From the IMG/VR virus record IMGVR_UViG_3300025319_000008, positions 1 through 42,432 of that record: a stretch of DNA of 42,432 nucleotides, one strand, 5' to 3'. The position numbers were made by a program, and so were the translations under genes. Of this stretch, positions 1-42,432 are shown one piece after another. Source of the stretch: a virus. Under the pieces are notes generated by a model, which had not been told where the DNA came from, did not search any database, and saw only the letters and a list, made by a program, of their open reading frames with translations. Each line of letters starts with the position of its first letter. Positions within the stretch are counted from its first letter, which is position 1.

Positions 1-1090
1 ATGGGTAATTGAATTTTAGTTTACCTGCGATAAAATATATCATGTTCATGAAATTAGTCATATTCCGGTAGCCTCTTGCTCTTCTTTTTGCAAGTTGTAT
101 TTTGTTATTTATACCTTCCATTATACCTGAGTTGATTCTTGATTCAATAAAATTTACTATTCCAGACCAGTGAGATTTGATAGTTTTTACAAATTTTTTA
201 AATGGAATAATGCGGATTCTTTTTCTTTAATATCCAAAAATTCCATAAACATTTCTTTTAACCTATAGGCTTGTCCCAGCCGAGGATACGCCATCAACAG
301 GTAATCCAACTCGTCTTGCTTTGTTGTGCTTAGGTTCGTATAGTTGGTAAGTACAGTATATTTATGTCCTTTGAGCTGATCGTTATCTTTACGTTCTAAT
401 TTCCTCAAATCGTCCATGGACTTGCTTAACAAGGCTGTTACATGGAATTTGTCAAAAGTTATTTTGGCTTGTGGTAGATGTTCGGTAACACCCGCAATAT
501 AGGCTGGCGACATATCTATGCTTACATTTTTAATAGATGCTACGCTACCTTGTTTTTCCTCAATTGCTACTGCCAAATCTTTTATCACATCCGATTCCCT
601 TCCTTCACACACAAATATTACCCGCCTTGCTTCTAAGTTTGCACATACAGTAACATAATTATGTCCTTTTTTTGATGAAGTTTCATCTATCCCCACTTGA
701 GTAACGGTTGCAAGGCTGTCATTAACTACGGCATCATTTACCCAATAATTAAACATTCGCCACAATCTGTTTGCTACAACGTGCAATGTGGAAGCTACCT
801 TATTTACTGGCATTTCGTATTCTATTAATAACATTGCAAATGCCTCAAAGAGTAGCGTAAAACCACTGCCTGCACGTGCCCAAGGAACAACTACTGTTAC
901 TACTTCACCTGTGCTGCTTTTTATTCTTGGCACCCGCCCATGAAATAAAGCAGGTGTGTTCAAAAAAATTAAGGTGTTGCCAACTACGCTCTTCTGTATC
1001 ATATGCGCTACATAATACTCCTGCATGGTCTAAAAATTGACCTCCCTTCTCAAAATCAATGTAAATGTCCAACTGTCCTCTATTAAGCAT
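1..1090 (-). pseudogene. ISL3-family transposase, frameshifted twice and running off the window
   Basis: Three minus-strand reading frames together make an ISL3-type DDE transposase. The N-terminal piece (1090 down to about 957) contains LDIYIDFEKG and WQHLNFFEH. The central piece (about 957 to 187) contains GRVPRIK, VPWARAGSGFTLLFEAF, the first Asp in VGIDETSSKKG and the second Asp in SIDMSPAYI. The C-terminal piece (about 195 to 1) contains KTIKSHWSGI, the expected Glu in GIMEGINN, and AKRRARGYRN. The first frame change lies near 951-960. The second lies at the A/T run near 190-200, where about a dozen residues usual for the family also seem to be missing. All three catalytic residues are encoded but never in one frame, so this copy is probably dead unless the indels are consensus errors. 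The C-terminus and one IS end lie outside the window. Confidence 0.85.
187..1026 (-). CDS. Central fragment of ISL3-family transposase
   Basis: This is the longest open frame (279 codons) of the broken ISL3 transposase. It carries two of the three DDE residues: the Asp of VGIDETSSKKG and the Asp of SIDMSPAYI, with FDKFHV following. The first roughly 20 residues before PALFHGRVPRIK are out-of-frame translation and not native. The last residues, before the stop at 187-189, leave the family sequence at a run of A. On its own it lacks the N-terminal zinc-binding/HTH part and the catalytic Glu region, so it should not be active. Confidence 0.6.
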   Translation of the reverse strand: MQEYYVAHMIQKSVVGNTLIFLNTPALFHGRVPRIKSSTGEVVTVVVPWARAGSGFTLLFEAFAMLLIEYEMPVNKVASTLHVVANRLWRMFNYWVNDAVVNDSLATVTQVGIDETSSKKGHNYVTVCANLEARRVIFVCEGRESDVIKDLAVAIEEKQGSVASIKNVSIDMSPAYIAGVTEHLPQAKITFDKFHVTALLSKSMDDLRKLERKDNDQLKGHKYTVLTNYTNLSTTKQDELDYLLMAYPRLGQAYRLKEMFMEFLDIKEKESALFHLKNL

Positions 1091-1161
1091 TTCAGGCCTG
1101 GTTAGAGTTACTGATTACTGTCCTCTATTAAGCATTTCAGGCCTAGTTAGAGTTTCTGATT
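1072..1161. repeat. 45-bp tandem direct repeat at the transposase start
   Basis: Two adjacent 45-bp copies (1072-1116 and 1117-1161) differ at two positions. Each contains the transposase start codon on the minus strand (1088-1090 and 1133-1135). The upstream start reads only six codons (MLNRGQ) before a stop, so only the proximal copy can begin the transposase. This looks like a slippage or duplication event near an IS end. Confidence 0.85.
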
Positions 1162-1299
1162 TAATATACCATGGTTTACAAATTTGTAATGCCATCTCAA
1201 ATATTTGAGTGCTGTTTTTCATTCAGCAAAATTATTCTAATATCTTTACCCATACAAAACATCATAGAACCAATTTAATTGTATATTTCTGACATACTC

Positions 1300-1320
1300 C
1301 AACGAATAAATTCGTTTGGT
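1300..1320 (-). repeat. Right-end hairpin of the TnpB element
   Basis: An 8-bp stem (CCAACGAA / TTCGTTTGG with one bulged T) with a TAAA loop. It matches the left-end palindrome at 2822-2841 except for a few bases. It starts 13 nt after the tnpB stop codon on the coding strand, the usual place of an IS605 right end. Confidence 0.75.
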
Positions 1321-1450
1321 TCTCGTGTTGACTTTAGGCCGCAACATAACTTTTGAAATAAATTTCGTTATGAAATTTCATTCCAATTGGCTCTGTCAGA
1401 GAGCGAATACGTCCAGGACTTATAATTTGCCCAAACGATACATTTTCATT
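1300..1450 (-). ncRNA. Putative omega RNA (reRNA) scaffold of TnpB
   Basis: In characterised IS605 elements the guide RNA scaffold is transcribed from the 3' end of tnpB through the right end, and the guide is the sequence just beyond that end. The matching region here is the last part of tnpB plus the 13-nt spacer and the right hairpin. No fold was computed, so the 5' boundary is only a family-based estimate. Confidence 0.35.
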
Positions 1451-2551
1451 ATAAATATTTATAGCACCGACTCCATCTCTGTCAAAAATAAATCCACATT
1501 TTTTGCACTTATACGTGCGACCTTTTGGACTTGATTTCTTTATGTTCTTGCAATGTGGGCATTTGCGGCTGGTATATGGCTCCGGTACAATGTCTACTCG
1601 ACCGGATATACTCTCAAACTTGTACTTAATATAATTCTTTAATTTTTGTTCTGGATTTTGACTTATCTTCTGATTTGTCTTTCCTCTCATGTTCGGAGAA
1701 TCATGTGTCGAAGAATTATCTCCGATTATAATATTCCCAATATCGTTTCTTATTGCATAATTCACAATAAATGATGAATATTTATGCAACATTTCTTTTT
1801 GTATGTTTAATAATCGGTCTGTTGTTTTTCTTTTGGCTCGTTGTATCTTTTTATAATTATTGCTTCCTTTTTTCTTGTGTGATAATCTTGATTGAGTCTT
1901 GCCATTGAGCTTGTTTCTATAATGCATTAAACCCATGAATTTTTTTCCAGATAAAGTAATGGTATTTTCCCCATCGAATATGGTGGCAACGCGTTTAACA
2001 CCCAAATCGATGGACAAATATTTATTTTCGCTTAGATTTTTTTGCTCAACTTCTGTTTCCAAACACAAATTTATTTTCCAGCCGCGAGTTTTGGAATAAG
2101 TAACGCTTCCGTATATTGGCAATGGAATATTAATGTCCCATTTTAAGTAAAGAAATTCTTTTTCTGTTCCTAAAGTTAAACGAAGGAATCCATTTTTATA
2201 TTTAATTTGGCTTTTCTTAAAAAGAATTGCTTGCAGAAATTTTGGTTTTCTGGGAGGGCACGCATCAGGAACAACTTTTTTCGCTTGTTTCCAAGACGCA
2301 AGATTTGCGTGGACTTGTTGCATGGCACCAAGGAATGAATCGGAATGTAATAATTTACGTTCTAACTTATTTCTCATATGTTTTTGTAAATCAAATTTTG
2401 AGAGCCATACGCCGGTTTCGTCATATATTTTCCAAAATTCTTCCAAAGAACGAGAATACACTTCGCCGGCTTCTTTCGAGAGTTCGAAGAAGCGTTGGTC
2501 ATAAAAGCAGAAGTTATATGTTTTTTGTGTTGTCATTGTTTTTCTTGACAT
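1334..2551 (-). CDS. tnpB: TnpB, RNA-guided nuclease of IS605-type element
   Basis: TnpB is the Cas12 ancestor: a RuvC nuclease guided by an RNA from its own element, which helps the element persist. RuvC-I is clear (SIDLGVKRVATIFDG), as is the four-Cys zinc finger (CPHC then CKKC) and RuvC-III (FDRDGVGAINI). At the usual RuvC-II position the sequence is NIIIGDNSS, with Gly where the catalytic Glu normally stands. A Glu lies downstream in VPEPYTSRKCP, as in TnpB clades with a relocated glutamate. Length (405 aa) is normal. An alternative start five codons in (2536) forms an ATGA overlap with the small gene upstream, suggesting translational coupling. It is located inside the hairpin-bounded element. 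Confidence 0.92.
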   Translation of the reverse strand: MSRKTMTTQKTYNFCFYDQRFFELSKEAGEVYSRSLEEFWKIYDETGVWLSKFDLQKHMRNKLERKLLHSDSFLGAMQQVHANLASWKQAKKVVPDACPPRKPKFLQAILFKKSQIKYKNGFLRLTLGTEKEFLYLKWDINIPLPIYGSVTYSKTRGWKINLCLETEVEQKNLSENKYLSIDLGVKRVATIFDGENTITLSGKKFMGLMHYRNKLNGKTQSRLSHKKKGSNNYKKIQRAKRKTTDRLLNIQKEMLHKYSSFIVNYAIRNDIGNIIIGDNSSTHDSPNMRGKTNQKISQNPEQKLKNYIKYKFESISGRVDIVPEPYTSRKCPHCKNIKKSSPKGRTYKCKKCGFIFDRDGVGAINIYNENVSFGQIISPGRIRSLTEPIGMKFHNEIYFKSYVAA

Positions 2552-2694
2552 TTATTTTCTACAAACAATCTTAGCTCTTTAGAAGGGATTGTTTTATTTT
2601 TTTTACAAAGAGCAAAGAACTTTTTTCCGAGTTTGGGCTCAACTCTAAATTTTATATAAACACTTTTTGTTATTTCCTTTTTATGTCTTCCCAT
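2533..2694 (-). CDS. Small ribbon-helix-helix-like protein coupled to tnpB
   Basis: A 53-residue basic protein begins MGRHKKEITKSVYIKFRVEP. Its layout fits an RHH (CopG/Arc type) fold: a short strand (VYIKFRVEP), a helix ending CKKNK, then a second helix (SKELRLFVENK). It aligns end to end with the 55-residue product of 37743-37910, sharing EITK, the I-x-FR-x-E strand, CKKNK-x-I and SK-x-x-R-x-F. Its stop overlaps the tnpB start region (ATGA if TnpB starts at 2536), so both are probably made from one message. It lies inside the hairpin boundaries and so travels with the element. A DNA-binding autorepressor role is inferred. Confidence 0.65.
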   Translation of the reverse strand: MGRHKKEITKSVYIKFRVEPKLGKKFFALCKKNKTIPSKELRLFVENKCQEKQ

Positions 2695-2821
2695 TGAGAT
2701 TATAATTATTTCTGTGTCCTTAAATATAAATATACAATAAAAATTTAAAAATCACAATATTAAAAAATATTTTTGTTATATTAAAAATTTTTCATATTTT
2801 TGTCATATTAAAGCAATTCCT

Positions 2822-2841
2822 CCAACGAATGAATTCGTTGG
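2822..2841 (-). repeat. Left-end hairpin of the TnpB element
   Basis: A perfect 20-nt palindrome, CCAACGAATGAATTCGTTGG, which can fold as an 8-bp stem with a TGAA loop. It repeats the right-end hairpin and lies upstream of the RHH gene, marking the left side of the element on the tnpB strand. Confidence 0.75.
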
Positions 2842-2876
2842 CTTCCTTGCTTAAAAAATTGTGAAAAACATATTAG

Positions 2877-3194
2877 ATGAATGATTTCGAAAAACACTAT
2901 ATGAATTTTCCATATTGTTGCTATCCTAAAGAATTATATTATAGAACTGTTTTAATCGAAAAGTTCAAAAAAGATAGGAATAATACAATAATGAGCTGTT
3001 GTGTCATTAATGGAGTGTCTGTTTTTAAAGACCCTACACAAAAAGAAAATGAATTTAGAATTGGAACGAATGGTATGGCAAATAATTATCTTGTTTCTGG
3101 TAATGATACAATATCAATAAAAACAGATAGCTCATTAATCCAGAAGTTAACAAATGCTATAGAAACTTATAAAAATCCAGAAATAGTAAAATGA
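2877..3194 (+). CDS. Unknown small phage protein with RxVLIEK motif
   Basis: No family is recognised. The 105-residue product carries RTVLIEK at residues 23-29, the motif shared by a dozen small proteins here. The part after the motif (SCCVINGVSVFKDP, later TDSSLIQKLTNAI) resembles the gene at 3580-3885 (FCCWINDVPVYTDS, TDSTIMQTVSKLI), so the two are probably paralogs. It is the first plus-strand gene after the TnpB element and overlaps the next gene by 4 nt (ATGA). No signal peptide or membrane segment is evident. Confidence 0.7.
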   Translation: MNDFEKHYMNFPYCCYPKELYYRTVLIEKFKKDRNNTIMSCCVINGVSVFKDPTQKENEFRIGTNGMANNYLVSGNDTISIKTDSSLIQKLTNAIETYKNPEIVK

Positions 3195-3583
3195 ATGAGT
3201 TTAAAATTATAAAATTTCCAATAACAAGAATAGTTTTAGTTGAAAAAAGAATTAAAACTGTAAATCAAATGAAACAATTTTTAAAACAAGAATTTAGTGA
3301 GTGTTCTTTTTATAGATATTGCAAAGATGAACAAATTATTTTTTATACAAAAAATAATTTCACATTATTAGAAATTAAAATTGATGGTGTTTGTGCTTTT
3401 TTAAATGCTGATTACACAAAAAATTATGAAATAATTAAACATGATTTAATTATGAGACAAGAAATTAGGGATTTTATTTTTAAAGATTTGTTTAGATTCG
3501 AAAATTACTCAGAGTGTTTTATTGACTTTTATGGATGTTCTGGATATGCATTTGTGGTTAGTAATAGTCTTGAAATTTCATGA
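3191..3583 (+). CDS. Unknown small phage protein with RxVLVEK motif
   Basis: No family is recognised. The 130-residue product has RIVLVEK at residues 13-19 right after ITR. It overlaps both neighbours by 4 nt, so the three small genes from 2877 to 3885 form one translationally coupled set. The spacing ITR-motif-charged helix and a later IIFYTKNNFTLLEIKIDG stretch resemble the layout of the 10881-11228 product (FITR, ILYKRNSLILFRHDIEIG), suggesting a distant paralog pair. Function unknown. Confidence 0.7.
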   Translation: MNEFKIIKFPITRIVLVEKRIKTVNQMKQFLKQEFSECSFYRYCKDEQIIFYTKNNFTLLEIKIDGVCAFLNADYTKNYEIIKHDLIMRQEIRDFIFKDLFRFENYSECFIDFYGCSGYAFVVSNSLEIS

Positions 3584-3885
3584 AAAAACTAAAAAGATTA
3601 TATATTCCTCAATGTGACAATGATTTAAATGTTAGAGTCTTGTTGTTTGAAAAATATAAACCAAAATTATATGGACTAAATTTTTGTTGTTGGATAAATG
3701 ATGTTCCTGTTTATACAGATAGTACATCTGGAAAATTAGGTGTTTTTTCTGGAAGTCAAGGCGATTTGTCTGGGGATAGAATTAGAAAAAGTATAACATT
3801 TCTTATAGTTGGATTTGAACCGGAGGAAATATTAACAGATAGTACCATAATGCAAACTGTTTCTAAGTTGATAGTAGATGTGTAA
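3580..3885 (+). CDS. Unknown small phage protein, paralog of the 2877-3194 gene
   Basis: The 101-residue product has RVLLFEK at residues 19-25, followed by a region related to the 2877-3194 product (CCWINDVPVYTD here, CCVINGVSVFKD there), and a similar C-terminal helix after TDST. It ends 7 nt before the convergent homing cassette at 3892. No catalytic motif or membrane segment is visible. Confidence 0.7.
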   Translation: MKKLKRLYIPQCDNDLNVRVLLFEKYKPKLYGLNFCCWINDVPVYTDSTSGKLGVFSGSQGDLSGDRIRKSITFLIVGFEPEEILTDSTIMQTVSKLIVDV

Positions 3886-3891
3886 ATAACA

Positions 3892-4956
3892 TTAGTTTTC
3901 TGCGTATTTCCAAATGAAACCTCCGGCTGTTTTATATTTCGGTTTTCCTGAACAAACTTTTGGAATTGCAGTACGACTAGCTTTCGTGTTTTTTGAAGCT
4001 TCTGAAATTGAGTTCCAAATGTTTAATATTATACCATCTTTTGTTAGTTGAATTACTTTTTTACTTTTCTGTTTTGCTTTATTTTTTGCATATTCTACTG
4101 TTTCTAAATCTAAATTTTTTATTTCTTCTCCTGATTTGTAATATTTCCAAATAAATCCTCCGGCTGTTTTACTTACTTTTTTACCACATGTTCTATTTGC
4201 ACAAACATCACTTATTTGATTTGAGCCTATATTTAATGTATTAACTATTTCCACTATTGAATTCCATGTTTTAATAAATATTCCTTCAATTGAAAATTGA
4301 TTAATTTTTTTCCAAGTAGATGGGTCGGATGATTTTTCTAAATTAACAGAAATATCTCCATCTGTAAAGTATTTCCAAATAAAACCGCCAGCTATTTTTG
4401 CATTTCTGTAATTAGAACAAACAGAAACAATAGAACTAGTTGCTATTCCTAATGAAATAGAAGCTTCTGTTAATGAATTCCATGTTTTAATAACCTCTCC
4501 ATTTTTTGAAATTTGGTTTACTTTTCTTTTTACTGGTGACTTATTTGTTTTGTTTTTTGTAAATTCTACATTTTTGTATTTCCACATGAATCCACCAGCA
4601 GTTTTATGATTGATTTCATCAGAGCAAACTCTACTTATTGAACTTCTGTCTATTTTTATTGTTTTAGATGCTTCCTCTATTGATTCCCACTCTTTAATAA
4701 AATTCCCTTCTTTAGAAAGTTGAATAACCGCACACACATAGCGAAGGTTTTCTGTTAATTTTAATATTAATTCATCATCTAATTTATTTGGAATTATACC
4801 ATTTTCAAATTCTTCTTTGTAAAACCAAAAACATCCGTTTGATGTTTTTGTAAATTTAGTTAAACATTCATATATTCCTCTTTTATCAAAAAAAGCTTCA
4901 GCGTAACAAACATCACTCCACTCTTTAGAGAAACTTCCGTCAATATCAAATTGCAC
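3892..4956 (-). CDS. NUMOD1-repeat DNA-binding part of a GIY-YIG homing endonuclease
   Basis: Four clear copies and one degenerate N-terminal copy of a module of about 50 residues follow each other. Each reads as xIQ-x-x-x-x-G-x-FIKxW-NSIxEAS, a helix-turn-helix ending VCS, then KTAGGFIWKY. This is the NUMOD1/IENR1 DNA-binding module of phage homing endonucleases. The frame stays open upstream of the GTG at 4954-4956 through NRHKEIVQFD and meets the GIY-YIG frame at the GGGG run (4994-4997 on the + strand). One base there would fuse the two ORFs into a standard GIY-YIG-NUMOD protein. The GTG start is therefore probably artificial. Confidence 0.85.
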   Translation of the reverse strand: MQFDIDGSFSKEWSDVCYAEAFFDKRGIYECLTKFTKTSNGCFWFYKEEFENGIIPNKLDDELILKLTENLRYVCAVIQLSKEGNFIKEWESIEEASKTIKIDRSSISRVCSDEINHKTAGGFMWKYKNVEFTKNKTNKSPVKRKVNQISKNGEVIKTWNSLTEASISLGIATSSIVSVCSNYRNAKIAGGFIWKYFTDGDISVNLEKSSDPSTWKKINQFSIEGIFIKTWNSIVEIVNTLNIGSNQISDVCANRTCGKKVSKTAGGFIWKYYKSGEEIKNLDLETVEYAKNKAKQKSKKVIQLTKDGIILNIWNSISEASKNTKASRTAIPKVCSGKPKYKTAGGFIWKYAEN

Positions 4957-4981
4957 AATTTCCTTATGTCTGTTTTTATTT

Positions 4982-5359
4982 TTAGAAATTGCTCCCCTTT
5001 CTAAATTTATTAGTTAATGGGCCTGTTTTGTTGTTTATTTTACCTATAGCATCAATATATTTTGTTTCTGTTTTTAAGGCATTTTTTTCTGATAAATTAG
5101 AATTTAAAATTGAAATTAATGGTTTTGTGTTTTCTTTTTTCATCTCTTGTATGATTGCGTACTTTTCTTTGTTCTCATCACAACAATCGCACATGTGTTC
5201 AGAAACTCTTCTCCCACAACCTTTTCCGACATAAAATGGTTCATAATCAAATGAATATTCTCTATAGATATATTTTCCTGGCTTTCTTGGGTCAAGATAT
5301 ATATAAACATAAAATATATTTTCTTCTTTATATTTTTCTATTAAAACCTTATTTTCCAT
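4982..5359 (-). CDS. GIY-YIG nuclease domain of a homing endonuclease (frameshifted from its NUMOD tail)
   Basis: The GIY-YIG core is visible as YVYIYLDP (first strand), then PFYVGKGCGRRVSEH, with the Arg and Glu positions expected downstream. The protein begins MENKVLIEKYKEE before the nuclease fold. This extension contains VLIEK, the peptide that recurs in small phage proteins on the other strand. The start overlaps the end of the RHH gene by 11 nt, so translation is probably coupled. The ORF ends at TAA just after a GGGG run, where the frame of the NUMOD1 repeats takes over. As drawn it lacks specific DNA binding. It is a selfish gene inserted between plus-strand phage genes. Confidence 0.85.
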   Translation of the reverse strand: MENKVLIEKYKEENIFYVYIYLDPRKPGKYIYREYSFDYEPFYVGKGCGRRVSEHMCDCCDENKEKYAIIQEMKKENTKPLISILNSNLSEKNALKTETKYIDAIGKINNKTGPLTNKFRKGSNF

Positions 5360-5492
5360 TTTCTAATACCTCCCTTAAAACTTCTGATATTTTAACTATT
5401 CTTTTTTCTTTTTGACCTCTTTTGAGAGCTTTCTCTACATATGTTTGGTATGTATCACTTGTTAATCTTAACGTTATGTGTTTATCTTTCAT
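5349..5492 (-). CDS. Small RHH (CopG-like) protein coupled to the GIY-YIG nuclease
   Basis: A 47-residue protein with strand KHITLRLTSDTY, a helix through YVEKALKRGQ, a basic turn KEKRIVK and helix ISEVLREVLENG, typical of ribbon-helix-helix DNA-binding dimers. I start it at the ATG at 5490-5492, not the farther upstream start, because a Bacteroidota-type -7 box (5521-5528) lies 29 nt before this ATG and RHH proteins start just before the strand. Its stop overlaps the GIY-YIG start by 11 nt. It is probably an autorepressor of the homing cassette (inference). Confidence 0.75.
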   Translation of the reverse strand: MKDKHITLRLTSDTYQTYVEKALKRGQKEKRIVKISEVLREVLENGK

Positions 5493-5520
5493 TTTTATGT
5501 GTTTAAGTGTTTGTGTGTTA

Positions 5521-5528
5521 CAAATATA
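5521..5528 (-). promoter_or_regulatory. Bacteroidota-type -7 box for the RHH/GIY-YIG cassette
   Basis: On the minus strand this reads TATATTTG, matching the TAnnTTTG element, 29 nt upstream of the RHH start codon. The -33 element is only weakly matched. It lies close to a plus-strand box at 5568-5575, so the two promoters would be divergent and share 50 bp. Confidence 0.45.
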
Positions 5529-5567
5529 AATAGTCAATAAAAAATGTAAATCGTTAAAATTAAATCG

Positions 5568-5575
5568 TATATTTG
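5568..5575 (+). promoter_or_regulatory. Bacteroidota-type -7 box upstream of the SbcD-SbcC fusion
   Basis: TATATTTG fits TAnnTTTG and lies 58 nt before the ATG at 5634. No good -33 TTTG is seen at the usual distance, so the call is tentative. Confidence 0.4.
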
Positions 5576-5598
5576 TCGAGTAACAAATAATCATAAAA

Positions 5599-5608
5599 TT
5601 CGTTTAAG
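5599..5608 (+). promoter_or_regulatory. Recurrent CGTTTAA box upstream of a gene start
   Basis: CGTTTAA at 5601-5607 sits 33 nt before the ATG. The same heptamer lies 25-45 nt before starts at 13124, 22577 and 29145, all in the larger gaps of the plus-strand operon. It could be a phage-specific promoter element. In AT-rich DNA a 7-mer also occurs by chance. Confidence 0.25.
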
Positions 5609-5633
5609 TAAATAAAATAAATAAAAAATACAT

Positions 5634-8600
5634 ATGTCAAAAAATCATCTGGCGCATTTATCAGATTTTCATGTGCGCTACAACAGCCGTCAAGAAGAAT
5701 ATAAAATTGTTTTAAATAGAACAATTGATGATTTAAAATCAATTAAACCAAGAAGAATTGTTCTGGCTGGTGATTTATTTCATACAAAAATAAATATGTC
5801 TCCAACTTCAGTGTCAATTGTTGGAGATTTTTTAAGTAGACTTAGTGAAATTTCTCCGACTGATATTTTAATAGGTAATCACGATTGTTCCCTAACTTCA
5901 TTATCACAAGGAGATAGTATAACGCCAATTATTGAACTTTTGCCCAATGGTTATATTATAACAAAAGAAAATCCAGAATTACCAATTCCAAAAAACCACG
6001 CTCATGGAATTTATTACTTTAAGGAATCTGGATTTTATAATGTTGATGATGAGATTATCTATGGCGTGTATTCTATGTTAGACAATGAAATTTTATCATT
6101 AACCAAAAAAGAAAAAGGTAAAAAATATATAGCTTTATATCATGGTCCAGTTTTTGGTGCCCAGATGGATAATGGGTATGAAGCTGCTGGTGACTCATTA
6201 ATTAAACCATCAGTTTTTAATGGGTTTTCGGCTGCGCTACTTGGCGATTTTCATACTTTTCAGGTCATTCAAGAATATGATGAAGAGAAGCAAAAACCAG
6301 CTATAATTTTTCCAGGCAGCTTAATTCAACAGAATTTTGGAGAATCCATAGACAAAGGTTATGTGTTGTGGGATTTGGATAATTTTTCACACGAACGTCG
6401 CTTCATATTAAACGATTACGGTTACTGCAGGCTTAATATATATAAAGGTGAAATTTGGGAAGACAGGATTCAAGATTTAAAATTCTCTTTAAACAAAAAG
6501 AAAACAAAAATTGAAATTATCATTCATGATGATAAAGAAAACTACTCAGTAGAAAAACTTAGCCAGATTGAAAAGTACATAAAAGATCGTCACGGTTGTG
6601 AATCCGTTAGCGCAGACTTTCAATCAATAGATAGAGAAATTGGAGACAGCACAGAATTAAACGAAGAAGAAATTGATGTTAACAACACAGAAAGTGCTGA
6701 AAAGCTATTAACAGAATACTTAACACAGAACAATTATGATAACACAGAAGATGTTATTGAACTAAGTCGTGAGATTGATAATAAATTAAGCATAAAGCAA
6801 AATCCTACTCATGGAATGCGAATAGATTTTAACAGCATGGAAGTGAGTAATTTATTATCTTTCCCTGTAGCCCCGGTATTTTTTGATTTTGATAGACTGA
6901 GTGGGCTCACGGGGGTGCTCGGTCCTAATTATAATGGGAAATCCAATGTAATGAAAGTTTTTTGTTTTATTTTGTATGGAAAAATGCCGGGGGATTTTGA
7001 AAATTCAAAACTGATTAATTTATACACCAACGTAACAAAAGGATGGGGTAAAATCCACTTTACAATCGCAGGAGTTAAATATTATGCTCATAGAGGAGTT
7101 ACTGTTAAGAGGAAAAAAGATGGAACTCCAGATGTAAGCTATCAAATTGAATATAAAAAACAAATACACTTTATAAATGAACTTACGAATGAAAGTGAAT
7201 TAAAGTGGGTTGATGTAGAATCAGAAAAAGCTGCAACTGAAAAAGGGGAAAAGAAAAAACTTATTACTGATTACATAGGAACATATGAAGACTTTATGGT
7301 TTGTGCTATGCAAACAAACGATCAAAATTATTTAAGTTTGGCTCAACAACCGAAGAATGACCTTATTAATAAATTTTTAGGATTAGAAGTGTATCGCGAT
7401 AAATATGATCTTGGAAATGATATTTTTAAAACTATTAAAGCTCGCCAAAAAGTATTGGGAGACCCAGCTGAACTCGAAACTCAAATAAATGATTTTAAGA
7501 CAAAATTATTATTGGAAAAAGATTCATTAGAAAAACATCAGAAAGAGAAGGGTGAAAACAATAAGAAAATTGATGAATTTAATGATGATATTAATAAATT
7601 AACTGAGAAACTTCATAAAATTGAAGTTCCTGCAGAAACAAATGTTGAAAACATAGAAGTGAGTATTGCTTCATTAAAGACTGATATTGGAAATGGAATT
7701 ATAATATCTAAAGAAAAAGAATCATGGTTAAAAGATAATTTTAAAAAGGATTTGAGTGAAGAATTAAAATCCTTGGACATAAGTTCCATAAAAGAAACAA
7801 ATGTCGAAGTATTAAAATCTAATATCGAAAAGGCTAAAGTTACTATTGAAGAATATGGAATTAAGATAAAAGAAAAAGAAGAATGGTTAGGATTAAACTT
7901 TAAAAAAGATTTAAGTGACGAATTAAAAGATTTGGATATAAGCTCTATAAAAGAGAAAAATGTTGATGTGTTGAAATCTAACATTGAAAAAGTCAAAATT
8001 TCTATTGAAATTGCGAAATCCAAATCCAAAACCATAGAAGAGTGGTTAGAAAAAAACTTTAAAAAAGAGATTAGCGAAAATTTAAAAAATCTTGATAAAG
8101 TCAAAGTGGAAAAGGAATTAAATCTGGAAAAATCCACCTTTGATTCTGAAAAGAAAGAATATGTAGCAATTGAAAACTGGCTTAAAGAAAATGAAGTTAG
8201 AGTAGTTGTAAAACAGGAACCTGTTGAAGATAAGATTGCTAACTGTAAATTTGCTCTTTCTGGTTTGTCAGAAAAGTTAAAAATAGCTAAGGGAGAAAAA
8301 TGTCCGACGTGTAACCACGTTAGTCATGAGGCAAATCCGGAAGCAGAAAAGAAATGCATTAATGATATTGAAAGAGGAAATAAAACTTTAAAAGAACTGC
8401 AGGATGAGCTTGCTAAAATTAAAACTGATAATGAACACAATGCGAAGCATGAGAAAGAAACAAATAAGCTTAGTTCATTAAAGATAAGTCTTCAGGCAAG
8501 GCAAAAAAACATGCTTTCTTTAAAAAGTGACCTTGAACTTTCTTCTCAAAAAGATGAATTTGTAATTCATAATAAAAAAATTGATGATGAAGCAACTGCA

Positions 8601-9695
8601 GTTAAGGAAATCAAAACCTTGATTCTTTTAAAAGAAGAAGAAATTGCTAAATTGAGTGGTTATATTGATTCTATTGAAAAGCATGCTAAAAAAGAGGATA
8701 TACTTAAACACAATAAAGGTATTGATGATGAGATTTCTTCTGTTAAGGAATTTAAAAATTCAATAACATCAAAAGAGGAAGAAATTGTTCAATTGACTAA
8801 TAATATTGATTCTATTGAGAAGTATTCAAAAAAGAAAGAGATTGTTTTGCATAACCAAAAAGTTGATGATGAAACTTTATCTTTAACTAATGCTAAAAAT
8901 TCAATAACGGAAAAAGAGAAAGAAATTGTTATATTGGAAGAGCAAATTAAGACTCTTGAAAAAAATAAAACTCTTGTTCTTGAAAATACAGCAACAAATG
9001 AATTAATTAAAAACAAAAAGGAAGAAATCAATGTTTACAAAGTTATGAACTTACAAGTTGATACAAAAATAAAAGAAAGTTCTGGAAACATAGGTGCTGG
9101 AGATAATAATATTGAAAATTTAAGTGAAAAACTTGAGTCTATTAGAGATACAGACAGAGTTTATAAAAAATATTCTGTTTACCTTCAAGCTGTTGGTCGC
9201 GATGGAATACCGGCAATGATTATCAAAAAGAAATTGCCGATAATAAACCATAAAATAAACTCTCTTCTTAAAAGTATGGTTGCATTTAAAGTAGAAATGA
9301 CTATAAATATAAAAGGGGATGTTAAGGAAATTTTTTATTTCAGCGACAATAAAATGGATTCATTACCAATTGGAAGTGGTTCTGGTTCTATTAAGTTTAT
9401 AACAAGTACGGCAATAAGCGATTCATTACATTTTGTAAGCTCTCTTATAAAGCCAAGTTTGAAGGTGATAGATGAGGGTTTTGATACATTATCTTCTAAG
9501 AAACTCGAAGAATTGGGAGGAATGTTTAATTATTTGAGAACAAAATATAAAAACATATTCATTGTAACTCACAAGAGTGAAGTAAGGGATTATGTTGACA
9601 ACATCATAGAAGTAGAAAAAACCAAAGATGGAATTACTGACCCGGAAGTTTTAGCAAATCCGGAAGCTGGTATATCAAAATTCGTTTATTCTTAA
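5634..9695 (+). CDS. Fused SbcD-SbcC (Mre11-Rad50) recombination nuclease/ATPase
   Basis: One 1353-residue chain joins the two subunits that are normally separate (T4 gp47 and gp46). The N-terminal phosphoesterase has SDFH (D11, H13), GDLFH (46-50), GNHD (81-84), YHGP (H170) and GDFH (204-207), covering the Mn-binding motifs. The ATPase follows, with Walker A GPNYNGKS (430-437), a long coiled coil, a zinc hook CPTC (C890, C893), a GSGSGS signature and Walker B VIDE (1278-1281). The complex resects and processes DNA ends for recombination-dependent replication. Both coiled-coil arms contain internal duplications: about 53-residue units before the hook and about 47-residue units after it. It is the first gene of the plus-strand operon. 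Confidence 0.93.
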   Translation: MSKNHLAHLSDFHVRYNSRQEEYKIVLNRTIDDLKSIKPRRIVLAGDLFHTKINMSPTSVSIVGDFLSRLSEISPTDILIGNHDCSLTSLSQGDSITPIIELLPNGYIITKENPELPIPKNHAHGIYYFKESGFYNVDDEIIYGVYSMLDNEILSLTKKEKGKKYIALYHGPVFGAQMDNGYEAAGDSLIKPSVFNGFSAALLGDFHTFQVIQEYDEEKQKPAIIFPGSLIQQNFGESIDKGYVLWDLDNFSHERRFILNDYGYCRLNIYKGEIWEDRIQDLKFSLNKKKTKIEIIIHDDKENYSVEKLSQIEKYIKDRHGCESVSADFQSIDREIGDSTELNEEEIDVNNTESAEKLLTEYLTQNNYDNTEDVIELSREIDNKLSIKQNPTHGMRIDFNSMEVSNLLSFPVAPVFFDFDRLSGLTGVLGPNYNGKSNVMKVFCFILYGKMPGDFENSKLINLYTNVTKGWGKIHFTIAGVKYYAHRGVTVKRKKDGTPDVSYQIEYKKQIHFINELTNESELKWVDVESEKAATEKGEKKKLITDYIGTYEDFMVCAMQTNDQNYLSLAQQPKNDLINKFLGLEVYRDKYDLGNDIFKTIKARQKVLGDPAELETQINDFKTKLLLEKDSLEKHQKEKGENNKKIDEFNDDINKLTEKLHKIEVPAETNVENIEVSIASLKTDIGNGIIISKEKESWLKDNFKKDLSEELKSLDISSIKETNVEVLKSNIEKAKVTIEEYGIKIKEKEEWLGLNFKKDLSDELKDLDISSIKEKNVDVLKSNIEKVKISIEIAKSKSKTIEEWLEKNFKKEISENLKNLDKVKVEKELNLEKSTFDSEKKEYVAIENWLKENEVRVVVKQEPVEDKIANCKFALSGLSEKLKIAKGEKCPTCNHVSHEANPEAEKKCINDIERGNKTLKELQDELAKIKTDNEHNAKHEKETNKLSSLKISLQARQKNMLSLKSDLELSSQKDEFVIHNKKIDDEATAVKEIKTLILLKEEEIAKLSGYIDSIEKHAKKEDILKHNKGIDDEISSVKEFKNSITSKEEEIVQLTNNIDSIEKYSKKKEIVLHNQKVDDETLSLTNAKNSITEKEKEIVILEEQIKTLEKNKTLVLENTATNELIKNKKEEINVYKVMNLQVDTKIKESSGNIGAGDNNIENLSEKLESIRDTDRVYKKYSVYLQAVGRDGIPAMIIKKKLPIINHKINSLLKSMVAFKVEMTINIKGDVKEIFYFSDNKMDSLPIGSGSGSIKFITSTAISDSLHFVSSLIKPSLKVIDEGFDTLSSKKLEELGGMFNYLRTKYKNIFIVTHKSEVRDYVDNIIEVEKTKDGITDPEVLANPEAGISKFVYS

Positions 9696-9705
9696 TTTCT
9701 TCATT

Positions 9706-10080
9706 ATGGATAAAGATATTTTAATAGAAATTTTTAAAAATAAAGCATGTAGTAATGTAGATTCTATTCCTAAAGATTATTGCCGTGGATATGGATTCGA
9801 TTTTTGGTATAATTCTGATTTAGTTGATATACGTATTTTTCAAGAAGAAAATAAGTATCATATCCAATACGAGAGTATATCATTTAAAATTACAAAATCT
9901 GAATATGTTGAACTTTTTTTATTATATGACATAAAAAAGAAATGTGTGGATAAAATAATTGAAGAAGAAAAAAGACAAACTCATATTAAAAACAGCAATT
10001 CTTTAACGGAAATATATCAACAAATTATTTGCCAAAAAAGAAAAGTATTAATTGAAAAAAATATAACAAATGAAAATTAA
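9706..10080 (+). CDS. Unknown protein ending in an RKVLIEK tail
   Basis: A 124-residue protein with no recognised family. The first two thirds look like a small alpha/beta domain. The C-terminal helix is rich in charged residues and ends RKVLIEK (112-118) six residues before the stop. The same motif is N-terminal in other small genes. It overlaps the start of the NIF3-like gene by 11 nt. Confidence 0.65.
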   Translation: MDKDILIEIFKNKACSNVDSIPKDYCRGYGFDFWYNSDLVDIRIFQEENKYHIQYESISFKITKSEYVELFLLYDIKKKCVDKIIEEEKRQTHIKNSNSLTEIYQQIICQKRKVLIEKNITNEN

Positions 10081-10747
10081 AGATTTAGCAGAAAAATTGG
10101 ATTATTGGATTATTCCAAAGAAACATCAAGAAAGTTATGATAATTGCGGTTTAATAGTCGGCTCTGGAGAAAAAACAATAACAGGAATATTAACGACTTT
10201 AGATGTCACAGAAGAAGTTGTTTTGGAAGCTGAAAAATTGGGCTGTAATTTAATTATTTCGCATCATCCAATTATTTTTTTCGCAATAAAAAGCATGGTT
10301 GATAATAACTCTAATCAAAAAACGATTATGTTGGCAATTTCTAAAGGTATTTCAATTTATGCTGCTCACACGTCATTGGATAATAGATTTACCGGAGGTA
10401 TAAATGAAACGCTTGCACAAAAAATTGGATTACAAAACATAACTCCATTTAAAAAATTAAAAACAGAACTTCCTGGTTGGTCTGATGATATAATTATGGG
10501 AAGTGGCGCCATAGGTTATTTATCAGAACCAAAACCTGTCATAGATTTTCTTTATGATTTAAGAAAGACAATAGATATAAGTTGCCCTATAAAATATAGT
10601 TTCATTAAAAAAAATATCCAAATATCAAAATTGCTTTGTGTTCAGGCGCTGGATTATTTATGGCAGAAGAAGCTAAGAAGTTGGGTGCCGAATTGTTTAT
10701 TACTTCTGACATTACGTATCATGGTTTCTTTGATGAAAAAGATATAA
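10070..10747 (+). CDS. NIF3-like protein (DUF34), N-terminal portion before a frameshift
   Basis: This is the NIF3 family, metal-binding proteins of poorly defined role often linked to GTP cyclohydrolase-like folds. Visible are SYDNCGLIVG, the metal-site ISHHPIIF, and YAAHTSLDN. After IKKN near 10610 the frame leaves the family: the C-terminal part (ALCSGAG, SDITYHGFFD, ADIGHY) is in the next frame. The switch lies at an A8 run (about 10608-10616), where one extra A restores a protein of about 270 residues from 10070 to 10881. Residues after that run in this ORF are not native. Confidence 0.85.
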   Translation: MKIKDLAEKLDYWIIPKKHQESYDNCGLIVGSGEKTITGILTTLDVTEEVVLEAEKLGCNLIISHHPIIFFAIKSMVDNNSNQKTIMLAISKGISIYAAHTSLDNRFTGGINETLAQKIGLQNITPFKKLKTELPGWSDDIIMGSGAIGYLSEPKPVIDFLYDLRKTIDISCPIKYSFIKKNIQISKLLCVQALDYLWQKKLRSWVPNCLLLLTLRIMVSLMKKI

Positions 10748-10881
10748 TTTTAGCAGACATTGGACATTATGATTCTGAAAAGCATGCACCGGAAGTTATT
10801 TCTAATATCCTTCAAAATTTAGATATTAAGAATGTCTATATATCGAAAGTTAATATGAATCCAGTATCTAGTATTGGTTAA
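10636..10881 (+). CDS. NIF3-like protein, C-terminal portion (out of frame)
   Basis: The frame carries the second half of the NIF3 metal site: CSGAGLFMAEEAKKLGAE, SDITYHGFFD and ILADIGHYDSEK. It is open upstream to the A8 run, where it should join the preceding ORF. The ATG at 10636 is internal and unlikely to be a real start. Its last base is the first base of the next gene's ATG. Confidence 0.75.
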   Translation: MCSGAGLFMAEEAKKLGAELFITSDITYHGFFDEKDIILADIGHYDSEKHAPEVISNILQNLDIKNVYISKVNMNPVSSIG

Positions 10882-11228
10882 TGAAAGTTGAATTATTCAT
10901 AACAAGAAAAGTTCTGTTTGAAAAACACTCAATTAAAAATGATGTGGAGGGTTTTATAATATCTTATCTTGAGGATTGTGAAGTTGAATTTATTAAATTA
11001 AAAAAAATTATTTTATATAAAAGAAATAGCTTAATTTTGTTTAGGCACGATATTGAAATTGGATATTTTTATATTAACTATTATTTAATATGGTCTCACA
11101 TTTTGTTTTTATTAAATACAAAAGGAATACAGAATGTCGATTTCATTGATGAAATAATTAAAATGAATCTAATGATAACATTTTTTGAAGTTAGGGGATT
11201 GATAGGAATTGACGTTGGAATTTGTTAA
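10881..11228 (+). CDS. Unknown small protein with RKVLFEK motif
   Basis: A 115-residue protein with RKVLFEK at residues 9-15 directly after FIT. The middle is rich in Ile, Leu, Tyr and Phe (YFYINYYLIWSHILFLL) and might be a membrane segment or a buried core. It shares its layout with the 3191-3583 product. It starts on the last base of the NIF3 frame. Function unknown. Confidence 0.65.
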   Translation: MKVELFITRKVLFEKHSIKNDVEGFIISYLEDCEVEFIKLKKIILYKRNSLILFRHDIEIGYFYINYYLIWSHILFLLNTKGIQNVDFIDEIIKMNLMITFFEVRGLIGIDVGIC

Positions 11229-11235
11229 ATTAATT

Positions 11236-12672
11236 ATGGAAGAAGAGTTGTCTATAAAAGAAGTAGAAAGAACCGGTGAACAATTAGCGTTCATACAATC
11301 TCCAATTAAAGGTGTTGAAGCTAAATCGATAATACTCTCCGCAGTTGCGGGATCAGGAAAAACCAGTTGCGCCGTTGCTCGTTTGAAGTTTTTGCTTGAA
11401 AATGGCGTTGACCCTTCTAAAATAATTTTCTTTTCATTTACCGTTGCTGCTGTGGAAGAATTGAAAAGCAGAGTCCAAAACGAAAAAATAAAAATAACTA
11501 CTATTCACGCATTTTGTGTTCATTTATTGTCAAGAATGAAGAAAATGAAAACCATTTCTACATTTTATGATTTTATAGATTGGTTCAAAGAATATCATAA
11601 ACCAAAAGAAAATTCACAACAAAGTGATATTGAAATTTTTTATGCTGATGTTGAGAAACTCTATGATACTGCAGAGTATTTAAGTTCTCAAATTTCTGCA
11701 TTTAAACTTCAAATTGCTGACAATATAAAATGTAAGGAACCAGATTATTTAACCGCTTATCAAGATTATCAAAAACAGACAAAATCGATGGATTTTTCTG
11801 ATATGCTTATTTTGGTTAGAGAGTCGTTAAAAGAGGATAAGTGGTTAAGAATGTTTAGGAATCAGTATGACTTTATAATGATTGATGAGTATCAAGATAA
11901 TAGCTCTATAATGATGTCTATTTTATTGAGTTTAAATGCTAAGTATTATTATTTAATGGGCGATAGATCACAAGCTATTTTCGGCTATTCTAATGCTAAT
12001 TGTGACGCTGTGGAAGCTATGCTAAGGAGAAGAAGGCAAACTGTAGATATGCATTTGTCTATAAATTTTAGAAGTGCAACATCAATTGTCGAAAATTCAA
12101 ACAAACATTCTAATTTACAGGCAATACCATTTCATAAGGAAAAAGGAAATGTCCACAGAAAACTTATAACATTTGAACATCTGGTTGAAATATTAAAAGA
12201 AAATCCATATGTAGCTGTGTTGGTTAGAACGAATGCCGTTATTCGGGAAATTGAAAAAAGATTATTGATATTAAAAATTCCTATTCGTTATGAGAATTAT
12301 CTAAAATCAGCCGAATTAGAAGATATTACAAAAGGAGAAGAAAGAGTGAGTACTAAAAACAAAATGAGAGAACTTTTACCACATTTTGGAACTATAGATG
12401 CTGTGATAGAATTTATAAATTCAAATAAAAATAAACAGTCTCACCTCCGAAGTGTGCATCGCAGTAAAGGTCTAGAATACCCATCTTGCGTAGTTGTAAA
12501 TTCGATCTCTCCAGATATTCTTAAAGAAAACAATATTACACTATCAAAAGAACGTGTGGCTCTTATTTCTTATGACCCAGAAGAATGTGAGGATTTGGAG
12601 CCAAAAAACGTTCATTATGTGGCAGTGACAAGATCAAAAAATTCTCTTTTTTTCATGTTAATTGATAATTAA
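11236..12672 (+). CDS. UvrD/PcrA-like SF1 DNA helicase (compact phage form)
   Basis: Superfamily 1 motifs are in order: Q-motif GEQLAFI, Walker A AVAGSGKT, FSFTVAAVEEL (Ia), TIHAF, DEYQD (II), GDRSQAIFGY (III), NFRS (IV), SVHRSKGLEYPSCV (V) and YVAVTRSKNSLF (VI). At about 478 residues it is far shorter than UvrD (about 720), leaving little room for the 1B and 2B subdomains, as in small phage helicases. I prefer the ATG at 11236 (MEEELS) because the earlier one at 11209 lies inside the preceding gene. It probably works in phage replication or repair with the SbcDC fusion. Confidence 0.9.
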   Translation: MEEELSIKEVERTGEQLAFIQSPIKGVEAKSIILSAVAGSGKTSCAVARLKFLLENGVDPSKIIFFSFTVAAVEELKSRVQNEKIKITTIHAFCVHLLSRMKKMKTISTFYDFIDWFKEYHKPKENSQQSDIEIFYADVEKLYDTAEYLSSQISAFKLQIADNIKCKEPDYLTAYQDYQKQTKSMDFSDMLILVRESLKEDKWLRMFRNQYDFIMIDEYQDNSSIMMSILLSLNAKYYYLMGDRSQAIFGYSNANCDAVEAMLRRRRQTVDMHLSINFRSATSIVENSNKHSNLQAIPFHKEKGNVHRKLITFEHLVEILKENPYVAVLVRTNAVIREIEKRLLILKIPIRYENYLKSAELEDITKGEERVSTKNKMRELLPHFGTIDAVIEFINSNKNKQSHLRSVHRSKGLEYPSCVVVNSISPDILKENNITLSKERVALISYDPEECEDLEPKNVHYVAVTRSKNSLFFMLIDN

Positions 12673-12677
12673 TAAAA

Positions 12678-13088
12678 ATGGCAGGAGAACACAAAATAAG
12701 CTGGCATTATAAAATATATTTTTTTATAATTTCCTTTTTGATTCAATTATATTGTTTGCTGTTATATTTTTTTATAAACCATAGAATTTTTTCTGTTAAA
12801 ATTAGAATAAAAATTACTGAATTTATTGCTCAAAAAATCGATAATCAAATTGATTTTGTGCAAAGAAGAAAATTTTGGAACGGTGCACAAAAAGTTCATT
12901 ATACTTTTTTTATTGATTATATTTTGGAAAAAAATAAACTTTCACTCAATATTAGTTATGAAGATAGTGATGCTGTAAAGTTGGAGCGATACTTAAAACA
13001 CGTTTTGCTCGCATATAAAAATTATCTATTGATTGATAAACACGAATTTACATCAAGCGTTTTAATTGAAAAAATAAGCAACAAATAA
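12678..13088 (+). CDS. Unknown protein with N-terminal membrane segment and VLIEK tail
   Basis: A 136-residue protein. Residues about 12-36 (KIYFFIISFLIQLYCLLLYFF) form one strongly hydrophobic stretch, most likely a membrane anchor. The rest is soluble and basic. Near the C-terminus it reads SSVLIEK (126-132), a variant of the recurring motif with Ser in place of Arg, four residues before the end. It starts 5 nt after the helicase gene. No family recognised. Confidence 0.65.
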   Translation: MAGEHKISWHYKIYFFIISFLIQLYCLLLYFFINHRIFSVKIRIKITEFIAQKIDNQIDFVQRRKFWNGAQKVHYTFFIDYILEKNKLSLNISYEDSDAVKLERYLKHVLLAYKNYLLIDKHEFTSSVLIEKISNK

Positions 13089-13095
13089 TACAAAA

Positions 13096-13105
13096 ATCCG
13101 TTTAA
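13096..13105 (+). promoter_or_regulatory. Recurrent CGTTTAA box
   Basis: ATCCGTTTAA, with the core at 13099-13105, lies 25 nt before the ATG at 13124, in a 35-nt gap. It is nearly identical to the box at 29111-29120, including the flanking ATC. It is a candidate phage-specific promoter element. Confidence 0.25.
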
Positions 13106-13123
13106 TAAAGAAAAATACATATT

Positions 13124-13750
13124 ATGGAAATTAAACTTAGTTACGAAGAAGTGAAAACCAATCATTCAGATTTGATTGGTGTTCTTGTTGGAAAAATGCA
13201 AACATCAAAATTAAAGGATAAGAGTAAATCAGAAAGAGAATATGATTTTTATTATTCTTATGGAGTTGCAGTAAGGGGTATGAATTTTGGTGAAATGGTT
13301 AATCAAATACATAACAGAGATTTTAAAACAGAACAGGAAAAAAGTTCTTCTGAAATTATAAATGAAAAACTTAATTCAGTTATAGGGTTGAGCTTAACAA
13401 TTTCTTCCGGACGAACAAAACGTTACATTGCTTTAAGTGAAAAACCAAGGCTCTTTGTTGATAAATTCTCTGAAATTTATATAGAAAGCATTAAGGAAAT
13501 TAAAAAAGAAGAGGAACGTTTATCAAAACTTACTCCAGACGAAAAAGATAGAGAAATACAGGAAAGCATTAATGAGCTTTCGGAAATGGGTGGTTTTCTT
13601 GCTCTTAATGTAGGAAATAATGGTGTAAAACAAATACTTCCGCAGGAAATAGACTATGACGTAGATGACATTTTGGATAAGATAGGAAGAGTCGGAGTTG
13701 ATGGTCTTACTGAAGGAGAAAGAAAATTCCTTAAACAACATTCAAAATAA
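13124..13750 (+). CDS. Unknown 208-residue protein
   Basis: No clear family. The protein is soluble and charged, with a predicted coiled stretch around KEIKKEEERLSKLTPDEKD. It ends DILDKIGRVGVDGLTEGERKFL, a small helical tail like those at the ends of Bacteroidota proteins with the pattern ILDKI...G...LTxxExxFL. That tail supports a Bacteroidota origin but gives no function. It is the first gene after one of the wider gaps. Confidence 0.7.
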   Translation: MEIKLSYEEVKTNHSDLIGVLVGKMQTSKLKDKSKSEREYDFYYSYGVAVRGMNFGEMVNQIHNRDFKTEQEKSSSEIINEKLNSVIGLSLTISSGRTKRYIALSEKPRLFVDKFSEIYIESIKEIKKEEERLSKLTPDEKDREIQESINELSEMGGFLALNVGNNGVKQILPQEIDYDVDDILDKIGRVGVDGLTEGERKFLKQHSK

Positions 13751-13761
13751 AAACGTAAAAA

Positions 13762-14955
13762 ATGGCAATCAAATCACTTTTAGAATTAGATTATTACAAA
13801 AAAACAATGCAACAATTTGCTTGGAAGAAATTTCCAAATGAACATGTTAAATATGCTTTTAAAAATCGTACAAAAAACGTAACTCTCGGTCATTTAAAAT
13901 ACCAGTTAATTCAAGAAATTGATAGAATTAAAAAAATAGAGCTGTCTGATATTGAAATTTTATTTTTGAAAATACAAACTATATTTTCTGATGATTACTT
14001 GCAATTCTTAAAAAGAGTAAAGTTGCCGGACGTGAATATAGACGTAGATAAAAATAATGAGCTCATTATTGAAACAGAAGGATTGTGGTCAGAAGCTATT
14101 GATTGGGAAACCATTATACTTAGTACAGTAAATGAATTATATTATAAAACTGATAAGGATTCTGAAAAAAATGCCTGGAAAATAGGAGAAGAAAGATTAC
14201 TAAACAAAATACAATTACTTAAACAACATCCCGATTTACGTTTTGTTGACTTTGGTACCAGAAGGGCGTATTCTACAGAGTGGCATAAGCGTGTTGTTGA
14301 AATATTGTTAAATGAAATTCCAACTCAGTTATACGGCACATCAAATGTTTATTTAGCAAACTTGTTTGGAGTAAAAAACATAGGTACAAGCGCACATGAG
14401 TGCCCGATGATACTTTCAAGACTCTTTGGAAATACTGATGACAACATAAGAGACTCTCAAAATAAATTTTATGATATGTGGTATGAAATGTATGGAGAAA
14501 ATTTATCAATATGTCTTCCTGACACATTTGGAAGCGATTATACATTTTCTACATTTGGAAAAGAAAGATTTGAGAAATGGAAAGGTTTTAGACAAGACTC
14601 TGGAGATCCAACAGAATCTGCATTGAAACAATTGAAAAAATACGAAGACTTTAACATTGATGCGACAAATAAATTATTCATGCCGAGCGATGGATTGACT
14701 GTTGAAAAAATGATTGATTTGCATACTAAATTTAAATCAAAAATTCTGGTATTGCCTGCTATTGGTACTTCTCTTACAAATGATGTTGGAGCGTCTCCTA
14801 TAAGCATTGTAATGAAGGCTGTTGAGGTAAATCATATGGGATTAGTAAAAATGAGCGATAATACAGGTAAGTTTACCGGTAAAACAGAAGACATTGAGAG
14901 ATTTAAGAAAATATTCAATTATGAGAATACGAGTTCTCAAGAAATAATATTTTAA
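13762..14955 (+). CDS. pncB: Nicotinate phosphoribosyltransferase
   Basis: PncB makes nicotinate mononucleotide from nicotinate and PRPP, the entry step of the Preiss-Handler route to NAD. Family marks are FGTRRAYS (164-171), YGTSNVYLA (191-199), GTSAHE with the phosphorylated His (H212), and FRQDSGDP (276-283). The length (397) is like E. coli PncB (about 400). With NadE at 33.3 kb it supplies two of the three steps; no NadD-type adenylyltransferase is seen in the window. Its supply of NAD may serve the phage LigA or offset NAD-depleting defences (inference). Confidence 0.93.
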   Translation: MAIKSLLELDYYKKTMQQFAWKKFPNEHVKYAFKNRTKNVTLGHLKYQLIQEIDRIKKIELSDIEILFLKIQTIFSDDYLQFLKRVKLPDVNIDVDKNNELIIETEGLWSEAIDWETIILSTVNELYYKTDKDSEKNAWKIGEERLLNKIQLLKQHPDLRFVDFGTRRAYSTEWHKRVVEILLNEIPTQLYGTSNVYLANLFGVKNIGTSAHECPMILSRLFGNTDDNIRDSQNKFYDMWYEMYGENLSICLPDTFGSDYTFSTFGKERFEKWKGFRQDSGDPTESALKQLKKYEDFNIDATNKLFMPSDGLTVEKMIDLHTKFKSKILVLPAIGTSLTNDVGASPISIVMKAVEVNHMGLVKMSDNTGKFTGKTEDIERFKKIFNYENTSSQEIIF

Positions 14956-15273
14956 ATGACGCCTCCAATTATAAATCTTGATGAGCTAAAAGCGAAAATG
15001 TGCCAAGTTAACCCTGCTGATTTTATGTCTGGTACATTAATATCAGAAATTTTTAAAACATCTACTGATTTTAAAATAAAATTACTAAATACAAAAGATA
15101 GTATAAATGGCAGAGAAACAGCAGGTGATAAAATTATAAAGTTAACATTTATATGGAATGGGCATCCTTATGAACGAATTGATGGAAGTCAAATTTGGTT
15201 TATGGATGTTGAAGAATATTTTAGAATGAATACCAGATTTGTCATAGTTGAGAAAAAACAAAAATTAGAATGA
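14956..15273 (+). CDS. Unknown protein ending in an RFVIVEK tail
   Basis: A 105-residue protein directly abutting pncB and overlapping the next frame by 4 nt (ATGA). It ends RFVIVEKKQKLE, with RFVIVEK at residues 94-100, a C-terminal version of the motif common to small proteins in this region. No family recognised; probably soluble. Confidence 0.65.
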   Translation: MTPPIINLDELKAKMCQVNPADFMSGTLISEIFKTSTDFKIKLLNTKDSINGRETAGDKIIKLTFIWNGHPYERIDGSQIWFMDVEEYFRMNTRFVIVEKKQKLE

Positions 15274-15623
15274 AAAAAGAAGTTATTGAAACGATGAAAC
15301 AATATAGTTTTATCAAGGATTAATTATATAAAGAATTTTATATAACCAGTGAGGAAGATTGTGGTACATTTGGTGTCCAAACAGATACTGAAAATGAAGG
15401 ATTTGAAAGAGCTGTTTTTAATAAATTTAAATCTATTGGTGTTATGGGAGAAAACGGACCAATGAATCACATAGGAGAACGAGCATCTTTTAGAATATAT
15501 TATCATAATAATGGTCTCGTAGAACTGTTGTTCGAAAATAACGGTTACGTTGATGAAGTTAAAGATTTCAAACATTTGATGTATTTGCTTGACCCTAAAA
15601 ATTTAGATTTACAAACAAAATGA
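15270..15623 (+). pseudogene. Unknown gene interrupted by an in-frame TAA at codon 18
   Basis: The frame starts with an ATGA overlap (15270), runs 17 codons, meets TAA at 15321-15323, then stays open without a frame change to TGA at 15621-15623, which overlaps the rtcB start by ATGA. The part after the stop (YKEFYITSEEDCGTFGVQ, then FRIYYHNNGLVELLFENNGY) reads as a normal soluble domain and has no start codon near its beginning. Both ends keep phage-style overlaps, so this was one 117-codon gene. It is a nonsense mutation, readthrough, or a consensus error. No family recognised. Confidence 0.65.
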
Positions 15624-16993
15624 AAATGATAACAGGAAACGATTTAATACAAATGGGATTTGAACGTGGAAAATGGTTTGGAATAGCCATTGAACACATT
15701 AATACAAATGATTTGTCCGGAGATGCTATGATGTCGTATATTGATACCGTAAAGCCTCCACCACCACTTCCGGTTATTTCTTTACATGCTGAACCTGTTA
15801 AGTATTTTTTAAATATAACAGCAGAAACAGAATTGGAAAAAGAGAACGTGAAAAAGGTTTGCGAAAGTATGGATATATTAATGAGAACTCCTGTTGTTGT
15901 GGGCGGTTGTGTTATGCCAGATGCTTGCCCGACAGGTGTTGGACATATTCCGGTAGGAGGAATTGCAATTGTTAAAAACGCAGTAGTTCCTAATTTCCAC
16001 TCTGCAGACATTTGTTGTTCTCTTATGCTTACGAACATTGGTAAAGTTGATCCGAAATTAGTTTTGGATACTGCCATGAAATTTGCACATTTTGGAGCCG
16101 GAGGACGTCCTCGCGAAACTCAATTTAGATTACCACAAGAAATTTTGACAGAGATTGAATTAAATCCATTTTTGAACTCAGAACATAGTATCAGTATAGC
16201 AAGAAGCCATCTGGGAACGAGCGGGGACGGGAATCACTTCATTTTTTGTGGCGTTTCTAAGAAAACGGGTGATACAATTATAGTTTCACATTATGGTTCC
16301 AGGGGTTTTGGCGCAGCTTTGTATAAAACAGGAATGAAAGTGGCTGAAAATTTCAGAAAGAAATTATCCCCAGAAACGCCATCTATGAATGCCTGGATTC
16401 CATTTGATACAACAGAAGGCGAGAATTATTGGAATGCATTACAAACCGTTCGTAAGTGGACAAAACAAAATCATATTTGTATTCATAACAAAATAGCTGA
16501 AGGTTTAAATACTGAAATCAAAGACAGATTTTGGAATGAACATAATTTCGTATTTAAAGATGGCGATTTGTTTTATCATGCTAAAGGTGCAACACCTATG
16601 AATTCTAAATTTATGCCTGATATTACCGGACCAAGAATTATTCCTTTGAATATGAGTCAACCAATTTTAATTGTTGAAGGCGGTAATAATGAACATGGTT
16701 TAGGTTTCGCTCCACACGGAGCCGGAAGAAATCTAAGTAGGACCCAACACAAAAAAGAAAAAGGTGATAAATCTATACAAGATATTTTCACAGAAGAAAC
16801 TCAAGGGATTGATGCAAGATTTTTCTCTGGCAAAATTGATATTTCTGAATTGCCAAGTGCGTATAAAAATGCTGAAGAAGTGAAGAAACAAATTATAGAA
16901 TTTGATCTTGCTACAATTATTGATGAAATAACTCCAGTAGGATGTATTATGGCTGGCCACATAGAAAATAATTGGAGAAAAAAGAAAAAATAA
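15620..16993 (+). CDS. rtcB: RtcB-type RNA ligase
   Basis: RtcB joins RNA ends bearing 2',3'-cyclic phosphate and 5'-OH, using GTP and Mn. Matching sites are D130 with C132/C133 (SADICCS), H206 (GTSGDGNHF), H224 (SHYGSRGFG), H289 (CIHNKIAEG) and the guanylated His, H366, in APHGAGRNLSRTQ. At MPDACPTG the sequence differs from the common MPDAHQG, so this is a divergent subgroup. Length is 457 residues. In a phage it could repair tRNAs cut by host anticodon nucleases. A CCA-adding enzyme and a tRNA-binding protein are encoded elsewhere in the window. Confidence 0.92.
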   Translation: MKMITGNDLIQMGFERGKWFGIAIEHINTNDLSGDAMMSYIDTVKPPPPLPVISLHAEPVKYFLNITAETELEKENVKKVCESMDILMRTPVVVGGCVMPDACPTGVGHIPVGGIAIVKNAVVPNFHSADICCSLMLTNIGKVDPKLVLDTAMKFAHFGAGGRPRETQFRLPQEILTEIELNPFLNSEHSISIARSHLGTSGDGNHFIFCGVSKKTGDTIIVSHYGSRGFGAALYKTGMKVAENFRKKLSPETPSMNAWIPFDTTEGENYWNALQTVRKWTKQNHICIHNKIAEGLNTEIKDRFWNEHNFVFKDGDLFYHAKGATPMNSKFMPDITGPRIIPLNMSQPILIVEGGNNEHGLGFAPHGAGRNLSRTQHKKEKGDKSIQDIFTEETQGIDARFFSGKIDISELPSAYKNAEEVKKQIIEFDLATIIDEITPVGCIMAGHIENNWRKKKK

Positions 16994-16994
16994 T

Positions 16995-17393
16995 ATGCTA
17001 TTCCTTAAAAACAAAAGAGACAGACATGTTCTTTTCGAAAAGAAAGGATGGCACTCAGTTGAAATGAAATTAATTTATTTAGGAAAGTATATTAATACTT
17101 GCAAGGAACAGAATATTGAAAGTGAAGACGAATTTGGATTTGATGTGACAATAATATACAAAGAAACAAGCTGGATAAGCAGAGCATCTAAAATTAAAAT
17201 ATATAATGAAAAACTTTTCAATTGCACTCAAGTACATTATGGGTATACGGAAATTGGAACAGTTGATTTAATAACTAAAATAGCATTTGAAAGCGATATA
17301 CATAGCACTGGATTTAATAGAGAAATAAGTGATATTGAAAGTGTTAAAATAACATTATCAAATGAAATGCATGCTGATTACCATAGAATATGA
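16995..17393 (+). CDS. Unknown small protein with RHVLFEK motif
   Basis: A 132-residue protein starting one base after the rtcB stop. It has a basic N-terminus and RHVLFEK at residues 10-16. The rest looks like a mixed alpha/beta domain (FGFDVTIIYKETSW, GTVDLITKIAF). It overlaps the next gene by 4 nt. No family recognised. Confidence 0.65.
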   Translation: MLFLKNKRDRHVLFEKKGWHSVEMKLIYLGKYINTCKEQNIESEDEFGFDVTIIYKETSWISRASKIKIYNEKLFNCTQVHYGYTEIGTVDLITKIAFESDIHSTGFNREISDIESVKITLSNEMHADYHRI

Positions 17394-17737
17394 ATCTTAT
17401 TAAAACAAATACTGCAACCAGATTAGTTTTGTTTGAAAAAACTCAACCTGATGAAAGGATGAAATTTTATAATTCAATAATAGAATCACAAGAAGATGGT
17501 CTATTAAATAATTATGCTATTGAAAGTTTGATTAAAATGACTATTAGTGAGGTTTGTAAAAAAAGAAATCTTATTGGCGGTTTTATAAATAAAGATACTT
17601 TTGGTAATTTAATTCATTCTGCTCTCGAATTTTCAATGAAACATTTCAATAAATATAGGGATGACAAAAACCCAGAAAAATGTTATAAATATTTTTTAAC
17701 CTTAATTAATCATAATATAAATGCTAACCTTCAGTAA
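17390..17737 (+). CDS. Unknown small protein with RLVLFEK motif
   Basis: A 115-residue, mainly helical protein with RLVLFEK at residues 11-17 after a Thr/Asn-rich start. It overlaps the gene before by 4 nt and the BtpA-like gene after by 17 nt. No family recognised. Confidence 0.65.
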   Translation: MNLIKTNTATRLVLFEKTQPDERMKFYNSIIESQEDGLLNNYAIESLIKMTISEVCKKRNLIGGFINKDTFGNLIHSALEFSMKHFNKYRDDKNPEKCYKYFLTLINHNINANLQ

Positions 17738-18425
17738 TAAACCAATATTAGGAATGGTTCACCTTGCCGGTGATAATCCACACGAAAGAGCTTTAGAAGA
17801 AGCTGAAATGATGTTAAGCGAAGGAGTGGATGGTATCATCGTTGAAAACTATCATGGAAGTGTCGAGGATGTAAGACGTACATTGCTTCACCTGAAAGAT
17901 TGTGGTGGAATATTAGGATTAAATATATTACCAAATGAATTTGAATTAGCTTTCGAATTAGCACAAGAATTTAATGCCAGTTTCATTCAATTAGATTATG
18001 TTGCCGGTAAATATAACCGAGCGTCAACATTTGATATAGAAAGGTTTCTTAAAATAAAAGCAAGTCATTCTTCTGATATTAAAGTTCTTGGAGGGATTCA
18101 TCCTAAATATTACGAGCCAGTAAAAGGTTCTATTTTAAAAGATGATATTGAGGAAGGTATGACATTGGCAAGTGCAATAGTCGTTACCGGCTCCGGTACC
18201 GGTTCAGAAACTCCAATGCAGAAAATAAAGGAATTTAGAAACATTATGGGTGAATATCCGTTAATAATAGGAGCTGGTTTAAATCCTTCAAATGTAGTTG
18301 AACAATTATCAATTGCAGATGGTGGTATCGTAGGCAGTTGTTTTAAGCCCTATGGCAGAACACAAGAAAAAATTGAAAGAAGTCTTGTTAAAGAATTTAT
18401 GGATGAAGTTAAAAAAATAAGATAA
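17721..18425 (+). CDS. BtpA/SgcQ-family TIM-barrel protein
   Basis: A 234-residue TIM barrel of the BtpA family. Visible marks are ILGMVHLAGD at the first strand, EGVDGIIVENYHG, LGLNILPNE, FIQLDYVAG, AIVVTGSGTGSETP, PLIIGAGLNPSN and ADGGIVGSCFKPYG. BtpA was named for photosystem I accumulation in cyanobacteria, and SgcQ is an E. coli relative. The reaction is not established, though the C-terminal phosphate-binding pattern suggests a phosphorylated sugar or nucleotide substrate. A phage copy beside rtcB and denV is unexpected. Confidence 0.85.
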   Translation: MLTFSNKPILGMVHLAGDNPHERALEEAEMMLSEGVDGIIVENYHGSVEDVRRTLLHLKDCGGILGLNILPNEFELAFELAQEFNASFIQLDYVAGKYNRASTFDIERFLKIKASHSSDIKVLGGIHPKYYEPVKGSILKDDIEEGMTLASAIVVTGSGTGSETPMQKIKEFRNIMGEYPLIIGAGLNPSNVVEQLSIADGGIVGSCFKPYGRTQEKIERSLVKEFMDEVKKIR

Positions 18426-18427
18426 AT

Positions 18428-18811
18428 ATGACACGTATTAATTGTGGGATTTTGCCTATTGAACTAACAAATAAGCATTTAATTGCTGAACATAGAGAAA
18501 TTAAAAGAATTCCTAATTGTGTTTCAAAAGGTAGATTTAATTTGAAAAATCAACCTGAAAAATTCACATTAGGCACTGGACATGTAAAGTTTTTTTATGA
18601 TAAACTTGGTTATTTAAAAAAACGTTATGAGGAGCTTTATGTTGAATGCTTAAAACGTAATATTAATGTGCAATATTATGGTAATTCTTGGAATGATGTT
18701 CCTAAAGAAATGATGAATGATTATTGTCCAACAGATTCTGATAGAAAATTGATTAGACAACGAATTTTAGAAAAATTAACTAATAAAAAATTAGATAATG
18801 GCACTTTTTGA
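18428..18811 (+). CDS. denV: Pyrimidine-dimer DNA glycosylase, T4 endonuclease V type
   Basis: DenV cuts the glycosyl bond at UV-induced pyrimidine dimers and then nicks the backbone. The start MTRIN is identical to T4 DenV, giving the catalytic N-terminal Thr after Met removal. The catalytic Glu is in LIAEHRE, and GTGHVKFFYDKLGYLKKR and ECLKRNINV match the T4 protein closely. It is 127 residues against 138 in T4 and ends at NKKLDNGTF, without the C-terminal aromatic WYKYYG segment that helps T4 DenV bind dimers. It overlaps the next gene by 14 nt. Confidence 0.93.
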   Translation: MTRINCGILPIELTNKHLIAEHREIKRIPNCVSKGRFNLKNQPEKFTLGTGHVKFFYDKLGYLKKRYEELYVECLKRNINVQYYGNSWNDVPKEMMNDYCPTDSDRKLIRQRILEKLTNKKLDNGTF

Positions 18812-19055
18812 TATACGACCTGATACGCAATATGATGCTACGATGAAACGATGGAAAGACGCAGAGGATAATTTATCAATAGGAGATACGGTATTATATA
18901 ATACTATCTGGAGTTATAGACTTTATGGTAACAAAGGAATAATAACTGGAACAATAAAATCATTTTTAAATTGGCATACTGTAGAGGTTGTTACAGAAGA
19001 TGGTCATAAATGGGGTGTCAATGTTGACCTTGTTGATAAAATAGAAAAAAAATAA
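18798..19055 (+). CDS. Unknown 85-residue protein, SH3-like barrel possible
   Basis: A small protein overlapping the denV end by 14 nt. After a charged N-terminal helix it has alternating short strands (IGDTVLYN, YGNKGIITGTIKSF, HTVEVVTEDGHKWGVN), as in small SH3-like or KOW-type barrels. No firm family. It is probably cotranscribed with denV. Confidence 0.65.
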   Translation: MALFDIRPDTQYDATMKRWKDAEDNLSIGDTVLYNTIWSYRLYGNKGIITGTIKSFLNWHTVEVVTEDGHKWGVNVDLVDKIEKK

Positions 19056-19059
19056 TATT

Positions 19060-19185
19060 ATGAGCTGGTTTCAATTAGGTAACATAAACACGAAAGAGCG
19101 TAAAAAGATTAAAGGAATCTGGCTAAGAAAACGACCAGGATGTAATCTTGATGTTGAAGAAGCTATTAAAAAAGCAAAAATCTGA
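19060..19185 (+). CDS. Unknown short ORF, probably the N-terminal part of a frameshifted gene
   Basis: 41 codons, starting MSWFQLGNINTKERKK and ending KKAKI at a TGA. One additional A in the A5 run at 19176-19180 would carry the frame into the ORF at 19200-19379, which has no ATG of its own, giving one protein of about 100 residues. Confidence 0.5.
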   Translation: MSWFQLGNINTKERKKIKGIWLRKRPGCNLDVEEAIKKAKI

Positions 19186-19199
19186 GGTTCACTGAGGTT

Positions 19200-19379
19200 G
19201 TGTGGAAAATTGAAATAGTTGAACTTAGAAAAAATAATCAGGTTTTATTGGAGGTTTGGGCTCAAAGTGCTTTTGATTCTATAGCTGGAAAGGAAAGACA
19301 TAATGTTTTTCATATACTGATTAATCAAAACCCAGAATGGATTTGTGAAGGTGATTTAGGAAAAGGATATAAAATGTAA
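19200..19379 (+). CDS. Unknown ORF without ATG, probable C-terminal part of the 19060 gene
   Basis: The frame is open from 19170 to the TAA at 19377 and contains no ATG except its last codon. A GTG at 19200 is the only plausible start. The product (VVWKIEIVELRKNNQVLLEV, then HVFHILINQ-like strands) looks like a real small beta-rich domain. Joining to the preceding ORF by one base is the simpler explanation. Confidence 0.4.
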   Translation: MWKIEIVELRKNNQVLLEVWAQSAFDSIAGKERHNVFHILINQNPEWICEGDLGKGYKM

Positions 19380-19382
19380 AAA

Positions 19383-19901
19383 ATGACAGAACCCGATGAT
19401 GAAAATAAGAGTTTAAATGAAGCTAATAAGATTTTTAAGAGCATGCCTAGTGTGTCTAATAAAACAAACAACGTATACTGTAGAAAAGTTTTAATTGAAA
19501 AATGTCGTAGAGGAAGAGAAATGTCTGAAAAGTTTTTAAGAAGAACGGACGTTTTTTATCCAGACATTCACAATACGCTTGATAGAAAAGAAACTCAAAT
19601 TGAACATGAATTAGTTTCAATATTTGAGAAATTACAAATACAAGCTTCAACAAAAACAGATAAACGCTCACTACCATATAACAATGTTATAGTTTCTCGT
19701 TTAATGCTTGAGACAGATGTTTCTGCTATGTTTGATTCAAAAAGAATATACAGAAAAATAATATCAGAATTACTTACTAAAGACATATACAGAATAAGAT
19801 TTTATATTCACATAGAAACTTACGAAGACAATTCAAATATGATGGCAAAAATACTTGGAATGTGTGGTTTAAAGTATTGTTTTAGATATTATGTTCCTTA
19901 A
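19383..19901 (+). CDS. Unknown 172-residue protein with RKVLIEK motif
   Basis: No family recognised. An acidic, unstructured N-terminus of about 30 residues leads to RKVLIEK (34-40), then a helical region (IEHELVSIFEKLQIQ) and a compact domain ending in GLKYCFRYYVP. The position of the motif, just after a low-complexity leader, is like that in other small proteins here. Confidence 0.65.
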   Translation: MTEPDDENKSLNEANKIFKSMPSVSNKTNNVYCRKVLIEKCRRGREMSEKFLRRTDVFYPDIHNTLDRKETQIEHELVSIFEKLQIQASTKTDKRSLPYNNVIVSRLMLETDVSAMFDSKRIYRKIISELLTKDIYRIRFYIHIETYEDNSNMMAKILGMCGLKYCFRYYVP

Positions 19902-19912
19902 AAAAATAACAA

Positions 19913-20086
19913 ATGAAAAATAAAATTAGAATACCTCGCAAATTAAAGAAACAATTTCATTTTGAATTTAAATGCAAAGTATCATGTTTTTTAAATGACA
20001 TTCGTGAGCCAATTAGTAAGCATGGTAAATACGTATTTTTTGTTGGCTCATGCGAAATTCCTAAACCTAAACAAAATTATGCATAA
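19913..20086 (+). CDS. Unknown 57-residue basic protein
   Basis: A short, strongly basic protein (MKNKIRIPRKLKKQFHFEFK) with two Cys in KCKVSCF and a later SCEIPKP. It fills the gap between its neighbours and is followed at once by a promoter-like box. No family recognised. Confidence 0.5.
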   Translation: MKNKIRIPRKLKKQFHFEFKCKVSCFLNDIREPISKHGKYVFFVGSCEIPKPKQNYA

Positions 20087-20101
20087 ATGATAAATTTTTT
20101 C

Positions 20102-20109
20102 TATCTTTG
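20102..20109 (+). promoter_or_regulatory. Bacteroidota-type promoter, -7 box TATCTTTG
   Basis: TATCTTTGC fits TAnnTTTG exactly. The ATG of the next gene is only 7 nt downstream of the box (20117), close to where transcription should begin, so the message may be leaderless. The -33 element is not obvious. Confidence 0.55.
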
Positions 20110-20116
20110 CAAAACA

Positions 20117-20332
20117 ATGGACGAAATTTTCGAATTTAATTCTGATTCAACTCATGGCAATATTAAATTTAAAAAAATTACAACTACATCTCCAGAAACA
20201 TGGCAAATGTATAATCCGGATTTTAAAAAATGGGTCAAAGTTGAATACAGTACTGCTTTAAGTTATTTTAATCTTTTGATACAAAAAAGACAAGTTTTAA
20301 TTGAAAAAAAAGGAAATGGCACCAAAAAATAA
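20117..20332 (+). CDS. Unknown 71-residue protein with RQVLIEK tail
   Basis: Starts at the ATG just after the promoter box; an upstream in-frame ATG at 20087 precedes the box and is less likely. It contains an aromatic stretch (TWQMYNPDFKKWVKVEY) and ends QKRQVLIEKKGNGTKK, resembling the C-terminal QKRKVLIEK of the 9706-10080 product. It overlaps the CYTH gene by 17 nt. Confidence 0.6.
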   Translation: MDEIFEFNSDSTHGNIKFKKITTTSPETWQMYNPDFKKWVKVEYSTALSYFNLLIQKRQVLIEKKGNGTKK

Positions 20333-20813
20333 AGTTAATCTCGAAATAGAAAGAAGATTTTTATTAAAAAACGTTCCAACTTTTGGAAAGAAAAGAAATT
20401 TTGAAATTTTTGACATATTTCAATTTTATTTTGATGTTAAAGGCAAACGTACCAGATTTAGAAGACTAACAGATATAAAAAATAAGGATACTTATTTTTC
20501 TACAAAGAAGAAATTCATTTCTAAAGGCACATATGAAGAAATAGAAATTGAAATCCCAGAAAAAACATTTTGGAAAAGATTCAGAGAAACAAAAAACAGA
20601 AAAGGAATAAATAAAACAAGATTTGTTTATAAATATAAGGGTCTTAAATTTGAAATAGACAGATTTAAGAATATGCATCTTGTAGTTATGGAAATTGAGC
20701 TTAAAAATATAAATCAAAAAATAAACTTCCCAGATTTCATTAAAGAAGAAATAATCTTAGAAGTCACTGAGCTTAGAGAATTGGGTAATTATAGTTTGTC
20801 TGGGAAGTGTTAG
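20316..20813 (+). CDS. CYTH-domain (triphosphate tunnel metalloenzyme) protein
   Basis: The CYTH signature E-x-E-x-R/K is present at the N-terminus (LEIERRFLL), followed by FQFYFDVKGKRTRFRR and EEIEIEIPE. Alternating charged strands continue to VVMEIELKN and ILEVTELREL, as expected for the eight-stranded tunnel. Members hydrolyse triphosphates (thiamine triphosphate, inorganic triphosphate) or act as class IV adenylyl cyclases; the substrate cannot be told from sequence. I use the ATG at 20316, which follows AGGAA; a TTG at 20301 is possible. Confidence 0.75.
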   Translation: MAPKNKVNLEIERRFLLKNVPTFGKKRNFEIFDIFQFYFDVKGKRTRFRRLTDIKNKDTYFSTKKKFISKGTYEEIEIEIPEKTFWKRFRETKNRKGINKTRFVYKYKGLKFEIDRFKNMHLVVMEIELKNINQKINFPDFIKEEIILEVTELRELGNYSLSGKC

Positions 20814-20842
20814 TTTGTTAGAAAAATCAGAAAAAATAAAAA

Positions 20843-22192
20843 TTGAAAATGCTTAATAAAAATCCAAAATGGTTTTTTGTAGATTTGTTCGCAGGAGCAG
20901 GAGGTACCACGTCCGGCATTCACATGACTGATGATATTGCAGAAGTGGTTTATTGTATAAATCATGATAAAAATGCGATAGCTTCTCATTATGCTAATTA
21001 TCCAGATTGCGTTCATACAACAGAAGATATTAGAACTGCAGCTTTACAACCTATTGTTGATTTAGTAAAAAAACTAAGAAAAGAAAACCTTGGATGTAAA
21101 ATTTGTTTATGGGCATCGTTGGAGTGCACTAATTTTACAAAAGCCAAAGGATGGTTAAGTAAAAACGCTGATAGCAGAACTTTGGCTGAGCATTTATTCA
21201 GATATTTTGCAATAGATTTTGATATGATTTGGATTGAAAATGTAAGAGAATTTTTGCATTGGGGACCGGTTCGTATTAAATCTAAAGAACATAAAGACTA
21301 TAGCGAATTATTATTGAAACCAAAAACAAAAAAGAATCCAGAAGATGCTTATTGGTTTGTTCCGGATAAAAGATTTTTAAGTGTTGATTACAATAATTGG
21401 GTAAATAACATTAAGTCATATGGCTATGATTATGATTATAAAATTTTAAATGCTGCAGATTATGGATGTGAAACTTTTAGAAAAAGACTTTTTATTCAAT
21501 TCGTGAAATCCGGCACAAAAATTTCATGGCCGTCTCCAACGCATGATAAATTACAAAAAAGTGGTTTAAAAAAATGGGAATCAGTAAGACCTTTATTAAA
21601 TTTAAGTGAATTTGGTGGAAGTATTTTTGAAAGAAAAAAAGAACTATCTTTAAAATCTATCGAAAGAATTTATAAAGGAATTGTTAAATTTGGAACCAAA
21701 AAAGATTCACAGTTTATGTTGTCGGAATATTCCAGTAGTCATAGTAATTCATTAAAATCTCCAAGTCCAGCTTTAACAGCTAATCCAAAACAAAAAATCG
21801 TAACTGTTAAATTTGATAATGAACATTTTATAATGAATACTAATTTTAATAATGTTGGAAGTTCTATAGATGATGTAGCACCTACAATGCTGGCTTGTCG
21901 TAAAAGACATTATTTAATAACATCTGAAAAAAATATCACAAATCATTCTTTAATCAAAGACGATGATAATGAAATTGTTAAAAAGTTAAAGTTACACATG
22001 CAACAAAATAATATTTCTGACATTAAAATGAGAGGACTTTATATAGAAGAAATGTTGAAAATAATGGGGTTTCCGGATAATTACATTTTAATAGGAACAA
22101 AAACAGAACAGAAAAAATATATAGGCAATGCAGTTCCATGTAAACAGGTTAAAAAATTAATTGAGCATAGCTATTATGCTAATGTTGCATAA
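20843..22192 (+). CDS. DNA cytosine-5 methyltransferase with variant motif IV
   Basis: C5 methyltransferase motifs are present: I DLFAGAGGTTSG (12-23), VI IENV (129-132), VIII around FRKRLFIQF, and X GNAVP (428-432). The catalytic Cys lies in SLECTNF (C93), where the usual PCQ is replaced by ECT. The long stretch between motifs VIII and IX holds the target-recognition region. No endonuclease partner lies beside it, so it is probably an orphan phage enzyme that protects phage DNA. It follows the CYTH gene after about 30 nt. Confidence 0.88.
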   Translation: MKMLNKNPKWFFVDLFAGAGGTTSGIHMTDDIAEVVYCINHDKNAIASHYANYPDCVHTTEDIRTAALQPIVDLVKKLRKENLGCKICLWASLECTNFTKAKGWLSKNADSRTLAEHLFRYFAIDFDMIWIENVREFLHWGPVRIKSKEHKDYSELLLKPKTKKNPEDAYWFVPDKRFLSVDYNNWVNNIKSYGYDYDYKILNAADYGCETFRKRLFIQFVKSGTKISWPSPTHDKLQKSGLKKWESVRPLLNLSEFGGSIFERKKELSLKSIERIYKGIVKFGTKKDSQFMLSEYSSSHSNSLKSPSPALTANPKQKIVTVKFDNEHFIMNTNFNNVGSSIDDVAPTMLACRKRHYLITSEKNITNHSLIKDDDNEIVKKLKLHMQQNNISDIKMRGLYIEEMLKIMGFPDNYILIGTKTEQKKYIGNAVPCKQVKKLIEHSYYANVA

Positions 22193-22196
22193 TAAT

Positions 22197-22538
22197 ATGG
22201 GAAAAGAAGAAAAAATTCACAAATCGAAATTTAGAAAACAACTTAATGAGTTTCTTGAAAATTCGGCTAAAGAAATAATTGAAACAAAAGAAGCTGGTTC
22301 CATTATCATAAAGCATGTGAAGGGTAATAAATTAACTCCAGAAGAAAAAATACTGATAAGAATTCAAACTTATGATGTTCTTAAATCAATAGGCATAATT
22401 GTTCCTTTTGTTTTTATTCCAGGAGCTTCAATTTTAATTGCCGCCATAGTAACTGTTGCTAACAAAAAAGGTATTAATATTTTACCAAGTTCATTTTCTA
22501 CAATAAAAGAGAAACAAAATGATGAAACAATCGTTTAA
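22197..22538 (+). CDS. LETM1-like small protein
   Basis: A 113-residue protein that I start at the ATG at 22197, just after the methyltransferase stop. It reads LTPEEKILIRIQTYDVLKSIG, then a hydrophobic segment IIVPFVFIPGASILIAAIV, then KKGINILPSSF. This matches the core of LETM1-like domains, which place one membrane helix before a conserved ILPSxF tail. Mitochondrial LETM1 works in cation balance and ribosome binding; the role of the short bacterial and phage forms is unknown. Confidence 0.6.
   Translation: MGKEEKIHKSKFRKQLNEFLENSAKEIIETKEAGSIIIKHVKGNKLTPEEKILIRIQTYDVLKSIGIIVPFVFIPGASILIAAIVTVANKKGINILPSSFSTIKEKQNDETIV
22529..22538 (+). promoter_or_regulatory. CGTTTAA box at the end of the LETM1-like gene
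   Basis: The heptamer at 22532-22538 coincides with the last codon and stop of the preceding gene and lies 45 nt before the GHKL ATPase start. It is weaker than the boxes at 13.1 and 29.1 kb because coding constraint alone can explain it. Confidence 0.15.
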
Positions 22539-22576
22539 ACAAATAAATCGACTAAAAATCAATTAAAAACAACATC

Positions 22577-25060
22577 ATGAAATTACTTGAAAAACCGCTA
22601 AAAGTCACACCGAGAGGTATGCATGGAGAATATAATGCAATCATTAAATCTTATGAGGCTTATCCAGCTATAAATTTACCAAACGGACTTTTTAAAGAAT
22701 CAATACAAAACTCAACTGGAGCTTCAAAGCATAAAAATGGTTTAACAACTATGGTTTTCCAGAATGTTATTAAGGGTGGTAAAAAATGCTTATCAATAAC
22801 AGATACTAATACAGTTGGATTAACTGGTAAAGTAACCAATTTAGATGAGATAGAAAAACTTGTTGAAAAATACGGAGACAAGGTAAATGAAAAAATTGAA
22901 AAGACTGAAAACTATGCGAGATTTCTTGCAGACAATTTAACACATATTGGAGATGCAAAATTTGGAGCAGGGGCCAATGGTAAAGGTAAAATGTTATATC
23001 AAGCTTGTTCTGTGAATAGAACTATTTATGTTTTTACGATAATAGAAGTGAATGGAAAATTAGAATGCAGAGCATTTGAAAAAAATTTAGGAAAACAATC
23101 TGTTGAACCATATGAAGGAAAAGAAGCAGAAGAGTTTTTTAAAAAGAAAACCGGTAATAGGGTTTCTTTAATAAATACTACTGGTACAATGATTTTTATA
23201 GAAAATGTCAATGAAGAAGTTTGGAATTCTATAGAAAATTCTTTTTCTATTTTATCTGAACAAACAATAAAAAATTCTGCAAATTGTATTATTCAATTTG
23301 ATTGGCACCTAAAATTAGGCTCTGGAACTTTATTTATAGATTTAATAAACTCTAAAGAAGAAATTAAAAGAGTGAAATTAGAAGGTGTATTTGAGGAAAT
23401 TGAAAATGCTTTAAGTGGCAGAAGTGGCAAAAATGAAGGTGTGGAAAAAGAAACATACACTGGTGAAATTAATCACTACAACAAGAAAGGAATTGTGAAC
23501 GTAACTTTTATTAAACTTTCACAAACAATAAACAATGGAGATATTATGGATGTTTTTGCATATAGAAAAGGTATGCGAATTGGCAAATTCGGTTCAGGGA
23601 GGTTTTTAAATTTCCCAGAAGAATTAAGGGGCAAAATTCTTGCAATTGTAACCTTTGATGAAGAAGCTGATAAAATGGTTATAGGTGCAGAAAACTCCAA
23701 TCACTATGGTTTTAGTACAGAAAAAATAGTTATATCAAAATCCATGAGTCATGTTGAAAATTTTGAACAAAAATTTTTAAAATTAATTGGATTTGAAAGG
23801 AAATCAGAAAATATAATAAGTACAGATATCAAAAATATGATTATGGATATGATATCTGAAAGATTAAATGGTAGAGATAAAGTTTCGGGTAAAGAAGAAA
23901 ATATATTATCTCCATATTCTTTAACATTACCATCTTTAAAAACTACAAGTGGGAATGACAGAGTTGATAGAGGTGATAACATTGACTTGAAAACCATTAT
24001 TACAAATGACAGTAATGCAGATAAAGATGTTTTCATTAGGTTAAAAGCAGAATGGAAAACAGATGCCGGAGACATTGATTTTTCCACTCTTTATACTAGT
24101 AAAAAATTAACAGTCAAATCAAAAAGTAGTTTACCTTGGGATTTTGATATTTGTTTTATTGTTGAAATGCCAGCCGGTAAATTTCAACTCAAAGCAGAGT
24201 TGATTGATGACTCTAATAAACAGCCTCTTAATGCTGTTGGTTACAGAACATTATTTTATAATATGGATGTTCCTAAAACATATAAGAGGCCACCACATTT
24301 AGTTGAAATTGCAGGAGAGATAAAATTTCCAAACAAATCAACATTAAGAGTTGAAAAAGGTCAAGAAATTAAAAACGTAAAATTTAAATTAAAAAATAAA
24401 ACTCACAATAAATTGGAATTAAAAATAACGTTTTCATTATTAGATTGTGATGACGTTGAAATTTTTATGTCTAAACAAAAAAATATTATTTTAAATTCTT
24501 TAGGAGAGGATAGTTGGAGTGTTGGTTCAATAAAAATAGATGAAAAATTTGATTACATTTTTATAAAAGACTTCAAAAGAGAAGATAGAACTTGTAAAAT
24601 AGTTGTCAATGTAGAGACTGCTAAGCCTTGTTTAAAGTTACAGATAGACGAATCTGAAAATTTAAATTGTTTTAGAAAATCTTTTTATTGTGGAATTGAT
24701 TCTGATTCTAAAAATAAGTTTTCAGATTTCCTACCATCAGATTTCAAAACACTTGGAACAAGGAAGTCAGGAGTATTGGAAAATCCTGACGGTAGTTATA
24801 CGCTTCTGTATAACAATTCACATTCATCTACTAAAATAATACAATCAAAAAGTAAACAATATAAAGATGGTTCTATATTTGCTTTTTATATTGCTGAGTT
24901 AGCATTTGAAGAGGTTGCCATTATGTCAAAAGTGGCTAATGATTTCATAGGAGAATATCATGGCTACGGCGCTAGGTTTGAAAATGCCGGAAATGACCCA
25001 AATGAAATAGTCAAAACAATGAAGGACTATAGAGATGAATTAAGTTTTGGTTCTAAATAA
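22577..25060 (+). CDS. GHKL-fold ATPase with long beta-rich C-terminal region (MORC/paraMORC-like)
   Basis: An 827-residue protein. The Bergerat ATP-binding fold is visible: N box FKESIQNS (about 39-46), G1 ITDTNTVGLTG in place of D-x-G-x-G, and G2 FGAGANGKGKMLYQ. The DxGxG aspartate is kept but the first Gly is Asn. A second transducer-like region follows (about 300-400), then helices, then two beta-sandwich-like stretches (about 470-700). The overall plan recalls paraMORC-type prokaryotic ATPases rather than gyrase or histidine kinases, but I cannot name the family firmly. It heads a group with the two genes after it. Confidence 0.7.
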   Translation: MKLLEKPLKVTPRGMHGEYNAIIKSYEAYPAINLPNGLFKESIQNSTGASKHKNGLTTMVFQNVIKGGKKCLSITDTNTVGLTGKVTNLDEIEKLVEKYGDKVNEKIEKTENYARFLADNLTHIGDAKFGAGANGKGKMLYQACSVNRTIYVFTIIEVNGKLECRAFEKNLGKQSVEPYEGKEAEEFFKKKTGNRVSLINTTGTMIFIENVNEEVWNSIENSFSILSEQTIKNSANCIIQFDWHLKLGSGTLFIDLINSKEEIKRVKLEGVFEEIENALSGRSGKNEGVEKETYTGEINHYNKKGIVNVTFIKLSQTINNGDIMDVFAYRKGMRIGKFGSGRFLNFPEELRGKILAIVTFDEEADKMVIGAENSNHYGFSTEKIVISKSMSHVENFEQKFLKLIGFERKSENIISTDIKNMIMDMISERLNGRDKVSGKEENILSPYSLTLPSLKTTSGNDRVDRGDNIDLKTIITNDSNADKDVFIRLKAEWKTDAGDIDFSTLYTSKKLTVKSKSSLPWDFDICFIVEMPAGKFQLKAELIDDSNKQPLNAVGYRTLFYNMDVPKTYKRPPHLVEIAGEIKFPNKSTLRVEKGQEIKNVKFKLKNKTHNKLELKITFSLLDCDDVEIFMSKQKNIILNSLGEDSWSVGSIKIDEKFDYIFIKDFKREDRTCKIVVNVETAKPCLKLQIDESENLNCFRKSFYCGIDSDSKNKFSDFLPSDFKTLGTRKSGVLENPDGSYTLLYNNSHSSTKIIQSKSKQYKDGSIFAFYIAELAFEEVAIMSKVANDFIGEYHGYGARFENAGNDPNEIVKTMKDYRDELSFGSK

Positions 25061-25068
25061 ATAATTAT

Positions 25069-25839
25069 ATGACAATTGTAGAATCTAAAATACAAGGCAT
25101 TAAAATTTATAAGTCTACAAATGGACTTATGATTACAGAAAACGATATGGCTTATGCTGACCAGATAGATTTATTTGTGAAAGAAAGTGTTGATAAATTT
25201 AAGGAAAAGTATCCGACCAAACCAAAACAGAATATGGTGTTTTATAAGGATATGGGTAATATGATTATCAACACAATAAAAAAATTCTCAATTCCTGATA
25301 TAGCGGTTGTTTGGTTAATTGCAAATTTTAGAACTCATATAGGAGACCTTGTTTCAACTAACTTAAAAAGGAGAGATAATGTTTCATATTCTTACAGAAT
25401 AGCAAGCATGCCTGGATTTGATACTAATTATTCAAATATTACAGTAATGTTTGAGGCGGCTAATTATATGAATTCAGATGAAAGATTTTTAAGTTGGTTT
25501 GAACAAAAAATAAAAACCTCAAAGTCAAAAAACAGGAATTATTTACGTATTTTTTTTAAAGTCTGCCAACAACTGTTGGGAAATAAAAATATTGAGTCTA
25601 TTCCGGATTATAATTTTACTTTTATATTAGATATGTGTTATGAAATATCTGGTGTTATGATAGATAAAAAAATAGATGTCTCTAGAGAAAATTTTAAATT
25701 GGTTTTCTCTAAATATAAAAAGGAATATATTTTAATACAAAACAATATTAATCGCAAAGATGAGTTTGTTAATTTGATTATTGGTGAAATGATTAATTAT
25801 AATAAAAACTATGGAAATCAAAATGAAAGCAACAACTAA
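25069..25839 (+). CDS. Unknown 256-residue partner of the GHKL ATPase
   Basis: Starts 8 nt after the ATPase gene and overlaps the next gene by 29 nt, so the three are probably one translational unit. The protein is mostly helical and soluble; a central part reads IPDIAVVWLIANFRTHIGDLV. No catalytic motif is recognised. Its fixed place behind the ATPase suggests a shared complex (inference). Confidence 0.65.
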   Translation: MTIVESKIQGIKIYKSTNGLMITENDMAYADQIDLFVKESVDKFKEKYPTKPKQNMVFYKDMGNMIINTIKKFSIPDIAVVWLIANFRTHIGDLVSTNLKRRDNVSYSYRIASMPGFDTNYSNITVMFEAANYMNSDERFLSWFEQKIKTSKSKNRNYLRIFFKVCQQLLGNKNIESIPDYNFTFILDMCYEISGVMIDKKIDVSRENFKLVFSKYKKEYILIQNNINRKDEFVNLIIGEMINYNKNYGNQNESNN

Positions 25840-26227
25840 AATAGCACTTGAAGATGAAATTTCAAGAGCAATAATGGCAGAAAATGGATGTACTGCACAT
25901 TTTGAATATAAAAGCGAAATGGATATTGATGAACTTCCTCGAATTATTAATGTAATGACTTACAATCCGAAAACAAGAGAAACTTTTTTGTTAAAAGAAG
26001 TCACTTCAAACAGTGATGAAGAAGGTTTGATGAAAATTTCTGAATATGTAAAAAATCATAAGTTGATTACGATTCTTATACTATTGTCTGGACAAAAAAG
26101 TGAAGTAAGTCAATCTTGTTCTCATTTTTATTACCAAGATGCTTTGGAGGTATTGGAAAAGTTTTTCTTTAACAAACAACGTGAAGATTATGTAATTTAT
26201 AGTTTATCAATGAATCCTAAAGCTTAA
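25811..26227 (+). CDS. Unknown 138-residue protein, third gene of the GHKL group
   Basis: Overlaps the previous gene by 29 nt if started at 25811; an ATG at 25823 (MKATTKIALED) is also possible. It has an alpha/beta pattern with strands around IINVMTYNP and LITILILLSG. No family recognised. Confidence 0.6.
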   Translation: MEIKMKATTKIALEDEISRAIMAENGCTAHFEYKSEMDIDELPRIINVMTYNPKTRETFLLKEVTSNSDEEGLMKISEYVKNHKLITILILLSGQKSEVSQSCSHFYYQDALEVLEKFFFNKQREDYVIYSLSMNPKA

Positions 26228-26231
26228 TATT

Positions 26232-26756
26232 ATGGAACCAACAAAAGAAATATCAAGAGAACGAATAAGTTCAGGGTTTTTAAAACTCGATAGTGTAAAT
26301 TACAAACGTGGTGATAAAGAATTCAAACGTGAAATCATAAATCGAGGAGATGCTGTTGCTGCTTCTTTATACAATACCAGTACAAAAAAATTTATCTTCG
26401 TAAAACAATTTAGACCCGGTGTTGGAGAAGATTTAATTGAAATAATTGCCGGCACAATGGATGTTGAAGGAGAAACACCTCAAAAGTGCTTAGAGAGGGA
26501 AATTTTAGAGGAAACCGGATATATAATGTCTTCATGTAAATTAATATGTTCTGCTTATTCTTCACCCGGCGGTTCAACAGAAAAGATTCATATTTTTAAC
26601 GCGATTACAGATGGCTCAAGAAAAGGCAAAGGTGGAGGCGTGGGTGATGAAGGAATAGAAATTATTGAATATTCTCTTCAAGAGCTAAATCAAAATATAG
26701 AAATGTTATCAAGCGATTTAAAAACAGCAATGGCTTTCGCTTCTATGATAGTTTAA
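26232..26756 (+). CDS. Nudix hydrolase, ADP-ribose pyrophosphatase type
   Basis: The Nudix box is intact (G74 to about 96): GTMDVEGETPQKCLERE followed by ILEETGY, with the metal-binding REILEE core. Upstream, FIFVKQFRPGVGEDLIEI and downstream SPGGSTEKIHIF fit the ADP-ribose/nucleoside-diphosphate-sugar branch (NudF/NudK-like). Length is 174. Such enzymes split ADP-ribose to AMP and ribose-5-phosphate; in a phage with PncB and NadE it may recycle products of NAD breakdown (inference). Confidence 0.85.
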   Translation: MEPTKEISRERISSGFLKLDSVNYKRGDKEFKREIINRGDAVAASLYNTSTKKFIFVKQFRPGVGEDLIEIIAGTMDVEGETPQKCLEREILEETGYIMSSCKLICSAYSSPGGSTEKIHIFNAITDGSRKGKGGGVGDEGIEIIEYSLQELNQNIEMLSSDLKTAMAFASMIV

Positions 26757-26776
26757 ATCTAAAAAAACAAACAAAA

Positions 26777-26938
26777 ATGGCATACATCGTAAGAACACAA
26801 GATTTAGAGTTGATGAAAAAACAGTTATTAATCAATAACAGAATTTTATCAAAACAGAAGTCAACTCCAGTAATTACAAAAACAATTAAAGGCAATATTA
26901 AATTAATCAAGTTCTTAGAACTTAATTACTATATCTAA
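26777..26938 (+). CDS. Unknown 53-residue basic protein
   Basis: A short ORF between the Nudix and tRNA-binding genes with normal spacing (20 nt after one, 1 nt before the other). It is basic and helical (LMKKQLLINNRILSKQK) and ends FLELNYYI. No family recognised. Confidence 0.55.
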   Translation: MAYIVRTQDLELMKKQLLINNRILSKQKSTPVITKTIKGNIKLIKFLELNYYI

Positions 26939-26939
26939 A

Positions 26940-27281
26940 ATGGAAAAACCAGAAATAACGCTTGACGACTTAGGGCTCATTGAGGAAAAGTTAGAAATAC
27001 GCATTGGGCAGATAATGGCTGCTGAAATTATTCCAAAGAGTTTTGGATTAAAGCTCACAGTTATATTTGGAGAAAATGAAAGCGATGAAAAAACATCATT
27101 CACTAATCTTGGAAAATTTTTTAAACCAGAAGATTTTATTGGATTGTTATGTCCATTTATAACAAACTTAGCTCCGGCAGAAATTAAGGGTGTTAAAAGC
27201 GAAGTTATGATTATGGTAGCTAAGGATAAAAATGGTAAAATTGATTTAAGTAATTATTCCATTGGCTCTAACTTGATGTGA
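26940..27281 (+). CDS. tRNA-binding (EMAP/CsaA-type) OB-fold protein
   Basis: A 113-residue stand-alone OB fold of the EMAP-II/Trbp111/CsaA class. The pattern LEIRIGQIMAAEIIPKS, then TNLGKFFKPEDFIGLLCPFI, NLAPAEIKGVKSEVMIMVA matches the structure-specific tRNA-binding domain also found at the C-terminus of MetRS. It may hold tRNA for repair or modification enzymes of the phage. It overlaps a GTG codon of the next gene by 4 nt. Confidence 0.75.
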   Translation: MEKPEITLDDLGLIEEKLEIRIGQIMAAEIIPKSFGLKLTVIFGENESDEKTSFTNLGKFFKPEDFIGLLCPFITNLAPAEIKGVKSEVMIMVAKDKNGKIDLSNYSIGSNLM

Positions 27282-27283
27282 TT

Positions 27284-27730
27284 ATGGAAGACTTGAAATT
27301 GAATATTGAGTTTGATGTCATTGACAAATCTAACGAAGCTCATAAAAATGATATTGTTATTAAAGAAGGAAAAATCTGGAAAGACGATAAGATAATAGAA
27401 CTTGAATTTGGTAATCTCGAACAAATAAGAGTGTTACGTAAGTACTCAAAAAAAATTGAGGAATTTATTATTGGAGTTCGTCCAGATTATCATTACGAAG
27501 TTACTGGAACAGCGTCATTTAATTGTATATGTGGAAGGAAGGTTGAAATTTCAAGAATTGATGCAGAGAATGAAGATGATATAGAATGCTTTGAAGACCA
27601 AACAAAACGTTGTTATTCATGTAAGCGTAATTATGAATTTATTATAAGAAGAGAATATAGGAAGCACGGAGAAAGAAATTTTGTTCATCATATGCATTTA
27701 CTCGTTGTGTTAACAGACAAAAAAGATTAA
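27284..27730 (+). CDS. Unknown protein with zinc-ribbon-like Cys pairs
   Basis: About 148 residues from the ATG at 27284 (a GTG at 27278 is possible). Two Cys pairs, CICGRK and CYSCKRN, about 30 residues apart, suggest a zinc ribbon within a beta-rich domain. The N-terminal half is acidic. No family recognised; it could bind nucleic acid. Confidence 0.65.
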   Translation: MEDLKLNIEFDVIDKSNEAHKNDIVIKEGKIWKDDKIIELEFGNLEQIRVLRKYSKKIEEFIIGVRPDYHYEVTGTASFNCICGRKVEISRIDAENEDDIECFEDQTKRCYSCKRNYEFIIRREYRKHGERNFVHHMHLLVVLTDKKD

Positions 27731-27732
27731 AC

Positions 27733-28050
27733 ATGAGATTTGAATTTGAAACTGATTTAGAAGATTTAGACGAAAGAAGCGAATTTGCTAATGCGGTTTG
27801 CAAATTAATAGTTGACAAAAACAATGGTAATTTAATTAACTCTCTGAATGAAGTTGGAGATATTTATGATATGTTTTTCATAAGCGTAAGAAATATATAC
27901 GAATTGGTTGATTCTGAAATTCCTTTATTTGCTTTGTATGAGTTGCATAAATTTGGTGCAGATAATTTAGGATTAACACCAGAAGAATTTAAACAAGCTA
28001 AACAAAGTTCTATGCTGGCATGTTCTGAATATTACTTAGAAACAAAATAA
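27733..28050 (+). CDS. Unknown 105-residue acidic helical protein
   Basis: An acidic, fully helical protein (EFETDLEDLDERSEFA, then LGLTPEEFKQAKQ). It starts 2 nt after its neighbour. No motif or membrane segment is seen. Confidence 0.65.
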   Translation: MRFEFETDLEDLDERSEFANAVCKLIVDKNNGNLINSLNEVGDIYDMFFISVRNIYELVDSEIPLFALYELHKFGADNLGLTPEEFKQAKQSSMLACSEYYLETK

Positions 28051-28055
28051 TAAAC

Positions 28056-28262
28056 ATGCCTTTTAAATTAGCAAAAATATATTATAAACTAAAAGAATAC
28101 TATCAACTGTTTTTAGGAACCCTTTTATTGATTGATGTAATTTTAATTATAGTTATGATACCAATGGGTGACCCATTTTATGCAATTGTATTTTATTCTA
28201 CTCTTTTTTTGTTTGCAAATTTAATAGTTGGTATGGTTTTTAAAGAATTAAAAAATAAATGA
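28056..28262 (+). CDS. Small membrane protein with two transmembrane segments
   Basis: 68 residues with two hydrophobic helices (FLGTLLLIDVILIIVMIP and FYAIVFYSTLFLFANLIVGMVF) joined by a short loop, and charged ends. The plan would fit a holin, antiholin or superinfection-exclusion protein, but no family is recognised. Confidence 0.6.
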   Translation: MPFKLAKIYYKLKEYYQLFLGTLLLIDVILIIVMIPMGDPFYAIVFYSTLFLFANLIVGMVFKELKNK

Positions 28263-28263
28263 C

Positions 28264-28791
28264 ATGTCGTATTGCGTAGTAGATTGTGAGGCCGATGGCG
28301 AAATTCCGTATAAATATTCAATGGTGTGTTTCGGAGCTGTAATTGTTGATGAGAAACTCGACAAAACTTTTTATGGTAAAACAAAACCAATATCCCAAAT
28401 TTGGATACCAGATGCATTAGCAGTATCCGGATTTTCTCGTGAAGAACATGAAAAATTTGATGAACCGGTAAAAGTAATGCAGGAATTTGCAGATTGGCTC
28501 AAATTAAACTCAAATGGTAAACCAACTTTTATTTCTGATAACCCGGCTTTTGATTTTTCTTGGATAAATTATTATTTTCATATGTATTATGGCAGTAATC
28601 CTTTTGGGTTCTCAGCTCGGAGAATAGGAGATTTATATTGTGGATTGATGAAGGATGCTGGAAAAAACAGTGAGTGGAAAAGAAAATATCGCATGACTAA
28701 GCACACGCACGCTCCGGTTGATGACGCAAAAGGAAATGCTGAAGCTCTTTTAGCATTTAGAGATAAATTAGGTCTTAAAATTCATTTTTAA
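28264..28791 (+). CDS. DEDDh 3'-5' exonuclease (DexA/RNase T-like)
   Basis: A 175-residue exonuclease fold. The catalytic acids are D7 and E9 (VVDCEADG), an Asp in SDNPAFDFSW (about D97), and H149 with D153/D154 in HAPVDDAKGNAEALL, the H-x4-D arrangement of the DEDDh class. It resembles phage exonucleases of the T4 DexA kind. Substrate (DNA or RNA) is not decided by the sequence. Confidence 0.82.
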   Translation: MSYCVVDCEADGEIPYKYSMVCFGAVIVDEKLDKTFYGKTKPISQIWIPDALAVSGFSREEHEKFDEPVKVMQEFADWLKLNSNGKPTFISDNPAFDFSWINYYFHMYYGSNPFGFSARRIGDLYCGLMKDAGKNSEWKRKYRMTKHTHAPVDDAKGNAEALLAFRDKLGLKIHF

Positions 28792-28803
28792 GATTTAAAG
28801 TGT

Positions 28804-28811
28804 TATGTTTG
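28804..28811 (+). promoter_or_regulatory. Bacteroidota-type promoter, -7 box TATGTTTG
   Basis: TATGTTTGC fits TAnnTTTG. The next ATG is 4 nt downstream of the box (28816), again close to the expected transcription start, so a leaderless message is likely. Confidence 0.5.
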
Positions 28812-28815
28812 CACC

Positions 28816-29094
28816 ATGACATATACAGAATTTTTAAAAAACCCATGGTACGCTTCTGTTATTGTGTTTATTACTCAGATAATTTTCATTTATATGAGAA
28901 CAATAAATGTTATTTACACAACAGAAAGACGTATCTGGCCTACAATAATTTCAAATTTAGGAATATCAATAACTTGGTTACTTTCTGTTGGAATAACTAC
29001 AAAATCAGTTCTCGACGGTTCTTGGCAACCAATTTTGGCTTACTTGATTGGTGGCACCGTTGGTACTTATTTTGGAATTAAAAAAGATATTTAA
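28816..29094 (+). CDS. Membrane protein with three hydrophobic segments
   Basis: 92 residues with three predicted membrane spans: ASVIVFITQIIFIYM, IISNLGISITWLLSVGI and ILAYLIGGTVGTYFGI. The Gly-rich last span and NxxY/R in the loop recall small phage and DUF5698-like membrane proteins. A holin role is possible but unproved. It is driven by its own promoter-like box. Confidence 0.65.
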   Translation: MTYTEFLKNPWYASVIVFITQIIFIYMRTINVIYTTERRIWPTIISNLGISITWLLSVGITTKSVLDGSWQPILAYLIGGTVGTYFGIKKDI

Positions 29095-29110
29095 AACATT
29101 TTACAAAACA

Positions 29111-29120
29111 ATCCGTTTAA
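29111..29120 (+). promoter_or_regulatory. Recurrent CGTTTAA box
   Basis: ATCCGTTTAA with the core at 29114-29120, 31 nt before the ATG at 29145 in a 50-nt gap. The ten bases match 13096-13105 exactly. It is a candidate phage-specific promoter element. Confidence 0.3.
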
Positions 29121-29144
29121 TATATAAACTTAATTAAAAACATC

Positions 29145-29393
29145 ATGGGCGTAATGTCTTGTTCGAGAAGAAATTGCGAAAGCATAATGTGTGACTGTTA
29201 TGTTCCTGATATTGGATATATTTGTAATGAATGTCAAAATGAATTTAAGGAAATCTCAACTATAGGGAATCTAACTCATACTGAATTGGAAATTCGTGTG
29301 GAATTAGAAGAATTCATGAAAACTCCTAAAAATGATTATGATAACGAAAAAGATATAACTGCAGATGAATTTTTTAGAAACCACTCAAAATAA
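29145..29393 (+). CDS. Cys-rich small phage protein
   Basis: 82 residues. The start MGVMSCSRRNCESIMCDCYV followed by YICNECQNEF has seven Cys, four of them arranged as C-x4-C / C-x2-C, likely one zinc site. The C-terminal half is acidic. Similar MGVMSCSR-type proteins are common in phages, with no known role. Confidence 0.7.
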   Translation: MGVMSCSRRNCESIMCDCYVPDIGYICNECQNEFKEISTIGNLTHTELEIRVELEEFMKTPKNDYDNEKDITADEFFRNHSK

Positions 29394-29399
29394 AACAAC

Positions 29400-29561
29400 A
29401 TGAATATTTTATCATTTAATGAAATAATAAAATTTAAAACGGTTAAGATGAACCGGAATAATTATTGGTTATTGGAATTGATATATGGAGATTGTGCATA
29501 TGATAAAACTGCAAAATTTCAATTACCTCATAATATTGTGTTAAACAAACTAAAAAGATAA
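29400..29561 (+). CDS. Unknown 53-residue protein
   Basis: Short ORF with normal operon spacing (6 nt after its neighbour). It has a basic N-terminus (EIIKFKTVKMNRNN) and a central YWLLELIYGDCAYD. No family recognised. Confidence 0.5.
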   Translation: MNILSFNEIIKFKTVKMNRNNYWLLELIYGDCAYDKTAKFQLPHNIVLNKLKR

Positions 29562-29563
29562 TT

Positions 29564-29758
29564 ATGTACGTAATCGAAATAAGGCAAGTGGCAGAATCTA
29601 TAACTGGATTGGTTTCAAAAGGTGGAAAAGTCCTAAAGTTTGATGACGAATCTAAAGCAAGGATATTTGGCAAAGAAAATATTGAAAAATCAAGATACAT
29701 TGCTTGTTGGGAAGCCATTACTGAAAACACTGCAAAAATAAGAGGACACGAAATTTAA
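29564..29758 (+). CDS. Unknown 64-residue protein
   Basis: Starts 2 nt after the preceding short ORF. It has an alpha/beta pattern (MYVIEIRQVAESITGLVSKG) and no known motif. Position and spacing support a real gene. Confidence 0.55.
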   Translation: MYVIEIRQVAESITGLVSKGGKVLKFDDESKARIFGKENIEKSRYIACWEAITENTAKIRGHEI

Positions 29759-29763
29759 TAGCA

Positions 29764-29895
29764 ATGGACAGAGATAAAACAAAAGAATATATTAATGAAT
29801 ATGAAAAATTCTCCATTGTAACATTTTGGCAAGAAGAAATACCAAAAGTTGCACAAGCCGGCTGGTGCCATAAAGTAATTGATAAAAAACAATAA
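29764..29895 (+). CDS. Unknown 43-residue protein
   Basis: A short ORF between 29758 and the YqeY-like gene, with 5-nt and 1-nt spacers. It contains EKFSIVTFWQEEIPKVAQAGW. No family recognised. Confidence 0.45.
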   Translation: MDRDKTKEYINEYEKFSIVTFWQEEIPKVAQAGWCHKVIDKKQ

Positions 29896-29896
29896 C

Positions 29897-30358
29897 ATGA
29901 CAAACATAAAACAAGACATCCTTAAAGACATGAAGGATGCTATGAAAGAAAAAAACACATCCAAGTTAGAAGCTTTAAGAGCTATGAAAGGAGCTATCGA
30001 TAAATTTGAAAAAGAAAATACAATTCCGGAAGTTGAATTATCGTCTGCAAATTATGTAACAGCGTTTAGACCACTCGTTAAACAGAGATTGGATAGTATT
30101 GAGCAATTCAAAGTTGCAGGAAATGAAGAGCTTGCAGGTAAAGAGCAATCTGAGCTTGATGTTATTAATTCTTATCTTATAAATATTCAACCCAAACAAA
30201 TGGATAGCTCTGAAATAAAAAGCATTGTTAAAAAATTTGTATCTGAAAATTCTTTAATAAAATCAGATATGGGCAAGGTTATGTCTTTTTTTAAATCAAA
30301 CTATGAAGGACAATACGACGGAAAAGAATTGAGTATTTTAGTTAAAAAAGTTTTATAA
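29897..30358 (+). CDS. YqeY/GatB-tail family protein
   Basis: A 153-residue YqeY-family protein: the N-terminal helical bundle (DILKDMKDAMKEKNTSKLEALRAM) and the tail domain (PKQMDSSEIKSIVKKFV, MGKVMSFFKSNYEGQYDGKELSILVKKVL) are both clear. The family shares its tail with GatB of the tRNA-dependent amidotransferase, and YqeY-like proteins may bind tRNA. The ATG at 29897 gives the usual length. Confidence 0.88.
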   Translation: MTNIKQDILKDMKDAMKEKNTSKLEALRAMKGAIDKFEKENTIPEVELSSANYVTAFRPLVKQRLDSIEQFKVAGNEELAGKEQSELDVINSYLINIQPKQMDSSEIKSIVKKFVSENSLIKSDMGKVMSFFKSNYEGQYDGKELSILVKKVL

Positions 30359-30365
30359 TAAACAC

Positions 30366-31010
30366 ATGACAACATCACAATTTATAAAAATGTTACAAGA
30401 TGCAGATCCAAGTGGAATAGCACATATAAGAATGTCTGGTGGAGTACCAAAATACGCAGAATTAAAACCGGGATATTGGGACGGTCCATATCAATATATT
30501 GATGATGACGGAAATTGGGTATATTCATCTATGAACAATAAAGTAGATATCTGGACAGAAGAAATAGAGGATTATATTGGAGAAATGCTTGATACTTACA
30601 ATACTCCACCATGGGATGAGATAAAGAAAAAATTTAAATTTGAACTAACTTCATCGCCTGAACTAAATAAGGAAAGAGAAGACAAAATTTTAAAAGAAGC
30701 AAAATCTGCTTATGATGATTTAGTAGAAATATACAAACGTTTCAGAGAAGAAGGAGAAGCTCGAGCAATTAAAAATGCAAATGATGGTTGGACATGGTTT
30801 CAAAACAAACTCGTTGATGACAATACAATCGAATCTAATCAACACCATTATTATACATGGAAGATTTATGATAAACCAACATTAATGGGATTGATAAAAA
30901 AAGAACAAAGTTCTAATTCGCACAATGTAGAAGCTGTTTATAAATCAGGCTTATTTGAAAGAGTCGATAACAACAAGATGCCCGGATACTATGAATGGAT
31001 AAAAAAATAA
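30366..31010 (+). CDS. Conserved phage protein of unknown function
   Basis: A 214-residue protein whose N-terminus (FIKMLQDADPSGIAHIRMSGG, then GYWDGPYQYIDDDGNWVYS and KVDIWTEEI) follows a pattern I know from many large myophages, without assigned role. The middle is helical and acidic; the C-terminus is rich in aromatic residues. It starts 7 nt after the YqeY gene. Confidence 0.7.
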   Translation: MTTSQFIKMLQDADPSGIAHIRMSGGVPKYAELKPGYWDGPYQYIDDDGNWVYSSMNNKVDIWTEEIEDYIGEMLDTYNTPPWDEIKKKFKFELTSSPELNKEREDKILKEAKSAYDDLVEIYKRFREEGEARAIKNANDGWTWFQNKLVDDNTIESNQHHYYTWKIYDKPTLMGLIKKEQSSNSHNVEAVYKSGLFERVDNNKMPGYYEWIKK

Positions 31011-31013
31011 ATA

Positions 31014-31304
31014 ATGAAAAATTATAAATTAGAAAAATTACAAAACGGTGAAACATTCACCACGAGCGAAAGAGGAAATTCAATGGTTCCTTTAATAAAG
31101 TCTGGACAAGAACATAGACTTGAACCGGCAACGGTTGAAAGCGTTGAAGTTGGAGACATTGTCTATGCAAAAGTAAAGGGGAATTTTTATACGCATTTAG
31201 TAAAAGCAAAAGAGCCACAAAGAGGTTGTCTTATCGGAAATAATAAAGGCGGAATAAATGGCTGGACGAAAGCAGTTTATGGAAAAGTTATTGAGGTGCT
31301 TTAA
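31014..31304 (+). CDS. S24/S26 peptidase-fold small protein
   Basis: 96 residues with the LexA/signal-peptidase fold: nucleophile region GNSMVPLIKSGQ, VEVGDIVYAKV, THLVKAKEP with a possible base Lys, and GNNKGGINGWTKAVYGKV. It has no DNA-binding domain and no membrane helix, so it is neither a LexA repressor nor a leader peptidase. The role is unknown; it could process a phage protein. Confidence 0.65.
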   Translation: MKNYKLEKLQNGETFTTSERGNSMVPLIKSGQEHRLEPATVESVEVGDIVYAKVKGNFYTHLVKAKEPQRGCLIGNNKGGINGWTKAVYGKVIEVL

Positions 31305-31328
31305 ATTAAAACAATAATAAAAAATATC

Positions 31329-33236
31329 ATGAACAAAATAGAACAACTTAAAAAAGAAATAGCAGAAGCTAATTTGGCTTACCGTACCGGCGAATCTATA
31401 ATTTTAGACTCTGAGTATGATGACCTAATAGAAGAATTGGAACAACTCGCTCCACATGATGAGCTTTTAAAAAAAATAGGTCATACACCAATTGATGAAT
31501 CCAGAAAAAGGAAGTTGCCAATAACTATGGCTTCTATGAATAAAATAAAAACATTAGAAGAATATAAAGACTGGCTTAGATTGAAAAAAATTCCGGAAGA
31601 TACAATTATGATTTGTACTCCTAAGTTTGATGGACTGTCCTTATGTACACTTGAATCAAATGGAGATGCTTGGACAAGAGGTGATGGCGTAGAAGGCCAA
31701 TTATCTACTGAACATTTAAGAATAATAAATCCAAAACAATCAAAGCAAGATTTTTATTCAGTCGGGGAAGTTATAATGAGTAAAAAAAATTGGGAAAGAG
31801 TTAAGAATATTATAAACCCAAGAACAGGAAAACCATATAAAAATCCAAGAAATATGGCTGCCGGTAAAATGAATGATAAACATCCATCACCAACTTTAAA
31901 AGATTTTAGTTATGTGAGATACGGATTAATCGGAGGAGTCTATCAAACATCAAATAAAGAGGAACAAATCATAGTTTTAAATGAATTGAATGACCATCAA
32001 GTAAAATATAAAAAAATAGAAGCCGGTAAAATAACAACAGAAATGCTTGTTGATTTATATAAAGAATGGTTGGTAGAGTTTGAGATTGATGGAATTATTA
32101 TTGAAATTAATGATTCTAAATTAAGAGAAAAATTAGGTCGTGAAACAAGTACTGAAAATCCTTGTTATGCAAGAGCTTTCAAAAGTGGAAGTTTTGAAAT
32201 GACTAAAGAATCTAAAATATTAGGATTGATTCGTCAGGTTTCAAAACTTGGTTATCTTAAACCTGTAGCTCAAATCGAACCAACTGAATTGGATGGAGCT
32301 ACTGTCCGTAGAGTTACTTGTATTAATGAAAAATTTGTTGTTGGATATAAAATACATGTTGGTTCTAAAATAAAGGTGAAACGAAGTGGAATGGTTATAC
32401 CACTAATTACAGAGGTTGATGGTGTTAAAGTTGAAAAAGATAAAAAAGGAGATTTTATTTTTCCATACGATGATAATAAGTTGACTATTCACAAATGTCC
32501 AATTTGTAATGGGGAAGTTACATGGAATGAAAATAAAGTAGAAGCAATTTGTACAAATCCTAAATGCGTTGGTATTAACTTGGGTAAAATTATTTCCTTT
32601 TTTGAAATATTAGAAGTGGATGGAGTTGGAGAGGGTGTGTGTGAAATTTTATTCAATTCAGGATACGATACAATTGAAAAGATTTTGAAAATGTCTGAAA
32701 AAGATATGTTTTCTTTGGAAGGGTTTGCAGAACGTAAATCAGAGAAAACTTTTGAAAATATTCATTCTAAATTAAGAGACATATCATTATCGAAATTACA
32801 ACACGCTTCCGGATGCTTTCCTGGACTTGGCAGTAAGAAACTTTTATTACTTGAGCATTTTGAAAATTTACCTTCTGCTGAAGAAATAATAAAAATAGGT
32901 GGTTTTTCAGATATAAGTGCAAAAGCGTATTTGGACGGAATTAATAACTTTAATAATTTTATAAAAAATCTACCAATAACAATTAAAAAAACAGAAAAGA
33001 TTATGGCTAAAACAAATTCATTAGAAGGACAGGTTTATGTCTTTACTGGAGTCAGGAGAAAAGACTTAGAAGCAATAATTCAAGAGAAGGGGGGAAAAAT
33101 AGGAAGTGGAATTTCTAAAACCAGCACATGTCTTGTAATGGCCGAAAAAGGAAGCGGATCAGCAAAAGAAATTAAAGCAGAACAACTTGGACAAAGAATA
33201 ATTACTGTTCAAGAATTGGAGAATGAATTGAAATAG
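31329..33236 (+). CDS. ligA: NAD-dependent DNA ligase
   Basis: LigA seals nicks using NAD. The adenylated Lys is K99 in TPKFDGLSL; an Ia-like N-terminal domain (DSEYDDLIEELE), NPRNMAAGKMN, the OB fold, a four-Cys zinc finger (CPIC and CTNPKC), HhH repeats and a C-terminal BRCT domain (LEGQVYVFTGVRRKDLEAII) are all present. At 635 residues it is a little shorter than E. coli LigA (671). It creates a demand for NAD and stands directly before the NAD synthetase gene. Confidence 0.94.
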   Translation: MNKIEQLKKEIAEANLAYRTGESIILDSEYDDLIEELEQLAPHDELLKKIGHTPIDESRKRKLPITMASMNKIKTLEEYKDWLRLKKIPEDTIMICTPKFDGLSLCTLESNGDAWTRGDGVEGQLSTEHLRIINPKQSKQDFYSVGEVIMSKKNWERVKNIINPRTGKPYKNPRNMAAGKMNDKHPSPTLKDFSYVRYGLIGGVYQTSNKEEQIIVLNELNDHQVKYKKIEAGKITTEMLVDLYKEWLVEFEIDGIIIEINDSKLREKLGRETSTENPCYARAFKSGSFEMTKESKILGLIRQVSKLGYLKPVAQIEPTELDGATVRRVTCINEKFVVGYKIHVGSKIKVKRSGMVIPLITEVDGVKVEKDKKGDFIFPYDDNKLTIHKCPICNGEVTWNENKVEAICTNPKCVGINLGKIISFFEILEVDGVGEGVCEILFNSGYDTIEKILKMSEKDMFSLEGFAERKSEKTFENIHSKLRDISLSKLQHASGCFPGLGSKKLLLLEHFENLPSAEEIIKIGGFSDISAKAYLDGINNFNNFIKNLPITIKKTEKIMAKTNSLEGQVYVFTGVRRKDLEAIIQEKGGKIGSGISKTSTCLVMAEKGSGSAKEIKAEQLGQRIITVQELENELK

Positions 33237-33278
33237 ATAAATCTTCAACGTTTTTATAAAACTTAAAAAAATAAAGTT

Positions 33279-35135
33279 ATGAAAGTAAAAATATCAATGG
33301 CTCAGATAAGATGCATAACTGGGGATTTGCAAGGTAACACTGAACGAATCGTAGAAGGTATTCAAAAAGCAATTGATGATAATGCTGATATTGTTTTGTT
33401 CCAAGAAACAGCAATTTCGGGGTATTGTTGTGGTTCACTATTTAATCAAGCTCATTTCATTGATTATAATATTAAATTTCTCGAAAAAAACGTAGTCCCT
33501 ATGGTTCCAGATAATCTGGTTGTTGTAGTTGGATTTGTTGATAAAAACGGAACCAACAGAGATGGATATCCGGAATTGTTCAATTCTGTTGCAGTTATTC
33601 AAAATAAAAAAATTGTAGGAACTTATAATAAAATGTTGCTTGCTAATGGTTCTCATCATGAAGATAGAAAGTATTTTACTCCAGGTGCTTTTTCGAAGGT
33701 TTTTGAAGTTAATATACGTGGAGAGAAAATCAAAATTGGGTGTCCAATATGTGAAGATGTATGGTTTCACGAACATAATGAAGATATTGTTCAACGCATG
33801 AAATCAGATGGGGCAAAAATAATTTTATGTCCAAATCAAAGTTATTTTTATTATGGAAAACAAGAAGTTCGCAGAAAACTTTTTAGTGAACAAGCTTATA
33901 AAAATGAAATTCCATTTGTTGCCGTAAATTCTGTCGGTTTGGGTGATCTAACTAAGAATATAATTATTTTCGACGGTGGGTCAATGGCTTTTGACCAATA
34001 CGGAAATATGGTTGCTAAAGCAAAAAGTTTTTCAGAAGATTTTGTTAATGTTGAATTTGATTTAGAGTTTGATAAAAATAAAAAAACAACATCTAATCCG
34101 GATGCAATTTCAGATGCAATGAGAAATGTGTGGTTTGATAAATGTGAAGAAATTTTTAACGCTTTAGTTTATGAGCAAAAAGAATTATTTTCTTTGCTCG
34201 GATTTAAGAAGGCTCAAATACATATGAGTGGCGGACTGGATAGTAGCGTGGTTTTTCCAATTTTAGTTGAAGCTATGGGAAAAGAAAATGTTATTGCTAT
34301 TTCAAATCCAACGAAATGCAATGGTGATATTACAAAATCAAATGCGCAGTTTATTTGTGATGCTCTCGGTGTAAAATTATATTGGAACTCCATGGAAGAA
34401 CCATATAATGCATTAGTAAGTAGTTTCGAAAAAGCTTTTAATGAGGAGCCAAGTTCTGGCGCAAAAGCATCAATGCAAGCAGTAGGAAGAACTGTACAAG
34501 GACTTTCAGCATCACATTTATTTGGTAGTGGAATTGTAGCCACTGGAAACCACTCAGAAATCGTATTGTCCTGGTCGTCATTCCATGATATAGGCTCAAT
34601 TGGCGTTCATTCCATTATTGGAGACCTTACAAAAATGGAAGTTTTTGAAATGGCAAAATATATAAATAAAAGATTTAAAAAAGAAATTATACCAATAAAT
34701 TTATTGGATTTTTCTATGCCACCAGCTGCTGAACTTCCAGATGCTAAGTATGACCCATTTGATTATTGGTTGGTTTCCGGAATATGTGCCGAAATTATAC
34801 GTGAGAGAAAAGATATTCAAGATTTGATTTTCGAGTATCAAAATAAAAAACTTAATACAGAATATTTTCCTTTATATCCAGACGGACGTTCAATTTATGA
34901 AACAATTAATGAAGAACAATTTATTGATGCTGTTGATATGTGTTTTAAAAAATCACAGTCTTCTGTTTTTAAAGCAGCTCAAAGTGCACCAATAGTAATG
35001 ATTTCTCCTAGAAGTCGCGGATTTTCGAGTCGAGAAACCATTATAAATTTTTATGCCGGTGCTTATGAATTTGTAGAAACAAAAATGATTGAATTAAATG
35101 TGAAGAAATTACGCTCACATATTGCTGTTGAATAA
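33279..35135 (+). CDS. nadE: Glutamine-dependent NAD synthetase
   Basis: NadE converts nicotinate adenine dinucleotide to NAD. The N-terminal nitrilase-type glutaminase domain has the Glu-Lys-Cys triad (E43 in LFQETAISGY, K118 in TYNKMLL, Cys in CPICEDVWF). The C-terminal synthetase has the ATP P-loop SGGLDSS (317-323), and ASHLFGSGIVATGNHSE. The length is 618. Together with PncB it forms part of a Preiss-Handler route. It follows ligA after 42 nt. Confidence 0.94.
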   Translation: MKVKISMAQIRCITGDLQGNTERIVEGIQKAIDDNADIVLFQETAISGYCCGSLFNQAHFIDYNIKFLEKNVVPMVPDNLVVVVGFVDKNGTNRDGYPELFNSVAVIQNKKIVGTYNKMLLANGSHHEDRKYFTPGAFSKVFEVNIRGEKIKIGCPICEDVWFHEHNEDIVQRMKSDGAKIILCPNQSYFYYGKQEVRRKLFSEQAYKNEIPFVAVNSVGLGDLTKNIIIFDGGSMAFDQYGNMVAKAKSFSEDFVNVEFDLEFDKNKKTTSNPDAISDAMRNVWFDKCEEIFNALVYEQKELFSLLGFKKAQIHMSGGLDSSVVFPILVEAMGKENVIAISNPTKCNGDITKSNAQFICDALGVKLYWNSMEEPYNALVSSFEKAFNEEPSSGAKASMQAVGRTVQGLSASHLFGSGIVATGNHSEIVLSWSSFHDIGSIGVHSIIGDLTKMEVFEMAKYINKRFKKEIIPINLLDFSMPPAAELPDAKYDPFDYWLVSGICAEIIRERKDIQDLIFEYQNKKLNTEYFPLYPDGRSIYETINEEQFIDAVDMCFKKSQSSVFKAAQSAPIVMISPRSRGFSSRETIINFYAGAYEFVETKMIELNVKKLRSHIAVE

Positions 35136-35144
35136 AAAATATAT

Positions 35145-35152
35145 TACATTTG
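35145..35152 (+). promoter_or_regulatory. Bacteroidota-type promoter, TTG-N20-TACATTTG
   Basis: TACATTTGC fits TAnnTTTG, with a TTG (35122-35124) 20 bp upstream matching the -33 element spacing. The next gene starts at 35176. This is the best complete Bacteroidota promoter I see in the window. Confidence 0.55.
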
Positions 35153-35175
35153 CATTATAAAACTAATGATAATAT

Positions 35176-36204
35176 ATGAAATACGATTTCAACGACATTC
35201 TAATCCAGCCTGCAGTACAAACAGATATTAATTCAAGAAGGCACGTATATCCGTTTGATAAAAATGGAATGTTGCCAATTTTTACAGCACCAATGGATAC
35301 TGTTGTTGATGAAAAAAACTTTCTTGAATTTAAAAAAAGAAAAATTAATGTTTGTTTTCCGAGAGAAAAAGAATATCACCCATCAGCAATGAATCCTACA
35401 GAATTTTCTTCTATATCATTGGATGAATTTATAAAAATATATATTGAAAGAGATAAAAACATACAATGTTCCCCAGAATATGTACTAATTGACATGGCTA
35501 ACGGTCACCTCCTGAAAATGACTAATGCCATTATTGAGTCTAAGAAAAAATATGGAGATAAGATATTTCTAATGGTTGGAAATATTGCTAATCCGGAAAC
35601 ATATAAAGTGTTGTCAGATGCTGGAGCTGACGCAATCAGATGCGGAATCGGAAATGGAAATTCTTGTAGTACAACACAACAATTAGGTGTTGGTTTTCCT
35701 ATGGCTTCTTTAATTAAAGAGTGTTATGACATTTCTTTGACACTATCTAATCCAGCGCTTATTATTGCTGATGGTGGCATGAAAGGGTATTCAGATGTTA
35801 TCAAGGCATTAGCTTTGGGTTCAAATTTTGTCATGATTGGTTCTATTTTTAATAAGTGTCTTGAATCTTGTGGAAAAACCAGATTTTTGAAATACATAAA
35901 AATAAATCCAAATTCTAAATTTGCTAAGTGGGCTCACAAAAAAGGTTTTAAGCTCACAAAAAGATTTAGAGGAATGTCAACCAAGGAAGTACAAAAGAAT
36001 TGGGGAAATGAAACGATTAAGACGTCAGAAGGTGTGGTTAGAGTCAGACCTGTTGAATATACAATAGCTCAATGGACTGAAAATTTTGAAGATTATCTTC
36101 GTTCTGCAATGAGTTATACAAATTCCAGAACCTTATCAGATTTTATAGGAAAAGTTAAAACAAATCTTATTTCTGAACAATCTTATAAAAGATTCAATAA
36201 ATAA
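35176..36204 (+). CDS. GMP reductase / IMP dehydrogenase family enzyme
   Basis: A 342-residue TIM barrel without CBS domains, the size of GuaC. Motifs: YDFNDILIQP, PIFTAPMDTV, the Cys loop GIGNGNSCSTT (C164), IIADGGMKGYSDVIKALALGSNFVMIGS, and the FRGMSTKEVQ flap. The Cys loop differs from the usual GPGSxCTTR: the Pro is Asn and the Arg is missing. Absence of CBS domains favours GMP reductase (GMP to IMP), but the loop changes leave substrate and direction uncertain. It has its own promoter. Confidence 0.82.
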   Translation: MKYDFNDILIQPAVQTDINSRRHVYPFDKNGMLPIFTAPMDTVVDEKNFLEFKKRKINVCFPREKEYHPSAMNPTEFSSISLDEFIKIYIERDKNIQCSPEYVLIDMANGHLLKMTNAIIESKKKYGDKIFLMVGNIANPETYKVLSDAGADAIRCGIGNGNSCSTTQQLGVGFPMASLIKECYDISLTLSNPALIIADGGMKGYSDVIKALALGSNFVMIGSIFNKCLESCGKTRFLKYIKINPNSKFAKWAHKKGFKLTKRFRGMSTKEVQKNWGNETIKTSEGVVRVRPVEYTIAQWTENFEDYLRSAMSYTNSRTLSDFIGKVKTNLISEQSYKRFNK

Positions 36205-36212
36205 TATACATT

Positions 36213-36782
36213 ATGATAATCGTTAAATCCATTTTAGCTCCTTCTTTAAAAATTGCGGATAACGAAAATATAAAAGTTAAACCGGCAAAATTCAATTCAC
36301 AAAAAGCTGAAGAAAAAAGGATTTTAGAAACAACAACTTATTCAACAATTATAATTGTTGATGGTAAATATATTTCCTTGTCTATCACAAAGTATTTTGG
36401 CTATCAAAAACCTTATGCACTTGTTCATTCTATTTTACCTCCAAAAGGAATTGATTTATTTGAAGAGGTTTTTTATTGGCCGGTGCAAGCATATACCAAA
36501 CCGGAGCTTAATCATCTTGTGTATAAAATGATTAAAGAAACAGAATTCCATTATAAATCTAAGTTATTGTATGAGTTAAATTGGGAAGTTATTGACGTTA
36601 AAATCAAAAATGGAACATTAACACTATCAAACAAAGAAAGAAGTCATATTGTGGCAATTCCTCCTAATAACTCAAATGAACCACGGTATGATTATATAAC
36701 CGATGACGGTCATTATAAATTTGATTGCAAATCTGGAGAATATAGAGGAAAAGCGATAGAAATAATTGTGGACAAGAAATAA
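36213..36782 (+). CDS. Unknown 189-residue protein
   Basis: No family recognised. The product is beta-rich with no Cys pairs or membrane helix in the first half; the C-terminus (YITDDGHYKFDCKSGEYRGK) looks like a small beta hairpin domain. It ends 5 nt before the convergent EDxHD cassette, an arrangement like that of the 3580-3885 gene before the GIY-YIG cassette. Confidence 0.65.
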   Translation: MIIVKSILAPSLKIADNENIKVKPAKFNSQKAEEKRILETTTYSTIIIVDGKYISLSITKYFGYQKPYALVHSILPPKGIDLFEEVFYWPVQAYTKPELNHLVYKMIKETEFHYKSKLLYELNWEVIDVKIKNGTLTLSNKERSHIVAIPPNNSNEPRYDYITDDGHYKFDCKSGEYRGKAIEIIVDKK

Positions 36783-36787
36783 ATTGA

Positions 36788-37750
36788 TTAAAGTACTGAC
36801 TCTAATGAGTTTAAAAGTTTTTCTTCAACATTATCTGTATATTTTATTCTGATGAGTTTTATATTATTTTCTTCACAATAATTATTTTTGATATTATCAT
36901 TTTTTTGAGCTTCTTCTAATGCTACAATTCCACCAAAATATTCTATTGCTTCAAAATGTTGTATTCCATCGTATTCAATACAAATATTGTGTTCTGGCAA
37001 ATAAAAATCAAAAGGTAAAGTGTTTTTAAATCTACATTCGTCAAATCTTTTTTGTTTAATAAAGTTTATTGTATTGTCTGTTAAAAAACATCTAACTAAT
37101 TTTTCTCCTTTAGATTCATGATTAGAGCATATTGGACAGCCTTGCTTATTTACTAAGTGGTCGACTGCTACTTTTAAAAATACATAATTACAAGAATTGC
37201 ATTTAATTGGAAGCTTTGTTTTGTTATTATTATACTCAGTTATTAAAGAATAATCATAATTATTTTCGTACATTTTTTTAAATAATATTACTATTTCATT
37301 TATAGAGCTTCTCTGTTTGTTAGCTCTTTCTTCCACTGCACACTTTGGACATCCACTTCCTGATAGATGGTGGTCTGGTGTTTGTGAAAAATCACCATGA
37401 CCTTCTTTTGTACAAGTTATTATTACTTTTTCTTTTACATTAACAAAAATAGTTTTATCATAATTGCATTTTTTATGTTTAGGTAAAATACTAACTTTAT
37501 TAATAAATTCTTCTGTGGTATAAGTGTTGGATATTTGTCGTTTCTTTTTTCCACAATCAGGGCATCCTCTTTTGTTGTGAATGTGATTTGTTGGATTTTG
37601 TTCAAAAATTATATTACATGTATTGCATTTTATTTTAATTTTTTCAAACATTCCATCATATAAAATAATAGAATAATCATATTTATTACCATGAATTTCT
37701 TTAGCCTTTTTTATAAATTCTTCTGTTGTAAATTTTATTTTTTTACTCAT
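36788..37750 (-). CDS. EDxHD (Vsr-like) homing endonuclease with zinc-ribbon repeats
   Basis: A 320-residue protein. Three to four zinc-ribbon modules come first (C-x2-C pairs such as CNTC/CPDC, CPKC, CNSC/CPIC), each after an FTTEEFIKKA-type helix, as in the DUF723 repeat. The nuclease core follows: ESKGEKLVRCFL, FDFYLPEHNICIEYDGIQHF and a final strand IKLIRIKY. The E-Y-D-G-x-Q-H pattern is the EDxHD signature of free-standing and intein-linked homing nucleases. Its ATG overlaps the stop of the small RHH gene upstream. It stands alone on the minus strand between phage genes. Confidence 0.88.
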   Translation of the reverse strand: MSKKIKFTTEEFIKKAKEIHGNKYDYSIILYDGMFEKIKIKCNTCNIIFEQNPTNHIHNKRGCPDCGKKKRQISNTYTTEEFINKVSILPKHKKCNYDKTIFVNVKEKVIITCTKEGHGDFSQTPDHHLSGSGCPKCAVEERANKQRSSINEIVILFKKMYENNYDYSLITEYNNNKTKLPIKCNSCNYVFLKVAVDHLVNKQGCPICSNHESKGEKLVRCFLTDNTINFIKQKRFDECRFKNTLPFDFYLPEHNICIEYDGIQHFEAIEYFGGIVALEEAQKNDNIKNNYCEENNIKLIRIKYTDNVEEKLLNSLESVL

Positions 37751-37910
37751 TTTCCATTGTTTTCAAATCATTTAAAATAAAATCTCTTATTCGTTTAGAA
37801 AAAATTATTTTATTTTTCTTACAAGCTGAAACATATCTACTTTTCAACTCTTTTTCTATTCGAAACTGTATTTTAGTTTCTTTTGTTATTTCTTGTTTTG
37901 GTCTGGCCAT
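37743..37910 (-). CDS. Small RHH-like protein coupled to the EDxHD nuclease
   Basis: A 55-residue protein starting MARPKQEITKETKIQFRIEK, with a second helix SKRIRDFILNDL. It aligns along its length with the RHH-like gene upstream of tnpB (shared EITK, IxFRxE, CKKNKxI, SK, RxF). Its TAA lies within the first codons of the nuclease gene, so translation is coupled. It fits a ribbon-helix-helix DNA-binding dimer; an autorepressor role is inferred. Confidence 0.7.
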   Translation of the reverse strand: MARPKQEITKETKIQFRIEKELKSRYVSACKKNKIIFSKRIRDFILNDLKTMENE

Positions 37911-38011
37911 TTTGTGCTGACATTAATAAATATGATTAAAAATATAATATTATAAATTAAATGTAAATAATAGTCAAATTTTAGCTAAAAAATATCCTAT
38001 TTATCAGGGAT

Positions 38012-40984
38012 ATGATATTGAGTGAAAATTTTAAGAAAAGACTTATGGAGTTAGCCGGTGTTCCTGCCGGTCAAAATATTATTTCCGAGGCTGATAAGCG
38101 TAGTGTTATAACGAATACATTACACATCCCACGCGAAGTTGCGGACTTTGCGCATAATTTATCAGATAAATATGCTATTTGGATTGCTGATTCCGCAAGA
38201 AAATTACATTTAAAAAATGCTGAAAGTTGGATTTCTGGTGAATCAGACGAAAATGGCAAAAAAGCTTTTGAAGAATTAAAAAAAGTATGGAGTTTTAAAA
38301 GTTTATCAGACGCAAAAGACCAATTTGATGTGGCATTAGTTAAAAAAATTAATGGATTTCTACAAACAATTACGGGTGATTATACCCACATTCTCGATTG
38401 GCTTAAGGGGCGAACGACTTTAGCTCCTGAAAATGACCAAATTAACTTCAAAACACTTACTTTTGATGAGGCTAAGAAAAGAAGTGATGAATGGCATAAA
38501 AAGTTAGGAGATATCAGAGGAGGAAAAATTGAAGATGAAGAAGGTGAAGTAATAATGACTTTCCCTGACGGATTTTATTGGCTCAATTTAGGTAAAGATT
38601 ATTGCGAAAAAGAAAGTAAAGCCATGGGACATTGCGGAAGGGCTTCTGGAGCAGTGTTATATTCTTTAAGAAAAGAACAATATCCTTATGTAACGGCAGC
38701 TGTTAAAGGTGATGGCACCATAACTCAAATGAAAGGAAGAGCTAATACGAAACCAAAATCTGATTTTCATAAATATATAATTCCTTTTATTCTTGGAAAT
38801 AATCCAGATATTCAAAATTTTCAATCAACCTATCAATCAAATACTGATTTTAATATAAATGATTTAACTGATGTTGAATTAAAACAAGTTGTGGATAAAA
38901 AACCATCTTTACTTTTGTATAATGGAGCAATTGCATTAAAAAGATTATCAGAAGAGAAAATACAAAGCTTATTAGTATCGCAACCTTTAATTTTCCGTGG
39001 ATGGGATGAAATTGTAGTATTGTCTGATATTTTAAGAAATGACAATATGATAGATTGGGCAATTGTTAATGCTCCGGAACTATTTCATAAATACAAATTT
39101 GGAACACTCAAATTTAATAAGGAACAACTTTATAAAGCATTGAGTATTGATTCAATATCAGCTAATTTAAAATTAGATGAAATGGGTCTGGATGATACTG
39201 CTGTAAATTGGATAGTCTATAATAAACCTCAAATGTTTGAGGAAAGTGTGGTGACCATTACCAAATTAAGTGATGAGCAAAAAGATTATCTTGTTAAAAA
39301 TCACCCGATGGCTTTTATGTCTTTTATATCAACTTCAGATAGTGGTTCAGGACATCAAAAACAAATAATAACAGTTATTGGTATAGGTAGGTTACAATTA
39401 TTATTTGTTAGTAATCCAATATTATTTTCTAAAGGACATATACCACGTATTTTATTTGTAGGATTTTTATTACCAGAAATGTTAGAAAAATATGTTAAAA
39501 CCCATAACAAACAAAACGACCCATTAGACATATTTAATAACTTAAAAAGATTAAATGATATAAGTGATTTTATGAATGTGAACACTTTTTATTATTTTCT
39601 TAAACATTATTCTGAACTATTCTGGCAAACGTCAATGATTTCTTCATCAAATAAAGAAGGTGGTAAAATTATAGGAAGATACATAGTTGACCATCATTTT
39701 GAGTGGATTGAAAAATTTATAAGTGAAAGTTATAATTCTAAATTAAAGATACAAGATTGGGATTTATCTCCAGCACAAAAACAAAAGATTGTAAATTCAG
39801 ACGCAGAAGGAAAAACTACTATTTTAGTTAATTATGACGAAAATGAAATAAGAAAATTAAATCTTTCTCCAAAACAAGTGCAACAATTATTATCTTCGCC
39901 AGAGTTTTCTGAAAATTTGACCTTAGATTTAGTTAAAGGATTTAATTTAGCTCCGGATAGAGAACAAACAAAAACAGCTTTATTAGATGTTTTAAAAAAT
40001 AGCAATAATGAAGATAAGGAAATAACAATAGTAAATGAAATGGAAGAAATGTTTGGAGAAGAATATGTTCATTCTTTATATAATACAAATCCAAATATTT
40101 TTCTTGCTTTGGATTTTCCAGTTAAATACCGAGATATAGAACGTCTTAAAAAATATAATAATAGTGGAGTTTCTTATGAAAAAGAAGGAATTAAAATAAG
40201 ATTTGATGATTGGAGTGATGATGAACTGGTGGAAATGTTTAAAAACGACTCTTTCGCCAAACAAATAGCAAACTTTGAATTAGATTTTAATTCATATGAT
40301 TATTCATTTGAAAACATTGATAATAATTTTGATGATTTAGACCAAATGAATATAGCAAGAGTTAGGTTTCTTATTGGTAAAGCATTTCCTGCTAAGTTTA
40401 AAACAACAATAAAAACCATGAAAATATCTGAATTGGTTAGCGTTTTAAATGACCCAGATTCTATAAGTGAGGATAGTGTTGATTTTGATGATAGTATAAT
40501 AGATGGAATAAAAGATACTTTTGTTCGTGCCACAGAAGATGCACAGAGAAATGCTGATGAAGATGAATATTGGAAATTATATATAAACCCAATAAAAGAA
40601 TTATTTGGAGAACCAAAAAATGTAAGCATAAAAAAGAGAGTAAAAGGTAAAGAAGAAATACAAACAGTAGAAATGCTTGAATTTCAAGTGTCTTATGGAG
40701 CTTTTGAAGATTATATAAAAGGCGCAACCGAAAGTGGAGATTACGGAGATTTAATTAAAACTTCTGATTATGTAACAAGTGTCGTTGGTATAATAAAAAC
40801 AGCTCTTAAAGAACGTGGTGAAGAATTAGAAGTAAATGAACCTTATAATGGAGTTTATGGTGATATTGATAAAGGAGATTTAAATGAAAGGTTTAATGAT
40901 GTATTATACGAAGATACAACCATCTCTGACCTTTTAAATAAAACAAAAATTGTAGTAAAAAAGAAAAAGAATGAAACTAAGTGA
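38012..40984 (+). CDS. Large unknown phage protein with leader shared with the CCA-adding enzyme
   Basis: A 990-residue protein. The first 16 residues (MILSENFKKRLMELAG) match the start of the CCA-adding enzyme at 41252, followed by IISE-A (cleavage-like [LI]xE site at E26). Residues about 150-260 form a domain with DGFYWLNLGKDYCEKESKAMGHCGR, LYSLR, PYVTAAVKGDGTITQMKGRANTKP and H-K-Y-I, a CxxxSxxMGHC pattern I know from other phage proteins of unknown role. The rest is helical with many short LSxxQxxxL-type repeats, and an acidic C-terminus. It could be a head-internal or injected protein (inference). A short hairpin (37992-38013) overlaps the start codon. Confidence 0.7.
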   Translation: MILSENFKKRLMELAGVPAGQNIISEADKRSVITNTLHIPREVADFAHNLSDKYAIWIADSARKLHLKNAESWISGESDENGKKAFEELKKVWSFKSLSDAKDQFDVALVKKINGFLQTITGDYTHILDWLKGRTTLAPENDQINFKTLTFDEAKKRSDEWHKKLGDIRGGKIEDEEGEVIMTFPDGFYWLNLGKDYCEKESKAMGHCGRASGAVLYSLRKEQYPYVTAAVKGDGTITQMKGRANTKPKSDFHKYIIPFILGNNPDIQNFQSTYQSNTDFNINDLTDVELKQVVDKKPSLLLYNGAIALKRLSEEKIQSLLVSQPLIFRGWDEIVVLSDILRNDNMIDWAIVNAPELFHKYKFGTLKFNKEQLYKALSIDSISANLKLDEMGLDDTAVNWIVYNKPQMFEESVVTITKLSDEQKDYLVKNHPMAFMSFISTSDSGSGHQKQIITVIGIGRLQLLFVSNPILFSKGHIPRILFVGFLLPEMLEKYVKTHNKQNDPLDIFNNLKRLNDISDFMNVNTFYYFLKHYSELFWQTSMISSSNKEGGKIIGRYIVDHHFEWIEKFISESYNSKLKIQDWDLSPAQKQKIVNSDAEGKTTILVNYDENEIRKLNLSPKQVQQLLSSPEFSENLTLDLVKGFNLAPDREQTKTALLDVLKNSNNEDKEITIVNEMEEMFGEEYVHSLYNTNPNIFLALDFPVKYRDIERLKKYNNSGVSYEKEGIKIRFDDWSDDELVEMFKNDSFAKQIANFELDFNSYDYSFENIDNNFDDLDQMNIARVRFLIGKAFPAKFKTTIKTMKISELVSVLNDPDSISEDSVDFDDSIIDGIKDTFVRATEDAQRNADEDEYWKLYINPIKELFGEPKNVSIKKRVKGKEEIQTVEMLEFQVSYGAFEDYIKGATESGDYGDLIKTSDYVTSVVGIIKTALKERGEELEVNEPYNGVYGDIDKGDLNERFNDVLYEDTTISDLLNKTKIVVKKKKNETK

Positions 40985-41018
40985 AAATTTTTTAAAAAAG
41001 AATAATTTTGTAGATTGA
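40971..41018 (+). CDS. 15-codon stub of the shared leader
   Basis: Overlaps the end of the 990-residue gene by 14 nt and reads MKLSENFLKKNNFVD, matching the first ten residues of the MxLSExFKKRL leader before a TGA. It may be the remains of a third leader-bearing gene or a small leader peptide. Confidence 0.4.
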   Translation: MKLSENFLKKNNFVD

Positions 41019-41040
41019 CATAACTTTATAATTATTGGCT

Positions 41041-41229
41041 ATGGATAAAGAAATTAAAATATCTTATACTTTAAAAACCAAGCCAGTAGCTAATGGGAAA
41101 AATATGTGTGATGGTTGTGCATTAAGAATTGGTGGTTCAATGTGTATGAATCTAAGTTTGTGTCCATATACAGAAAAAACTCCTGTAAATTGGCAAATAA
41201 TAAGTAAAGCAAAAGAAATAGAAGACTGA
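41041..41229 (+). CDS. Small four-Cys protein
   Basis: 62 residues from the ATG at 41041 (a TTG lies six bases earlier). Cys residues in MCDGCALRIGGSMCMNLSLCPY suggest a zinc or iron-sulfur site. Function unknown. It separates the two leader-bearing large genes. Confidence 0.6.
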   Translation: MDKEIKISYTLKTKPVANGKNMCDGCALRIGGSMCMNLSLCPYTEKTPVNWQIISKAKEIED

Positions 41230-41251
41230 CTGTTAAAAAACTAAACATCAT

Positions 41252-42432
41252 ATGAATTTAAGTGAATCATACAAAAAAAGATTAAGTGAATTGGCAGGAA
41301 CGAAACTTCTTACCGAATCTTCTGTTGTTAAAGACAGGCTTAATGCATTGACATTTAAAAATGACGTTGAAAGCATAGGAGGTAAGCTATATGCAGTTGG
41401 AGGAATAAATCGTGATGAAATATTAGGGAAACCCTCAAAAGACTTAGATATTTTAATAACCGGTGTTCCATTAGATAGATTGGAACATATTTTAGTAAAG
41501 CACGGAAAAGTAAAAGAAGTCGGAAAGAGCTTTGGTATAATAAAATTTGTTCCATTTGGAGAAACAGAAGATATTGATATCGCTATTCCGCGAACGGAAA
41601 AATCAATAGGTACAGGCCATCAAGGTTTTGAAGTTACATCAGACCATACACTTCCAATTGAAGATGATTTGGCCCGTAGGGATTTTAGCTTAAATTCTCT
41701 CGCTCAAGATTCAGAAGGTAATATAATTGACCCTTTTGGTGGATTGGAAGATATAAAAAATAAAATCATAAGAGTAACAAATGAGAAATCATTTGGAGAT
41801 GATGCACTTAGGATGTTGCGTGCCGTTTCTTTTTCTGCCAGATTTGGTTTTACAATAGAGCCAAATACTATGACATTAATAAAAATGAATGCTCACAAAA
41901 TAAAAGAAATTTCCCCGGAGAGGTATCTTATCGAGTTTGATAAGATAATAAAAAAGGGTGATATTCAATATGGAATGGATGTTTTGATTGGCTCTGGATT
42001 GTTCAAAGAAATGTTTGGATTTGATTATGTCGGTGATAAAAACTTCAGCAAAGTTAAAATAATGGCTGATTTAATGTATAAACTTCTTGAAAATAGTGGT
42101 AATTTAGCTTCTTCTTTTTATAAAAACAAATGGAAAGGTGAAACTAATGTAGAAAATCAAATAAAAGCTTTGGAGTTGCAAGAAAAATTAACCGGTGACA
42201 AATTAGAAGACAGAAAAATCGTTCAAAAGATTTTGAATATTTCTCCGAACATTGAAGACTGTGGTTTATTAAAAGACAACACTAAAACTATTATAAAAAT
42301 ATTTGTAGACAATTCTTATCCTTTAAACATAAAAAATTTAGATATAAATGGAAATGATTTAATGGCTATGGGATTTAAAAAAGAAGAAATAGGAAAAAAT
42401 AACATTTTGATAATGCAGGCCGTTCTTTCTGA
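41252..42432 (+). CDS. CCA-adding tRNA nucleotidyltransferase with N-terminal leader (partial, runs off the window)
   Basis: Class II nucleotidyltransferase: GGINRD (50-55), the metal-binding DLD (64-66), RRDFSLNSLA, DPFGGLEDIKNKIIRV and DDALRMLRAVSFSARFGF, then the helical tail. It rebuilds or polishes the 3' CCA of tRNA, though a poly(A) polymerase role cannot be excluded. The first 16 residues (MNLSESYKKRLSELAG) match those of the 990-residue protein, followed by LLTE-S, an [LI]xE site at E22. The nucleotidyltransferase domain begins about residue 44, so the leader is extra. The 3' end lies beyond the window. Confidence 0.88.
   Translation, partial: MNLSESYKKRLSELAGTKLLTESSVVKDRLNALTFKNDVESIGGKLYAVGGINRDEILGKPSKDLDILITGVPLDRLEHILVKHGKVKEVGKSFGIIKFVPFGETEDIDIAIPRTEKSIGTGHQGFEVTSDHTLPIEDDLARRDFSLNSLAQDSEGNIIDPFGGLEDIKNKIIRVTNEKSFGDDALRMLRAVSFSARFGFTIEPNTMTLIKMNAHKIKEISPERYLIEFDKIIKKGDIQYGMDVLIGSGLFKEMFGFDYVGDKNFSKVKIMADLMYKLLENSGNLASSFYKNKWKGETNVENQIKALELQEKLTGDKLEDRKIVQKILNISPNIEDCGLLKDNTKTIIKIFVDNSYPLNIKNLDINGNDLMAMGFKKEEIGKNNILIMQAVLS

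Follow-up and report, generated by a model that had tools for sequence, protein, structure and literature searches.

A selected, position-tolerant peptide tag recurs on small, dissimilar proteins in one clade of phages

Results

Twelve tagged proteins in the window

The window analysed here, a stretch of 42,432 nt, corresponds to bases 1-42432 of the 106,432-base virus record G000. Its small ORFs share a short peptide, hereafter the tag, of which an earlier note had claimed twelve copies; all twelve are present and in frame with their ORFs (Table 1). The claim that none occurs after 20.3 kb is correct for in-frame ORFs of the window but not for the whole record, where tags restart at 54.4 kb and become closely spaced between 77 and 106 kb. 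One further tag string lies out of frame at 29150-29170 of the window.

Table 1. Tags of the window, with the ORFs that carry them
Tag	Position	Strand	ORF	Place in the protein	Remarks
RTVLIEK	2943..2963	+	2877-3194	N-terminal part	
RIVLVEK	3227..3247	+	3191-3583	N-terminal part	
RVLLFEK	3634..3654	+	3580-3885	N-terminal part	Variant tag
NKVLIEK	5333..5353	-	4982-5359	Residues 3-9	Variant tag, followed by a LEM-3-like GIY-YIG domain (residues 17-108)
RKVLIEK	10039..10059	+	9706-10080	C-terminal end	
RKVLFEK	10905..10925	+	10881-11228	N-terminal	Member of tagged family F, also found in G001
SSVLIEK	13053..13073	+	12678-13088	C-terminal end	Variant tag
RFVIVEK	15235..15255	+	14956-15273	C-terminal end	
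RHVLFEK	17022..17042	+	16995-17393	N-terminal	
RLVLFEK	17420..17440	+	17390-17737	N-terminal	
RKVLIEK	19482..19502	+	19383-19901	Residue 34	
RQVLIEK	20288..20308	+	20087-20332	C-terminal end	

ORFs were called by length and overlap, without a gene finder, and the tag counts hinge on the motif pattern, although freeing each position in turn gives the same picture. The strict form R-x-V-L-[IFV]-E-K occurs in 8 of the 61 window ORFs, where shuffled proteins would give 0.002 and none of 2000 shuffles gave more than 1; the loose core [VIL][LI][IFV]EK occurs in 12 ORFs against 0.9 expected. Across the record, 22 proteins contain the strict form (0.0085 expected from shuffled proteins), while the wider R-x-[VI]-[LI]-[IFVMT]-E-K is found in 31 of 174 ORFs and its reversed version in none; VLIEK and VLFEK are the two most frequent five-residue words of the proteome. 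Composition-matched shuffling, the control that the earlier note had proposed, thus fails to yield the motif, and together with the reversed-motif count it rules out a chance origin.

The peptide, not its DNA, is under selection

The tag reads [T/E/K]-R-x-V-[L/I]-[I/F/T/V/M]-E-K, often followed by Y or F. When one motif position was freed at a time, we counted R 119 times and V 117 times; the next position held L in 95 and I in 24 of 123 cases, I being the only common alternative to L, and the position before E held F (39), I (36), T (22), V (17) or M (4). E was found in 119 of 119 tags, and K likewise 119 times, plus single strays. T is enriched 11-fold before the tag, the residue after it shows a 4- to 5-fold enrichment of Y or F, and [LI]-x-E is the ending, ahead of the K, of nearly every tag.

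The variable codons had been taken as a sign that selection acts on the peptide and not on the DNA, and our data agree. Codon choice within the tag tracks genome usage in G000, and the DNA identity among tags is that of a randomly recoded peptide, both in G000 (0.708 versus 0.702 +/- 0.014) and in the distant relative G001 (0.667 versus 0.688 +/- 0.009). Because tag DNA shows no similarity beyond what random recoding would leave, selection must act on the peptide, and any spread of the tag must be old. The same two observations weigh against reading the tag as promoter, RNA element or recent DNA repeat.

Moreover, the constraint on the tag exceeds that on its carrier proteins. Between the related phages L086 and L088, pS and pN are 0.51 and 0.064 for the tag codons, 0.40 and 0.186 for the remainder of the tagged proteins, and 0.47 and 0.070 for untagged genes, so that the tag changes three times slower than the rest of the same proteins. 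The block PLTRKVL[IF]EK is kept in an orthologue set down to 33% identity, and in family F the tag provides 6 of the 15 invariant columns.

Tags favour protein ends and lie outside recognised domains

Tagged proteins (n=114) are small, with a median of 116 aa and a maximum of 272. The tag lies within 35 residues of the N-terminus in 51 of them and within 25 residues of the C-terminus in 45, one protein counting in both classes, and many tags are only 1 to 7 residues from the C-terminus. The description of the motif as terminal therefore holds as a bias (95 of 114 against 65 expected, with a maximum of 83 in 5000 trials) but not as a rule, since 19 tags are internal.

In the family-profile matches of tagged proteins, the recognised domains all lie outside the tag: DUF6501 (match 3-51, tag 81-87), terminase (24-181, tag 210-216), LAGLIDADG endonuclease (1-204, tag 217-223), head maturation protease (52-151, tag 19-25) and tail tube (70-167, tag 11-17). 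At L068:9828-10454, capsid sequence is interrupted, RIVLFEK follows, and capsid sequence then resumes. Tags are also seen at the joints of chimeric ORFs. Structure models of family F and of one tagged LAGLIDADG protein were too poor to place the tag, and a PDB fold search gave no significant match.

Most tagged proteins match nothing in family searches. We considered a common protein family behind the tag and rejected it, as no family is shared across the set and the profile matches fall outside the tag; the carriers are otherwise unrelated, as had been proposed for most of them. Among 76 tagged proteins compared with PHROGs, the matches with a stated function were to major head protein (3), terminase, head maturation protease, tail tube, tail fibre and one endonuclease, a lean towards morphogenesis with fewer than ten proteins behind it. 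Where the family of a tagged protein is known, it is mostly a cut-down virion-assembly protein. The capsid matches cover parts of that protein (residues 17-106, a middle stretch and the C-terminal 50 residues), and direct comparison also reveals portal residues 268-313; the tagged portal pieces are about as similar to their own phage's portal as to other portals. Homing-type endonucleases are also among the carriers. Membrane-like proteins make up 2 of 116 tagged ORFs against 41 of 424 untagged ones (p 0.003), an untagged set that may include false ORFs. PADLOC identified no convincing defence-system protein.

The tag is confined to one phage clade

An exact-pattern scan covered 2.9 million viral contigs. 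It recovered three copies of the window's phage (L032, L033 and L046) and three further tagged records: the distant relative G001 (212 kb), which has 58 tagged ORFs, the majority packed into ~12 kb of a single strand; G002 (40 kb), with 11 of its 52 ORFs tagged, which comes from the same sample as a G000 copy; and G003 (8.9 kb). The narrower pattern TR[KE]VL[IF]EK[FY] matched viral contigs in this phage group only. With the G003 portal as query we collected 80 relatives, and the motif exceeded its reversed control only in the closest of them. In the portal tree the tagged phages form one supported clade (95/95), in which only the fragment L093 (6.7 kb) shows no tag; the rows L037, L076 and L077, which bear no label in the tree, are additional copies of G002 and G003, both tagged. 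The scan of genome and relatives that the earlier note had called for finds the motif abundant in the record and within one clade.

No tag occurs in the 317 ORFs of G008 or the 89 of G013, the nearest untagged phages (portals ~60% identical). Among named phages the closest are Flavobacterium phage immuto and Microcystis phage Mel-JY01, with portals 37-41% identical, and the tag is absent from the 50-kb stretches of them that were read. No second recurrent tag was seen in the untagged relatives. A bacterial origin was rejected: when one strict pattern was run against ~85,000 genomes, its bacterial hits were Bacteroidetes MtaB methylthiotransferases and one nucleosidase, which we read as coincidence. 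The repeat of a CRISPR-like array had no match in the bacterial genomes searched, and the motif is unreported in the literature searched. All tagged records are metagenomic fragments; no full-length capsid gene of the tagged phages was found in the contigs examined, and no intact scaffold or protease gene was seen in these fragments.

Tagged ORFs appear as insertions between conserved genes

Judging by the gene order of untagged relatives, the tagged ORFs were inserted between conserved genes. After the portal, the untagged L089 encodes proteins of 74 aa, 97 aa and 275 aa and two sigma factors; in the tagged L086 and L088, three motif ORFs lie between the matching 71-aa and 79/80-aa genes. Likewise, a 102/105-aa gene is followed directly by the terminase in L089 and L102, and in L087, L088 and G003 one tagged ORF (158-159 aa) stands between a gene of this type and the terminase, its content in G003 differing from that in L087 and L088. 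These tagged cassettes lie inside head-gene runs, on the same strand.

The earlier note had reasoned that the motif should not be lost from orthologues that are otherwise conserved. Besides the retention at 33% identity described above, we found one partial loss: a tail-tube-like protein is tagged in G002 (L068:2004-2510) and untagged in a 41% identical relative (L086:10771-11271), where the ORF directly upstream bears a tag instead. This pair shows that tags can be lost or moved.

The phage group has head-type signals of its own

Two N-terminal head-type signals, [IL]RK[IVL]LxE and LSExxKxRLxxLAG, are found in this phage group, within the first ~20 residues only and mainly on larger proteins without the tag. 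One example, IRKILFES, sits on an ADP-ribosyltransferase-like protein reminiscent of T4 Alt. The core of the tag, R-K-[VI]-L-x-E, resembles these signals, which occur in the same genomes. However, the residue after E in the head-type signals is mostly E, S, N or A: K follows E in 119 of 119 tags, but in only 5 of 71 ordinary N-terminal [LI]xE head signals taken from these phages and their relatives (p ~1e-45). Because of this invariant K, the similarity of the cores may be superficial.

Discussion

The tag is a clade-specific, modular and position-tolerant peptide that is under selection and lies outside recognised domains, and its carriers are small, mostly soluble proteins encoded as insertions in a T4-like phage group. 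The motif statistics, the selection on the peptide, its slow change and its retention in an orthologue of only 33% identity strongly support the earlier proposal of a shared functional peptide that serves one partner, as far as the peptide goes; the partner itself we infer. In its broadest form, this reading would make the tag a general, position-independent address label on any captured accessory protein, with one partner handling dozens of them per genome and a cargo that would include cut-down capsid, portal, terminase and tail pieces together with homing nucleases. We put the chance of this at a little under even.

It is tempting to speculate on where such a label is read. Tentatively, and with somewhat less than an even chance of being right, we favour a cargo or docking tag that stays uncleaved and is recognised during head assembly, where it would load accessory proteins. 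One putative partner would bind the tag, most likely part of the head-assembly machinery (the scaffold or core, or a protein attached to it). This partner would bring tagged proteins into or onto the assembling head, where they could act on assembly or enter the next cell with the DNA, like the T4 internal proteins. The head-assembly core is favoured because the cassettes lie in head-gene runs, the known families are mostly morphogenetic and the carriers are small and mostly soluble, and also because the RK-[VI]-L-x-E core resembles the phages' own N-terminal head-type signals. The constraint on the peptide, the position of the domains outside the tag, and the restriction of the tag to one portal clade, with none in its nearest relatives, also speak for this reading.

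The closest known counterpart is the T4 capsid-targeting sequence (CTS), an N-terminal propeptide of 10-20 residues that is removed by the head protease (PMC5694885). Like the CTS of the T4 internal proteins and Alt, the tag is a short conserved peptide with an [LI]-x-E core on unrelated small accessory proteins. In contrast to it, the tag may be N-terminal, C-terminal or internal, has an invariant K after E, and is found on about one sixth of the ORFs in the window's record; it would be an uncleaved, position-independent counterpart of the CTS. A further counterpart would be the short terminal signal that sends the accessory protein DarB of phage P1 to the capsid (PMC9024508); it is N-terminal and has been described for one protein, not as recurrent on dozens.

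Several observations count against head loading. The frequent C-terminal and internal tags are unlike a CTS, and tagged homing-type endonucleases need not be packaged. Proteins with ordinary head signals lack the tag, as does the tail-tube-like relative in L086. If the tag does load heads, the injected set of a phage could be listed from sequence alone, with a possible handle for phage protein delivery; if it docks elsewhere, it would flag an infection hub of large T4-like phages. In both cases, dozens of small proteins with no assigned role become testable as a single class through one simple motif.

Docking outside the virion is somewhat less probable. The tag could, for instance, tether accessory proteins to an enzyme of the host, to a chaperone or unfoldase, or to a body in which the phage replicates or transcribes its DNA, and many of them would then share one place or one on/off control during infection. 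The strict E-K, the free position and the mixed cargo of nucleases, DUF6501-like proteins and unknowns would suit a general docking peptide, but the recognised cargo leans to morphogenesis. A candidate partner, the phage ClpA-like unfoldase, is also present in untagged relatives, and we rejected it as a tag-specific partner.

A further suggestion of the earlier note was a cleavage site for a T4-type head protease, at which a cut after Glu would free N- or C-terminal pieces. Such proteases do cut after Glu (PMC5694885), and the [LI]-x-E of the tag, in which only I commonly replaces L, agrees with their rule. Yet nearly half of the tags are C-terminal or internal, a cut 1 to 7 residues from the C-terminus would remove almost nothing, and the invariant R and V are unexplained by cleavage alone. 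Because K always follows E and the tag may be N-terminal, C-terminal or internal, a plain cleavage site is unlikely.

It is likewise doubtful that the tagged proteins are directed against competitors, with truncated capsid, portal, terminase, protease and tail proteins serving as decoys that would spoil the assembly of competing phages and the tag directing these decoys into the head or to where it is assembled. Several tagged phages do have partial copies of morphogenesis proteins, in some cases at one and the same genomic junction, but most tagged proteins match nothing, and the portal pieces are about equally close to their own and to other portals.

Finally, the tag could be a relic or selfish insertion that spread through small ORFs and is functionless now, as its location at ORF ends and chimeric joints and the lack of tagged cassettes in the nearest relatives might suggest; we consider this very improbable, since any such spread would be old and the peptide, including its E and K, has nevertheless not drifted and changes more slowly than its flanks.

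CRISPR-like mini-arrays and proteins shared between relatives

In this T4-like phage group, CRISPR-like mini-arrays lie directly 3' of tagged family-F genes at the L003, L065, L057 and L266 loci (table). Each consists of repeats of about 36 nt separated by unique spacers of 30-31 nt, the repeat being, as we take it, reminiscent of type VI-B (Cas13b) repeats. The repeat has no match in Rfam, its pattern was absent from all the bacterial genomes searched, and no spacer targets were found in 3.3 Mb of loci. The array-linked tagged gene is 80% identical in protein between G000 (L003:12698-13144) and its distant relative G001 (L065:18920-19522), and the same identity is seen for a second, small protein, which resembles S24 peptidases of the LexA type (window 31014-31304; L065:4395-4715). 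Because few other proteins of the two phages match at all, these sequence identities suggest a recent exchange of both genes.

Tag codons and a stray tag

Among the G001 tags (L057:5956-18402), the Arg (p 0.004) and Val (p 0.01) codons are more varied than genome usage, as if the repeats were kept apart, avoiding recombination. The full tag string RNVLFEK also occurs at window 29150-29170, in an 18-codon frame out of frame with the overlapping ORF 29145-29393, which we regard as chance or a relic.

Other genes and possible mobile elements

Features of the phage record (the window and the pieces L002-L004 from the rest of the record) and of its relatives
Feature	Locus	Record position	Assigned
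CRISPR-like mini-array, G000	L003:13072-13310	73072-73310
CRISPR-like mini-array	L065:19294-19528
CRISPR-like mini-arrays, G001 (three)	L057:11634-11924, 12231-12530, 15254-15499
CRISPR-like mini-array	L266:9734-9969
ADP-ribosyltransferase-like protein (ART-PolyVal)	L002:4013-5176	44013-45176
Nicotinamide phosphoribosyltransferase-like gene	window 13762-14955		by eye
Nudix-like gene	window 26232-26756		by eye
NAD-synthase-like gene	window 33279-35135		by eye
Nif3-like gene, two overlapping ORFs	window 10070-10881		by eye
Mre11/SbcD-like nuclease fused to Rad50/SbcC-like ATPase, 1353-aa ORF	window 5634-9695		by eye
Ribbon-helix-helix-like and endonuclease-like pairs	window 36788-37910; L003:764-2078; L003:16486-17753; L004:17263-18487
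Large in-frame insertions, G002 portal and terminase genes	L068:10914-15431 and 15485-18391
LAGLIDADG-endonuclease-like ORF continuing into dUTPase-like sequence	L002:6931-8289	46931-48289	by eye
Transposase-like and TnpB-like ORFs, insertion-sequence type, left end of record	window 187-2551		by eye

The ADP-ribosyltransferase-like protein carries the signal IRKILFES at its N-terminus and is reminiscent of T4 Alt. Judged from their sequences, the nicotinamide phosphoribosyltransferase-like, Nudix-like and NAD-synthase-like genes could possibly form an NAD-rebuilding set. The Nif3-like gene appears to be split in two by a frameshift. The insertions in the 40 kb relative G002 look like inteins. 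At four loci, the gene for a small ribbon-helix-helix-like protein precedes an endonuclease-like ORF in which a KAKxIHGxKYDYS-type motif recurs.
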